DNA of 64,000 bases from Asterochloris sp. CNOR1 (taxonomy: Eukaryota > Chlorophyta > Trebouxiophyceae > Trebouxiales > Trebouxiaceae). How positions within the stretch are numbered: position 1 is the stretch's first letter; each line of letters starts with the position of its first letter. Both the position numbers and the translations under genes were made by a program. The stretch covers positions 558,001 to 622,000 of the forward strand of contig OZ017761.1 in assembly GCA_963969365.1 (NCBI GenBank), given 5' to 3'. Positions 1 through 64,000 of the stretch are shown piece after piece. The notes beneath the pieces were generated by a model. The model worked only from the letters and a program-made list of their open reading frames with translations. It had not been told where the DNA came from and searched no databases.

Positions 1-3000
1 CTCTCAGCCATGTGCTGCAGCTGCTGCTGGCTGGCAGCGCTCTCCATTGCTGTGACGCGGGCTGACAGCTGCTGCATGGTGTCCTCTGTGGCGATGCTGG
101 CTGCCTGCCGCTCGTCGGCTGCAGTCTCCAGAGCTGTCAGACGGGGCGCCAGCTGATTCTCCAGCCTCTGATTCTCCAGCCTCTGATCCTCCAGCCTCCT
201 CAGGCTGTCTGACACCTGCTGCAGGAGACCTGGCTGGCCCATGCTGCGCTCCAAAGCCTGCACCTGCAGGCAAACGCATGGAGCTTGCCCTCATGCCCAG
301 AGGGCGTAGAAAGATTTACCGCTCGCATCTAGCATTGCTCCTTCAGAGCCTGCACCTGCAGTCACGCAATTATTGCCATGAGCTCTGGCAATTGCAGATG
401 GTGCTGGTCGTTGCAGCACCTGAGACATATGGAGTTTTCCTCCAGGTGATGTACCTGCAGGCAACAGCCTTTGTCATGGCCACACAACATGTGTTGCTGA
501 CTGTAATGTGCATTGCTCAATCTGCACGTGTGCTTGCAGGTCTGTCCTGCATACAACAAAGGCATGCGCAGCAGCCCTCGGGCCCCCTCCCTGGGCACAA
601 TGTTGCTGAGTGACATACTGGCTATGCACGTGACGCATGTCCATACATGATGACTGCATTGCAATGCGTCCTGTTCAGTCCATGATACACATGTTGCTTG
701 TCGTTGAGGGAGATGCAAAGCAAGTCAGTCAACAGGCCACATCCAGAGTAGAGGGCATTCCCTCCAAGCACAGAATCTGCCTTTGAAGCAAGTGTGGCCA
801 CTGCATGCACCCACTGCATGCAGCCAGGGCACTGATGTCTTTGGCAACACAACCGGCTCAGTCCCCAGGCCATGACAAGCTGCTGCGCTCCCCTTACTCT
901 GGACTGGGTGGCTGCTACCACTGTGCTGTGAGCTGCCAGGGGGCCGCCACATGCTGTGGGCTGGGAAATGCTACTGCTGTGCTGTTCTTGAGTTCTGGTT
1001 CACAGCAAGGCACATCTACCTGGGTTTTGACAGCCAAGTTCATCTCTTTGAGGGTGTCGATGTCCTGCCGGTGCTCCTCCTCTGTGGCCACTGAGCGATT
1101 TTGGCACTCATTCAGCTCCTGCACGTGGTGCTCCTGCAGGCAGGCAAAGCTTTCAAGTAAGCATCAGATGCCCAGAGCTGCTGCACAGCGCTGGTCAGGG
1201 CGGTGCAGCAGCATATAGGCACAACTGAAGGGCACACTATGGCAAAGGTGAGTAGGATGCAGTTGCCAAGCAGCCCTGCACATGTACTTCAGCTCTGGTG
1301 ATTGTACGGAAAGTCTCGGCGTCCTGGACGGGTGAATGAGGCCATAGAAGATAGATTGTGTAGCTGCCAGAGCAGGCGAGCAGCCAGGAGCTGGTGCTTT
1401 GCTGCAACGCACCGGATCAATTGCAGAACAAATGGCGTGCCTGCTGCGTGCCCACTGTGTGCATGCAGGTCACTCCACCCAACAGGTGCCTGGTGCTGGA
1501 AGCGGACGCTGCCCTGCTTGCATCGTACCACCTCACCCCAGACATGGCAGTGAGAAGTAGCTGTGTCCAGCACATGCCTCAGGCTCCGATACTCACCAGG
1601 GCAGGGAATGTGCTGGCTGCCTGGTTCAGACTGGTGAGCTGGCTGCCAAGCTGGCTCAGCTGCTGGGACACCAGCTCAGGGATCTTCTCGTGCAGCTCCT
1701 GCAGCCCCCCAATCTTCTTGGAAGTCTCCTCAGAGGCGCTGGCCAGCCGCTCAGTGAGCTGTCGCAGCAGCTTGCTGGTGTCGCGGGTCATTGTCTCCAG
1801 GGTTTCCTGCAGCCGGTTCTGCAGGCAGCAGCAAGCAATCTGAAGCAAGAGTTGCCGCCACATGTAGAGTATGGACTGGGCCCCTCCAGTACTTGGTCCT
1901 GCAGGCAGCAGGCAGCCATCAAGGTCACTTGCAGGAACAGAGACTGGGGTCTCGATGCGGACTGCCAGCAGCTGCACCCACATGCAGCAGTGAGACATTG
2001 GTGCAAGGCCAGAGTGGTGCAAAGCATGCCGCCAGGTATAGGGTTACTCGTTCTAGACTCTGCCCCTCCTGCAGCCATTCCTGCAGGCAGGAGAGCAATG
2101 TTGCCGCCAGATGCAGAGGCTGCGGCCTTTGTCCCTCTGGGAGCCGCACCTGCAGGCAGCAGCACAACATCAGTGCAAGGCCTGCAGCCAAATGCAGAGG
2201 CGGAAGATTCTGCTTTATCCGGCGGCTGGGGTCCTGCAGGCAGCAGCAAAGCATTGTTGTCAGGCTTGCTGTCATATGCAAAGGCTGGAAGTTTGAACTT
2301 GCCCCCAGAATTGCACCTGCAGCACTGTGAGTACAACTTGACCGACACATCATAAGACTCTTTGCTCGCCACACATTGCATTGCTGCAGGGCAGCAACTT
2401 GTGTTGCACTGCTTGCCTTGCACAGGCAGGATGTGTTGCTGCTGTCGCAAGTTGCATGCACGATGACGCATCACAGCAGATCACCTGACGAGGGCAGGCA
2501 GCACTCATGTGCACCTTGCATTGCAGGCAACTGATCAGGGCAGGTCAGCTTAGGCTGCTGATTGTGAGGCCGTTTGAGATGAATCAAACACATGGAGAGT
2601 CTCGGACACAAGGGGGCGATGCAGGCAGATGCCGCCAGGCAGAGAGGCCTGGCCTGTTGCAGCCCAGCACCACCCAGCTATGCCTCCTGACGGTATGAAT
2701 GAGTTGAGTAAGTGCGCCCGGCAGCAAGAAAATGCAACTCCCACGTGCAGGTGCTCATCACCTCTATTCACAGCTGGTCCAGGTGGGTCTTGTCACTCAC
2801 CTGCTGGCCCACACTGGCATTCAGCTTGGTGGTGATGGCCTCGGAGGCAATCTCCTGCTCGTTGATGCGCACACTGAGCACCTGTGCAGGACAGTGGGGG
2901 GAAGGGATGGCGAACGGCCTGAATCAGCAGCCCTCAGGGCTGAATGGCAGAGACATTCCAATGCATGTCACTGGCAGGGGAGTGCTGTTGACACTCACCT

Positions 3001-3162
3001 GCAGCCCTTGGGCAACTGCCTGTATGAAACCGTTGCTTGAGGCCCTCTGCAAAGCAGGAGCCCAGTTGAGCATCAAGTCCGGCACTCTGGAGCGCTGTCA
3101 GGGAGTCAGTACCTGATGTAGACTGCCCTCTTAAACACAATGCTCACCTCTGTGGCGCTCAT
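1..3162 (-). CDS. Coiled-coil protein, N-terminal part (cut by left edge)
   Basis: I do not recognise the family. Six exons in phase 0 can be read on the minus strand: 3148-3162 (ATG, reads MSATE), 2999-3046, 2801-2881, 1597-1818, 1020-1133 and 263 down to the window edge. Each has a GT donor and a CAG acceptor. Joined, they give about 248 residues of mostly helical heptad-like sequence rich in E, Q, L, S and T, for example LLRQLTERLASASEETSKK in exon 4 and a triplicated RLE(D/N)Q block in the last exon. The start is the only in-frame ATG after an upstream stop. No catalytic motif, signal peptide or membrane segment is visible. A structural or scaffold role is inferred only from composition. 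An extra small exon in the 1819-2800 intron cannot be excluded. It is divergent to the FAD-dehydrogenase gene across a 1.3 kb spacer. Confidence 0.66.
163..207 (-). repeat. 15-bp in-frame repeat x3 inside coiled-coil exon
   Basis: Three tandem copies of ctgattctccagcct (the third has one change) encode RLENQ-type units on the minus strand. They extend the coiled coil by five residues per copy without a frameshift. Confidence 0.9.
1819..2335 (-). repeat. Intronic tandem array of splice-acceptor modules
   Basis: The acceptor of the 1597-1818 exon is CTGCTGCCTGCAG on the minus strand (plus-strand ctgcaggcag at 1819). The same module recurs at 1899, 2081, 2150 and 2233, with a weaker copy at 2326. 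Neighbouring words such as gttgccgcca.atg and gatgcagaggctg also recur. Spacings are 80, 182 (about 2 x 91), 69, 83 and 93. Each copy keeps an AG acceptor. The array lies wholly inside the intron. Confidence 0.8.
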
Positions 3163-3350
3163 GTCGGCCAATGCTGTGGCAGTATATTGTTGTTGAGCAG
3201 CGTTGCTTGACTTTCCTCGCTCAGTACCTTTGGTATGGGAGGCTCCGATGTGGGCGATTTAGAGCTTGATGGCTGAGTTTCTGCGGCACGTAAAATGTTG
3301 TGAGGGTCAACTCAAACTGGCCACAGCTGCGTCGCAATGTAGTTTCAGTG

Positions 3351-3414
3351 CCTATATGCTGCTATATATATGTCCCACATGTGGCATGTCCCTATATGCA
3401 GCTATATATATAGG
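3351..3414. repeat. AT-rich direct repeat, TATATA-containing
   Basis: Two copies of a cctatatgc(t/a)gctatatata block start at 3351 and 3391, 40 bp apart. The palindrome CCACATGTGG lies between them. It sits about 200 bp upstream of the minus-strand ATG and could be core-promoter DNA or a transposon scar. Confidence 0.7.
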
Positions 3415-3559
3415 CTCGCCTTCGATTGACGGGGCTACGTTCCAGCAGGGCTCCCGAATTCGCACCCCCTCGAACTGGATTCACGAAATCTCTGAAGTCC
3501 TTTGCATTGCGTGAACCACAGCTCTACTTTGAGGGTATCCCTGGCAGGTGAGCACCCAC

Positions 3560-3930
3560 CCCGCTGTGTGAGGGTGAAGACCAGCACCTCAAGTCGTCCT
3601 TAAAGTCACTGTAAGGCACCTCGTTGTGCTTTACTCCTATAGTGCATCAAGCTTTGCAGCCTCCCTCGTCTGCTGCTCAGATTAACAAGATCATCTACAT
3701 ACAGCAAAAGAGGCAAAGGCCTTTGCACCTTCCCAATGCAGCCTGCAGCAGCGCAGCATTTGGGCAAGGCCTGGGGCATAGCTACAACACCTTGCCTTGC
3801 ACGTTGTGCATGCAGCCAAACGGCAAGGGGCCTGAGGGGGACTGCCCTGTTTGCCCCCCTGAAGCATACTTTTCTGCTGCTTCGCGTGCTGATTGTGCAG
3901 GGCTCTCTGGCAGGCGAACGCCAGCCAGAT
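3560..3930 (-). mobile_element. Decayed Ty1/copia reverse transcriptase fragment
   Basis: On the minus strand, about 3668-3697 reads LLLYVDDLV, the signature YVDD block of copia-type reverse transcriptases. About 31 residues upstream, near 3795-3835, the reading RPLAVWLHAQRAR is codon by codon a degraded version of the family's LYGLKQAPRAW block (known motif, judged from memory). Downstream at about 3590-3610, DFKDDL resembles the following KDLG block. The spacing is shorter than in intact elements and no long open frame, integrase, RNase H or LTR is visible, so this is an old, broken fossil. No retroelement LTRs were found around it. Confidence 0.55.
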
Positions 3931-4491
3931 ATGCGGTCTAGCTAAGCCATGTCCCGTGATGCAAGCTTGTCAACATCAGACATTCAGTAGTGTATGAAGT
4001 GTTGCTGCTTGTTGCGGCGCACTGCCCTGTACATGTTCGCATAGCTTCAACGCAGCAAAAGGCAGAAGGATGGGGCAAGGCTCAGCATCCATGCATTTGC
4101 TCCAGGCACACAGGCATTCATCATTGAATCACGGTCGGCGTCGCATCAGCCCCCTAATTTGTTGGCGTCTGGTCTGGAAGGTGTTTGCTGTGGCCTCAGA
4201 GACGCACTCCGTGAATGCCTGGACACCTTCTTCTGTATCTGTCATTGCTGTTTGTAGCGGCCATCAACCTGCAGCTGCTACAGCAGTGGTTTGGTCTTGG
4301 CAGGGCCAGCCTTCCTACTGCACAGGCCAAGGGTTGGAGGCGGCAGGAGGCTGGATGGCAAGGAGGAGTCTGGGCAAGCAGATCTGCAGAGTGTGCTTTT
4401 GCATGCCAGGCAGGGCCCTTGTGAAGAGTTCATGGCTGCCTCCATCATTGACTAAAAATGCAGGCTTTCTTTCTTTCTTTTTGAGACTGGT

Positions 4492-7400
4492 ATGAGTTTG
4501 CTGGGCTGCATACCTGAGCAGCAGTTCATCAGAGTGAAGAGGTATCAGAGCCACCATAGGGCTGCTGGCATACGACAAGTCACATGCCGTGCGGGGGCTG
4601 CTGAGAAGCCTGGCGAGAGTCCATCTAAAAGGCCATCTGACAAGGCACCTCAGAGATCTAGGCGGCAGAGCAGGCAGCAACAAACAGATCGAACTGCAGT
4701 CAGCACTGTGAGCAGCCGGCATGCAGAGTTGTTCAAGTGGTCGCCTTAAGGAGCATCTATGCTGCCATCCAAGTTGCCTCAAGTTGCCTGCCAATGGAGT
4801 GGCCTATGTAGAACATGCACTCTGTACCTCTTCCTGCAGGCAGAGCCCTTCAACCGCTGGCGCTTGTATGGAATCACACTGTCGGTGAAAGAAGACCTTG
4901 GCAAGGATGACCACACTGTGTCACCCGCGCTGTGCCAGGCAGTGTCTGCTAAGCTGAGTGCGCAGAGCCAGGTGTGGCTGCTGTCCCTCAGCCCGTCACG
5001 CCCATGCAGCACATCCTTTGCTTGGAGGGGGCAGTCCATGCAGCCCGTGCATCTGCTGTGGGGGGCCTACATCCTGGAGCAGCAGCAGCAGCATGCAGCT
5101 GCTGAGGCTCCCACTACATGCTGCCCCATTCGTAGGGTAGCCGTACAGCCAGACAGCTGTATGCCTGCCTGCAGATTGAGGGGCATCACATCTCCATTGT
5201 GCGCAAGTCATTTGATGCCCGACGCAGCCATAGGACCTTCACGTACATTGTGGACGTCGATGCTGCAGCTGTGCGGGCTGCAAATGCCAGGCCGCGTGCA
5301 CGGCAGGGGCAGCTTGAGAGGTACAGGCCAGGCGGTGCTGTGGGATGCTTTGTGGCGCTGGGTGTGCAGACGCATGATCGATTTCGCAGCTGTGCGGGCT
5401 GCCCATGCCATGCCGTAGGAGGTGCAAGCCTGGGCCATGCTCTGGGAGCCTTTGCTTCTCCAGCGTGTGCAGCTGCTGTGAGTGATTGCACAGCTGTGCA
5501 GGCCATCTGTGGCAGGCCACGCGTATGCAGTGGCAGACTGTGAAGTGCAAGATGGGAATCACAGGCAGAGCAATGCATGCAGGAAAACTCTCCAGGTTGT
5601 ATGCTCAATGCCCTTTTCTCTGGTATAGACAATCTCAGGATATCTCACCATCTATACTGCAGGTCCTCAGTCTACTGTGTCAGCCCAGCTTGGTCCTCAG
5701 GTGTGGTCTGTCCTGTTGTGCAGGGTCCAGAATGACATCCCCTTCCAGCTGCAGCAGCCTGCCCCTCCATCACTGGAAGCCGTCCTCAACCAGCCCACTT
5801 CAAGAAGGGACCCTGTTATCGTCATTGGCAGGTGACATGCATACCCTCAACAGCAGCACGCGGCCAGCTTTCATTGTGTTTGCCAGGCAGCACCTCACTG
5901 GCGTCCAAGCAGAGCCTTGCTGGCCATGCCTGCTGCTGTGATGGGGGCAAGCCTCATGCTTCCAGAGTCGTCTTCTGGGCCAATGGCACGCATGTGCTCT
6001 TCCACACAGCGGCCTGCCTATGCCAACAGCAAATCAGCAAACAGTAGGGTGTGACTGCACTCTGCTGAAGGCACTCTGGTTCCAGTCCATGTGTTCTGCC
6101 TTGCAGCGGCCCAGCAGGCCTGTTTGCAGCCTTGGAGATGGCACAGGCTGGGCTGCCAGTGGTGCTGCTGGAGCGGGGCCAGCCTGTAGAGGTGCGGGGG
6201 CGAGACATAGGGGCCCTCCTTGTGCGCCACAAGCTCAACCCTGACAGCAACCTCTGCTATGGTGAGATCTGAGGCAGAGGTGCTGTTTAAGCTGCCTGGC
6301 TGACATACTGAGTGCTGGGTTGTAGTGAGCCGCAAGCTCAGCGCTGAGCAAGGCTGCTGTGATGACTGGTGGAGTGGCCTTGCTAGGCCCCACTCCGCAG
6401 TGGAAGAACGCTCTCCTTTTGACGCTGTACATGACCAGCAGTGCATGAAGTGCAGCAGCTGCTGTTGGTTGTTGGTGAGCGTTTCATTGCTCTGCAGCTG
6501 CATCTTTGTGTGGGGGCTGCTTTGAGCACAAGACATTTGCAAAAGCAGGCTGTGCTGCCCTGCAGGCGAGGGCGGGGCTGGCACCTGGAGCGACGGCAAG
6601 TTGACCACACAGGTGGGCGCCTTGCTGTGCCTCTGTTGTGGCTGGCCGGGGCCATGGTCCGGCTGGTGCCCATGCTGCTTGACCATCAAAGGCTGCCATG
6701 AGGCAGTTAAAGAGGCATGCAGGGCTCTCTATGGCTTTGAGCGTCATTGTGAGCCTTGCTGCAGCACTGGGTGTTCACAGAGGTGTTTGCCATGCAGGTT
6801 GGTCGCAACGCCGACCCCGTGCGCCGCGTGCTCCAGACGCTGCACGCCTTTGGCGCTCCAGAGGTGAGCTGTGGCCTTAGGGCCCTGATACCCCCACAAG
6901 ACCACATGCCAGTCCTTTCTGCCGCTACACTTTGCACCAGGGCCACAGTCCTCGCCCAACTTTCTGACCTACAGGCGTCTGCCAGGCAGCCCCTGGCCAC
7001 AATCATCTTTCACGTGCTCCACCCGCTGCTTGCAAAGCTGCAAGCAGGCCGCGTCCTTCTGAGAAGAGAGCCCTCCAATACACCCAGACCGGCGCTTCCT
7101 GCTCCTGCAGAAACTTGTGGCGGCTGGCGGGCACCAGCTGAGCACTGATGGTGTGTAGCCCCTGCAGATGCCTCAGGCTCTGCATCTGCTGCTGCTGCTG
7201 CTGCAGGACATCCTGGTTGCCGGCAAGCCCCACCTGGGCACAGACCGTCTGGTGCGCATACTGCGACGCTTTCGGGAGCACCTGCTGGCCCTGGGGGTGC
7301 AGGTGCACTTTGGGGCCTGCGCCACAGACTTTGCCATTCAGAACAGTCGTGTGACGGGAGTGCAGCTGAGAGGTGAGGGTGCTGAGGTGCAATGGGTGCA

Positions 7401-10400
7401 GCGGCCGCCAGGTGGCCAATGGGGCATTGGTGCTTGCACAGGCGGCCCAGCACCAGTAGCAATGCGCAGCTTGAGCTTGCGCACACACGCCAACATCGGA
7501 AGTGGCACATGGCTGTGCAGCTCATTGGCATGTCGGCCAGCTTCTGCTAGCGGCAGCATAAGCAGCACATGGCGCCGCTGCAGAATCTTGTGCTATTGTC
7601 GCTTTGCCACATTGCTGCCTACAATGCTCCTGCACTGACCGAACATGCAAGATCCTCCTTGTCTGCCCAGCAGATGACCAGCAGCTGTGCGCCACAGCAA
7701 TCGTGCTGGCAGTGGGGCACAGCGCCAAGACCATGCCCCCGGCATACTTCACTGCACCACCCTTGGACCGTACCTGCAGCTGAGACATGTCGCTGCCCTG
7801 CAGACGGCGAGCTGCTGCGGGCCTCAGCAGTCGTGCTGGCCGTGGGGCACAGCGCCAGGGCCATGTACAATACCCTGCACCAGCGCGGGGTAGCAATGAC
7901 TGCCAAGCCCTTTGCTGTGGGCTTCCGCGTGGAGCACCCCCAGGCTGTCATTGACAGCATCCAATATGGGCAGGAGTACGCAGCAGGTGGGGTGAGGCCC
8001 AGCAGTGTGCAGCGTGCTGCTGGCTATTGGGCACCATGGGTGTCGTACTCCAGGGGGAACAAGCCGCCTTGAGTGTGTACAGAGCCCACCAGCGCTGTAG
8101 CCGAGCAAACAATCTGCTCACACGCTGCTTGAGACTGTGATGTGACCGTCAGACTGGGCAGTGGGCTCAACGGCTTCTTCCCAAACTGAAGCCTGCTGCT
8201 GGCTGCCGGCCTGGCTGCCTAGGTGCATATGGCAGGAGTGCTGCACTGCCAAAGATTGGCCTGTGTTTGGACACTTCACATTTCTGCGGGTCGTGTCTGA
8301 TTTGACAAGCTGCGGCTCCTGAGGGCTGTCGGAATTAGATGAGCAGATGCTGCATGCTGTGCAGCATGATACACCCGTAGCCACAAAGAAGCAAGCCCTC
8401 TACTCATGCCCGGCAAGCAGCACATGCCAAAGTGCTTCTGCCACTGGACATATGGGCTCTGTGAGAGTCAAGATCTGAACCATGTGCATGCAGAGGTGCA
8501 TCGGGGCAAGGGGCGCATCCCTGTGGCCGACTACCGCCTGGCAGCAGACGTGCTGCCAGAGTGGTCCAACATCGCCCCCAGCACCGTGCAGCAGGCAGCG
8601 CAGCGCTTGGGCGCTGCTGCTGCTGCCAACTCTGAGCCACAGGCCGCCCAGCCAGATGCGGGTACCAGCCAGACTGAAAACAGTGCAGCAGCAGCTGCCA
8701 TGGTTGCTGATGGCAGGCGCAGCAGTGACCCCCTGGCCCCAACCGGCACCGCCCCACTGCCTGGCAGGGACGGCAGTGCTGCTTCAGCTCAAGAGCATCA
8801 GGCTGACACTGCCAGCCGCCAAGCGCTTGGCAGGGAGGGCAGTGCCCCTCAGCAGAAGCAGCCAGGCCCCTCCGACAGCCATAGCCTTGCCAAGCGAGGC
8901 GTGTATAGCTTCTGCATGTGTCCTGGAGGACAAATCGTATGTACCAGCACCTCAAGCTCAGAGCTGTGCATCAACGGCATGAGCTTCAGGTCAGCGAGTG
9001 GCGCTTTTGAAGCTGCATCTGAGGCGAGCAAACGCCTTCCATGCTCACCGCTCTCAGTGCATGGCACATTGCAAACGTCTTGTAGTGGCCAAACCTGCTG
9101 CTCTCACTCGCCACCTGGTCCCTCATCTGACCTGCATGCCAGACCAACATCGCAACCATGCCAACAAAAGTCAGGCGTTCCAGCCTGCCTGACAGCAGCA
9201 GGCCCTGTTGCAAGGAGTCCCTGTATGTGCCAAGCAGCAGGGACGGCTGCATCATGTCCCTGCATGTGCTGAGCAGCGCCACCTTGCTGCTGCAGTCGGC
9301 GCAACTCGTTGTGGGCCAATGCAGCCCTCGTGGTCACAGTACAGCCGTCTGACTGGGCCCACCTGGATAAGGGCAGCTCCCCCCTGGCCGGCATTGAGCT
9401 GCAGCGCAGCATTGAAAGGTACCTGCTGCAACTGGCATCTATGATCAAGAGCTTGCTGTCCTGCTCCACCAGCACACTGTCCTTCAAGGAGGTGCATGCA
9501 ATCACTATCTTCCGCACATGTGTCTGTTCTGCCTGGCAGGGCTGCTGCTCTGAGGCTGCTGCTTTGATCCCCTTGCTGGCAGCAGCATACCAATGGCCTC
9601 GTTGCCTCTGCAGGACCGCTGCACAGCAGGGCGGCGGTGACTTTGTTGCCCCGGTGCAGCGTGTGACAGACTTCCTAGCTGAGCAGCCTTCCACTGGCAT
9701 CCTGCCGACCTCATCCTACAGGTCAGCTGCCAGGCAGGCCCACTACTTTGTTGTGCTGGTGCAGCATTTGAGCTGGCCTGCAGGGGTGTCCCAGATCAGC
9801 TGCACTTCATGCTTCCAGCAGCTGAGTCCCTGTCCAGGCGGGGAGAAAGTTGCTTGCTCACACAGGTCAGTCAGCAAGGCCAGATCGGGTGTGTCTGACT
9901 CAGCAATGGGGGACCTCTTGAAATGCACAGACACCGCTGTGGTGTGGCTGTTCGTGCAGCAACGTCCACTGGAGGCGGGTGTCCTGTCAGCCTCTTGTGC
10001 ACTGAGTCTCCAAGGTCGCTGACCTGTGTGTTCAGCACGCTTGTGGTTGCATGCAGACTTGGAGTGAAGCCTGCCCTACTGCATGAGACGTATTCCCAGC
10101 CGTTGACCAGTGCCCTCAAGAAGGCCATGCTCCAATTTGAGCGGCGCATGCCAGGCTTTGCCACAGACGTGGGGCTGCTTCATGGTGTGGAGACAAGGAC
10201 AAGTGCCCCGGTAAGGATTCGAGGTGCTTGCTGACCCATACCTGCAACCTTTTCAGTCGATGTAGCTCAGGTCCACTTCAATCCATCATGAGGACCTCCA
10301 GCAGCAGGTTTGAGCCGTGACCTGTCTATGCAGGTTCGTGTGGAGCGCACAAGTGCATTTGAAAGCACTTCCATCAAAGGGCTATACCCATGCGGCGAGG

Positions 10401-10501
10401 GTGCAGGCTATGCAGGCGGCATCATGAGCGCAGCAGTTGATGGCATGCGTGTTGGTGCTGCTGTTGTGCAGCAGCTGGCAGGTACAGCTGCAGTACACTG
10501 A
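4492..10501 (+). CDS. Plastid FAD-dependent dehydrogenase, PDE327/COG2509 family
   Basis: Fourteen exons: 4492-4707, 4840-4971, 5175-5320, 5724-5831, 6107-6261, 6566-6612, 6798-6863, 7207-7372, 7804-7986, 8494-8989, 9296-9418, 9614-9721, 10057-10210, 10334-10501. All phases close, giving 755 residues. The first 65 residues are S/R/Q-rich and acid-poor, like a plastid transit peptide. The FAD site VIVIGSGPAGLFAAL is at about 195-209, and LLERG supplies the ribose-binding Glu near 219. Family blocks follow: RGRDIGAL, CYGEGGAGTWSDGKL, GKPHLGTDRLV, VVLAVGHSAR, YSFCMCPGGQ, FVAPVQRVTDF, LLHGVETRTS and GEGAGYAGGI near the C-terminus. The Arabidopsis homologue is a chloroplast protein needed for pigmentation; its substrate is unknown to me. 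Exon 10 carries about 100 residues of A/Q/S-rich sequence absent from plant homologues as I recall them. Introns 3, 7 and 8 hold degenerate exon copies. Confidence 0.93.
5258..5525 (+). repeat. Tandem copies of exon 3 end inside intron 3
   Basis: The exon 3 tail (about 5258-5320, reading VDAAAVRAANARP) is followed by two decaying copies anchored on gcagctgtgcgggct: at 5386 (reads IDFAAVRAAHAMP, then stop) and about 5490. Spacings are 121 and 104 bp. The copies lie in intron 3 (5321-5723). Confidence 0.85.
7108..7165 (+). repeat. Pseudo-exon copy upstream of exon 8
   Basis: After a CTGCAG acceptor at 7105-7110 the sequence reads KLVAAGGHQLSTDGV and then stop. It aligns with the true exon 8 start at 7207, DILVAGKPHLGTDRLV, at a 96 bp offset. 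A weaker third copy may lie near 6976 (gtctgccaggcagccc). Confidence 0.78.
7585..7735 (+). repeat. Two pseudo-exon copies upstream of exon 9
   Basis: Intron 8 holds a near-intact copy of the exon 9 start at 7671-7735. It has a CAG acceptor and reads DDQQLCATAIVLAVGHSAKTM, against the functional DGELLRASAVVLAVGHSARAM from 7804 (130 bp offset). A more decayed copy ends near 7640, recognisable by tacaatgctcctgcac against tacaataccctgcac at 7866. The near copy stays open to a TGA at about 7780. Confidence 0.88.
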
Positions 10502-10788
10502 ATCTACACGTGGCATTAATACTTAATTGATGATTTCATTGGTTGTGACTGCATCAGTTCAAAGCAGCGGCAACAAAGAATAGTACACGGGCTGGCATAA
10601 GCACAGAGCTGAAGCATATGACAGGATATTTGTCACTGCAGCAGAGCTATATGAGTCGTGGCTTACAGTCACCCCAACTCTGCCAAAGGCAGCTGGTGTT
10701 GCCACTCAATCTGTCCTGAGTCTTACCCTCCGGACTTGACTGGGCAGCACATAACTACTCACATACTGGAAACACAAAGCTCTAATCC
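10502..10788. other. Convergent 3' intergenic region
   Basis: This 287 bp separates the stop codons of the FAD-dehydrogenase (plus) and the MTFP1-like gene (minus), so it holds both 3' UTRs. A minus-strand TGTAA is present at 10672-10676. No plus-strand TGTAA was seen. Nothing coding is visible. Confidence 0.7.
10672..10676 (-). terminator. Candidate TGTAA poly(A) signal, MTFP1-like gene
   Basis: TGTAA, the common chlorophyte polyadenylation signal, lies on the minus strand 113 nt past the stop at 10789. The motif is short, so chance is possible. Confidence 0.45.
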
Positions 10789-13700
10789 TTATGTCTCTGG
10801 CACCTTGCATTCATCGTCACAGATGGCCAGGTCAGCCAGTGCCCCCTGCCCCTGCCCGCAGATGTATTTGCGCATAGCAGGGCGCATGCTGAGGTTGAGC
10901 AGGGCATGGATGGCATTGTCGATGGGGTGCACAATGAAGGGGATGGCTGCAGGCAGGTGGAAGCAAAAGTGAACACTTGCATGCATCAGGCAAAGGATGT
11001 CAACCATGGGTTGCACAATAAAGGGGAAGCTGCAGGCACGGCAGATATATGTCTGAGCAGGGGTATTGGAGCGGGAGCAGTTCTGTGCATGGAGACGAAT
11101 GCTGTCCTGCTGCAGATGGCATTGAGAGGCAGGGGCAAAGCTGTAGCTGAATCACAACAGGGGGAAATGCAGCAGCACTGGGCAACAAGGGTGCACGTCC
11201 AAAGCACTTGCTGCAGACTTCAGCCAACTGCAGGCCTGCAGCACATGACTGCCTTCATGCAAACCTGACACTGCACACGTAAGCTGCTGCATATGGTAGT
11301 CCAAAGCAATGCCACCCATGCCAGGCCAGAGTGCCACTGCACCTCACAGCCCAGCTGTTGTGGGTCAGACAGTAACTGTGGCAGTGGAAAGCAGCACAGC
11401 ACCACACCTGCCAGCCCTGCTGCTGTGGGCACAGACTTGTCAACGGTGGTGAGCAGCACGTCTGGTGACATGCTGACAGTGGGCGCTAAGCTCTCAAACA
11501 CATGCTTGACGGACTCCTGGGCTTCAAGGGGTACCAGGCCAGCATGTACCAGCGCCACAACTGTGTGAATGGTGTAGCCTGCAGATCACACAGGCCAATG
11601 CTCAGGTGTGGCTCGTCTTCAGCTATCCATGAAGGAAGTGGCTGCTTGCCCGACTGTTATAGTGAACGGCACAGCACCAACAGAGAAGAGGCAGGCTGCA
11701 CAGGGGCCTTGCAAGACAGCCGACCGCAGCCCATCTGTCGACTGCTGCAGCCTCTTGGACAGCTCAGGCAGAGGCTCACCTGGGCAGATGACTGAAGCCA
11801 GCAGCTGCCACACGATGGTGTCCAGGGCGCGCTCAAAGCTCAGCAGCTTGCTCAGCCTGCAGACAGCAAGTGACAAAGTGTGCTGCGTATGCAAGGTGTG
11901 GAGCGAACACATGCAGCAGGCTTTGCAGCATACGGCCCAGCAGGCAATGGCCCAGCAGCTTTGGACCTCCTGAGCAATGCACCAAGCATGAACAAGGGTC
12001 CTCTGACAAGATGCTGCCCGGGGACCATGCAGAAGTGTCGCTGGCATGCAGCCATGCCCATGTCTGGGGTCCACATCATATTAGCGTGGCTGTGCCACAT
12101 GTGTGAATGTGGCAGTCAACGACCTGCAAATGCACCTGCAGGTATTGACCCATGGGTGCAGGGCCCTGTTGACCCTCTGCCAAGGCATGTGGCACGCTGC
12201 AAAGCCAACTGTCTGCCAGCCCATCTGCTGCGCTCAACCCTTGCATGCAGTGCTTCACCCAGCCTAAGGCAAGGATTTCAGTGTGTTGTGATGTTGCAAG
12301 ACAAGCCAGTGTGCCACCTCAAGCAGTGAGGCTGTATCAATCACACAGCGGCAGTCCAGGCAGCTGGCCTACAGTACTCCTGAAAGGGCACACGCTGATC
12401 AAACAGAGGGCAACACCAGCCAAGCACATTGCCAGCCAACCTGCCACGGTTGACCTCCGGGTGCAGCTCGCCATTGGCACCCAGCTCTATGTTGGCCGCC
12501 TGAAAGGCCTTGGCTCCCTTGTCGATGGTGTCAACAAGGACGTAACTGATCGCGATGCCATAGGACAGGGGCACGCCAAAGGGGGGAATCCAGGCTGCAA
12601 AGGCCTCCCTGCACAGGAAGCACACAGACATGAGATGCTGTGCAGGGGCACTCACATGCGGCTTGGCATGGGCGCATTCTCACACTGTGAGCTCTGCTGC
12701 ACCAGCAGGTGGTGCAACATAAGCTGGGCCCCAGCACTGACGCCGTCAGGCAGCTGAAGGAGGCCCTAATATGCCAGATTTTGTGAGCACTGAACCGTTG
12801 AAGAGCAGAAGGTGGCGGCATGCCACACCTCTCTCTCTATTTCCCAAATGTTGCACCGCCCAAATGAAATCTGGTCACCCTCCTTGGCTGACATGCAGTG
12901 CAGCGAGCAAGGCAAAAGCTCACGTGCACTCCATGGTGTGGCCAAGGAACCGCTGGGGCCTGCTGAACGAGCAGAGATGTCGGCAGTGCGCAGCATTGTA
13001 CCCAGCCAACAGAGCTGGTCCCCCTAATGGGCGTGGCCAGGGGTCATTTGTGCAGGGGGCAAAGCCGTTGCTGCTCCTCCCCATGACTAAACTCCTAACT
13101 ACCCAGATGCTTCAGCTGTTACTCGTTGGCTTCAGTCTGCGCACCATGGGGGGCGGCGCCCACAGCACAGTGAGTCAATCTTTTTGGCACCTCACATCTT
13201 GTCACTGCCTCCGCTTGAAACCTTATTGGCATTTGGGGTATGACTTTTGCAGAGACGTTCCTTTCATTTGAGCCATGCAGGCGACAGGGCTCACCCGCAC
13301 TCGTTGGCATAGCCAAGGTACCGCAGGGGGCCATCTCGCAGGGGGTCAAACTGTGCTGCCTCGATCTTCTCCTCTGCCTCCATCTGGGGGGGTGCGTCAG
13401 GCACAGCAGCGGCCTGTGTGCTCAGGTCAATGCCGGTCATGGACGACAGCTTGTCAGCGGCCTTGGAGGCCAGGCGCCGCAGGGGCCCGCGCACCGCCAC
13501 CTTTGGGAACTCTCCAGGGTCCCTGCGGACAGGACAGTGCATGGGATTGAGGAGACTGCCCAGCGGTGCATGGATTGATGTGTGGCCGGCAGCTGCCAGC
13601 CGGTGTTGACAGCCTTGGAGGCAAGGCGCCGCAGGGGCTGACGCACTGCTACCCCTGGGAAAGGGGCTCAGGCCAGTCAGTCAGCTGCTTGACGGGGCCG

Positions 13701-14392
13701 ACTTGCTGCTTGGTGGTGAGACTCAAGCAACACTGCACTGCCACCCTCAAGAATTACCTAGGCTCCTGCAGGTTCTGAATAGCATATGCTGTTCAGCAGG
13801 GACTTGCGGGCAACCTTGGAGGCCATGCGACGCAGGCGCCTGCGCATGAGCATCTGGCACTCCTGAGGTCGCTGCTGGCAGCCAGGAACCACTGCCCCCG
13901 CTCACATGGTAGTCAACAGCAGGGCGCCAGCTCCTCAAGTTCAGACCCAGTACACACCTCCACCATCACCAATATGTGCAATTGCCAGGCCTACCTGATT
14001 GAGCAGAGCATCGTGCACAGGCGCATGCAGCCCGCTACTGACCACACCTGCATCCCTTCACTGCTCGGCCAGTGGCTGCCGCTGAATCAATCAGCAGACG
14101 CGTTTTGCAGCCCCTCACTGATGGCATACCTGACAGGAAAGAAGCCGCCCTCCTCTTCGTTGTTCTCTCGAGGGTAAAGGTCTGCTTCACAGTCGTCCCC
14201 GGGCTGCTGTGCCTGGCTGCTGGCACGCTCCTTTGCTGCTGTGGCACATGTCCTCAGGCCATGCCTGGTGTGCCTGTGATGTCTGATGGGTCTGCTGCTG
14301 CCTGCCTGCAGCTGCAGGAAACCCTGACAATGCTGACGGGGAGGGGCAACTGCCTGCCTCTGTCCAAGTGCAGCAGGGCACATTTGTGCCAT
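10789..14392 (-). CDS. Mitochondrial fission process protein 1 (MTP18) family
   Basis: Six exons on the minus strand: 14130-14392, 13295-13522, 12441-12608, 11780-11856, 11408-11578, 10789-10946. Phases close to 354 residues. The family signature spans exons 2-3 (LRYLGYANECGEAFAAW, about 153-169), followed by YGIAISYVLVDTIDKG, the DTIVWQLLASVICPG segment in exon 4, HTVVALVHAG, and IPFIVHPIDNAIHALL near the end. Human MTFP1 is an inner mitochondrial membrane protein affecting fission, so a mitochondrial or plastid membrane role is inferred. The first about 65 residues are basic and acid-poor, like a targeting peptide, and make the protein longer than the animal form. Exon 2 begins with a basic LRRLASK element that also occurs, degraded, twice in intron 1. 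It shares a divergent promoter region with the rhomboid gene. Confidence 0.9.
10995..11075 (-). repeat. Copy of last MTFP1 exon start inside intron 5
   Basis: The true acceptor at plus 10947 is followed on the minus strand by CCATCCCCTTCATTGTGCAC. A copy with an acceptor at 11030 (83 bp offset) reads CTTCCCCTTTATTGTGCAAC, with one base deleted, so the frame gives LPFIVQPMVD. A fainter copy may sit near 11156-11178. Confidence 0.83.
13598..13862 (-). repeat. Two copies of the LRRLASK exon inside intron 1
   Basis: The functional exon has FPKVAVRGPLRRLASKAAD (about 13450-13510). Intron 1 holds FPGVAVRQPLRRLASKAVN (about 13603-13660) and MLMRRRLRRMASKVARKS (about 13793-13852). The anchor ccttggagg falls at 13461, 13613 and 13814 (offsets 152 and 201). 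The middle copy is very close to the functional one. Confidence 0.9.
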
Positions 14393-14707
14393 GCTGGGGC
14401 CAGGGAGGCGTGGAGATCAGGCTGATCAAGGCTCTGTGCCTCAGATGAACTAAGCGGTCAGGATCCCCGTGCAAGTCAGCCTTCACACTTTGGCTAACGA
14501 AATCAGGCACAGGTATGCTGCCACTGCAGGGAAATGCACGTACTGGGGTGCAGGCAACGAGTCACTTGCTGTCTTGGCCACTTTGCTTTCTGCATGTCAG
14601 CTTCCCCTCTTGGATCAATGGATTCCAGCCTTTGACATAGCTGCAACATGTGGGCTCCCAGAGGGAGCTCAAGGAGGCCAGGAAGGGGCAGACAGGATGC
14701 CACCAGC
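14393..14707. promoter_or_regulatory. Divergent promoter region, MTFP1-like / rhomboid
   Basis: Only 315 bp separate the two start codons, so both promoters and 5' UTRs must share it unless there are untranslated upstream exons. I see no clear TATA box or repeated operator. Confidence 0.5.
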
Positions 14708-16389
14708 ATGGGCCTGCTGATCCTGTTGGCGCAGCAGGCTGCCAGGCTGCCCAACAAGCCGCCCGTCACACTGCTGCTTGCAGCAGGTCTGTCCCCACAT
14801 GTGCTGAGCTGTGTACTGTAACATCTTCACAAGATGTGCCTCACTTACTACATCCTTTCTGCAGTCCAGGTGCTGCTGTACCTCGAACCAGGTAGCTTCA
14901 GCAGTCTGCTCCTGCTGGCTCATGGGATGGCCTGGTGATGAATGCAGCCCTGCCTTGAAGTGCAGGCGACATCAGCTTTCTTGTGCCAAAGCTGTCAGCT
15001 GCATGCATCCAGCCCAGAAGGATTCTGGAGGTGTGACTTGCCATGTATTTCTCTTCGCAGTCTGCATGCTTTAGCTTGGCGACAGGCTCAACACTGAAGT
15101 CAGCGACCTGCCTGCAGCTGCGGGAGTGGCACCGCCTGCTGTGGTCTGCCTTCCTGCATGCCGATGAGACCCATTTGTACTACAACATGAGCTCCTTTCT
15201 GTGGAAGGTGGGGGAGTTGCCTCTGGCTGCCTGTGTTGAACCAATGCCCATGCCTGGCCTGGGCAGGAATGGTGTGCATCCTGCACAACAGCTGCCAGCT
15301 GACCCAGGTGCTTCCCCTCATATCTGCACACGCTGTGCCATGGCTACTGGCTGAGATGCCTACAGCTTCAGTGCAGGGCGCTCAGCTCGAGCCACAGATG
15401 GGATCAGGCGGCTACCTGGTCATGATGACCCAGCTGCTGGCGCTGTCACAGGGCTGGATGGTGAGTGCTGCTCTCTGTGCGTTCAAGCAGCTCTCCCCCA
15501 CGCAGCTGCCTGCATCTGCTGTTGCCGTGCCTCATTGCACCTGGTCACCAGCTGGCTGCAGCAGCCTCAGACTGTGGTCAAGTGAGGGCCAGCCACCAGC
15601 AGGGCTGCCGTCCTGACCCTAACCGTGCAGCGGAGTAGGGTTTGCGGCACATCAGTCCTCAAATTTTCTGCTGCTGGAGTCTCCTTGAGTAAGCTGCTTG
15701 TTGCCTGCTGCAGGTGGCCCTTGCCTACTTCAGCAAGTATTGGCCGCTTCTGCAAAACATGTACTTCAGCCAGTGCACTGTGGGCTTCAGCGGGGTGCTC
15801 TTTGCCATGAAGGCAAGCCACCCTGCACCTGCAAGCTCCCTACCTGGTGTTGCATACCATTAGCGCGGAGGAATATTCCTCCGCATGTCTTGCTTGCAGA
15901 CCTGGCACTGCACTCCACACTGAGTGCTGTGTGCTCCTGCAGGTTGTGCTGAACCACAATAGCCCTGGGTGGTCGTCTGTTGGTGGCGTCCCCCTGCCCA
16001 CCAAGGTACATGCGAAACTGTACAGATGCAGCAATTACCTGAATGCATGCAAAGATCCTGCACCTTGAGCTGTCCACATTGTCTGCTGCGTGCCGCAGTA
16101 TGTGACTTGGGCAGAGCTGGTCTACATACAGTTCATCGCGCCCCAGGCATCCTTCCTTGGGCACCTGTCTGGCATCCTGGCCGGACTTACATATGTCACA
16201 GTGAACCACAATGACCTGAACGTGTTCAGAGCAGTGCGCCGCCTCTTCTACATGGGTCCCAGGCCATTCAGCGGGGACGGCCAGAATGCCAGCACCCGTA
16301 CCCGCAACACACAGCCAGATGCCAGGGCCGCAGCCGCTGCTGCTGCGGTACGGCGGCATGCAGCAGGGGCCACCCGCTTCAGACAATGA
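14708..16389 (+). CDS. Rhomboid-family intramembrane serine protease (RBL14/RHBDD1-like)
   Basis: Seven exons: 14708-14786, 14865-14891, 15086-15207, 15377-15460, 15714-15812, 15943-16005, 16099-16389, giving 254 residues. The start falls at the first ATG before a hydrophobic segment (LILLAQQAARL). The catalytic Ser is in VGFSGVLFAMK (about Ser130) and the catalytic His in FLGHLSGILAG (about His180). The oxyanion-side HLYYNM block lies in exon 3. The sequence follows plant RBL14 closely from exon 3 on, including WAELVYIQ and the LPTK loop. The enzyme should cut transmembrane substrates within the bilayer. The C-terminal zinc finger of Arabidopsis RBL14 is not seen; the tail is A/R-rich. Intron 5 begins with GC (AAG|GCAAGC). 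The exon 2/3 join is the least certain. Confidence 0.92.
15865..15884. repeat. 20-bp perfect palindrome in rhomboid intron 5
   Basis: GCGGAGGAATATTCCTCCGC is its own reverse complement with no loop. It lies mid-intron between a GC donor and the exon 6 acceptor. Confidence 0.97.
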
Positions 16390-16868
16390 AACACAAGACT
16401 GGCAGTGAAACACAACTGCTGCCCGTTCGAACCGCATCAGGCCTGCATGTTTCAACAGCATCGATCCTGCGTGTTTTACCTGCGATTTCAAGATTTACGT
16501 GGTCGGAGGAAAAGGTTGATTTACAGAAAATTTCGGCATCTTCTTGAGGACCACATAGTCAGTCTGATCCACTCACTCTCACAACACTGTTGGCGAAGGG
16601 CACATCGTAGCAGACCAAAGGGCTTCGTAAACACACGCACTCAGGTAAGACAAAAGACCCAGCCATGCAAACGGAAGCCTTGTCGGCCTGCCGCCTGAGC
16701 TGGCGGCTGCCTGTGACAGCTGCCTACCTCGGTTGAAGTGACTGGATCACCTCAAACCATTGCCATGCATGGCTTTGACCTGCATGTCGCCCTCGGGTGC
16801 AATCTCGCCTCTGCGATGGGGAATCTCCTTTGCTGGGCTTGTGCAACAGACTTCCCTGCCTCTGCAGT
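16390..16868. other. Spacer between rhomboid and phosphatase genes
   Basis: This 479 bp lies between two plus-strand genes. It must include the rhomboid 3' UTR and the phosphatase promoter and 5' UTR. It is relatively AT-rich around 16480-16570. No TGTAA and no coding signal were seen. Confidence 0.5.
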
Positions 16869-19800
16869 ATGGTGGCCTTCTGGGCTGCAGCAGCCCTGCT
16901 ACTGTCTGCGCAAAGGACATGGGCCGCAACTGTCCTGAGCACCTATGTCGGGGTGAGCGGCTTGTTGACTCTCAAGCTGCTTGCCTCAGTTGGCACCTCT
17001 GATGCAGATGGAATCTTTTGCATCCTCCAAGCAAGGCCCTCGGCTGACCAAATTTGTCATGGCACCTGCAGCAACCAGTAACAGTGCCCCTGTCACTGAG
17101 CATGAGGCCCAATGCGTCCTTCGCTGACTTGAATGACCCCAGCTATACTCCTGCTGGTTACAATGGCACAACCGCAGTTTCTCAGGTATGATTCAGCGCT
17201 GCAGTATACACAGCACAATTGGCTTTTCTTTTCATACACCTAGTTACAGGCCTGTTCAGATCTTTGAGCAGCTCACTGCCAAGCGGAGGATGCTGGGAAG
17301 TTATTCCAACCGCTAAGACCTCCATGACAAATGACATAAACCCTTGTTCATCTGCAGGTTCACCTCTCCCTGGCAGGTCCCAATGCCGTTTTTGTCATGT
17401 GGGCCACTGGTGCAGCCAAGGTGGGCAGGGATGATGCTCCTGCATGGCAGACCTTCAGATGCTCCAGTCAGCATCTTTGCCAGGCGCCCTGGCTGCCTGG
17501 CAGGCCTGGTATGCCTGCAGCTGTATGGTCGGCAGTCCTTCAAACTGCAGCCAGCCTGCTGTGGCTGCAAAAAAAGCATATGTGGGACAACATCAGAAGT
17601 CTTGACCTATGCTGCACATGTGCCAGCTGCCTGCTTACCTTAACTACTAAAAGCCAGTGCATATTCAAGAACATGTTGCTGCATTTTTATGCAGACTGGC
17701 GTGGGTGCGCTGACCCCCAACAACTTTGCCAGTGTCCCCTCAGTGGTGCGGTACGGCACATCAGCCACTGCCCTGAGCCAGACTGCCTCAGGCAATGCTG
17801 AGGTGCGCCATGTATTGCTGCCGGTGACCTTGAATTGATCAAACGCCGACTAATGCTGACCTGTGTCAGCTTGTGCACTGCATTTGCCTGACCCAAGTTG
17901 GTCGTATGTGCATGCTGGCGGTCTCAGCAGCAACAGAGCTGTTTGCTGAGCATCTGAATATAGATGAGGCTCGTGCACAGCCCACATACATAACAACCTG
18001 TGTTGGGCCCAGCAGCCACTGCAGCTGCTGTTTGACTCTGCAGAGTCAAACACTTACATGTCCTACCTGTGGCCTTGCAGGTCTACAGCCAGATCTACAA
18101 CACCTCAGTGGCTGCCATTGGTGGAGCCACCGCCCTCAACTACACCTCTCCTGTGCTGCACAATGTGCGCCTCACAGGCCTCACCCCCAACACTCAGTAC
18201 TTCTACCAGGCCGGCGATGGCACCAACTTCAGCCCTGTCTTCAACTTTACCAGCATGCAAACAGCAGGTGGGCCCCCTTGGCACTGCCAGCAGTCCTCAT
18301 TCTGCACAGCGCCTCTTGAGCGCAGCAGCTCTGTGCATGTTGGTTGCCCTCAGCAGCCTGTCGGGCGGGACACAACTTTCAGGGCAAAGTAGCCATGTCC
18401 TTGCTTGCAAGGGCAGCCTCCAGAGCCTGTGTGATGCGCCCTTGCGGACAGCACCGCAGCACTGCCCTGCACACTTCTCAAGTACTCATGCCTGCCTGCT
18501 GCCAATCACGCCGTGCATGCCTGCTTGGACATCACATGTGGCCCCGCTAGGTGTGCCTGCCTGCTGCTTGAAGGCTGTGCCGGCTGCCCTGCAGGCCCCA
18601 ACTACCCCCAGCGCATCATCGCAATGGCTGACTGGGGCATGTCCGCCAATGCCACATCCACATTGCAGCACGCCCTCGTCAGCGCAAGTGCTCCCAACGT
18701 GGGCCCTCCAGTGCTGTACTACATTGCGGACTATTGCTATGCTGGTGAGGTGCTTGCACTGTGTGTTGCCATCCTCTGAATTGGACGCTGGCATCAGCTG
18801 GTGCTGACCTCTCCAGGCATGGCGCTGCGCACTGTTGAGGCTGATGTGCCCTGATTTGCTGCAGACACCTGGTTCACCAACGGAACAGTTACGTCCCCCG
18901 ACTCCGGCTTGGAGGGCTACACATCAGGTCGGCAGCAGAGCTGCACTTCTTGCGATGATTGCATTGCAGTTGTGTTCTCCATGACAATATATGCTGCCTG
19001 CTCCCCTGCAGGCACCTGGCAGCCAGTGTGGGACTCATGGCAGGTGAGCTGCAACATCCCGTTGCCCCGTTGAAGAGCCTTGATAAATCATCTTTCTTGG
19101 ATGCCCAGGCTTCGCAGAATGTATTACGCACAGAATGCCGCGCCGACATATTGTTTTCTGTCTGCAGCGATTCATCCAGCCTCTGGTGTCTTACATCCCC
19201 ATGCTGGGCGGCACAGGCAATCACGAGGTGCGGGGCCACTGTTCATTTTCTTCAGTAGCTGCTTTCGAAACAGGCAGCGCAGGGCATGTCCAGCTTTGAG
19301 ATTGTGGCTCTCTGCATAGAGGCTTGGTGTGCTACATCATCCATTTTGTGCCTGCAGATTGAGGCTCAGTCCGATGGCAACAACACCGTCTTTGAATCAG
19401 TTATGGCCCGCTGGAAGGTGAGAGCACATCTTGCTCTTGGACTGTGCAGCTCCTTGTGCACCACCATGCAAAGTGCAGATCACGGATGTCCATGTATGCT
19501 GCTGTTGATTAATTGCCTGAGGACCTAGAGGTAGTACTCTCAGGCTGCGAGCTGCTCTGCTTGCCACATCACGGTGGCCTCTACAGCTTGGACTTTGTTG
19601 CTGCAGTACTGAATTGCAAGGCACATCTGCCACTCCAGTGCTGCCGCTCTGTCAGTTTGCAGCAAAATTTCAACACAGTGTTGGCCCTGGCTTGCAGTAC
19701 CCAAGCGAGGCTTCCAATGGATCCTTCTTCTACTTCTCCAGCGAGCAGGGCCCAGCCCATGGCATCTGGCTGTCTCCCTACGTGAGCAATGTGGCTGCTT

Positions 19801-22800
19801 CCTACTTGATGAAAAACGGCTGTGCTGATGCCACGGCTTAGGGCAATGTGTCTAGTCACCTGTGCTGGCAATTTTGGCTGTGAGCGGCATCAGGCCCATT
19901 CTATTGGCCAAGGCAGAAGCTGGTCAGCCAGCCTTTCAGTCAGGCTGCAGGCAACTGAGCCTTCCATGCTGCAACAGCCCATGCTGAACGCCGTCAGGGC
20001 TTCTGTCAGCCTCTGGGATCACCTCTGGCAGATATCAATGCTCGACTCCAATGCCTGCAGGTGGACTACACTCCAGGATCAGACCAATGGACCTGGTTGG
20101 CATATGACTTGCAGGTTTGCTCTGAGTCTGGCACAGGCACCCCTTGTGCTTCTGGCATTGACTCAGACCTGATGGAATCTGTTGAGGGTCATGCTGGCTA
20201 GTGACTCAACCTGCTCTGTCTGGTCCGGGAGCTGGCCTGATGGTCATCAAAGCTGTGGGTCATCCCGCACAGTTGTGCCTTATTGTGGTCACCCAGCTGC
20301 TCTTGTCACTGCTGCAGAACATCGACCGCACCAAGACTCCCTGGGTCATTGGTGAGTGCCAGCTGGCAGGACAGCTTAGCACTGTGGCCAAATGCATGCA
20401 CCTGGTGCACTACGCGGTGTGGTCAGCCCAACCTGCGCCCGTCTAACCCGACCAAAATTTCAGCTTGCCAGGCACAGATTGGCAACTTGCAAACTATTCA
20501 GGCAGGGAGTTGACCTAATCTGTGTGCCCTGCAGTCAACATTCACAACCCCATTGCCGGCACCACTGACTCCTCCTACAAGGTCAGCGGAGCAGGCCTGT
20601 CCTCCATGTGTTTGGCAACGCTGCCCTGCAGCGGGTGAACGCGTGCAAGCAGCAGTCAGTCAGATGATGGGCCCCTGCTACAGCTATAACAGCAGCCCAG
20701 CACCTGTTGTAACACGCATTGGAAAGGCAGCATGCTTATGCCCTGACGTCCTGTACCTGCAGGAGTTTGAGCAGATGCGCTGGTCCATTGAGCCCCTGAC
20801 CTACCGCTACGTGAGTCTTATCTGGCATTCGTCTGTCTGCCAGCTTCTTCCTGCTTACCAGTCAGCAGCACTGCTAGTGTTGTCTGACCTGCTGTGCGTT
20901 TGTGGTGCCATCCTCACAAGCAGCTGCAGCCCCTTTGCGTGCCAGTCAACTGCCAGCTGACACTTTGCTGCTGTGCCATGTTCAGGGTGTCAACGTCTTC
21001 TTCTACGGCCACGTGCACTCGTGAGGGTGGATCCCTTTGTCCTGGCTCCTTTCAACACCAGCGCTCTCCTGACGTCTCATTGCATCAGCTCAGGGCGTGT
21101 TGCAGCACTGCTGCACGAAGAGCTATAGCTGCATTGCCGTCTGACCAGCTCCTTGCCTGCCTGACAGGTACGAGCGCACCTCTCCCATCTACCTGGATGT
21201 CATAGACCCTTGCGGCGCCGGTGAGATCTTAAGCCTATCTCATGCCGGCGCGGCCATGGAGTGCTATGCAGAAGCTCTCACTGCCTTGGCCTGCTGCCTG
21301 ACTGCCGCCCCGGTGGCTTGGCTGAATACAATTTTTGATTGTGAAGGCCCCAGCTTAGCTGGCAGCAGACCGCACTGGACAGGGGGCAGACAGTCTCTCT
21401 CCACCATGTTTGCTGCGGTCAGCTGACGGCTGATGTCTGGCTGCTGCCCCAAGCGCTTCACTTCATGCTTGTTTTGCCTGCAGTGCACATCACCATTGGC
21501 GATGCTGGCAACTCTGAGGGCCTGTCCGGCGTCAACAAGGTCACCTATGGGCCAGGTGAGGTGTTGCTTTGTTCTGCTGAATTTGTCTTCAGCCATTGTT
21601 TGACTTTACTTTAGCTGCATAGCTGAGCCCAGCTTGGAACTCCACACCGCATAGTGAGCATGTGAAGCCTGAAGGTCCACATGACCCTGTTCAATGCACA
21701 GCACACCATGCGACTGTGCCCTGGGGTCATGTATGTGTGCTTGTCTCTGTCCTGTCATAGGTCATGTGAGGCTCGCTCATAGCTGTGTGCGCTTTGCTGA
21801 CAGATTTCTGTCCTGTACTGCTGCAGACTACGAAGACACTGCTGGCAGTGGCGCCTGCGAGATCGCCCAGGTATGCAATGCTGCCAATGCCTAGTGCACA
21901 TGTGCACTCCTGCTAGGACCCCTGCAAAGGGGCTGTGTTGTTGCTTTTGCCTGCATGCTAGAGCCTGGCAGTCAGGTCAGCCCCTTTAGATCCTGCTTGC
22001 TGTTGAAAAGCGTAATCACCCCCCAGCCCTCACCTACCTGATGCTTCACAAGCAGTGTCGCCAAAAGATTTGTCTGTGCAGTCCTAGGTTGCCGCTCCAT
22101 GCACGGCCCTTGCAGCCTGTCTTGCCTTGGCATCCACAGTCTGATCATGTTGTCTCGCCGTCACTCACACACACTCTGCCACCTGCAGAACTCCTCTGTG
22201 CGCCCCAGCTTCCTGTACTCCAACAACCCCGTTGTGAACGACCGCTGGTCCTGGTTCAAGCGCGCCCTGACATACAACGTGAGCAGTGTGGGCATTGTGC
22301 TTGTATCGAATGAACTCGAGGCAGCTCAAGCAATGCTATGCTAGACATCAGCAATTTTGGGGCCTGCCTCAAGTGCAGCCACCAGGCTTGACTAGCAGCA
22401 GCTGTGCCCTTTAAGGGCCAGGCATACTGTGAGGCATCTCAGACCGTTTTGTAGGGATGGCGCCTCATGGCTGTGCCCTCTCTGCCTACAGGCTGACGGC
22501 AACAGCAGCAACCCTAGCAACCCCACTACACCCCAGGGCTACTGGTGAGCACCTGCTGAAGCACCCTGTTGCTGTGCACTGCTGTTTCCAGATGCCAACT
22601 CTATCGCTGCTGAGAGGAACTTCTTGCCACTGTAGCTTGCTTCTGGAGTCTCCTGACATCCATGTGTGCCTCTGTTTGCTGCAGCTTCAAGGAGCAGCCA
22701 ACATGGAGCCAGGTCCGTGAGCCCAGCTTCGGCCACGGCACTCTGGACATTCTCAACGCCACCACTGCACACTGGTGAGGACTCCTGCTTGAGTGGCAAA

Positions 22801-23173
22801 GGCCTCTGCATTTCTGCCTCTGGAGACGGTTGCAGAGGGTGACAGGCTGCCCTGCCACCCTGCTCGTGCACCATTTGTTTCACTGCTACCATGCCCCTTC
22901 TTGCACAGAAACCCTCCAGCCCCTCCCATTGCGCCCTGCAGGCAGTGGCACAGGAACCAGGACGGTGTGGCCATCGCTGCCGATGACGTGTTCATCATGC
23001 AGGACCCCACCGCCTGCAAGAACCGCCTGGGCCAGTGGCCGATTGTGGAGACCGGCCTGACTGGCCCCCGGGTGTCTGGGTCCCTGCGCCAGGGGGCAGC
23101 TGCCCCTGCGGCCGCCCCTGCCACGTCCCTGCAGCAAACCTCAGCGGCTGCTGGCCGCCGCAGCCTGCACTGA
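16869..23173 (+). CDS. Secreted purple acid phosphatase
   Basis: Twenty-three exons: 16869-16952, 17072-17185, 17358-17420, 17695-17802, 18081-18267, 18595-18744, 18865-18927, 19012-19043, 19168-19227, 19358-19417, 19698-19781, 20061-20114, 20318-20351, 20535-20581, 20763-20810, 20986-21020, 21168-21220, 21484-21555, 21827-21870, 22189-22278, 22492-22544, 22685-22774, 22942-23173; 618 residues, all phases close. The N-terminus (FWAAAALLLSA) is a signal peptide. The fibronectin-like domain is at about 65-185 (VHLSLAGPNAVFVMW). All seven metal-ligand positions are present: ADWG (about 194), DYCYAD (229), GNHE (284), VNIH (365) and GHVHSYERT (404). The C-terminal PAP domain follows. It should release phosphate from organic esters outside the cell or in the vacuole. 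Two motifs have Ala where Gly is usual. Several NxS/T sites fit a glycoprotein. Confidence 0.95.
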
Positions 23174-23338
23174 GTGCAGGCGGCCACACCACTACGCCCC
23201 CAGACACATCATGCCAACCATTGGCGGCAGGTCCACCAACTGCCTGCCACAGCCCACCAAACTCACACAGTCCACACATTCCAGTATTGCTTTGCCATGA
23301 CACAGAGATCTGTCCCTGCCAATGGCACAGCGCCCCCG

Positions 23339-23358
23339 CCCCCCCCCCCCCCCCCCCC
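23339..23358. repeat. Poly(C) run, 20 bp
   Basis: Twenty consecutive C in the phosphatase 3' flank, preceded by cgcccccg. The run length may be an assembly or sequencing approximation. Confidence 0.9.
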
Positions 23359-24293
23359 GCGCGGCTGCCTCCCTGCGGGCTGGCTCAGCAGCTGCCGCCG
23401 CTTTAGCCTGCACCAGGCGCATTTTGTCCCCACCACTGACCCTCAGACAACCACCTCTTTTATATGTCAGCTCACAAACTGACTGTCACAGCCAAGCAAA
23501 CTTGAATCCATACCAAGGCCTATATCTTACCAAGCCAGGGGCCTCTGTGGGCTCCCCTCCATTTTGAGAAGCATATTTATCCAGAAGCAATTACACATGT
23601 GAGTATGTGAACTTCCATTTCACACATCGATGGAGGATATCCTTCTAGTACACATCCTGAAGACGTGTTGGTTTAGAGTATCTGGCACAAATATGTGATG
23701 GTTTAGCAGTGTTTGGGACAAACAGAAGGCTGCATCTGGGCTTGGTGTTCACCAAGGTGGTTAGCTTCACAGCGACGCCAATGCATAGTGTGGCCACTTG
23801 CCTACAAACATGAAATGAAGTTCAAAGACCAATGCACAATTCTACTGGCTTTTTATTCTTTGAGGATACATTCAAGTATCCAGTAGGTCAGATAGGTGTT
23901 TAGAGGCCACAAATCATGCAGATTGCTCCCAGCATGGGGCTCTCTGGGATGCAGAGTGAGAAGATAGGAAAAGGTCTGTGCTGCAATCCAGGCCAGCCTT
24001 GAAGCCATGTCTATTGTTGTAAGTTAAAAACCCTGACATCATGGGCAAAACATGAGACTGCCTGAGTGGTGCTGTTTGCATTGACGTGACACAGACATGT
24101 GCAACCAGATAAAGCTATGAGGTCCCTTTCAATCGGGTCAGCTGGTGCCTCAGAGCAGCGACCTGCTGCTTGCCACTCTCCTCACTGCTGGCGAGCCTGC
24201 AGACGGCGAACTACTCAAGTTGTGCAGCGCTTGAGACACAAGGGCTGGTTTGCACTGTCTGTCCTGGGTGACAGATGGCATGCCTATTGGCCA

Positions 24294-24298
24294 TTACA
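24294..24298 (-). terminator. Candidate TGTAA poly(A) signal, coiled-coil gene A
   Basis: Minus-strand TGTAA 96-100 nt past the stop codon at 24394-24396. Confidence 0.45.
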
Positions 24299-24393
24299 GC
24301 ATGCCAAAACGCCCTGCAAGGCAGACGACACCCTGTAGACGCCAGGCTGCATGCTCCAGGCACAGCGGCGAAGCAGTCGTCAGCATGACAGGC

Positions 24394-27300
24394 TCACCGG
24401 GCAGACCCTCCCAGCTCGCACGCTGTGTGGGCGGACTGCTGCAGCGCAGCCAGCACATCGCTGACGGCAGCCAGGTGCAGGTCCACACCAGCAGCCAGCT
24501 GGCGTTGGGGCTGGGGGCTCTCCTGCAGGTGCTTGGACAGGTGCCGGGCCCCTGTCTGCACCGCCTGACATGCAGCGTCCAGAGCTCTGCTGAGTCGCTG
24601 CAGGGCTCCAGCCGCAGCTACACTGCTCCTCACCTCGCCCTCCAGCTGTATGCGAGGAAGGCGCGACGTGAGACCAGCAACATTTGACGGCGGCATCCAG
24701 TCAAAAGGCTTGCCAGATATACACTGTTCATCCATCGTGTTGAGGAGAAAGATGCGCACAAACAAGCTAGCCCAGGGTACACACAGCCTTTGAGTTGTCC
24801 ACAGGCAACCTGCCTGTGCTGATCTCACCTGCTGCAGGGCGGACTCCGCCAGCCTCATCAAGGCCTGCTGCTGCTCCGTGCTGCCAGCCAAGCCGGAGGC
24901 CGCTGTTTCGGCCCAAGCACTCAGGCTGCTGACCACTGGCAGCTGGCGCTGGTGCCTGTTGCTGTTTGTGATGCTGTCAGCTTGTGTGGCACCCCCCTGC
25001 CCTCCACTGAGACCGGGAGTTGCTTGAACAGCTGTCCTTGCAGGCCTCTGCTCTTGCTGCCTGACCTGAGCCTCCAGCTCGCGCAGCTCCCGCTGCACTC
25101 CTCGAAGCTGCTGCTGTGCCTGCTCAGCGTCCGCCAGCCTGGCCTTGGCCTGCAGTCAGGGCCAGGGACACTGTCCATGTCAGCAAGCTGGTCAACCCAG
25201 GTGGGTATGCATGCATCTGCTTTGGGTTGCTTCTCTCCGCAGTCATACTGCTTACAAAGCCAGCACTTTCCAAACTGGCATGTGAAGGTGTTCCCTGCTT
25301 TGTCAAGGTGTGTGTAAGCAGGCCTGATCAGGCCATGTGCCGTCTGACAGCGTGCTGTCAAGCTGTTTAAAGTATCCCTTCTACGGGTCATGCAGCCACT
25401 TTTCCAACACCCCTTGGCCAACCTTATGGATCTGCTTGGCCAGAGTGTGTAGGCAGGCCTTCTGAGAGGCTACCTCCCGCTTGAGGCTGGCCACCTCCGC
25501 CTTCAACAGCTTCTTCTTGGAGTCCAGGCGCAGCAGGTCCTTCTGGGAGTGCTGGCTGGCCCCCTGGTGCAAGACTGCAGCCAGGTGTGGAGACATGCCA
25601 TAGAGCAAAGACAGCAGCAATGCTGCCCTCAATCCCGCATGCAGATGGCCCCATTGCTGGCAACTATATTGATTGAAATGAGGGTACTCAAGCAACAGAC
25701 AGCTTGCAATATAAGGGCGGCAGGCAATGACATAGGATGAAGCAAGAGTGTGAATTGCACCCACCATCAGCAATCGAGCTGGCAGAGTCTGAGGTGGTGT
25801 CCAGCAGGCTGGCACCTGCAGCCATGGACAGTGTGATAATTTTAACTTCTGGCAGCTCGCCAACAGCAGCCGTCAAAAGCTGTCACCCTTTCTGCAATCA
25901 GCGTTCAGCTGGAGTGACCCAGCTGCAGATTGTGCCCTCTGCAGGTCTTTCTTCCATCCTGCCCCTTGATGCTCAACAACCTGTCTGGCAGCTTGCCTTC
26001 AGCTCCACCAGGTGTGTTGATGTGAGACACCTACTGCCTTGCTCCTCCCCAGTCTAACCTGGCCCAGCCTCATTGCAGCTGTCAGCCAGCGGCGGGCAAC
26101 TTACTTTGATAGCCTGGAGTGCTAGACAGAAATTTCATGCCCAACAAATTGGAGACATTGTGTTTTCCAGGCAACCCGCCTTGCTGACGCTTTGCGCCCT
26201 GCCATCCCTTTAGACCTTATCTATTAGTATTCAGCAATGCCAGCAATGCCAGCAATGCTCCAGCCGTCTGGCTGGCCTTGATGCTGGCCACCTCATCACT
26301 GCATAAGAACAGCAACTTACAGCGCCTATGCCATCATGCCAGTCCACCGGACCCATTGATCATTTCCACAGCCCTGTTGGTTATCAACTGCTCGCCAGCA
26401 CTTTGCAGCTCATTCTATGAGCGCATGCCGAAATGGCTCTGCAGCTCACCTTCAGCGCAACCAGCCTTGCTGGCATGATTTTGCTCGTCAAGCCTCTGCA
26501 GCTCCCCTTCCAGGTCCTTGCAGCGCCCGCGCAGCAGCAGTAGCTCCGCGTGCACAGCCTCCAGTTGCTTCTCTGCCGTCTGCCACCACAGCTGCAGGGC
26601 AGGGCAGGGCAGCACCCATGTAAGGCACAGCAGGTGTGTGCAGCGGGTAGCTTCACACAAGCATGAACAGCCTCCAGCTGCTTGCCTGCCAGCACAATGT
26701 CATGCAGTACAGCAAAGTCTTGCATATAGGTCAGGCTGCTGGGCTTGTGACACTCAACAAGCTCAGCGGCAGATGGCTTGTTACTCTTACTCAGAGCTGC
26801 AGCGAGCAGTTCATCTTCAGGGGTCTCACGGGCTGCACCCATGATTATCTGCTTGCCTGCTGCTTTGCCCCACAGCTGCAAGCAGTTTACACACATTCCA
26901 TGGGGCTGCAGCGCTGTAGCATCTGGGAATTGTCATGCTTTGGGACAGCAGAAGTTGGCATTGCTATCTGGTGAATGCCCCAGAATCTCAGGGATAAGAT
27001 AGACCTGGGATGGTTCCACTCCATCATCCTCATGCAGGCAGGTAGCACTGGGCAGCTCTTGGCACCTAATCTGGCCGTCAACCTCTCTGATGCATGCTGT
27101 AGATAAGCACCAGCCAGTGATATTGTTGATGCAAAGCTGGACTAAAACTCCAATGCCTAAGTCATAGCAGGATACATGAACTGCTCAGGACACTGCTGAC
27201 CTGCTCTGCAGCAGCTTCTCTCCCCCGAGCACTTGACATGACAGGCAGCCCACCTCAAACTGTTCTGCACGCTGCTGAGCTGCGTCCACCTTGCCTTGCT

Positions 27301-30300
27301 GCTGCCGCAGCGCTTGCCCATCCACAGCAGCCAGTTGCCTCTCGAGAGCATCCCTGCTCTGCTGCTGTGCCTGGGCCTCCTGCCGGGCAGCCGTGGCCTG
27401 CGCCTGGGCAGACTCCCTCTGGCTGACCAGTCCAGCTTCACTCTCCTCAAGCTGCTGCACCTGCACCATGCGTAACACGTTGCTGTCAAGTGTCTGCCAT
27501 GTGTACCACAGGAGCCTCCTTCTGGCTGGCCACCTCAGCTTCTATGTACTGCTGCAGCTATGAGGTGAGCACCAGCTTCAATCAAGCTCAAGTGCTGTGG
27601 CGGGTTCTTTCTGGCTGGCTGGGCCAGCTTCGCAAGCCCCCAGCTCTGGCACCTGCGCCATGCATCTCACATGCGCTTGCATGGCTGAGCCAAGCTCCGG
27701 AACTGCAACGCCCATGAGACAGCCCTGTCGTCTCAGAGCAGCTGCAAGGGGGTGGTCATTGCTGCCACATGACCCTGAATGCTCTGAAAGAGGCCCACTT
27801 CTCAGGGATGGAAGAAGAAGAAGGAGAAGAAGGACATTTCTCTAGCCAATGTATGAGGGTACTCAATGCAGAGCGCTGCTTTGGCAGTCAATGGACCCCG
27901 GACCCATGGGGCTAGAATGGGTACCCTTCAGGGAACAACCTGCATGTTGACATGCTAAATGGCCATCAGGCGCTCAGAGGAAAGGTCGCCGCCCCTTCAG
28001 ACTTACAGGGGTTTATACCTACAGGGGGAGGGGGAGGGGGATACACATATCGGGGGGGTTCTATACTTACAGGGGGGACTCAACAGGGGTTGATAGCCTC
28101 AGGCCCGACTTGTTTTGCACCCCCTCTGGCAGTGACACACCCTCTCTGGCAGCCCAATGTGTAGGCTTGCCTGCAGCTGGAGCCCTCGCTGGGCTGCCTC
28201 GGCCCGCTCTGCCCGCTTGATCTGGTCGGTTAGACGCCTGTTCAGCCCAGACACCTCTGCTTCACCCTGCACACAAAGCAGTGTGTTTCAGCACCTCCCT
28301 TGGTGAGTGAAGGCCTCAGGCGCAGCACAGGACAGGTTGCACATCAGTGGCAGCACATTCATGGGGCGGCTTCACATGACCACATCTTTGCCTCCTCCCA
28401 CCTGCAGCTGGCCATCCTGAAACAGCACGTCTGGCTGCTGCACCATTACCGTTTGTGCACCCCACAGTCTGCAGCACCTGCCCCCTCTGCAACAAATTGT
28501 ACCGGGTATGATCCACCTGCAGCTCCCTGCTCTAATTGACATGTTACAGATGAGGTTCCACGAATTTACAAGCGTGGCCCCTCCTCATCTTGCCCGGCAT
28601 GAAGCCATCAAAGCTGTTGCAGACGAGGCAAGTGCTGCAGACTGTGAGGTGCACAACCAGTAATCAGTTGCTGGAAACACCACCGGCATCTCTACAAGCC
28701 ACGGCATGAGCACTGGCACACTCTTTGCATCTTTTACGACCCTGTATGCAGCCGCCCCACATCATCGTGCAGCAGCTGCACCCCCTGCAGCGACTGAGTC
28801 AGCCAACTCAGCCAGCAAAGTGCCTCAGCGCAGCCTCCATCTCAGAGCTCTCGGTGCTGCATTCAGCTCAGGCTTGCCCCCCATTTCAAGCACCAGAGCT
28901 TCAGCCTCCTCAGCCCCGACCCGCCACGAACCGCACGAACCGCGCCCATGGGTGCTTCCATGACTGCATACATCCAAGCCAGCGCGAGTCACAGCGCACC
29001 TCCTCAGCACCAGCCTGCAGCTGGCCGACCTCCTCCTGTAGCAGCTGCACCTCTTGCCGCAGCTGGGCAAGAGTGCTCTCAGCTGTGTCAGCCCGTGTGT
29101 GCGCCTGCTGCAGGGAGGCCTCGATCTCTGAGCTCTCGCTGCCAGCTGCAGCCATTTCGGCTTGCAGGCGCCCATTGTGGGCCAGGGTGGCAGCGTGAGC
29201 TGACTCCACTGCCTGCAGCTCCAGCTGAGCCCGCTGCAGCTCGTGCTTGGCTGCCACAGCCTCACCGGCAGCCTGCGGCACATGCAGTGTCTCAGTGCAG
29301 TGCATGCAGCAGGCATAGACAAGCTTGGCCTGATCTGCTGCCAGCATGCAGGCATGAAGCACGATGCACTGTATTTGTATAGTCAGCACATGCAGCTCAC
29401 GCATGGCTGCCAAGCTTGGACTGGCAATCTGAAGGCTGGCATGATCTGTCAACGGGAAACCATAAGCAACCTAAGCTCAACAACCACAGCTTCAACCATT
29501 GTCCTGCAGAAAGGCCCACTGTAAAAGCTTGGCGGTACTGTCAGCACTGAGCCCTCTGCCAAGAGCTGGCCCCAAGAACATGAATGCAGCAGAGGTTGTT
29601 GCGAGTCACAGATACTCTGCCATTCTCATATATGGCTTTAGAAAGGGGGGTCGTCCCAGGAAAGTCGGTCCCTGACCCAAGCAATCTGCTGTCTCACCTC
29701 CCGTTGCGCAATCTGGGCAGCCACCACTGCAGCCCTGGTCTCACGCAGCTCATGCTGCAGCCTCTCCAAGGCCTGATCAGCACGCTGCTGCCGGCTGTTG
29801 GCATCTGCGGCCGCCTGCTGCAGCGCTGAGTGGCTGCCCGCCTGCCTCGCCTGTGCCTCAAGGTCAGCCTGCTGCTGCTCCAAGCGTGCCTGCATGACAA
29901 CCAGAACACAGCTCAGTATAATGTGTCCTTAGTGCTTTTGTTGGCAGGTCAGGACACGATGCAAGCAGCTATTAACCGACAGGTTGCTCACAGGTTGATG
30001 CAACCTGGTATGCATGACTCCCGCCCTCCCCCCCAGGGGCCGGGCTGCTGCTCCATTTGTGTCTGCGCACATCACCAGAGCCCAAGCGCGGCCAATCTGC
30101 CCTCACATCAGTCTGCCCTGCCGGCCTGAGGCACTCAACATGAACAGATCAGTGAGGCGCACATGGTGCCCACCGACAGTCCCAAAGGTGTGGCACGGGC
30201 GTTCCGCCGCCTCAGATCCCCCGACGCCTTCAGGTGCAACACACACAGCAGACCTGGCGAGGTGTGATCAGCGCATTGCAACCCTCAGGATTGCACAATG

Positions 30301-33300
30301 TCAGTGAGGCAGACACAGAGGCTCTGCAGAGGGTCTTTAGGGGTCTGCTGCACTGATTGGTACAAGCACTGCAGACCTGCAGCAGGTGCACATCCTCCTC
30401 TGCCTGCTGCAGCTGCGCCCTGCGCTCCTGGAGCTGCTGCCTCAGCAGGCCCCCCTCCTCGAGCAGCTGCAGGTTGGTGCGCTCCTGCTCGGCTGCCTAC
30501 AGGCAAGCAAACTCAGGTATTGAAGGTCAGCACAACATTGGCAGCATGCAGGCTGCTTGTTACTGTCTGAAGCTTTGCAGCTCTCATCTGTTCTCAGCTT
30601 GCGCCACGCTGTGGTAAGGGAAATATGCACGCTTGCGATCCAAACAACATAACAGGTGGCAACGGCCACATTCTGGTGACTCCGCACAACAAAAAATGGA
30701 AAGCATGGGAAGACAGGTGTTCGGTGATGCATTAAAGAAACGTGCCTGCTGCCTAAGTCCTGCCAGCCTTATTTGCAGACTGTGCTCCCAGCCAGCATCC
30801 CCTTGCTCGCTCCTGCTGTCTCTTGAGTGGCTGCTCAGCCCAGAGTGCTCACGCTGCGGCATCATGCCCTGCCGCTGCTGCGTCAGGTGCAGGACCTGTA
30901 CAGCACAGCACTTCTAGTCAGGGACGCCTTCTCTTTGTGAAGGAGAGTGCCTGAGCAGGCCAGGGCCATGAAGTTCATTACCTTTCCCTCTTGCTGGAAG
31001 CACTGAAAGCACAGCAGTGTCGTCACCTGCTGCTCCAGCATCAGGGTCTCAGCTCGCTGCTGCTCCAGCTGGACCCGCTCATGGGCGAGCAGCGCCTCTA
31101 GGTGGCTACGCTCATCTGCTAGGCGCTGGGCTCGCCGCTGAAGGCGCCGCTCTGCCTGCCTTAGCACATGCAGGTCAGCCTGCTGGTCCTGCACCTACAT
31201 GCAGTCACTGGAGCAGTCGACTGCAGCACACGCTGCCCTGTCTGCCAAGCAGGTTCAGCCTGCTGGTCCTGCACCAGCAGGCAGCAGTTGTGAGGAGCTG
31301 TCCAGTTTCTGGCAACAGTCAGTCACTGGGTTTTCCGGTAGCCCTGGCACCGCCTGCAGGTGCAGAGCCGCGTGCTGAACTGCGATGCAGGTGCAGGCGG
31401 AGCAGCGCTTACGGCAGACGGTGCAGCAGCTGCACCCCCCCTTTCAGCTTGTGGTAGCAGCCAGGTGCTGGTCGAGGCACAGCAGACATCATCCTGCCTG
31501 CTATACCATTTGCAGGTCAGCTTCCTGCTACTGCAACTGCAGGCAGCGGCAACATGCAGCCTGTGGTGGAACAGGGGTGTCTGGGCCCAAACTATGCTGT
31601 GCTGTGCGCTTCGGCACCCATCGCCTGGGCCCATGCTCCCCTTTTGTGGCAAACCTCATCCTCCCACCTGCTGCTCTAGAACTTGCATGCGTGGATCTGT
31701 CACCCTGGGTGACCGCGGCGAAATGTGACTGATGTCTGCCAGCTGCCGTTCCAAGGTGCGCCGCCTGCTCTGCTCCAGCTCCAGTGATTCCTGCAGACAA
31801 CTAGTCTTGCTGAGGTGGTGCTGATGGCTGCTGACAGCACCCGGGTGCTGCACCGGGTGTGTGCTGCCTACTGCAATGACTCCTGCAGGTAGTGCTGGTT
31901 ATAAGGCCGCTTGATTGAGGCTGTTTGCCATTGTGGATCGCGCACAAGCAGTTGGCAGAAACGACGAACCTCATCACCTCCTTGTGACATTCAAGATGAG
32001 TTGCAATGGTATGGGCAGTGCAGAGCAGCATGTATGTACGACTGCTTGCTGGTGAAGTGCAAGCCCTGCTTGCTGCCTTGCTGGTGAAGTACCAGCCCAG
32101 CTTGCCAGCTGCTCCAGCTCTTGGCTACAATAGGTGGGCAGACAGGCTGGGACAGGAAGCAGGCTGCCCGCACTACACCTCCAGCTCACAGAAAGCTCTT
32201 CAACTTCCTGCTGCAGCTGCTGCACCACCAGGCTGGTGGCATGCATCTGCATCCCCGGAGGGTCCTGCAAGCTGGCATGAATTGAGGTGCCGGGACTGGC
32301 CAGCAGGCGAGCAGGGGCCATCTGGAGCTTCTGAGAGCTGGACTCATCCAGGCCAGGAACAGACGGCGGTGAAGACTGGTTCATGCCCTTGTCCCCCTGC
32401 ATGCGGTAGGCATATGTAGATGTGAGCATGGTGAGGTGTCACTGCTGCCCTGTGGCATGTTTCATAGGCAGCCCTGGGCGATAGCAGGGCCAGACAGAGG
32501 GGCCTCAGGCAGGGCAAACGCTTGTGTATCAGCCAGAAAAGGCGCCTCATTATAACTTGTCAGAGGGAAGAGTGCCACATCAGGGGCCTAGTTCCAAAAT
32601 GCAAGAGGGAATGGCTTGCTCAGGGATCGGTCATCCCGCCTGAGCTGGCCGTGATGCCTGCTGCACCTTTGCTTGCTTCAATCGAGTCTCCAGCTCCTGC
32701 AGCAATGGGAATCAAGTGAGCATGCAATCATCATGCAGCTCTTGCCACACGCCAACATGAAGGTACCTGAACACTGCCGAAAGCTGGCGTTATGCGCATG
32801 CTGCATGTCAAGCCTACATTGACGTATCATTGACAGGTTGCCCCAGCTGTGGGCAACCATCTGCTATGTAGTTGCAGTGCGCGTAAAAACCGACCTCCAG
32901 CTCCTCCTGCCGCTCCTGCAAAGTGGTCTGCACCTCTGTCAGCTTGGACTCCCCTGCCCTCAAAGCCTCATCCAGCGCTGTCCCCCGGGCATGTGCCTGC
33001 TGCTGCTGAGCAGCAAGCGCGCCCTCAGCCTCCCTGAGCTCGTGCTGCGCCTGCAGAAGCAACGCAGGTAGTGCTTGTGCAGTGAGCCCTGTTCAGGCAG
33101 AGACACTCAGCTGCCAGCTGCAGGGCTTGTGGGCAGGCCATCAGCTTGCGCAGGATGTTGCAAAGCAGCCAGTGCATCTGCCAGAGAGGGTACCAGCATG
33201 GCGAACCTGCACCCAGCCTAGAGAAAAGCAGTAACTTCAGAGCTTGGGCATCAACACTGACGGGAGGGCAGAGCAGCAAACACACAAAGTCAGTTTGCAA

Positions 33301-36300
33301 CATGAGCAGCAGCGTCCCACACCTGCACAACCTGCTCCTGCACAAGCTGCTGGGCAGACTGTTGCTGCTTATGCTGCTCCCTACAGGCCTCCAGCTGCTC
33401 AGCTGTGCTGGCAATCTCTGCTCTGAGTGCTGCCAGCTCCTGCCCTGCTGCCTTGTGCTCCGGGCCTGCCTGCTCCGCTGCATGCTGCATCTCCAGAAGT
33501 GCAGCAGCCTGCAGCCACGTGGCACCATGGCGTGTGGCAAGCATTGTGTGCTGGCCCGTGAGAGCCATTGACTACCAGCAAACGCCCGTGATAACAGGTA
33601 AACAACACTGGAGCTTCCAGGTTGCCATGCAAACATGGAAGCGGCAAAGACATGTTCCTGCACACGTCATCAATGCCATGGCACAAGGAATGCAGCTCAG
33701 CTGGTGTCACCGCTGGTGCACACCTACCTGGTCAGCATGCTTGGCTTCATAGGTCGCCAATTCCTGCCGGCTCAGCTGCAGCGCCTGGTCTACCTCCTGC
33801 TTTGTGCGCTGCTGGCGCTCCAGTTCCTACAATCAGAGACAAGGACTTGGACGACAAGGCCAAACCAGGCAGAACTCATGGGCACTGCAGATAACAGCCT
33901 TGGCATGTGGGATGTTGAGACAGGATGACCAGCCCTCCCACAGGCTACTTCATAATGAATGGTAACCAGACTGTTTGCACATTGCAAAAGTGCACACAGA
34001 CATGCCACACACCTCCTCAAGCTGAGCCTGTAGCTGCCTGGCTGACGATGCAGCAAACTGCTGGCGGTGCATCTCGTGTTGCATGGCCCCAATCTGAGCT
34101 GTCAGCTCCTGCAGCCTCTGCTCTGCTGCAGCTGCACTCTCCTCCGCCTGCAGGGCAAGCACACACAGCTGTGCTTGACAGGAGGAATTGACAGCAAAGC
34201 TGCTATGCCTGATATGCATGCCTTGGTGGATGACCAACGAGTCGGCAGAGAAGGCTGTCCAGCTCAGATAGACCCCGTTCAAGAGAGGAGGGGCACTGTC
34301 AACAACCACACCTTGACCTTGGTACTGTTGCACTGACAGTGCAGGGGCATATCTCTAGCAAGCAGTATTGGATGGGCGATATTTTGGCTGCAGCAGCAGC
34401 AGCTTGACACCGCCATTGTGCCTATGTCCATCCAGACGACAACAGCCCGATTGTGACTTGCCTGCGTCTTCACAGCCGCGCTCTCCTGGGTCTGCGTCAT
34501 CAGCTGGGCATTTCCACTCTGCAGCACCACCTTCTCCTGGCTGGCAGTCTGCAGCTGCGCCTCCACACGGTCCAGCTCGGCAGATGCCTCCTCAATGAGG
34601 TCCTCAAACTTGGCCACCTGGCCGGCGCCTGCAGGCACAAAGGACCTTTGCATTGCGCCCCTGGGCGTTCTATCAAGGCTTGCAGTAGTGTTTCCTTCAT
34701 ACCCAAGCTTGGCCACAAGGGCCAGATCTGCTGGCTCAAGTCGCCTCATGATGAGTTCTGGACCTGTATGTTGAGGTCGTCATGGTGCAATGGCCTTGGC
34801 ATCAGGCCACCATGCATCTGGCCACCTGGCCGGCATACAGGGACTCCTGTGCATCACTTGCGGCTCTAGTACGCCTGCCATTGGCGCTTCACTCGTGCTC
34901 AGACTTCGCAAGCTTGGCAGCGTCTGCAGGCAGCCTGGGTGGATGAGTTGACAACACTGCTTGCTTCTGCAGATGGCCTTGCAAGTGAGATCTCTTGGGG
35001 CTTTGTCATCTGGCCTGCACCTGCAGGCAGCACTTGGCAGTGTACAGCTAAGCCTGTCTAGCCCTCCCAGAGTACAAAGACCTGTGTCAAGTGCAGGCAT
35101 AAACAGCATTGGGGTCAGTTAGCTTGCCTGACTGGCAGCATGCGACATAGCAGACCCTGGGGTGACATTTGAGAGGGTATTGCATCCCCGCACTGTGTAC
35201 GCAGAGACATGCACCCACTGCCGCTCAACAGCTTGCCTGAGAGGCGCTGTATCTGCCCAGCCTGGGCAGCCCTGACCCGTTGGCGCTCGGCCGTCATCTC
35301 AGCCTCCTGCTGTGCCAGCTGCACGCACTGGAGCTGGACTTGGTGCTGTGCAGCGGCCAGCTGCTGCTCCAGCTCCTGCGCGCGCCTGACCCCAGCATCA
35401 GCCAGCTGCTTGTGCCTGCAGCAGTTGATACATTGGTCCTCTGACAGTCAAATGCTGCTGAAGCTCCTGCATGCGCTTGATGCTGACATAGCCTGCGGCT
35501 TGTGCCTGCAGCCACACAGCTGCCGTAGCCAATGCTGTTGTGGGACGAGGCCAGCCAAAAGCTGCCCTGACTGCGGGTTGATGTCAGCATGTTTGGCCGC
35601 CCTGCCTGCAGCACCTCATATGTCACACTGATTCGCAGCTATGTCTCAACATTTGTCTGATGGGCGGCACATACTAGATCAGCCAGGAGCTTGGGCTCCC
35701 CTAAAAGCAGCACAACCATTCGCAGGGAGGCAATAGACTGTCAAGCCACGGGAGGGGGCTGAGTAAGGAGCAGTGTCCTGCAGAAGAATGACGCCACCAG
35801 GCAGCCACTCCGCCATGAGCAAACGCTACAAAACTCATGCGAACTGCAACACCATTGAGGGGGAGCTGCGTGATCAGGACGACAAAGATGCCAGAAAACC
35901 ACCTCTGACACAGCAGCTGCCAGTCAGGCTGGGGCATCCTGGAGCCAGGCCGTCTGGGGGTGGCAGGCTCGGAGTCATCCTCTGGCTGTACCACTGCCAG
36001 TTGCAGGTCTGCGGCTGCAGACCTAGGGCTGCCTGCCACCTGGCCACGCAGGTCTGAAGCATCAGGGCAGGCAAGCTGCCATGTCTCCTCCTGCAGCCTG
36101 CAGCAAACATGGACCAGTGAGTCACGCATCTGGAATTGTTTGATGCCAGGCCGTGGGCCTGTCTGCTGCATCATCCTGCATGACTGACGCATCCAGGCGG
36201 GCGAGCTGCTAATCTCTTACTGCGCCTGCAGCTTGCTGACAAGATCGGCGCTGAGGCCCTTCTGATGTGATCAGGAGTCAACAATTCACTCAAAGCTGTT

Positions 36301-39300
36301 TGCAGGTGGGGTCGACAATCGGTCCCACAGTGGGCAAGCCAGCAACAGCACTGAAACAGGCAGGCAACAGGGCGCCCCAGAAAACTGAAGGTTGAACTTC
36401 AAGCTGTTGCAGGCAGTGACCCCAGGGGGCCGGCAGTCCAGGTGCATAACTGGAGGTTCAGCACTGCCTGAACCCTCTAAAGAAGCATCCCAATATGCCT
36501 GTGGTCGGTGCAACACACCATGTATTTGCAACAGGCAGCAGCTGGTCCAGCTCAGCCTGCCCTGCTTTGTGCTTCATGGACAAGGGATGACTGACAGAAC
36601 GTCCTCAGACCTACCTGTGCAGCTCGCCTGTCTTCTTTGCCACCTCTGCCTCCAGATGAGCCAACTCAGCCTGCTTGGCGCTGACCTCCCTCTGCAGCTG
36701 TGTGACCTGCTGCCTGCAGGCCAGTCAATTATGGTGTGCCTTTGGTTCTGAAGGCATTGATGGTTACACTCAAAAGTAGAGCCATTGTTGTATCAGAGTG
36801 GCTGCTACAAGAGCGGCATGAAGTTCCCTTGTTCATGCAGATTACGGGGTCCCGAGCTGACATGCAAGTCAGCCCAGGTGGCTTCGAGGACAGTCTGACA
36901 AAACTCTGAAGCATGAGCCCAGGGAAGGGCCCACACCACAAAGCTAAGGCAGACGGATGCAGGCGGCACCTGTATGTTTCCATGCCTGTGTCCTCTGGCA
37001 ACTCCTGTTGCTCCCCCACATGGTGCCTGGCAGCCTTTTCCTTTGACAGCTCAGTTTGCAGGCCTGCCACACTCTGCCGGGCATCAGCCAGCTGGCTCCT
37101 GACCTCTGCCAGCTCCTGCTGCAGTATTTGGAGCTGGGCCCTGCAGCAAATGATACCAGAACGTCATCTGAACTTGAGTATGAGGTTTCAAGAAAGGGTC
37201 ATGCAGAACCACGCAAGACAGATGTAACCTCTGCCCACGATGTACTTTGATAAAGAGTTCCCAGGCCATGATGTGCCTTGCCAAGAGGCCCAATTGCTGC
37301 ACAAGATAGCAGCAGTAGGCTCTTCCCTGTGGGCATGACTTGCCATACACGGCTGACATTGAGCAGCTAGAGGCTCAGGCATGCAGCCAGCCAGGACGCT
37401 GTTTGTAGGGGCACAGCCCTCCTGCCAGGTAAGCGCCAGCTGCACCTGCGGGCGTGCAAGCCCTCCTGTGCGTGTAACACCAGCATCTGCCCAGGGAGGG
37501 GGGTTGCTCACTACTGGACATTGGCAGTGCTTCTTGAGATCAAACATGTAGCTGCTAGCATACACATGTCAGTCAGCGGGACGCACCCTGTGAGCTCCCC
37601 GGGCTGCTCCTCAACATCACAGCTCTCCTTTGAGGCAGGCAGCAGCTGCAGCCTGCAGGCTGGCAGGCCCTGCTTTGCATCTGACATTGATGCGTGCCCA
37701 GGTGGGGTGTTCTGATCCTGGAAGCTGGTATTGCTGCCGCCGGAGGACGCACTTGGCCTGCTGAGTAGGGCCACAGCTGCGCTGACTTGCTGATCTGAGA
37801 AGTGGGAGTGGAATGTCAGGCGCTGGGGTAAGCCACCTGCAAGAGTCAGTGCAGGGCAGCTTCAAAGACGAGGCCGCCTATGGTAAGGGGCAAACGCTGC
37901 AGTGGCACATCTGCTGGAGTCACTGCATGGCTGTGTGAAAGCCTGGTGATCTTCTGGCCTGAAATCTACTTGGCTGCCAAACATGGCCTCTTGTTGTGCA
38001 TCGGTATGTGCCAGCTTTGCAGCACGGGCTCGTGGCCACCCACCTGTCAGGCCGCCGGCCCCGTCCTGGGCCATGTAGCTGAAACTGACCGAGCCATTTG
38101 CCTGCATGTCCTGACCAGTGTTTGTGCTGCGGCTGGCAATGGGCGACGGTGGCACCTGCTCCTGCTGGTGTTGTAGCCCCGCCGCCTGCACAGTGCACGT
38201 TTCCAGGCTGCGACCATGAGGAAAAGTGATGACGAAGGCACAGTGGCTGCGGCTATTTGTAAATGCTCCTGCATCCCATCTGCCTGTGCAGTGCCCCTGC
38301 TTTGCTGCGCAGACCGTAACTGCTAGCAAAGCTGCTCCTGAAAGTAACACGGCAGTTGCTGCTCCTGCGCCTGGGCTGCCTGCAGCATGCATGCTACTGT
38401 GCAGGCTGTGCCTGTGAGAACAGGTGATGCCGATTGCAACCAAGCAGTGGTTGCGCCCGCTCCTGCCCCTGTGCCCCTGCTATCTGCAGAGTGCTGATTG
38501 TCTGTTGTAGAGGCCACAACTGTGAGGGGGTTGGCTGCTGCATCCTGGAAGCCGCTGTTTCTGCTCTTATGCCTCTGCTGCCTATGCAGGCCAGAACAGG
38601 AGCCCTCCTCGCAAACAAGCCAATCAGCTTGCTGTGGACCTTCAATGCTGTAATGCAAGTATGGTGGAATGGACTAAGAGGCTGACCTGCAGCACCTGGA
38701 TTAACACCAGCAAAGCTGCAGCAGGCACCTTGAGATGGGCTGCGTACCTCAGCTGAGCGCTGCTCAGCAGCAGCCCTCAGTTGCAGCAGCGGCACGCCAT
38801 CCATGCTGCTCTGTGGCGTGTTGTGGGCTGGTGTGTTGGTGGCAGACCATATGCTATGCTGCAGGGCCTGGCTCTGGCAGCAGAGAGCAGTGCCCAGGCT
38901 GCGTGCACTCGTCCCCTGCTGAGAAAGCGTCACAAGCTCGCCACTGACCTGCAGCATGAGAGTGATTGACTCAGCAGACCAGACGCCGTGCTGGCAGGGG
39001 TGGCTCTGGCAGCAGGGTGCAGTGCCTGGCGTGTATGCGCTCAGCCTCTGCTGTGAGCACTATACTGTCTTTGGCAGCACGTTGAGTGCGCTGGTGCTGT
39101 GCTGTGTTCTTCAGTCTCCTAGAAGCAACAACTTCCCATTAGGCAGTGAAACAGCACCAAAACACAAGCAGCGACGGTCACCTACTTTAGATGGCTTGCG
39201 TAATTGCTCAGGAAGCTGCACAACACTTCAACATGGCACAGGTCTCGAAGCCACTCCCAGGGTTGAGACTCTGCCTCTGTCCTTTCTGACGTTACATCTT

Positions 39301-42300
39301 TGGCATCTAGTTACGCAGCTGACCAACTCCTATGTGGCACTCGCCTGAGTATTAAACTCCGTCAGCATGCAGTTGGCTGATAGCAGGTTGCCCACGCCCT
39401 GCTGCATCAGGTGCAGGGGCTGCTGCAGAGACTCTGCGTCGACCAGCTGCAGCTCGCCCTCTGTCCCAGCAGCAGAGACAGGCTTCACCAGCAGCACCTC
39501 TCCTAGGCTGCACTGCACTCCAGCCTCTGCTGTGTCTGGCTCTGTCAGCATTGCATCCTGAGCGGCCTGCAGGCAATGGGGGCTCAGCTGAGCCAGCTGT
39601 ACTCAGCTTCTGCATTCAGCATGTCTGGCGCTGCCAGCACGGCACATGAGCGGCCTGCAGGCAATGGGCCCACTTGGCTGCAGCTATCCGCTCACCTAGC
39701 CCTGTACTAGAAGTGCTGCGCCTGTGAGCAATCGCCCTCTCCCCAGTCTGTGACTGATGCCTGCCAGAGCAAGTGACACGGTCATGCACACAGATGAAGC
39801 AGACAACCCAAGTAGCAGGTGCCGCTACATCTACTGCAGACTTTCCCTTGCTGACTGTGCGCATCGCTGAGGCGCTGCTCCTGCTGCTCCTGCGAGGGGG
39901 CCTTGCCACTATTGCACAGTCACAGCGGGTGCTTTGGCCTTGCAGACAGCTTGAGCAAACAACACTGCTCAATGTGCTTATGCAAATGTTGCAGGCAGCC
40001 CACAGTGAGTGGCCAATCACTGCAGACAATACAGGACTTGCAAATGAGATGATCACTGCCCCACCTCAAGGTGCTCCCGCATCTGCTGCAGCTCTCCCTG
40101 GAACCTCTGCGCCTCATCCAGGTGCTGCCCCTGCTGTTCCTGCATGCGCAGCTGCAGCTCCTCGCTGTGCTGCTGCCAGTCTGCTGTCACTCTACTCGCC
40201 TCCTCTGCTGCCTTTTGAGCCCGCAGCAGCTCCATCGTCCTGTCCTGCAGCTGGCGCTGCAGATCCTCCGCACTGCTTATGGGGTCAGCGGCGTCTGTAG
40301 CCTGCTGGGCCAGCAGGTCTGCCAGCAGCCGCTCCTCCTGCAACGCAGCGCAAAGCCCAGCATCCCCATTGTCTGCAGCACTCCCTGTGCGAAGGCCTGG
40401 AGACAGCAGATCTGCCAGCTTCTGTCCATTCTGGACGCCACACAATTCTCAGTATCCCTGCCTTGTGCAGCATTCTTGATGCAAAACATCCAAGTATGAA
40501 GCCATACTTTACCAGCAGAAACTCCTACTGCAGGCAGCAAAGGTCTCGCCATACTGGCTCTATTTGGCAACGCACACCAGCATCTCCAGGCATGGGGCCA
40601 GCAGGTCTCTCAGCAGGCGTTCCCGCTGCAGGCAGCACAGCTCTCAGCATCCCTGCCTTAAGCTGCAGCACTGAAGCGGAGCTGACGGGCATGGAGTCAC
40701 AAGTCTGCCAGCAGGCTGCGTCTCCTGCAGGCAGCCACTGTTGTGTAGTTCTGCTTGTGTCCAGCAGCATATCCTCAACACCTCTAGACATGGGCCAGCA
40801 GCTCAACTGACGCCTGCTCCTGCCGCGGCCAGCACAGCTCCCAGGTGTGCCCCCACAAAGCAAGGCTGTGACGGCCAGCGTCGCAAGCCAATCTGCGGCA
40901 AGGCCAGGGGACCACTGCATGTAAGCAGCAGCCCTCATGCACGCCTAGAAATTGCAGCATGGGCCATGCAAGTTGAATTTGCAGATGGCCCTGGCAAGGT
41001 CTGTGACCTGGGGTTCACATAGTCTGGCCCGTAGCTCCCGGCAGTGATGTGCCCGCAATGTCATGTACTACAAGCCTGGACAAGCTTGCCACGTAGTCCA
41101 TTTGAAATTGCCCTTGATGGCTGATTCTGGCAGGGACCTGACCTTGCTGCTTGCTTGGTCAGCTACCTGGTTTGAATGAGGTGGGTGGACAAATGCTGAC
41201 CTGTTGTTCACGCAGCTTGGCCTCCAGCTCCTGGATGTCAGCCTGGTGAGAGCGCAGCGCAGCCTGCAGCTCTGGCACCAGCCGGCACTGCTCCTGCAGC
41301 TCCTCCACGTGCTGCACAGGGTTGCACGATGGCTGTCAGCACGACAGTCTGTCAGCTGCAGTGTCAGTGGCATGACTTCATGCAAAATTAGCAAGACAAG
41401 TGCACATTGCTGCCCCTCAGCTGCTTTTTGTCTCGGAAAGCAGAGCCAGCTCCGAGCAGGTGTCCTTACTCAATCAAAGAGCAAGGCGTGATACCGCTCA
41501 GCCTGATGTAGGTACACTCCCAGAGATACACTCCCAGGGATTACACCAATATGCTGAGAGCGGGCCACACCTGCTGCAGCTGGTGCCGGTCCTGCTCTGC
41601 CTGGTCAAGCTGCAGCTGCAATGTGCTGATCTCCATGCTGTCATCTGCAGCCTCAGCCGCACTAGCCTGCAGAGCCTGCAGCTCCACCCTGTACTGACAC
41701 ATCAGCAGGTGAGCACATGAGCTGCATACTGCATGGCAGGGTGTGTGCACACACAAGCTTTAGACGGACGATCGTGAGCCTCAGAGTCGATCAAAACACC
41801 GCTTCTGTTGCTGCCTTCCCACCTGCAATCCTCAGCATCTTGCATGGCACGCGCCAGCTGACGCATGACGGACTCCCTCTGCTGCCCTCAGGCACCAAGA
41901 CCTCATGTGGGCCTTCCGTGAAACATTTGCTGAATTCTCTAAAGCTGCCTCCTCACCTGCAGGCCTCAGCATCTTGCCTGGCATGACCCAGCTGCTCCTG
42001 CTGCCTCTGAATGACAGCCTCCCTCTGCTTTGTCTCCTCTGCCACAGCCTCATCATGTCTCAGCCCGGCCTGGTGCTGTGCCTGCAGCTGGGCTTCAAGC
42101 TCTGCCACTCTTTCCGCAGCATTCCTGTGCTGCAGGGCAGCCTGGCGCTCCGCGTTGAGCTGAGCCTCAAGCCCTGCCATGCCGTCTGCTGCGCCAGCAA
42201 ACTCATTGCGGAGCCACTGGCTAGGAGGCTGCTGAAGGTCTGCCAGCTGCCTCAGCGCTGCGCACAGCTCCTCAGAGGGCCCCAGCAGGGCGGCCTCCCT

Positions 42301-42720
42301 GTTGCAGAGGGACTGCAGCACAGCCATGAGGTGCTGCAGGGTTTCTGCACCGAGTGCGGGCTCCAGCTTGGCTGCGGTCTGCTCCAGCAGGCTGTTGAGG
42401 GCCTGCCTGTCTGCGCTGTGGTCTGCTGAGCTGCCTGCCAGTTGCGCATGGCATTGTAAAAGGCTAATCAGCTCCAGGAAGCGGGGCTTCAGGTTGTCTG
42501 ACGATAGCTGGGCCAGCACTGCCTGCTTGGCAATTTCCAGATCGGCGCAGACCTCGTCCAAGGCCGCAGCGTCATCTGCATGCCGCTGCAGGGCCTGGTG
42601 TTCAGGCCTGCTGGGCAACATGAGCCTGCTGAGCGCTCCGCAGGCACTGCCCAGGACATGGTGGCCGGCCTGCAGCTTGCTGTGCACCAGTCCGGCAGGA
42701 ACTAGCAAAGTGGCTGCCAT
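24394..42720 (-). CDS. Giant coiled-coil protein A (golgin/myosin-tail-like)
   Basis: Family not recognised. Boundaries checked by phase: 41957-42720 (first ATG at 42720), 41571-41688, 41201-41311, 40065-40337, 39345-39566 (GC donor), 38748-38948, and at the 3' end 24829-25149 and 24394-24645 with TGA. Further coiled-coil exons lie near 37587-37794, 37080-37140, 36610-36720, 35950-36095, 35220-35420, 34460-34640, 34010-34150, 33725-33825, 33310-33510, 32900-33060, 32670-32700, 32180-32395, 31655-31795, 31015-31195, 30380-30500, 29690-29890, 28990-29280, 28170-28270, 27210-27470, 26450-26590 and 25427-25563. The N-terminal 180 residues are helical but not heptad-like. The rest is long E/Q/A/L coiled coil such as LEEGGLLRQQLQERRAQLQQ. 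No motor, GRIP or other terminal domain is seen. A tether or cytoskeletal scaffold is only an inference. It could be two genes, but shared phase and lack of internal ATG exons favour one. Confidence 0.65.
26232..26258. repeat. 9-bp tandem repeat x3
   Basis: cagcaatgc occurs three times head to tail at 26232, 26241 and 26250, in an intron of coiled-coil gene A. Confidence 0.9.
27807..27832. repeat. GAA-rich purine tract
   Basis: An interrupted GAA microsatellite (gaagaagaagaaggagaagaag) in an intron of coiled-coil gene A. Confidence 0.85.
27998..28094. repeat. G-run cluster with repeated TACAGGGG
   Basis: The plus strand has G runs of 4-7 at 28024-28040 (three runs of five separated by single A), 28052-28058 and 28072-28077, enough for a G-quadruplex. 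The word tacaggggg recurs near 28005, 28020 and 28068. Read on the minus (gene) strand, two of these give CCTGTAAGT, a strong donor-like word. The gene is transcribed so that the G-rich strand is the template. Confidence 0.75.
31170..31290. repeat. Exon-edge duplicate, gene A
   Basis: tcagcctgctggtcctgcac, at the 5' edge of the exon near 31015-31195 (gene strand), is repeated about 78 bp further into the upstream intron, followed in both cases by a tgcag or caggcag acceptor-like word. Confidence 0.75.
35360..35525 (-). repeat. Exon-edge duplicate, gene A
   Basis: The exon start reading KQLADAGVRRAQELEQQL (plus-strand agctcctgcgcgcgcctga at 35371) has a degraded copy with agctcctgcatgcgcttga at 35462 (91 bp offset). 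Both are followed by gcttgtgcctgcag. Confidence 0.82.
38868..39060 (-). repeat. Exon-segment duplicate, gene A
   Basis: A segment of exon 38748-38948 around ggctctggcagcag (38870) recurs at 39002, 132 bp into the upstream intron, with flanking cagtgcc and ctctgctg words conserved. Confidence 0.8.
39555..39665 (-). repeat. Acceptor duplicate, gene A
   Basis: gagcggcctgcaggcaatggg is present at the true acceptor of exon 39345-39566 and again 88 bp upstream on the gene strand (39648-39668). Confidence 0.85.
40312..40737 (-). repeat. Regular ~98-bp array of acceptor plus exon start, gene A
   Basis: The start of exon 40065-40337 reads EERLLADLLAQQ. The matching plus-strand module (agcaggtctgccagcag, then ctcctgca) recurs across the upstream intron. 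The true acceptor is at 40338, with copy acceptors near 40528, 40626 and 40725 and an acceptor-less remnant at 40405. Steps are 190 (2 x 95), 98 and 99 bp. The 40598 copy reads RERLLRDLLA. Confidence 0.85.
41815..41970 (-). repeat. Copy of exon 1 tail inside intron 1, gene A
   Basis: Exon 41957-42720 ends QEQLGHARQDAEAC. About 134 bp downstream on the gene strand (tcagcatcttgc at 41832 against 41966) the intron reads MRQLARAMQDAEDC with a donor-side CACCTGC word. It could be an alternative exon. Confidence 0.8.
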
Positions 42721-43241
42721 CCAAGTGCAACTGTTCAATTCAGCTGCTCATGCGCGCCTTTTCTTGAATTTTGCTCGTGGCCTTCATTTGTGTGCTGAGT
42801 TCGCATCCATACATGCCGGGGCACTTAGACAGCCGTGTTGACCGTGATCTGTTGTTGTATCACTTTTCCTTCCTTCTCAAGGTCACAGATCTGAAAGGCG
42901 CAACGCATGCCAGGCCTGGCCGCATGATAATGGACATCAGAACCCCAATAGTTGGCTGCGCGTAAGGTCACTTGGGGTGATCTGGTACAGGCAAGTCATG
43001 CCCCTCCTGTAGTCTTGCGAGCTGCAGTAGCAAGAAGTCAGGTCACAGAAGTGTGCAGCAATGTATCTGAGCGACCTGACGTTTTGAAAGTGTTGAAGGG
43101 GTTACTGTTGCTCCCTGTTCTCGTCGTAGATCTTGTAGCAGAGTACTGAGGCTCATTCACAAGGCCTGCAGGCACGCAGAATCTCACGCTGACCTCGCCA
43201 TAATTCATCTGCATGCAGGCCCTCTGGCAAACGCCCCCGGC
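42721..43241. promoter_or_regulatory. Divergent promoter region, coiled-coil A / tubby-like
   Basis: 521 bp lie between the two proposed ATGs. If gene A has an upstream non-coding or small coding exon, the region is partly transcribed. No distinct element recognised. Confidence 0.4.
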
Positions 43242-46200
43242 ATGCACCTACAGTGGCGCTGGGGGCTTGTGGCACCCCTCAACACCTCCTTCCATGTCCA
43301 GCCCGTCCCACCTGTGGAGAGCCAGCCGTCAGACGGCAGCAAGGACGGCCAAAGTAACGCTGTCTGCGCATCTGATGGCCAGGCCTGGCAGGCGCGCCTC
43401 CCAGACCACATCCTGGAGCTCATCTTTGACAAGCTGCTGCTGCCAGGCTCTAGGCAGTGCCCCGCATTTATGGAGCAGGTGACAGGGCTGCACTTAGGCA
43501 TGCAATACATGGCTGACCGGGATGGTGATGCAATTGTCATCCCGCACAGAGCACCAACAGATTGGGTGGCTTGCTGGTATTGCATGTTGCAATGGGCGGC
43601 CTTTGGCGATGATTTAGGGGTTTCACGGCTGCAATGACTCCCCAATTTGTGCATGAGTCAGATTGCCATCGCCATGCTGCTTGACGACAGCTTGCCTGCT
43701 GCTCGCAGATGCAGATGCAGACCAGAATCCAGGTGGCTGGCACATGCCGCAGCTGGAGGGCTGTGGCCAAGGACACTATGTTCAGCAGCCTGTGGCGCTG
43801 CCACGGGCGGCTGCACCACCCTCTGCAGATGTTTGGCCTGGTAGGTCCTCAACTGCTGACCACAGCCGAGCCAAATTGGAACGCCTGTGCATCTGCTTCC
43901 CGTGCAGAACTGTCACCAACATGGTCTCCATTGCATCTCAGCCTGCTGTGAACCAGAGACACCAGCACAGCCTATTCCCTGGAAGTACGCAGTGCTAATG
44001 ATGTGCCTGAGCAGCGCTCCCTTTGCCTGTGTCATAGTTGTGTGTTCACTGCTGCAGACACCCAGAGCAAAGTCTTCTCCCTCAAATCCAGCACAACAAG
44101 CTGGCTGTGCAGCGACAGTGCGCCTGTGCAGCCTCTGCTCAGCTGCTTCCCCTGCCTGCAGGGCCCCTGCACCAACACAGTCATGCCCGCCACGTGCTGT
44201 TGCTGGCCACCCCATGTCCTTGCTTTGCACCAAGTGGTCATGTATGCTTGTAGTACACGGGCCTGTCTTGTGCCTGCCTGCAGAGTCCCAGCGCCAACAC
44301 TTATGTCTTCACCAAGTGCTGGGTGCAGCGCAAGGGCCCGGACAAGCAGGGCTGCACCAAGTACCTGCTGCACCTGGGCAATGACAGGCGCAAGGTCACC
44401 AACAGCGGCAACAAGCTCCTGCTAGTGGCGCTGCAGACGCCCAGGTGAGCTTCCTGCATTCTGGGGCTGGTCGAGTCAGCATTGGGGGTTGCAAGCGTTG
44501 GGGCTGCACATGCCAGGTGGGGCTCCAACGTGCTTGGAGGACCTCTGGGAGGGGTTTGCTGAGATGCTGCAAGCTCCTGCTGGTGGCGATCCAGCTTTTA
44601 GGTGTCTAGCGACCCTGAACGGCCAGGAAGGCTGCGGTCGGCCAGGACGTGCTGCGCAATGCCTGTGCCTGAAACTGTTACGCAGGAAGCGCCTGCAGAG
44701 TGACATGCATTGAGCTGCAGTGTCGCTGCCTCTACCTTGACTGCGTATCACAACACTGAGCATGGATCTCTGCAGGCAGTGGCTACAGTGAGTGGGTTCA
44801 CCTGCTGTACCACTGCCTCAGCAAATTAAAGATGGACTTCTGCAGACAGGGCAGCAGACATGGATTCACCTGCTATATCACTGCCTGGTCCTTACCAGCA
44901 AGTCAGCATGAACTCTGCAGACAGGACATGGACAACTGATGCACCTGCCATGCCACTGCCTCAGAGTTGTCGGCGAATGAGCATAAGCCCCTGCAGGCAG
45001 GGCATACAGATCTACATGGACGAGTCCTGTGCCACCAGGAAGCCTGTGGCACGCATCCAGCGCAATCTGCTGGGCACACGCTATACGGTGGAGCTGGACC
45101 CCAGCGTGAAGCCCTGGAGGGCTGACTCCGTTGCCCGCCCACATGGGGCAGGGCCCTCACCAGATGGCAGCTCTGTGGGAGCGCAGGCGAGACATTCCTG
45201 CACCCTGGCAGTGCCTGCCTCATCTAGGCCTGCATCTCGCCTTGCAAAAAGCGGGAAGCGCACCTTAAGGCACTGCGTCAGCTAGCCAAGCTCCAGCTAT
45301 CTGAGGAGATACTGAGGGGCACGTCGTCATCTCTTGTTCTCTCGGAGTCCTGAGAGACCAAGATCCTACCACCAGCGCCGTAAAGGGTCAATCGGGTCCA
45401 TGAGGGTGGTCAGTACGGCCGCAGGTGAAACCCCTCACACTATCTAGGGTCCCAGTTGACCCTTTTCCTGGAAGGCCGCCTCTGATGGTGCACGCCTCTG
45501 GGGTACGCTGTATAGATGCTAGTGCCTGCAGTCTCACAGTGAAAACACCTGCTGGCCTGCAGTTGCAGGCATGCGGCTGTGCGGTGCATCAACAGCCTTG
45601 CCCACCAGTGGACGCAGGCACCATGCCACAAGGGGCTGGTGCGTCCCCTGCGGACCCGTCAGTGGAGGCAGCTGGGGGCTCGGGAGCACAGCAGGCAGGT
45701 GAGTCGTCCCAAGTCTGTCATCAATCAGTCGTGGCAATCAAGAGCAAGCATGTGCCTGAGTCAGGCAGGTTCAAGCCGCCTCTGAAAACATCTTCACGCT
45801 TTGGGAAATTGGCAGAATATGAGGGGTGTGCTGCCCCTGGTTGCCAAAGCGTCTTCTGCGGAGACATGGCTTAAGGCAGCAGGGAAAATAAAGCACATTG
45901 AGCAGGTGACTGAGTCTGTGATCCTGTGGGAGGGCCACCAAGACCTCTCGCCAGGCTGCCTCCTTGCAATGCATATATTGAGGTAATCTTGGCAGTGTAA
46001 GCACAGCAGGCAGGTGAGTGACGTCCAGAGACAAGGGGCCACAGAACACATGCATGAGAAAGGTTTGCAGCGGGGGCATGCCATTGAGGCCATGCTGAGC
46101 CAGGTTGGCTGCCTGTGTCAACGGCCCCGGGCTTTCACTGTCGTAGCAGAGTGGCAGATGAGATTTGACAAGGGTTTGATGCCTGCTGCAGGGGTGGCGG

Positions 46201-48433
46201 CGCAGGCGGCCAACCCTCCAGGGCTTGCTTCCAGCGCCTGCAGCAGCACCTCTGCTGCAGATCTTCACCTGGAGCTGCCAGGTGCGATTGCCAAAACACC
46301 ACTGCTGCGCCTCTTCGCCGCAGACTTCTGCTGGGCCTGTCATATCTGTGATTTTCAATTTGGCAGCCATGTTTGTCAGTCGATCGTCTGGGGGAGGTGT
46401 CAAAGCACAAAGCGTCAGCAGACCCAGGCCTGCTCAGTCAAGACATGCACAGCCTGGTTGCAGGGGGTGGCGGCCGCAGCACCAGTGCTGGTGCATCGCC
46501 GGCCAGGCCGGAGGCTCCACAGGTGCTGGCTGCTGTGCAGTACATGGCCCGCCTCAAAGGCTTCATGAAGCCACGCAGGTGGGTCAGTGCTTGGTGTACA
46601 CCAAAGGGGCTCCCCACTTGTGGTGATGGACCCCCCAGACAGCTCTGACCCTCCAGCAGGCACGGCACACAGCTCCGGTTTGACAGCAAATCTCTTTAGC
46701 GGTCTCCATGGTTAGCTGCCAGCACAGCTCTTTTGTCCCCAAACTGGACAGCCCTCTGCCTCACACCTTGAGTGTGGCTCCCTCAGGTCTCAGCGACATT
46801 TCCTGGACACAGACCCTCGAGCACAGGGCCAGCATGTTGCCTGCCGGAGCGGCCCCCTATGCTGTGCCTGCAGCAAAACGATATTCCCTGGTGTTGTTGT
46901 GCAGGCATGAGCAGGGTGCAGTTGCGGCTGTGCTGTCTAGACATCTCAGCCTGCTGTGAGCGATGCTCAAGTCCCTCCTGCATGCCTGTTTAAATCTCAA
47001 TCTGTGTGCCTGCAGGATGCAGGTGAGCCATGCCACCCTGAGCAGCTGCACAACATAGCATCTCAGATCTTCTGTGTGTGCCCATGCAGGATGCAGGTGC
47101 AGCTGTGCCACCCTGATGATCTGTCCTGCTTTGACGCCGGCGAGCAGCGAGGCCCCGGGCCCTGCAGCTCCACCTGCAGCTCCAGAGCAGCCTCATCCAC
47201 CGCTCAGGGCAGCAGCCTGGCAGTGGACAGCCGGGCAGCCAGCTGGGAGGCACGCCACGCACGAGTGTGTGTGCCCTCCGCGATGCGGGACAGGAGCCAG
47301 AACCATGCCAGGTGGGCATGGATCAGGACAGCCTGTGCAGGTCTCGTGTGTGCCCTGCGGCTTGTTGGACAAAACTTGGTGTCCCTGGTGGCTGAGCGGA
47401 AGTGGGCATGCAAATTGATAGTTGGCTGTGGTAGGGCTTGGCAGATTCATTTGCAGCCTGCAAGCCCACGATATCCAGCGCTTCACTGCGGGCTTGCTCG
47501 CATCATCCACCTTGTGCGTGGGACCTTCCCTGTTGCAGGCCAGGCCCAGGCAGCCAGCTGAGCTGGTTCCCCCAGAAGCAGCTCCCCCCGCTGCAGCTGA
47601 TGAACAAGGCCCCCCACTGGAATGAGACACTGCGCTGCTGGTGCCTCAACTTCCGGGGGCGCGTCAAGCTGGCCTCAGTCAAGAACTTCCAGCTGGTGCA
47701 GACGCAGGGGGCCTCAGAGACCGTCATCATGCAGGTCAGGCCTGAGTCATGTCCTCCTGAAGTGCCAGAATCCAGGCTTGCTCTCTGCTTCCTTTTCAGG
47801 CTCTGGATTTCAGGATCTGGTGAGTCTGGGTGGTGCATGTGCCTGTCATCATGGAAGTCGACACTGCTCATGGAATGCTGCATTACATCAAGGGCTCTGC
47901 GTGTTACCAAAGGGGCAGGTCAGGCTTCTGGCTGATGCAGATGCAGGGGGTTGCAGCGACCATGTCACGCAGGTCAGGCTGCACTCCTGTTGCACCTGAG
48001 AATGCCACATCCTTGTCACTTGCTCTCAGTTATGTGGGTCTGCTTCTCAGCACGCAGCTGACTTGCCATCTTTATTGTGCCTCTAGCAGCTTGCTTTGTA
48101 CCCACAAGTTCAGTTGTCCCAGTGCCTGTTTGTGTCTACAGGGTGCGATCAGGAGCATCTGGCCCCATGCAGCATGCTATATGCTGGGGCCAGGTCACAA
48201 TGTACTGCACCTGCTGCAGCAGGTTAACAAGCAAGTACCTGTTGGGCCACATGTGCTGTGCATTCCCTGGTCAGCTTGATGCAACCTTTCTGACACAGTG
48301 CTAAACACTGTATCTGCAGTTTGGCAAGGTCGAAGGAGATACCTTCGTGCTGGACTACTTCTCCCACCGCATTACGGCGCTGCAGGCATTTGCTATCAGC
48401 CTGACCACCTTCGAGTCCAAGCTGCTCCTCTGA
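43242..48433 (+). CDS. Tubby-like F-box protein
   Basis: Exons resolved by phase: 43242-43478, 43709-43840, 44284-44444, 44997 to about 45200, then 46464-46578, 47090-47311, 47539-47734 and 48320-48433 (TGA). The F-box spans exons 1-2 ([15 protein letters not shown], then [17 protein letters not shown]). The tubby domain starts in exon 3 and continues with [29 protein letters not shown] and [10 protein letters not shown]. It ends with the diagnostic [26 protein letters not shown], the block from FGKVEG to VLDYF, and [17 protein letters not shown]. Plant homologues join SCF ubiquitin ligases and bind phosphoinositides at the plasma membrane. Exon 4 leaves in phase 0 while 46464 needs phase 1, so at least one exon between 45200 and 46460 is unresolved. 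Introns around exons 3, 4, 47090 and 47734 are full of exon-edge copies. Two TGTAA signals follow the stop. Confidence 0.92.
44058..44283 (+). repeat. Two pseudo-exon copies upstream of tubby exon 3
   Basis: True exon 3 begins at 44284 (agtcccagcgccaacac, later ccaagtgctgggtgcagcgc). Copies follow CTGCAG acceptors at 44162 (ggcccctgcaccaacac, later ccacgtgctgttg) and 44058 (acacccagagcaaag, later agctggctgtgcagcg). Spacings are 104 and 122 bp. Confidence 0.87.
44773..45010 (+). repeat. Acceptor array before tubby exon 4
   Basis: Four units start with (t/c)ctgca(g)(g/a)cagg at about 44773, 44843, 44918 and 44990, 70-77 bp apart. Each is followed by a cacctgc(t/c) and (c)cactgcct-like tail. 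The last is the functional acceptor leading into [10 protein letters not shown]. Confidence 0.82.
45382..45465. repeat. Inverted repeat in tubby intron
   Basis: aaagggtcaa (45382-45391) and ttgacccttt (45456-45465) are exact reverse complements. Pairing extends imperfectly inward through gggtcc/gggtccc. It could form a hairpin or be a small MITE-like relic. Confidence 0.6.
46898..47115 (+). repeat. Pseudo-exon copies upstream of tubby exon 47090
   Basis: The true exon start gatgcaggtgcagctgtgcc (47090) has a close copy at 47016 (gatgcaggtgagccatgcc, 74 bp offset) and a looser one near 46903 (gcatgagcagggtgcag, then ctgtgctg). All follow TGCAG. Confidence 0.83.
47700..47985 (+). repeat. Copies of exon tail and donor after tubby exon 47734
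   Basis: The exon tail gacgcagggggcctcagaga, then catgcag|gtcagg, recurs at 47940 (gatgcagggggttgcagcga, then cacgcag|gtcagg). A partial copy sits between (cctgtcatcatggaagtc near 47842). Steps are about 122 and 117 bp. Confidence 0.85.
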
Positions 48434-48913
48434 CGATCAGCGGCTATGGTAAAACTGCACTCCCTGCCATAGCTGCCATCTGTCCTGTAATGATTTTGCT
48501 TTGTAAGCTATCAGCTTATTGATGTTTGAGAACACCCCTGAATCAGTCGCCCCTCAACAAGCTCCCCCAACACATGCCCCCGTCTCCTTCCCCCAGCCAG
48601 CATATGCACCTCCATCCACAGGTGCAGCATGAAGAGGCGTGCACTCAGCCTCCTGCCCATCACCATGTGACAAATGCCAGACATAGATGAGACCCAGGCT
48701 CTGCCGGGAAGTGCAAGCTCGCAGTTCAACATGGTTGTTATTGCTCTCTATATAATCACTGATAGAGGTAGCTAGGCAGCTGAATCAGCATGCGTTGAAG
48801 TCTGTTGAACTGTGACTAGGTGTTCGCGGCAGCAGGAAGGCAGGGATGCAAGGATGTGTATTTGCTGTTTGTGCAACGAGGCAGGTGAAGAGGACCTGCT
48901 GAAGGGTTCTGGC
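48434..48913. other. Convergent intergenic region
   Basis: 480 bp lie between the stops of the tubby-like gene and coiled-coil gene B. It contains the tubby-side TGTAA signals. No TGTAA on the gene B strand and no further gene were seen. Confidence 0.65.
48486..48506 (+). terminator. Paired TGTAA poly(A) signals, tubby-like gene
   Basis: TGTAA occurs at 48486-48490 and 48502-48506, 53-73 nt after the stop codon, a typical distance for chlorophyte 3' ends. Confidence 0.6.
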
Positions 48914-51900
48914 TCAGCGGTCTCTCTCTGCATCTCGGGTCTGGGTCTCTCCTCCCAGGGCATCCTCCTCTATCTGTTCCAGCATCATATTCAGCTCCTC
49001 CTCGTTCTGGCCATGCTGCTCCACCAGCAGGGATGTCAGATAGGTGACCTGCAGTGCACGTAGGACACTGCTGGCACATGGCTATTTGCTGGCATATGGG
49101 TGGTTTGAGGTAACCAGCGTTGTCAGCATGGAAATGCTGCATCACCAGAGAAGGAATCAGAGAGGTGACCTGCAGTCGCCATTGCAACCTGCAGTGTAGA
49201 GAGTGGATTTGCTGCACCCTGCACACGCTGCTCATCTGGCTGGACATCAGCTGCGCCCCCCATTCAGGCTATATAAGCCCTCAGACTGCTGCACAGGTCC
49301 ACCATAGGCCCCAGCTCATCCACCCTCTGTTGCACCTTACCATGACCTTCAACTGCTGAAGGTTGCGTGCCATACTTGCCGGCGGCTTGCTTGCCGGTGA
49401 CACTCTTGGCCCCCCATGCAGGCCAGCAGGCCTTTGCAGATGCCCAGCTCATCCGGCCCCCGGGTGCACACTCACCTTGGCTGTTGACACAGTGGGCACT
49501 TTGCTTGCTGAGGACACCCACCTTGGTCTCCTGGGCCCCCACGCAGGCCAAGAGGTCCTCAAAGTCGCGCAGCTGCTCCTGCCCCTCCTCCAGGGCCTGC
49601 CTGGCCTCCTCAGCCTCCCGCAGCAGCAGCTGCAGGCGGGCCTGCTCCCCCTGCGCATCTGCCAGCGCCTGAAGGAGCTGGGCCACCTCAAACTGCTCCC
49701 CAGGTGCGTCTGCAGGAGCCAGTGGCAGGGCGCGCTCCTGCAGCATGAGGCACAGTGGTGTCAACCCTGCAACAACCCCTTTCGTCCCCTGCCGCAGCAG
49801 CTGCTGGCAGACTGCTTCCCTGTGTTTCTGCCCACGCCAGTGGCACCACTCCGCTGGATGCAACATGCTCGCCCTGCACATCTATACAGCAAGCTGGCAC
49901 AGCAGGAGAGCAGCAGTGGGTGCCTCTGCTCCCTCAGGTAGACGGGGACTGGACATGTCACGCCATCTACATGTTAGCCAGTACAGCACTGGACTCCTTT
50001 GCGCGCTACAAGCATGCGATGCTCCTGAGCTCATGGACAAACACAGAGCATCCAGGCATGCAGAGCATGAGTGCTCCAGAGGGTTGAATACAAGGCATCC
50101 TCGGCGCAGTATATGGTCTGGGTGTAGCTGCAGCAGCAGCCTTGAGGTCAGCAAGCTCAATCGTAGCCTGATAGGGGAACAGTCTTTGGGTCATCTTGCT
50201 GGTGGCTGACCGCTCCCCTTGCATGTAGAAGCCGCAAACACAAAGCCGCATGCTGTATGTTCAGTAAAACGTTTGCTTGGCAGGAGCAGTCGCCCACCTC
50301 GCTTGCGGCAGGGGCAGCAGCAGCCTTGGCTGCTGCTGTCCCTGCATTGCCTTCACCCTCGACCATGGTGACGTCATCGCCACCTTGGCTAAGAGCTGCC
50401 AACTCAGCCTGGACGCTTGTCAGCTGCTGCTGCAGCTCCTGCGCACCAGCATGGGGAGAAGCAGTCAGAGAGGTAATACTACATGCTGATGCTGAGCATG
50501 TGCCCTTTCCATGGGCAGCCATGACAAAGACAAGGCCTGTTACAGGTCTACACCTGCTCTCCGTTCAGCTTCAGCCTCTGCATTGACCAACAGCGCGCCA
50601 GGCAGTAACCTCAAGCGCAGGTCCCTCTAAATTCAGCCTTGATGCTTACACAGCTGACTCCACCTGCTGAGCTGGCTTTGCATGTCCCATGGCCTGCTGT
50701 GGATGTATTCAGCCATGCTCAGCTGCATACAACATCTGCTGCAGCTGCCACCTGTACGGCAGCAGCATCATGCAGTCACATAGAGCTGCTCCCACCTGCT
50801 GGGCAGCCTCTGCATCCTCCACAGCCTGGCGGGCGGTGGTGCCCTGGTCCCTGAAAGTGGCCACCTCGCTCCTGAGGGCCCCCAGCTCCTCCTGCGTCTC
50901 CTGCAGTTCAAGCTCGAGTCTGAGGCAAAGGTGCTGCCCTCAAATGCCTAAGTCTGCAACAAATCTGGTGGTGTGCACTCATAAGCACGACTGGACGGGT
51001 CATTGCTGACAGACAGAACCCACTACTGGCTCTTCTGTGTTTGCCCTGTGCATAGTCTTGTGCAGCTGCCACAACTTCTGCAGGCCCTGGGACCCCATGA
51101 ATAGCCTGGGCACATGCGGTACCAACTTCGGTCCCAATCCACTGCCTCTGAGCGCTGATGCTTGCCTGCCAAGCCTAGGATGATTTTGGCAGCCTGGGCA
51201 CATGCATTGTGGGCTCAGAGACAGACTCCAATCCGAGTCCAGGCCTGTGCACAAGCCTGCCTGTAGGGCCTAGAACCCTAGGGAGCCTGGGCAAGTAGAT
51301 TCCGAATCTGGACCCCAAGCTTGCCTGCAGGGTCTGGGAGACTTGAGCCGCCTGGGCACGCGCGTCTCGGGTCTGGGCAGCTGCCTGTTGCACCTGGGCC
51401 TGTGCGCGTGCGGCACGGTCCTCGCTCTGCAGCAGGCGCGCCGTCGTGGCGTCCAGCTCCTGCAGCCAGATGCACATGTCAAGTGTATCGTGAGCTGGCT
51501 GCAGCCACTGCTCACATGCAGCAGCAGGTGTGGCTCCCTGCGACTGCATGTGCACTTGGTCTGTCGCACAGGCTTGTGTCACAGAGGGGGCACCCATATG
51601 TAGCACAAGCTGCAACCTGCACAGACAAGCTTGCGCCCAGTTGACTGACCTCCTCTTTAGCATTGAGCTCGGCCCAGCTGCTGTCGGCCTCCTCCTTGAG
51701 CTCGGCATTGGCAGACTGCAGCTCTGCCACCTGCTGCTGCAGCTGGGTCAGCGCAGCCTCGTCAGCGCCTGAGCCTGCAACATGAAAATGCAAGGCTGTC
51801 AGCAGGCAAAGCACTTGGTTTGGCACCAGCCGACAGGTGTGCAATGCCAGGCCACAAGACTGTCAGTAACAAGGGCTGCAGAGGCGCCAACGTCTGGGCT

Positions 51901-54900
51901 TAGCTCGCAAGAGCACAAGACCACCCAACAAGCTCAAGCTACAGATGCCACAGTAGCAAGTGCTGCTCAAGTGCTCGACATGGCAGTTGGGCACCAATGC
52001 CCACCCTTGCTCAGACCGCAGCTGTGCAAAGAGAGGGCGGCACAGCCCACCTGGAGAATGGGGAATGCCGCCGCTGGCCACTGCTGCCTGGGCTTCAGCC
52101 AGCTGGGTCTCAAGCGCAGTGACACGGTCCTGCGCCTCTTGCAACTGCTGCTGCAGAGTGGCATCCTGGGCCTCAACCTCTGCCAACCTGGCCTTCAGCT
52201 CAGCTGTGGCCTGCAGCAGTGCACACATCTTCAGCAGAAGAACGTGTTGCTAAGCCATCAAACAAGGCGCTTTGCACAACAAAGCGTTGCATGGGGCAGC
52301 ACCATCAGGGCCGCTGAAGAAAGGCCTGCAGAAAGGCTGAAGCGGACCTTTTCACAGGCAGGTGAACAGCTTGTGCACAGCCCATGTGCAGCATGGAAGG
52401 ATGTCCCTGCTCCCTTCTAGCATGTGTTCAGGCGACGTCTGCCACTGTTGCTGCTGCTACCTAAATGCAGACATGTATCCCACTTAAGCCAGTTGTCACA
52501 TCGAAGTTGCCACGCACAACGGCAGGACCCTGCCCAAAGCAGGCTGGCAGAGGGGATGGGTCACCTGGGCATGAGCAGCCTCAGCATGTGCCATCTGGGC
52601 AGGGAGGTCCTGGAAAGCCTTCAGCTGAGCCTCCAGCTGCTGCAGTTGTGACTCCAGGCTGGCACGAGCCTCCTGGGCAGCCTGCTGCTCCTCTGTGGCC
52701 CTCCCAGCAGCCTCTTGGTAAGCACCAGCCTGTGCCTGAATGGAGGCCAGCTGGGTCTCGAGCTCCGTGCAGCGGCTCTGAGCTTCTGCGGCCTGTCCCT
52801 GGGCCTGCTGCAGCTCTTCCTGCCCAGCCTGCTGCTCAGACAGCAGCGCATCCAGCTGCTGCTGCAGCTGGGAGGCTTGTAGCTCAGCCTGGGAGCTTGC
52901 GGCATCAGCCACATTCTTTGCCTGCAGGATGGCACATCAACAGGTCAAATGAGTGAAGTAGTTGACCGCACCCAGCTCCAAAGGTGAAGGAAGAAAGGCA
53001 GGCAGTTGCAACGGAGGGGACATGAGTCACCCTCGCAGTTCTGCACTGAGAGATCTGGTTCGTGTGGGTGTACCTGATGCAACTGCTCCTGCAGAGCCTC
53101 GCTCTGGGCAGCCAGATGCTCCTGGGCGCCCTCCGCCGCCTGCAGGCTGCCCTGTGCCTCTCGGTACTGCTCCTGCAGCCTGACGTGCACCTCACGGAGC
53201 GTGCTCAGCTCCCCCTCCACTGCAGTAGCAGCCTGCCCGCGCTGCTCCTCCTGCTCAGCAGCTGCAGTCTTCAGCTTGGCCACCTCAGCCTGAGCCATTT
53301 GCAACTGCTCCCGGGTTGCCTGCAGCTCTGCTGCATTGGCCCCCTCCCTGCTGGTGCCGGACTCTGCAGGAGCAGGCTCAGCAGCACTGGAGGCCCCTTC
53401 TGTACTATCATTGCTGTCGGCAGCAGCACGATCAGCAGAGGACTCCTCAGCGCTTGAGGCAGGGACCTCAGCGCTGCTGCTGGCATGGGCAGCCGCTGAG
53501 GCCGCCTGCTGGTGCAGGCGAGCCACCTGCTGCTGCAGCTGCCGGCAGCTGTGCTCGGCACGGTCAGCTCGCAGGATGGCCTCCTCCCGCTCAGCCGTGG
53601 CCTTCGCCAGGTTGGGGCCTGCAGCAAGCAGCAATAATCTCAATGAGCGCGTCAGCAAGGCACAGAGTGCTCAGCAGCTGCCCACACGAGCGATGCCTGA
53701 TTTGCATGCTATGCAGGTGCCGCAGGATGACCTCATCCTGTCAGCAGCCACTTTGGGGTCTGCAGCATGCAGCGTGCAGCATGACTGGTTGTATGCACTT
53801 ACATGCCAGGTAAGCAGGGGGAGCCTCGCTTCATGCCAGCAGTGGGCGGCTTGCTCCTTAGCAGGCCTGACAAGGCAGAGGTGACCGCAATGGCCAGGCA
53901 AATTGTCCCGTTTGTTGGGCACCCCAGGAGGCTATGCTGCCACCCAATTGCAAAACAACCTGCTTGGGCAAGCGCATGACATCACTGACCTGCTTTCTGG
54001 GCAGCCTTGGAGGCCTTGATGCGCTCCGTCTGCAGCTGCCTGGCCTCCATGGCCTCCTGCACACTGGCTTCAGCAGCCGACAGCTGCTCCTGCAGCAAAG
54101 CTTGCTGCCCCTGCAGACCCTGCACCTGAGCCTGCAGCACCAAATGAACTTGTTGGGCGGAGGATTGCCAACTTGCCCAGTCCTGCAACAGCAGCACTGG
54201 TCTGCAGGGCCTATACCCAGTCTGCAGCATGAAGCTGGCTGGTAGCAGATTTACAGGTGCAATGCACAACAAAGCCTTGTAGGGAACGCTGGCAACAGCA
54301 AGTGAATGACCGCATGCCTGGGTGCACTGACGACCTGACACCGTCCTGAGCAGCAGGCAGGCTAGAACCCTCCTGTGACCCCGCTCAGCAGTGGGCAATG
54401 CCACACTGCATGAGGTCTGAGACTTGCATGCCCCTGAACAGACACCAAACAACAAAATCCATGCAGTGTCAACCACGACACCATGTGAGTGACGCGGACA
54501 AGTAGTGTGTGGAGCGCCTCCCATTCACCTGCATCTCCTCGGCTTCCTGGTCTCGCTGCGCGATGAGGTGCTCAGCCTTCCCAAGCTTGGCCCTGCATGC
54601 ACCAGCAAGCTGTGATGTTGACGCTGTATGGCAAGGCAGATGATCCAAGTGTGAGACGGGATGAAGGTGGCAGCCCTCCTGGGTCAATATTGCTGTGCAT
54701 TGATTGCTGGCCTTGACTCAGCATGCCGCAGGCGAGGGGCTTCAGAGCCACAGCAGATAGGCCCAGTGACATTGCCCTGAGCCTGCAGCTGAACAGAAGC
54801 CTGGCTGCCTCCCTGATCAGGTAGGCTTGTTGCGCTGGGTGCCATGAGGTGCCATGCCGCCCTCTCCCGGCAACACCCCACTGGCCAGCCACATGGTGTG

Positions 54901-57900
54901 TTTTTCTTCCCCGATTGACGCCTACCTGAGGTCAAGCAGCTCCTCTCGATCAGCCTGGTCCATCTCCAGGCTGCCAGCAGGTGCTGCCTCAGCAGGCGCC
55001 GGTGCTGCCTCAGCAGGCGCCAGGTCTGCCAGAGGGTCGTCCCCATGGCGCCACCCATCACCCGCAGGTGCTTCAGTTGCTGCCTGCAGGTGCCAGCAGG
55101 CAATATTGTTTCTTTAGGGGTCAATTGTACAATCAGGGGAAACTGTCTGCCCAGTCCTTACTGGCAAACATATGGGAGGCCAAGTCCTTTGTATATGCAA
55201 AATATTCATGCCAAACTGAAATCAGCTGGGCTGCAGCCTCTGCAGCCTGCAAAGGGGCGTGCAAGCCATGACTGGCAGTGCTGACGGCAACTTGCCCTGT
55301 GGATCCACACTGCACACTCAAACAGCTCTAGCCAAACACCCTACCTTGGCTGCAGCCCTCAGGTCCTCAGCCTCCTCCTGCAGGCGGCTGACCTGAACCT
55401 GCAGCTCCTGCTGAGCACCCTGCAGCTTGGTGCGCTGCTGCTGTATGTCAGCCAGGTCAGCCTGCAGCCACAAGACATCCAAATCAGGGCGAGCTGCCAG
55501 GTCTGGCCTGAAGGTCTGCAGGCGTGTGCGGCTGAGTGCACCCAAGGCGGCCAAGATTGCTTTGCTTTGGGCTGGCAGCGAGGATGGACCAGCCGACCAT
55601 CAGACCTCCTCGGGTCTCCCGAACAGAAGCAGGGGCCTGCTGATGCTTTGGACCACACATGCAGCTCAGGTGCCCGCTCATGCTGCAATGGCGCCTCACT
55701 GTTACTAACATACATGTGGTTCCCTACAGATGGCAGCCAAAGCCCTACCTGCAGGCGGCGGCCCTGCTGTACGGCCACACGCTCACTCTGCAGCAGGCTT
55801 TCGAGCTCTGCCTTGGTTGAGTCCACCTGCTGCTGCAGAGTTTCCTCACGCTGCCGTGCCGCCAACACCTGCAGGTGCACAGATGAGATCTGGGATTGAC
55901 AGGCAGTGGCTCGCTGCTGCTGCTGCGGAACACTCAATCCTCTCCCTGCCCCTTGGCTGCCAGCACCTGCCTTTGCACCATCATGTTGAGGGTTTGCTGC
56001 AATTTGAGGCGTCTGGCGCTATCATGCTGCTTGCTAGCACCCGCAGTCACATCTTTAGGAAAGGCAGAAGGCCTGCAGTCCAAAAGCAAAGTTGGCATCG
56101 CAGGCTGCCAGCAGATGCTTCTGTGTTGTCAGCTGAGGTCCTGCCTGTAGCCAGTGCCTCCTCAGGAAGGTGGCACGTGCAGCAGGCTGCAGAAGCATCA
56201 CTCAACATGCCCAGGCATCTCCCCTTTCCCAGCACGTTCTGAGTGTATCTGCACCCTGCTCAGAAAGGACACCTGCCCAGCTGCCTATGCTTCATGCCCT
56301 TCAACCAGCAGAGCTGCCCCAGCCAAGTGATGGACACCAGCACACGTACTCCTGCGCCTTGGCCTCGGCAGCACGCTGCCAAGCAGGTCTCCTTACAAGC
56401 ATTGATTGGCACCACCCATTGCACCACTGCCTCTGCACCTTGTCTTCAACTTCGCACCAACAACTGGGCTGTCATGGCATGACACACATGGCGTGACAAT
56501 GTGCAGAGACTCAATACAGTGCTTTCTTTGTTGCAGACCTGCCAGGAACCTTGTGCCAACTAGCCCTTCACCTTTTACACAAACACTCAATCACCTGCTT
56601 TCGCGCCTTGTCCTTGAAGTGTGCCACCCTGTCGCGGTCCTTCTGGCGCAAAGCCTCAAGGTCGCTCTGCAAGGAGTCCACCTGCTCCTGCAGGAGACAC
56701 ACCTCAAAGTGACACGATCTTAAATGGAGTTGGCGACCCTGCACCTCAGGCCAGCCAAGCTTGCAGAAAGTGCACGACGGACAATTGTACAGTCCCTGCA
56801 CTTGTTAGGTTGGGGATCCACCTCAAACTTCTGCAGCAGGGGCAGGCCTTTGCTGGGTAGCTACTCTCTGGATTGCAGCCGTGCAGCAGGCTCAGCCTGG
56901 GCAGCAGATCCAAGCACCACTGGCAGCAGCACTGCAAAATTCTTTCCACTGCCCCTGCAACATTCTTAGCTGTGCCAAATCTTTGTGACTTTGCTGTTGA
57001 GCAAATCTGCGAAAGCTCAGGCTCTGCATGGAGCACATTTTCTTTGTGGCATAGGGATCGCTGCTGCAGCTGCAGCGGCATCAAGCAGCAAATATCACAG
57101 CATGGAAATGCAGACAGCATTCTTGCAAATCCCAGCCAAAGCTCTTGCCTGTAAGGTGCATGTGTTTAAGGAAAGAGGCCGCCAGCCATGACATTCCACT
57201 CAGCAAACTTCCTGCTTCTATTAGCGGAGCCAATGTTGCATGCTGCTGTATAGACATCATTGTTCTTTGGCAGGCAGAAGCCAGGGTATGCAGCTGTCTG
57301 TGTCTCTCAGCGCAGAGGCATGCATTCCCATCTGCAGCTCCTCAATGCTGGCTGCCAGTGCACACTGTTTGGGGCTGTGAGCTGCCTACAGATCCTGCTG
57401 TGCCCACTTCTGGCAGACAAGCCACTTCCAGTGGCAATGCATGCGCCCAGACATGCATTATGCATAGGGTGCATCAGCAGAGTCCCTCACCTGCAGCTCC
57501 CTGACCCTGGCTGCATGCGCCCTTTCTTGCTGCTGCCGTTCCTGCTCAGCTGCCTCCAGACGTGTCTGTAGGTCCTCCATTTCTGCTGCCTGCTCCTGTT
57601 TCTCAGCCTCAGCCTTGCTGGCAGCAGTCTGCAGGAACGGGAATGATCACATATAAAGGGTGAACTGCATGCAAAATTTATTATTATGCTGGGCATGCAC
57701 ATCTGCGGTCAGAAGTTTCAGGGGGGTGTGTGCAGTCTGCAAAGATGTTCAACTGAGCCTCTTACCTTGCCACAGACTGTCTCCTCTGAATCTGTGTCCC
57801 ACCCCTGGAGGACACTGCAGCTTTGCATCTTTACTCTGATGCCCTGGCGACATCTCCTTGACAACTCACAAACTTTCAGGCCCGGGCCCCAGAGTGAGGC

Positions 57901-60900
57901 CCAGTTCTCAGCTCACACCCGGTCTGAAGCTTAGTGTCCGCCTGTTGCTTCCCCCTGCAGGATTGCCGCAGGGGCCGTTTTGCTAAAAGCCCAGAGCGAG
58001 GCCCAAACCCCACCTCCAGCTGGCCCTGCAGCTCTGCCTTCTCGTCCCGCTCCCCTTGCAGCATCTCCCTCAGGTCGCTGATCTGTCCATCAGCGTCCTG
58101 CTGCACCCGCTCCACTGCCTGGGCAGTCAGCTCCACGGCTCGGAGCTCAGCGGCGTGAGCACGCTCCTCTGCAGCAGCGGCCGCCTGCAGGCAGGTAGAG
58201 GGCAGCATGTCACTGGGCTGCAGTGGTGCAGGTGGGTACTCTGCCTGCAACTGCACAGCAGCGTGGGGTTTGGCAGCAAAAGGGATCTGCAGGCAGACGA
58301 GAGCACCATCTCAATGGGCTGCAGCTTGACAATGGCTGCATTGCCTGTGGGTGCTCAGCAGTGCAAGCTCGCTGCTTGGCAGCAGCAGAGACCTGCTGAC
58401 AGGAGTGCAGAACTGCACCAGGCTATCAGAGGGACAAGGCTGAGCTCGTTGCAGACCAAGTATCCAGGTGTACTCAGCACAGCCAGCAGAGGCAGGGCCA
58501 CTGCAGACAGCTCGCTCAAAGGTCCTGTATATAAGCTTGCAGCCACCAGCCATGCACCAGCACCTGCGACGGCTGCCTGGCTCAGGAACAATGATGCCAC
58601 ACCTGAAGCGTCATTTCAATCTCTGCCTGCCTCCCAGCAACTTCTGAAGAGAAGGCAGACAGACCCTGCGTCAAGAGCATGTGCCTACACCCCTTCATAG
58701 CTCACCTCAAGCTCTGCCTGCCTCTCAGCAGCAGCGTTCTGCAGCTCCCCAAGCTGGGCTTCAGCAGCAGCGGCCCGGGCAGTGGCCTCCTCAGCCTCCC
58801 GCTGAGCCTGCTGAGCACGGCTGGAGTCCTGGCTGGCAGCCGAGTGGGCTGCTGCCAGTTGCTCCTGCAGAGCCTGCTTCTCTGCCTGCAGCTGCTCCAC
58901 TGACTGCTCGCTGCTGAAAGCGCCTGCAGCCAGCTCTGCCTGAGATGTCTGCGAGGCCTTGTCTGCAAGTTCACCAGCAGCTGCTGCGCTGTGGGCAGCG
59001 GCAGCTCGCTTTAGGGAGGCATCCTGTGATGAGGCGCTGCGTGCCTCCAGGTCAGCATGTCTGGCCTGTTGCTGGCCTGAAGGGCTAGCAGCCTCTTCAT
59101 GCTGCTGCTGGAAGGCCTGCAGCTGCGTCACGACAGCATGTAACGCCTCCTGGCCCCCTGCTACAGCATCAGCAGCCTGCTGCTGCCAGGCCTCGGCCTG
59201 AGCAGCATCTGCCTGATCTGCCCCATTGTCGAGGGCACCGTGCCCCTCATGCACAGCGTCAGCAGCCTGCTGCTGCCAGGCCTCGGCCCGAGCGGCGTCT
59301 GCTTGGTCTGCCTCAGCCTCCAGGGCTTGCTGCCCCTCATGCACAAATGCAGCAGCCTGTTGCTGCCAGGTCTTAGCCTGAGCGGCGTCTGCCTGGTCTG
59401 CCTCAGTGCTGAGAGCATCGCGCCCCTCATGCACAGCGTCTGCAGCCTGCAGCTGCCTGGCCTCAGCCTGTGCAGCGTCTGCCTGGTCTGCCTCAGCGGC
59501 CAAGGCATCCTGTCCCTCCCGCACGGCAGCAGCAGCCTGCTCCTGCACATCCTCCACAGCAGCAGCCTCTAGTGCAGGCTCTGCGGCAAGTCGGGCGCCA
59601 GGGCTGCCTGGCTGGTTTCCCTGGGACACAGACCCTTCCATGTCAGTGGCCCCAACGTCAAACTCATCCCAGCCCTCCGCAGCCTCTGCACTGGGCTCCT
59701 CTTCGGCCTGGTGCGTTTGCAACACCTGGGAGCTTGCCTGCACACCAGACAGGATGTATGTGAGAATGACTGCACCATCACCGTAATTCAGGTGTGGTAC
59801 GACTGCTGGCCGTAGACAGGTGCCTGCCTGCAGTCAATGCTGATTGGCATGCAGCGCAGCCCTTTTCCTGGCATGTCGTCAGAGCCCTCCAAGTCCTCTA
59901 GACAGTGCCAAGCAACAGACACATAAGCAAGCTGGCCCTGCAGGCCCCGCCTGCCCCAGCGATTACAAGCATGCACAGCATGAGCTATGTGTTCTCCAGG
60001 ACAGCAAGTTAGTGCCCACCTGCACAAACTGAGAACCTGCTGACTGTGTCTCCCCTAGCGGAGTGCACTGCAAGCCAGCTGTCGCCCCAGTGCAATGCAT
60101 TTCTGTGCACTACCAGGCGCACCTCTGACTGAGACTCCACATACGCAGTACTGGAGCGCTTTTCACAGCAAAAGAGCCCACCTCTGAACCCACCTGCATA
60201 ATGTCACAGCTGACAGATTCTGCCCAGCGCTGACTGACATCCCTCAAGTCCAGTCCAGTGCAGCGCAGTGCAGTGCGGTGCAGCGGCAGGCACAGGCTGT
60301 TCACAGCAGGAATACACATCGTATTACCTGCATGAGCTCAGAGTTGACAGAATCTGCCTGCCCCAGCGCTGACTGAGAGTCCACAGCAACGGCAGTGGAG
60401 TGCATGGGCTCCCAGGCAGCATCCTCATCGTCTGATCCGCTGCCAGGCAGGTGCTGCTGGGCTGCTGCTGCAGCTTCACCATGCTGGCTGCCAGACTCCT
60501 GCAGGCAAGACGCATACAACTGCAAAGACTGTGCCCACCAGCCAGGCAGGAGAGCTAGGCCACTGCAGCATGTAGTCTGCCCACGCTGCAGGCTGCTGCA
60601 GGCAGCGCATGGGACAGCTGAGGCACCGCCAAACAGGGCTGCTGCTTGGTGTGCCCAGTCCGGTCAACAAGACAATGATAAAGCAGTCAGCCCCCTCCTG
60701 ATGCTGGGTGCACGCAGCTACGATCAACCTGTCAACAGCTGAGGGTTCTCCAGTGTGCATACCCAAAACCCTCTTGTGCCCTGTTGAGCTCCATGCAGGC
60801 TGGCAACCAAGTGACGCTGCAGTGCCAAGCACAAAGGCTGCTCTGCACATGCACAGCAGCCAGAACTACAAGCACAGGGCTGTGCATGCACCCGTTTACA

Positions 60901-63900
60901 TGACAACCCAGTTCACTGTACAGCTTGAGGATTGAATCAGACACAAATCTACATACACACCACCAATGACACATCCCATTTGCATAGTGGCAAGGAACTG
61001 TGCCAGCCCCAGGGTCAGCAGCATCCCACAGAATAGGGCTGTGCAAGCCCTCACCTGCGCAACATCCATGTTGTCTAGGGGAAAGTCATCATCCCAGCCC
61101 TCAGGGTCGGCTAGCTGCTCTGATTCAGCTGCCGCTTCCCCGCCACTGTCTGCTGGCCCTGAGCCATCCTCCCAGCCCTCAGGGTCTGCCGGCAGGTCAG
61201 CCTCCGCCAGCCCCTCCCGATTGCTGTTTCCCAGCGCTGACTCGTCAGTGTTGGGGTGCACAGTGTAGACAGTATGGGAGGCAGGCTGACTGGAGGCCTG
61301 AGCATTCATCTGCTCAGCAAGTTCAGCCTGCTCCTCGTCTTCAGAAAATTCCCCTGCACAGGCGGTGAAGGGTTGCTTTACTGGTTGTCTTGACCACAGA
61401 GGTGACGCCTTCAGCTGGTTGCCGCTGATGCTCAGCTGAGGCGATCTGCATGCTCATGCAGACAGAGTTCACCATGAGCAGGGTACAGCACCTACGTAAT
61501 GCTGTGCCCAAGCACCCTACAAGCACAATGCAATAGCCACTCTCTGCCGTTGCAGCTCCAAATGCTCTGGAACAACTTGAAAGGAGCTGGGCATGTGCAA
61601 CAACTTCTGTGTGCACGGGGAGGCACTCTGCACCCCACGTCTTTTCAATCAGCGACTCCAAGGGCAGTCCAGGTCCCACACACAATTGGCAGACACAGCA
61701 GCCTCCATCACACCCAAGACGACACTCAGACTAAAGCAGTCCCGCCCTTCCTTGCAGCTCCCATTCCCAGACGTTGGCTGCCTCCCCCACTGCACCATGA
61801 CAGCATTGCCCACCTCTACCATGGCGCTCCCATTGGTCAATGTACTGCTGGACGAAGGGGCTGGGCTCCCGCACAAAGCTGTTCTCCACCTCATCGCCAT
61901 CAATGTCAGGGTTGTCCTCAGCAAACTTGTCCCACATCTCATAATGCTTCCTGCACGTGCATGGCAGCTCTCCGCAGCATACCTGAAGTTGCAGCTTGAG
62001 AGACTGCACCCCTTCTTTATCATGCTTTCTGCAGCAGCCCAGCTCCCATAGCTGATCAAGTGGGCAGAAACTGCGACAATCAGCCAAGGTCCAGAATGTG
62101 GCAAAAGTGAATGGCAGCCAGCGGCTCTGAGACACTCAGCATCACCCAGGATGGGCAAGCCTATGTGCCTGAGAACTGTGCTGGCCAATGATGAGCGCAT
62201 GCTGTAGCACAGGATGAACTAGCATGGAGGTCAGTTGCGCCTGGAGTCCCAACACAGGATGCCGTGCTGTCAGCACCTACACCCTTGATTGCAAGCAGAT
62301 GCATCAGCACTGCCTTGATCAGATGACAGACTATCAGTACACCTCTGTAAAATGTAGGCAGCACAGGCCATAAATGCAGGCCATTGATGCCTTCTGAAGC
62401 CAGAAGCTTGCCTGATGTGGGGTGGGCTACGGGACTTGCAGAGCTCAAGGATCTCCTTGTGTGACATCAACCCACGGGCGTTGGGGCTGTTGGGCGCGAG
62501 AGCCTGGCGCATGTTACTCAGCACATTGCGTGACTGCTCCTACAAGCAGCAGGGCAATGCTTCATTGACATGCTGCAGGTGGGAGGGGTGCTGGGGGTAT
62601 GGCCTGGCGCATTTTGCTAGTCAGAATGAGTGACTCTCCCGCAAACAAGCAGGGCAGAGACTGGCCGAGAGGGCATTAGGCAGAGTGCATGGCAGCTGCA
62701 CACACAGTTGGGGTGCTGGGCACTGAAGCGTGGCTCACAGCCTGCTATAGGCTGTGATAGTTGCCCTACTGGGGCACAAGGGTCCCCTTGAATGGTTGTG
62801 CACAAGTGGCAGCCTCAATAAGTCAGCAAGCCTTTGCAGATGCAGGTGTGGCACAATGCCAGCTGACTTACAGCGTTTGCTGAGGCCATAGCAAAGTGGC
62901 AACTCAGCAAAAGCTTCAAAAGGCATGTGATGCACCATGCAAGCTAACCTGCAGGCCGCGAAGGCCCTCCGGCAGCCCCAGCCCTCCCAGGGCCCCCCTG
63001 AGCACTCCAGTCACCGCAAGGCCACCATTCTGCGCAGCGTCCCCGCCAGCGTCCTCGTTCCCCTCGTGCTGAGCACTCTCCATTGCCGCAGCCCCATTTG
63101 GCAGGGCTCCGTTGGCGTGGGGGGCGTATTCCACGCTTTCTGGGGTGCTGGCTCCTGATGAGAGCCACGTCTCATCGTCGTCTTCACTCAGAGCCTCTGC
63201 CCAGGGCCAGGGGCCTGCATCGCATTTCAGACTGCATCTGAGCAACTGAGAGGGGCTGTGCATGGGTTGTGATGGTTTTGTATGTAGAAAAAGGATTCCA
63301 GCTTGGTACAGGTCAAGTGCTGTCTGTCCTTGAAACATCCTGCTGCATATCACAGACTGCATCTCAGCGACTGATGGAGGCTAGCATCCAGACTGCCTGC
63401 GGCGCTTCCAGCACTAGAGCCCTGCATCAAGTAGGCTAGCTGTAATCACACTGGGATTGTTCCGCAATGTTTGACAAGAAGTTGCTCTAAGAGGTGAATC
63501 TGTGCTAAGAACATACAGACCTGTATGCTCCAGGGCTAGAGGCCTGCGCAGGCAACATGTCAGCCCGCTGCAACAAATTCTGCTGCGGATGGCAGCATGT
63601 CCAGGCCCTCACTGTTGCTGTACAAGCTAAGCATTCAGCGCTGCTGCTGGATGATGGTTCCAGAGCCTGGGCTGAGCAGATAGTTTGCACTTCTTTGCTC
63701 ACCTCTGAATGTTGAACAAAAGCCTGCGCTCCTGTAACGCTTCTGTGATATGAGGAGGCAGTCGTCACTTGAGCTCAGCAAGAGCCCATGTAGTTGCAGT
63801 TTCGCCCCCTCTGGTCTTCCGTTCTGGATCAGCCAGTGTTGCAAGTATGAAGCATGCTTACCTTTCATAAGCAAATAGCTTACCTTTCATCTTGACCTGC

Positions 63901-64000
63901 TCCCGCAGCTGCCGGCGCTCCCGCGGTGTCATGGATCTTATCGCATCCTGCCTCTGCTGCTGCTGCTCGCTGGAGGCAGAGGGCCTGATCCAGTCGGCAA
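48914..64000 (-). CDS. Giant coiled-coil protein B with acidic N-terminal region (5' end outside window)
   Basis: Family not recognised. Phase-checked exons from the right: 63884-edge, 62949-63214, 62412-62539, a following exon ending about 61820, 61055-61353, 60328-60498, 58706-59737, 58014-58184, 57491-57628, 56595-56687, 55749-55868, 55345-55461, 54926-55083, 54529-54592, 53990-54131, 53074-53618, 52565-52921, 52051-52210, 51650-51774, 51325-51459, 50796-50900, 50298-50438, 49522-49709 and 48914-49048 (TGA). The joins near 49.1-50.3 kb are incomplete. The N-terminal part has MTPRERRQLREQVKMKG and a conserved-looking SPPHIRKHYEMWDKFAEDNP block, then acidic stretches with EGWEDG, EGWDDDF and EGWDEFD. 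From 58.7 kb leftward it is long E/Q/A/L coiled coil. A membrane-traffic tether is conceivable but unproven. Confidence 0.68.
49013..49175 (-). repeat. Pseudo-exon copy upstream of last exon, gene B
   Basis: The last exon starts after CTGCAG with VTYLTSLLVEQHG (from 49048 leftward). About 122 bp upstream on the gene strand, after another CTGCAG (acceptor near 49170), the intron reads VTSLIPSLVMQHF. The plus-strand anchors atgctgc.tcaccag and aggtgacctgcag are shared. Confidence 0.88.
51100..51365 (-). repeat. Exon-tail and donor copies downstream of exon 51325, gene B
   Basis: The exon tail (plus-strand cctgggcacgcg at 51351, donor side gcttgcctgcag) has copies anchored on cctgggca at 51286, 51193 and 51105. 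Most are flanked by gc(t/c)tgcctg(c/t)ag-like words. Steps are 65, 93 and 88 bp. All lie in the following intron. Confidence 0.85.
59171..59540 (-). repeat. 90-bp in-frame tandem repeat x4 in exon 58706-59737
   Basis: Anchors agcagcctg(c/t) fall at 59171, 59261, 59351, 59441 (tgcagcctgc) and 59531, exactly 90 bp apart. Each unit encodes 30 residues of the form ADQADAAQAEAWQQQAA followed by a HEG(x)(x)AL linker, extending a helical region. Confidence 0.95.
60119..60345 (-). repeat. Exon-tail and donor copy downstream of exon 60328, gene B
   Basis: The exon tail (tgcatgagctcagagttgac, then agaatctgcctgccccagcg) is copied 135 bp into the following intron (ctgcataatgtcacagctga, then cagattctgcccagcgctga). 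The copy keeps a GTGGGT donor. A weaker fragment (tctgactgagactccaca) lies near 60124. A GCAGT-type minisatellite occupies about 60258-60286 between them. Confidence 0.83.
62590..62660 (-). repeat. Pseudo-exon copy upstream of exon 62539, gene B
   Basis: The exon start region (gcctggcgcatgttactcag, then gtgactgctcc and the acceptor) recurs 100 bp upstream on the gene strand (gcctggcgcattttgctagt, then gtgactctccc). The copy's acceptor is degraded to GCGG. Confidence 0.85.
63210..63375 (-). repeat. Acceptor-region duplicate, gene B
   Basis: gcat.(c)gcatttcagactgcatctgagc near 63218 is repeated as gcatatcacagactgcatctcagc near 63344 (about 127 bp), within the intron before exon 62949-63214. 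Confidence 0.75.
63857..63890 (-). promoter_or_regulatory. Tandem 5' splice sites 22 bp apart, gene B
   Basis: cttacctttcat occurs at 63857 and 63879, giving two identical ATGAAAG|GTAAGC donors on the gene strand after VKMKG. Using the distal one would add 22 nt and shift the frame, so the proximal donor (exon end 63884) is preferred. Confidence 0.75.

Follow-up and report, generated by a model that had tools for sequence, protein, structure and literature searches.

Internal duplication within genes has reportedly been tied to intron change in a genome-scale study, which is said to have focused on duplicated coding segments and new introns. In the potato RdRp gene, a junction-spanning tandem duplication has been described (Ma et al. 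2016, PMC4974935). By that account, one recent event crossed an intron-exon boundary and produced a novel intron whose donor was also new, and the splice signals were inherited from the parental acceptor. In the Drosophila cases as described in PMC2891723, small tandem duplication together with splicing left the protein unchanged, and the whole duplicated unit became an intron. Introners (PMC9860276) are dispersed families linked to large-scale intron change in many eukaryotes.

Here we describe intronic copies of neighbouring exon edges in the alga Asterochloris sp. CNOR1. As in potato, duplication appears to have crossed the boundary, with splice signals inherited from the parental acceptor, but the alga seems to hold numerous old events, most of which left no new intron position. 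As in Drosophila, the protein would stay unchanged, whereas existing introns appear to lengthen. Intron change on a large scale is shared with introners; unlike those dispersed families, the two algal introns searched match nothing elsewhere. No report of edge copies in an alga was recognised by title or start of abstract among the matches listed in the literature, which is not proof of absence.

Materials and methods

The sample consisted of the window (the whole stretch of 64,000 nucleotides that was analysed), 200 kb of flanks and, from eight other contigs, nine CCT chaperonin loci. Genes for the RuBisCO small subunit and for light-harvesting proteins lie on large contigs of the genome and place it in the green lineage, for which a nuclear small-subunit gene is a marker. 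Gene models were our own predictions from DNA alone, with the nine CCT loci as training set; they recovered 56 of 56 homology segments, in the same loci that had served for training. Two of 527 introns, in short gene models, were dropped, leaving 525 modelled introns. The exon-only edge test used 523 introns (two had too little exon), with the splice site excluded from the seed and threshold T14. The BLAST self-search was blind to lags below about 90. The age fit had 14 free age classes, with ages in model units, and used 164 of 167 copies; three with lag <65 were left out. When 20 window exons were searched against Pfam, three passed the curated threshold, with matches to FAD-dependent C-terminal, purple acid phosphatase N-terminal and Tub; three had weak matches only and 14 had no match.

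Results

Copies of exon edges in adjacent introns

The presence of intronic copies of neighbouring exon edges was confirmed. A search free of gene models, run on 264 kb in and around the window, found 248 ungapped self-matches with score at least 18 and lag 40-499; the 460 control lags (3000-3459) yielded 5. With gene models, 360 same-strand pairs were obtained at score at least 17 and lag 20-499; the control set, 480 lags of 2500-2979 to which short gene models contribute less, yielded 7. These counts support tandem duplication as the source and a local origin of the copies, as the earlier note had proposed.

With exon-only seeds, a copy was found in the adjacent intron at 68 of 523 acceptors and 68 of 523 donors. 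Just under one in four of the examined introns has worn copies. When the same edges were compared with other introns cut to equal length, the means of five permutations were 2.6 acceptors and 3.0 donors; dinucleotide-shuffled own introns gave 4-6 acceptor and 2-8 donor matches. The comparison of introns with their flanking exons against shuffled controls, suggested beforehand as a check, thus showed an excess. The similarity might instead reflect CTGCAG-type low-complexity words, which form the acceptor consensus, or introner-like transposed sequence. Masking of CTGCAG/CAGCAG/CTGCTG-type words still left copies at 39 of 523 acceptors and 41 of 523 donors, against 0-3 in shuffles, and for both introns searched through the 56 Mb genome the matches were confined to the intron itself and the exon that follows it. 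Introners were rejected on these two introns, and we give either origin next to no probability.

Most edges with copies had just one (60 of 79 acceptors and 50 of 58 donors), and the maximum was four. At score at least 17, the window had 31 flagged introns out of 118, spread over 7 of its 8 gene models and both strands. An initial count of about twenty introns in at least five genes on both strands therefore holds and was, if anything, low; together with the edge counts above, this supports the pervasiveness then claimed. Exon-only seeds flagged 32 of 118 introns and 6 of 8 models; with these seeds the model at 1-3162 had none. The model at 14708-23173, which contains the purple-acid-phosphatase exon, had no copy in its 27 introns in either test, as had been remarked of the phosphatase introns; it also has the lowest score per exon among the window models. 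The 31 introns flagged at score at least 17 are as follows.

264..1019, minus strand: acceptor-edge copy 341-364 (lag 92), weak, missed by exon-only seeds
1819..2800, minus: acceptor-edge copy 2067-2093 (lag 262), weak, missed by exon-only seeds
5321..5723, plus: donor-edge copy 5378-5415 (lag 121)
6864..7206, plus: acceptor-edge copy 7099-7155 (lag 96)
7373..7803, plus: acceptor-edge copy 7663-7735 (lag 130), top-scoring edge copy of the window
10947..11407, minus: acceptor-edge copy 11006-11027 (lag 84); donor-edge copy 11335-11364 (lag 65)
13523..14129, minus: acceptor-edge copies 13612-13661 (lag 152), 13803-13846 (lag 353)
26592..27253, minus: acceptor-edge copy 26661-26690 (lag 113)
27461..28140, minus: acceptor-edge copies 27513-27559 (lag 103), 27599-27670 (lag 192)
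28267..28999, minus: donor-edge copy 28747-28796 (lag 269)
31189..31667, minus: acceptor-edge copies 31255-31284 (lag 80), 31460-31546 (lag 342)
34629..35218, minus: acceptor-edge copies 34895-34932 (lag 295), 35001-35029 (lag 392)
35416..35902, minus: acceptor-edge copy 35453-35512 (lags 90-91)
36098..36614, minus: acceptor-edge copy 36156-36209 (lag 130)
37141..37586, minus: donor-edge copy 37412-37444 (lag 206)
37837..38043, minus: acceptor-edge copy 37895-37941 (lag 74)
39567..40064, minus: donor-edge copy 39855-39893 (lag 250)
40338..40577, minus: donor-edge copies 40393-40472 (lag 195), 40513-40552 (lag 98)
40626..41200, minus: donor-edge copy 41004-41041 (lag 193)
41689..41956, minus: donor-edge copy 41810-41860 (lag 134)
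43841..44283, plus: acceptor-edge copy 44151-44178 (lag 122)
44445..44996, plus: donor-edge copy 44570-44594 (lag 158)
45699..46191, plus: donor-edge copy 46000-46019 (lag 315)
46579..47089, plus: acceptor-edge copies 47003-47025 (lag 74), 46911-46933 (lag 175)
47735..48319, plus, Tub-family gene: donor-edge copy 47925-47961 (lag 239), similarity enters the intron
49049..49521, minus: acceptor-edge copy 49157-49176 (lag 121); donor-edge copy 49403-49460 (lag 125)
50439..50795, minus: donor-edge copy 50652-50696 (lag 132)
53619..53989, minus: acceptor-edge copy 53747-53773 (lag 141)
58185..58705, minus: acceptor-edge copy 58350-58403 (lag 208); donor-edge copy 58611-58639 (lag 91)
59738..60327, minus: donor-edge copies 60192-60224 (lag 134), 60110-60159 (lag 244)
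62540..62948, minus: acceptor-edge copy 62602-62656 (lag 100)

In the top-scoring case, intron 7373..7803, the exon part of the copy is 86% identical and the similarity also reaches into the intron tail. The exon that follows matches a FAD-dependent protein family, and the genome-wide search with this intron returned only the intron itself and its own next exon.

The copies are non-coding and decayed

The copies are local, non-coding and neutrally decayed. Pairs ran from intron to acceptor in 87 cases and in reverse in 5, and from donor to intron in 33 and in reverse in 2. Mutually exclusive or otherwise alternative exons overlooked by the gene models would also carry exon edges, often with an AG, as these copies do. 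Edges were copied rather than whole exons, and similarity tails off roughly 40-60 nt past the exon edge. Lags in the four exon/edge-intron classes fell into the three frames as 51, 73 and 65 of 189, with no excess of multiples of three, against 42 of 45 exon-exon repeats in frame, and mismatch was 0.204, 0.210 and 0.274 at the three codon positions. Because the copies lie in adjacent introns, lack frame register and are decayed at all codon positions, they are not exons; coding copies were rejected, and we consider it extremely improbable that alternative exons were missed. The same mismatches bear out the decay noted at first reading.

The splice letters were kept less often than the initial statement that copies nearly always carry the AG or GT. 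In 53 near-junction acceptor copies found with exon-base seeds, A matched in 72% and G in 70%; in 52 donor copies, G matched in 48% and T in 35%. Apparent special conservation of AG (0.92-0.97) was an end effect of maximal segments and vanished with exon-only seeds and the TGCAG control. TGCAG words within the exon part had a retention of 0.85; for the splice AG, in copies that reached the junction, it was 0.77-0.89. Since the words are kept equally, AG retention needs no function.

With CpG removed, mismatch was in excess at third codon positions by 0.019-0.074 (bootstrap interval), which indicates that the functional exon drifted after duplication; copies that were divergent from birth were rejected on this ground. 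Repeat-induced hypermutation was rejected, with 311 transitions and 277 transversions, and with 79 of 240 CpG changed, 53 of them C>T or G>A.

A model of neutral tandem duplication

We consider it probable that small tandem duplications (mostly 65-300 bp), by now mainly old, fell along whole genes and left these copies behind as fossils. Each copy probably arose by tandem duplication across a junction. In this model duplications would fall on introns and exon edges alike. Where an acceptor was spanned, splicing would go on using the downstream acceptor and exon start, while the upstream copy would become intron; where a donor was spanned, the upstream copy would stay in use. Thus the outer splice site would be the one spliced, the intron would be longer by one unit, the protein would be unchanged and the intronic copy would decay neutrally. 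Both copies of an intron-intron duplicate would decay and fade quickly, and exon-edge duplicates, with one frozen reference copy, would be mainly those that stay readable. Because exons are the part that does not decay, the apparent focus on splice sites is probably mainly an effect of preservation.

The edge preference, the 65-bp spacing floor and the absent intronic flank would all follow from uniform tandem duplication seen late. The fit took as input exon-seed scores and identities only, and predicts retention of the intronic flank of 0.15-0.18 with no edge bias; the duplicated unit was continuous into the intron in 19 of 104 near-junction copies, and by eye only in some better-kept cases, a small share that agrees with the prediction but also counts against the model. 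At older ages, 6.7-9.1% of lags are expected below 65 from detection alone, and 5 of 100 were seen, so the idea that units must exceed the minimal intron length was dropped. The fit predicts 25-46 intron-intron pairs, where 49 untied to an edge copy, and 69 in all, were seen. Fitted events numbered 0.8-2.7 per edge, a value that depends on the assumed indel rate. They accumulated at the oldest ages within reach of detection, and a lesser cluster lay near 0.2. Against the fit, 137-174 edge pairs are predicted and 191 were seen, and at the highest indel rate only 25 interior pairs are predicted.

Is duplication ongoing or directed at junctions?

The 191 edge pairs against 49-69 intron-intron pairs stand well above the 1.17:1 given by uniform ages, which speaks against the neutral reading and would suit an ongoing process that targets splice junctions, by directed duplication or by selection for junction copies. 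Among gapped matches at least 80% identical, 1 of 16 was intron-intron (lags <90 are invisible there), and two junction arrays are clearly younger, their four copies (of 167) reaching at least 90% over at least 40 nt with gaps allowed. Old ages alone, however, yield about the same edge ratio, so a splice-directed process is required only under uniform ages. No ungapped intron-involving pair of at least 90% over at least 40 nt was found. Under a steady state, 73-79 copies should have a seed score of at least 28; 9 were seen, and the misfit amounts to 73-108 log units. Such a process is therefore unlikely, and the continuing habit suggested earlier is not supported by these counts; on the neutral reading, the duplication wave would be ancient and largely ended.

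A splice filter, under which a unit from GT to AG is spliceable and junction duplications above the minimal intron are tolerated while shorter ones are purged, is equally unlikely. An AG end was commoner at donors with copies (48 of 58 against 274 of 467, p=0.0003), but other donor positions lean likewise and model quality may explain the effect; exon starts with GT gave 22 of 79 against 86 of 446 (p=0.10). Edge lags <65 are rare, where 32 of 101 intron-intron pairs lie below 65, and detection already accounts for that rarity.

Intron growth and intron birth

Under neutral duplication, introns were likely lengthened through junction-spanning events. The median length was 491 in introns with acceptor copies against 321.5 in those without any copy, which is weak support because longer introns give more room for a match. 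In line with the model, intron length minus lag was never 20-100 nt in 55 acceptor copies; on the other side, for 3 of 53 donor copies the intron before duplication would have been 40-80 nt long.

If new introns were born when an exonic AGGT segment was duplicated in tandem (Rogers-type model), the lag should equal the intron length. The convincing case is a 215-bp intron at C16 ~499836-500051 with lag 217, where CATGCAG followed by gtccgcag is matched by CTTGCAG followed by GTCCGCAG; a possible case is the 150-bp intron at C16 ~501962-502112, with lag 139. These are one convincing and one possible case among 525 introns, and a repeat within 20 nt of the far intron end was present in only 4 of 167 copies, two with near-minimal scores. 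Intron birth by this route is rare, and it is very unlikely to be the main source of the copies.

Discussion

Of the interpretation in the earlier note, tandem duplication, local origin and decay stood, as did the outer functional copy according to the gene models and, as inference, intron growth; a continuing habit and intron birth as the main theme did not. The copies look like neutral fossils of intron growth, not working parts or new introns.

Intron growth is usually unreadable, as both copies of an intronic duplication decay. With the exon edge as a fixed point of comparison, duplications across junctions leave a record that can be dated. The results also caution that a junction-centred pattern can arise without a junction-directed process. 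More tentatively, and with the odds rather against it, a past wave of 65-300 bp duplications may have touched nearly every splice junction in this algal lineage, as the fitted 0.8-2.7 events per edge would allow, supplied much of the intron length and then all but stopped. Most of an intron would then be made of ancient duplicates of its own exon edges and neighbours, and the edges could serve as clocks of intron growth. If such a wave is true, intron growth would become countable as events across related algae.

Exon-edge copies in introns

Genes for the RuBisCO small subunit and for light-harvesting proteins place the genome (56.4 Mb, 21 contigs) in a green alga or a relative. We analysed the window, which lies on C16, with 100 kb on either side, together with nine CCT chaperonin loci spread over eight further contigs, which were picked because their exons could be anchored via Pfam homology. 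A custom gene finder was trained on the nine CCT loci, where it recovered 56/56 homology segments, the same segments as in the training set, and was applied to 264 kb. The models come from sequence alone; 527 introns were predicted and 525 were used.

Independently of gene models, self-similarity at lags (distances between two copies) of about 50-300 bp was tens of times more frequent than at lags of at least 3000 in the window and both flanks. When the gene models were applied, matches concentrated at splice junctions. Among the 15 exon bases that directly follow an acceptor, 12.6% had an upstream partner, compared with 2-3% across most intron sequence 150-300 bases upstream of acceptors. With exon-only seeds, which exclude the splice site, a copy in the own intron was found at 68/523 acceptors and 68/523 donors. 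Other introns gave means of 2.6 and 3.0, respectively, and dinucleotide-shuffled own introns gave 2-8. When CTGCAG-type words were masked, 39 acceptors and 41 donors remained, against 0-3 in the control. The earlier note had proposed pervasive duplication of exon edges into introns, and its observation is upheld: the similarity exceeds that in shuffled introns and is not due to CTGCAG low complexity alone, which answers the two objections it had named against itself.

Introns bearing copies, by exon-only seeds (121/525 overall)
Left flank, C16:458001-558000: 17/152
Window, C16:558001-622000: 32/118
Right flank, C16:622001-722000: 54/167
CCT loci: 18/88

The frequency of introns with copies in the right flank was about three times that in the left. 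The cases in the CCT loci were persuasive by eye. In one CCT gene intron (L026 1784-2101), an array of four decayed acceptor-plus-exon-start units was found; some units resemble one another more closely than they resemble the exon, indicating that arrays grew also through copying of copies.

The remark that the phosphatase introns held no convincing case was borne out: the model at window 14708-23173 (28 small exons, purple acid phosphatase N-terminal domain, weak rhomboid match) has zero edge copies, and perhaps fuses two genes into one. Within a long predicted coding exon, a 90-bp tandem repeat (window 59148-59546; 4.4 copies, 77% matches) is probably a protein repeat rather than an intron copy.

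Position and decay of the copies

Copies occupied the adjacent intron (87 intron-to-acceptor pairs vs 5 reversed; 33 donor-to-intron pairs vs 2 reversed), and two introns queried against the whole genome matched nothing beyond their own sequence and the exon that follows each. Exon/edge-intron lags showed no preference for multiples of three (51/189); exon-exon repeats were in frame in 42/45 cases. The mismatch rate by codon position was 0.204/0.210/0.274, so that every position was affected, and the slight third-position excess persisted with CpG removed (0.190/0.203/0.243; bootstrap 0.019-0.074). This pattern indicates unconstrained decay of the copy in the intron, together with drift of the exon, presumably at synonymous sites. 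At C16 about 668171 (right flank), the intronic part of a donor-edge copy with lag 119 was more alike than the exonic part, contrary to expectation.

Old age as the probable explanation of most of the junction excess

At lags of at least 65, 191 edge pairs were found vs 49-69 intron-intron pairs, where uniform duplication with uniform ages predicts 1.17:1. Similarity in the intronic flank was seen in 19/104 copies, where a uniform-age simulation gives 0.53-0.59. These observations first suggested a junction-directed process, but both signals largely vanish once old ages are allowed. When ages were fitted to 164 exon seeds, using nothing but their scores and identities, the bulk of the events fell at 0.5-0.7 substitutions per intronic site and a smaller group near 0.2. 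Without edge bias, this fit predicts flank retention of 0.15-0.18, 25-46 intron-intron pairs and 137-174 edge pairs (191 observed). The junction excess is thus largely explained, because both members of an intron-intron pair decay, and only one member of an exon-intron pair.

The scarcity of lags below 65 (5/100) is likewise expected, since detection alone at older ages gives 6.7-9.1%. The splice-site AG was kept at 0.77-0.89 where the copy reaches the site, TGCAG words inside exon parts at 0.85 and CpG words at 0.61; AG retention therefore follows from the slow decay of TGCAG words. The 32 intron-intron pairs with lags below 65 (median identity 0.84) perhaps reflect a separate, younger minisatellite-like process.

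A probably mostly past process

Steady ongoing duplication predicts 73-79 seeds scoring at least 28, but only 9 were observed, and the steady-state likelihood was 73-108 log units below that of the fitted age model, which has many more parameters. Ungapped pairs of at least 90% over at least 40 nt numbered six in 309 kb, all in exons of one gene; nine shorter ungapped pairs involving an intron reached 90% over 30-35 nt. With gaps allowed, 4/167 edge copies, located at two junctions, attained 90% over 40 nt.

Small, clearly younger repeat arrays across splice sites (90-93% identical with gaps)
C16 about 522306, left flank: lags 61, 122
C16 about 672502, right flank: lags 76, 108

The duplication had been described as a continuing habit. 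The seed counts speak mostly against this, and the two arrays show that some later events exist. A simple model and a single genome point to a past wave of duplication; instead of the wave having ended, recent strong selection may have purged young duplicates.

Probable intron growth rather than birth

If an intron is born by duplication, the repeat lag equals the intron length. In 4/167 cases the copy lay no more than 20 nt from the far end of its intron; two of these had near-minimal scores. The other two are as follows.

Candidate introns born by tandem duplication
C16 about 499836-500051 (L009 about 1836-2051, left flank): convincing by eye; 215 bp, ends match at AG|GT, lag 217
C16 about 501962-502112: possible; 150 bp, lag 139

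Growth matches the data better than birth: intron length minus lag was never 20-100 nt for acceptor copies (n=55), as if the intron had already been viable before the duplication. For donor copies it was 40-80 nt in 3/53. Introns with acceptor copies were longer than others, although longer introns also give more matching chances.

Intron gain through tandem duplication has been reviewed (PMC3443670) and illustrated in Drosophila (PMC2891723), and a potato gene shows tandem duplication across an intron-exon boundary in a single recent event (PMC4974935). The potato gene is the closest of the published cases considered. The alga differs from these cases in scale and age rather than in mechanism. 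By a model-dependent extrapolation, the age fits give 0.8-2.7 junction-spanning events per exon edge. In the boldest reading, which depends on the same modelling, much of the intron sequence would derive from old duplicated gene sequence.
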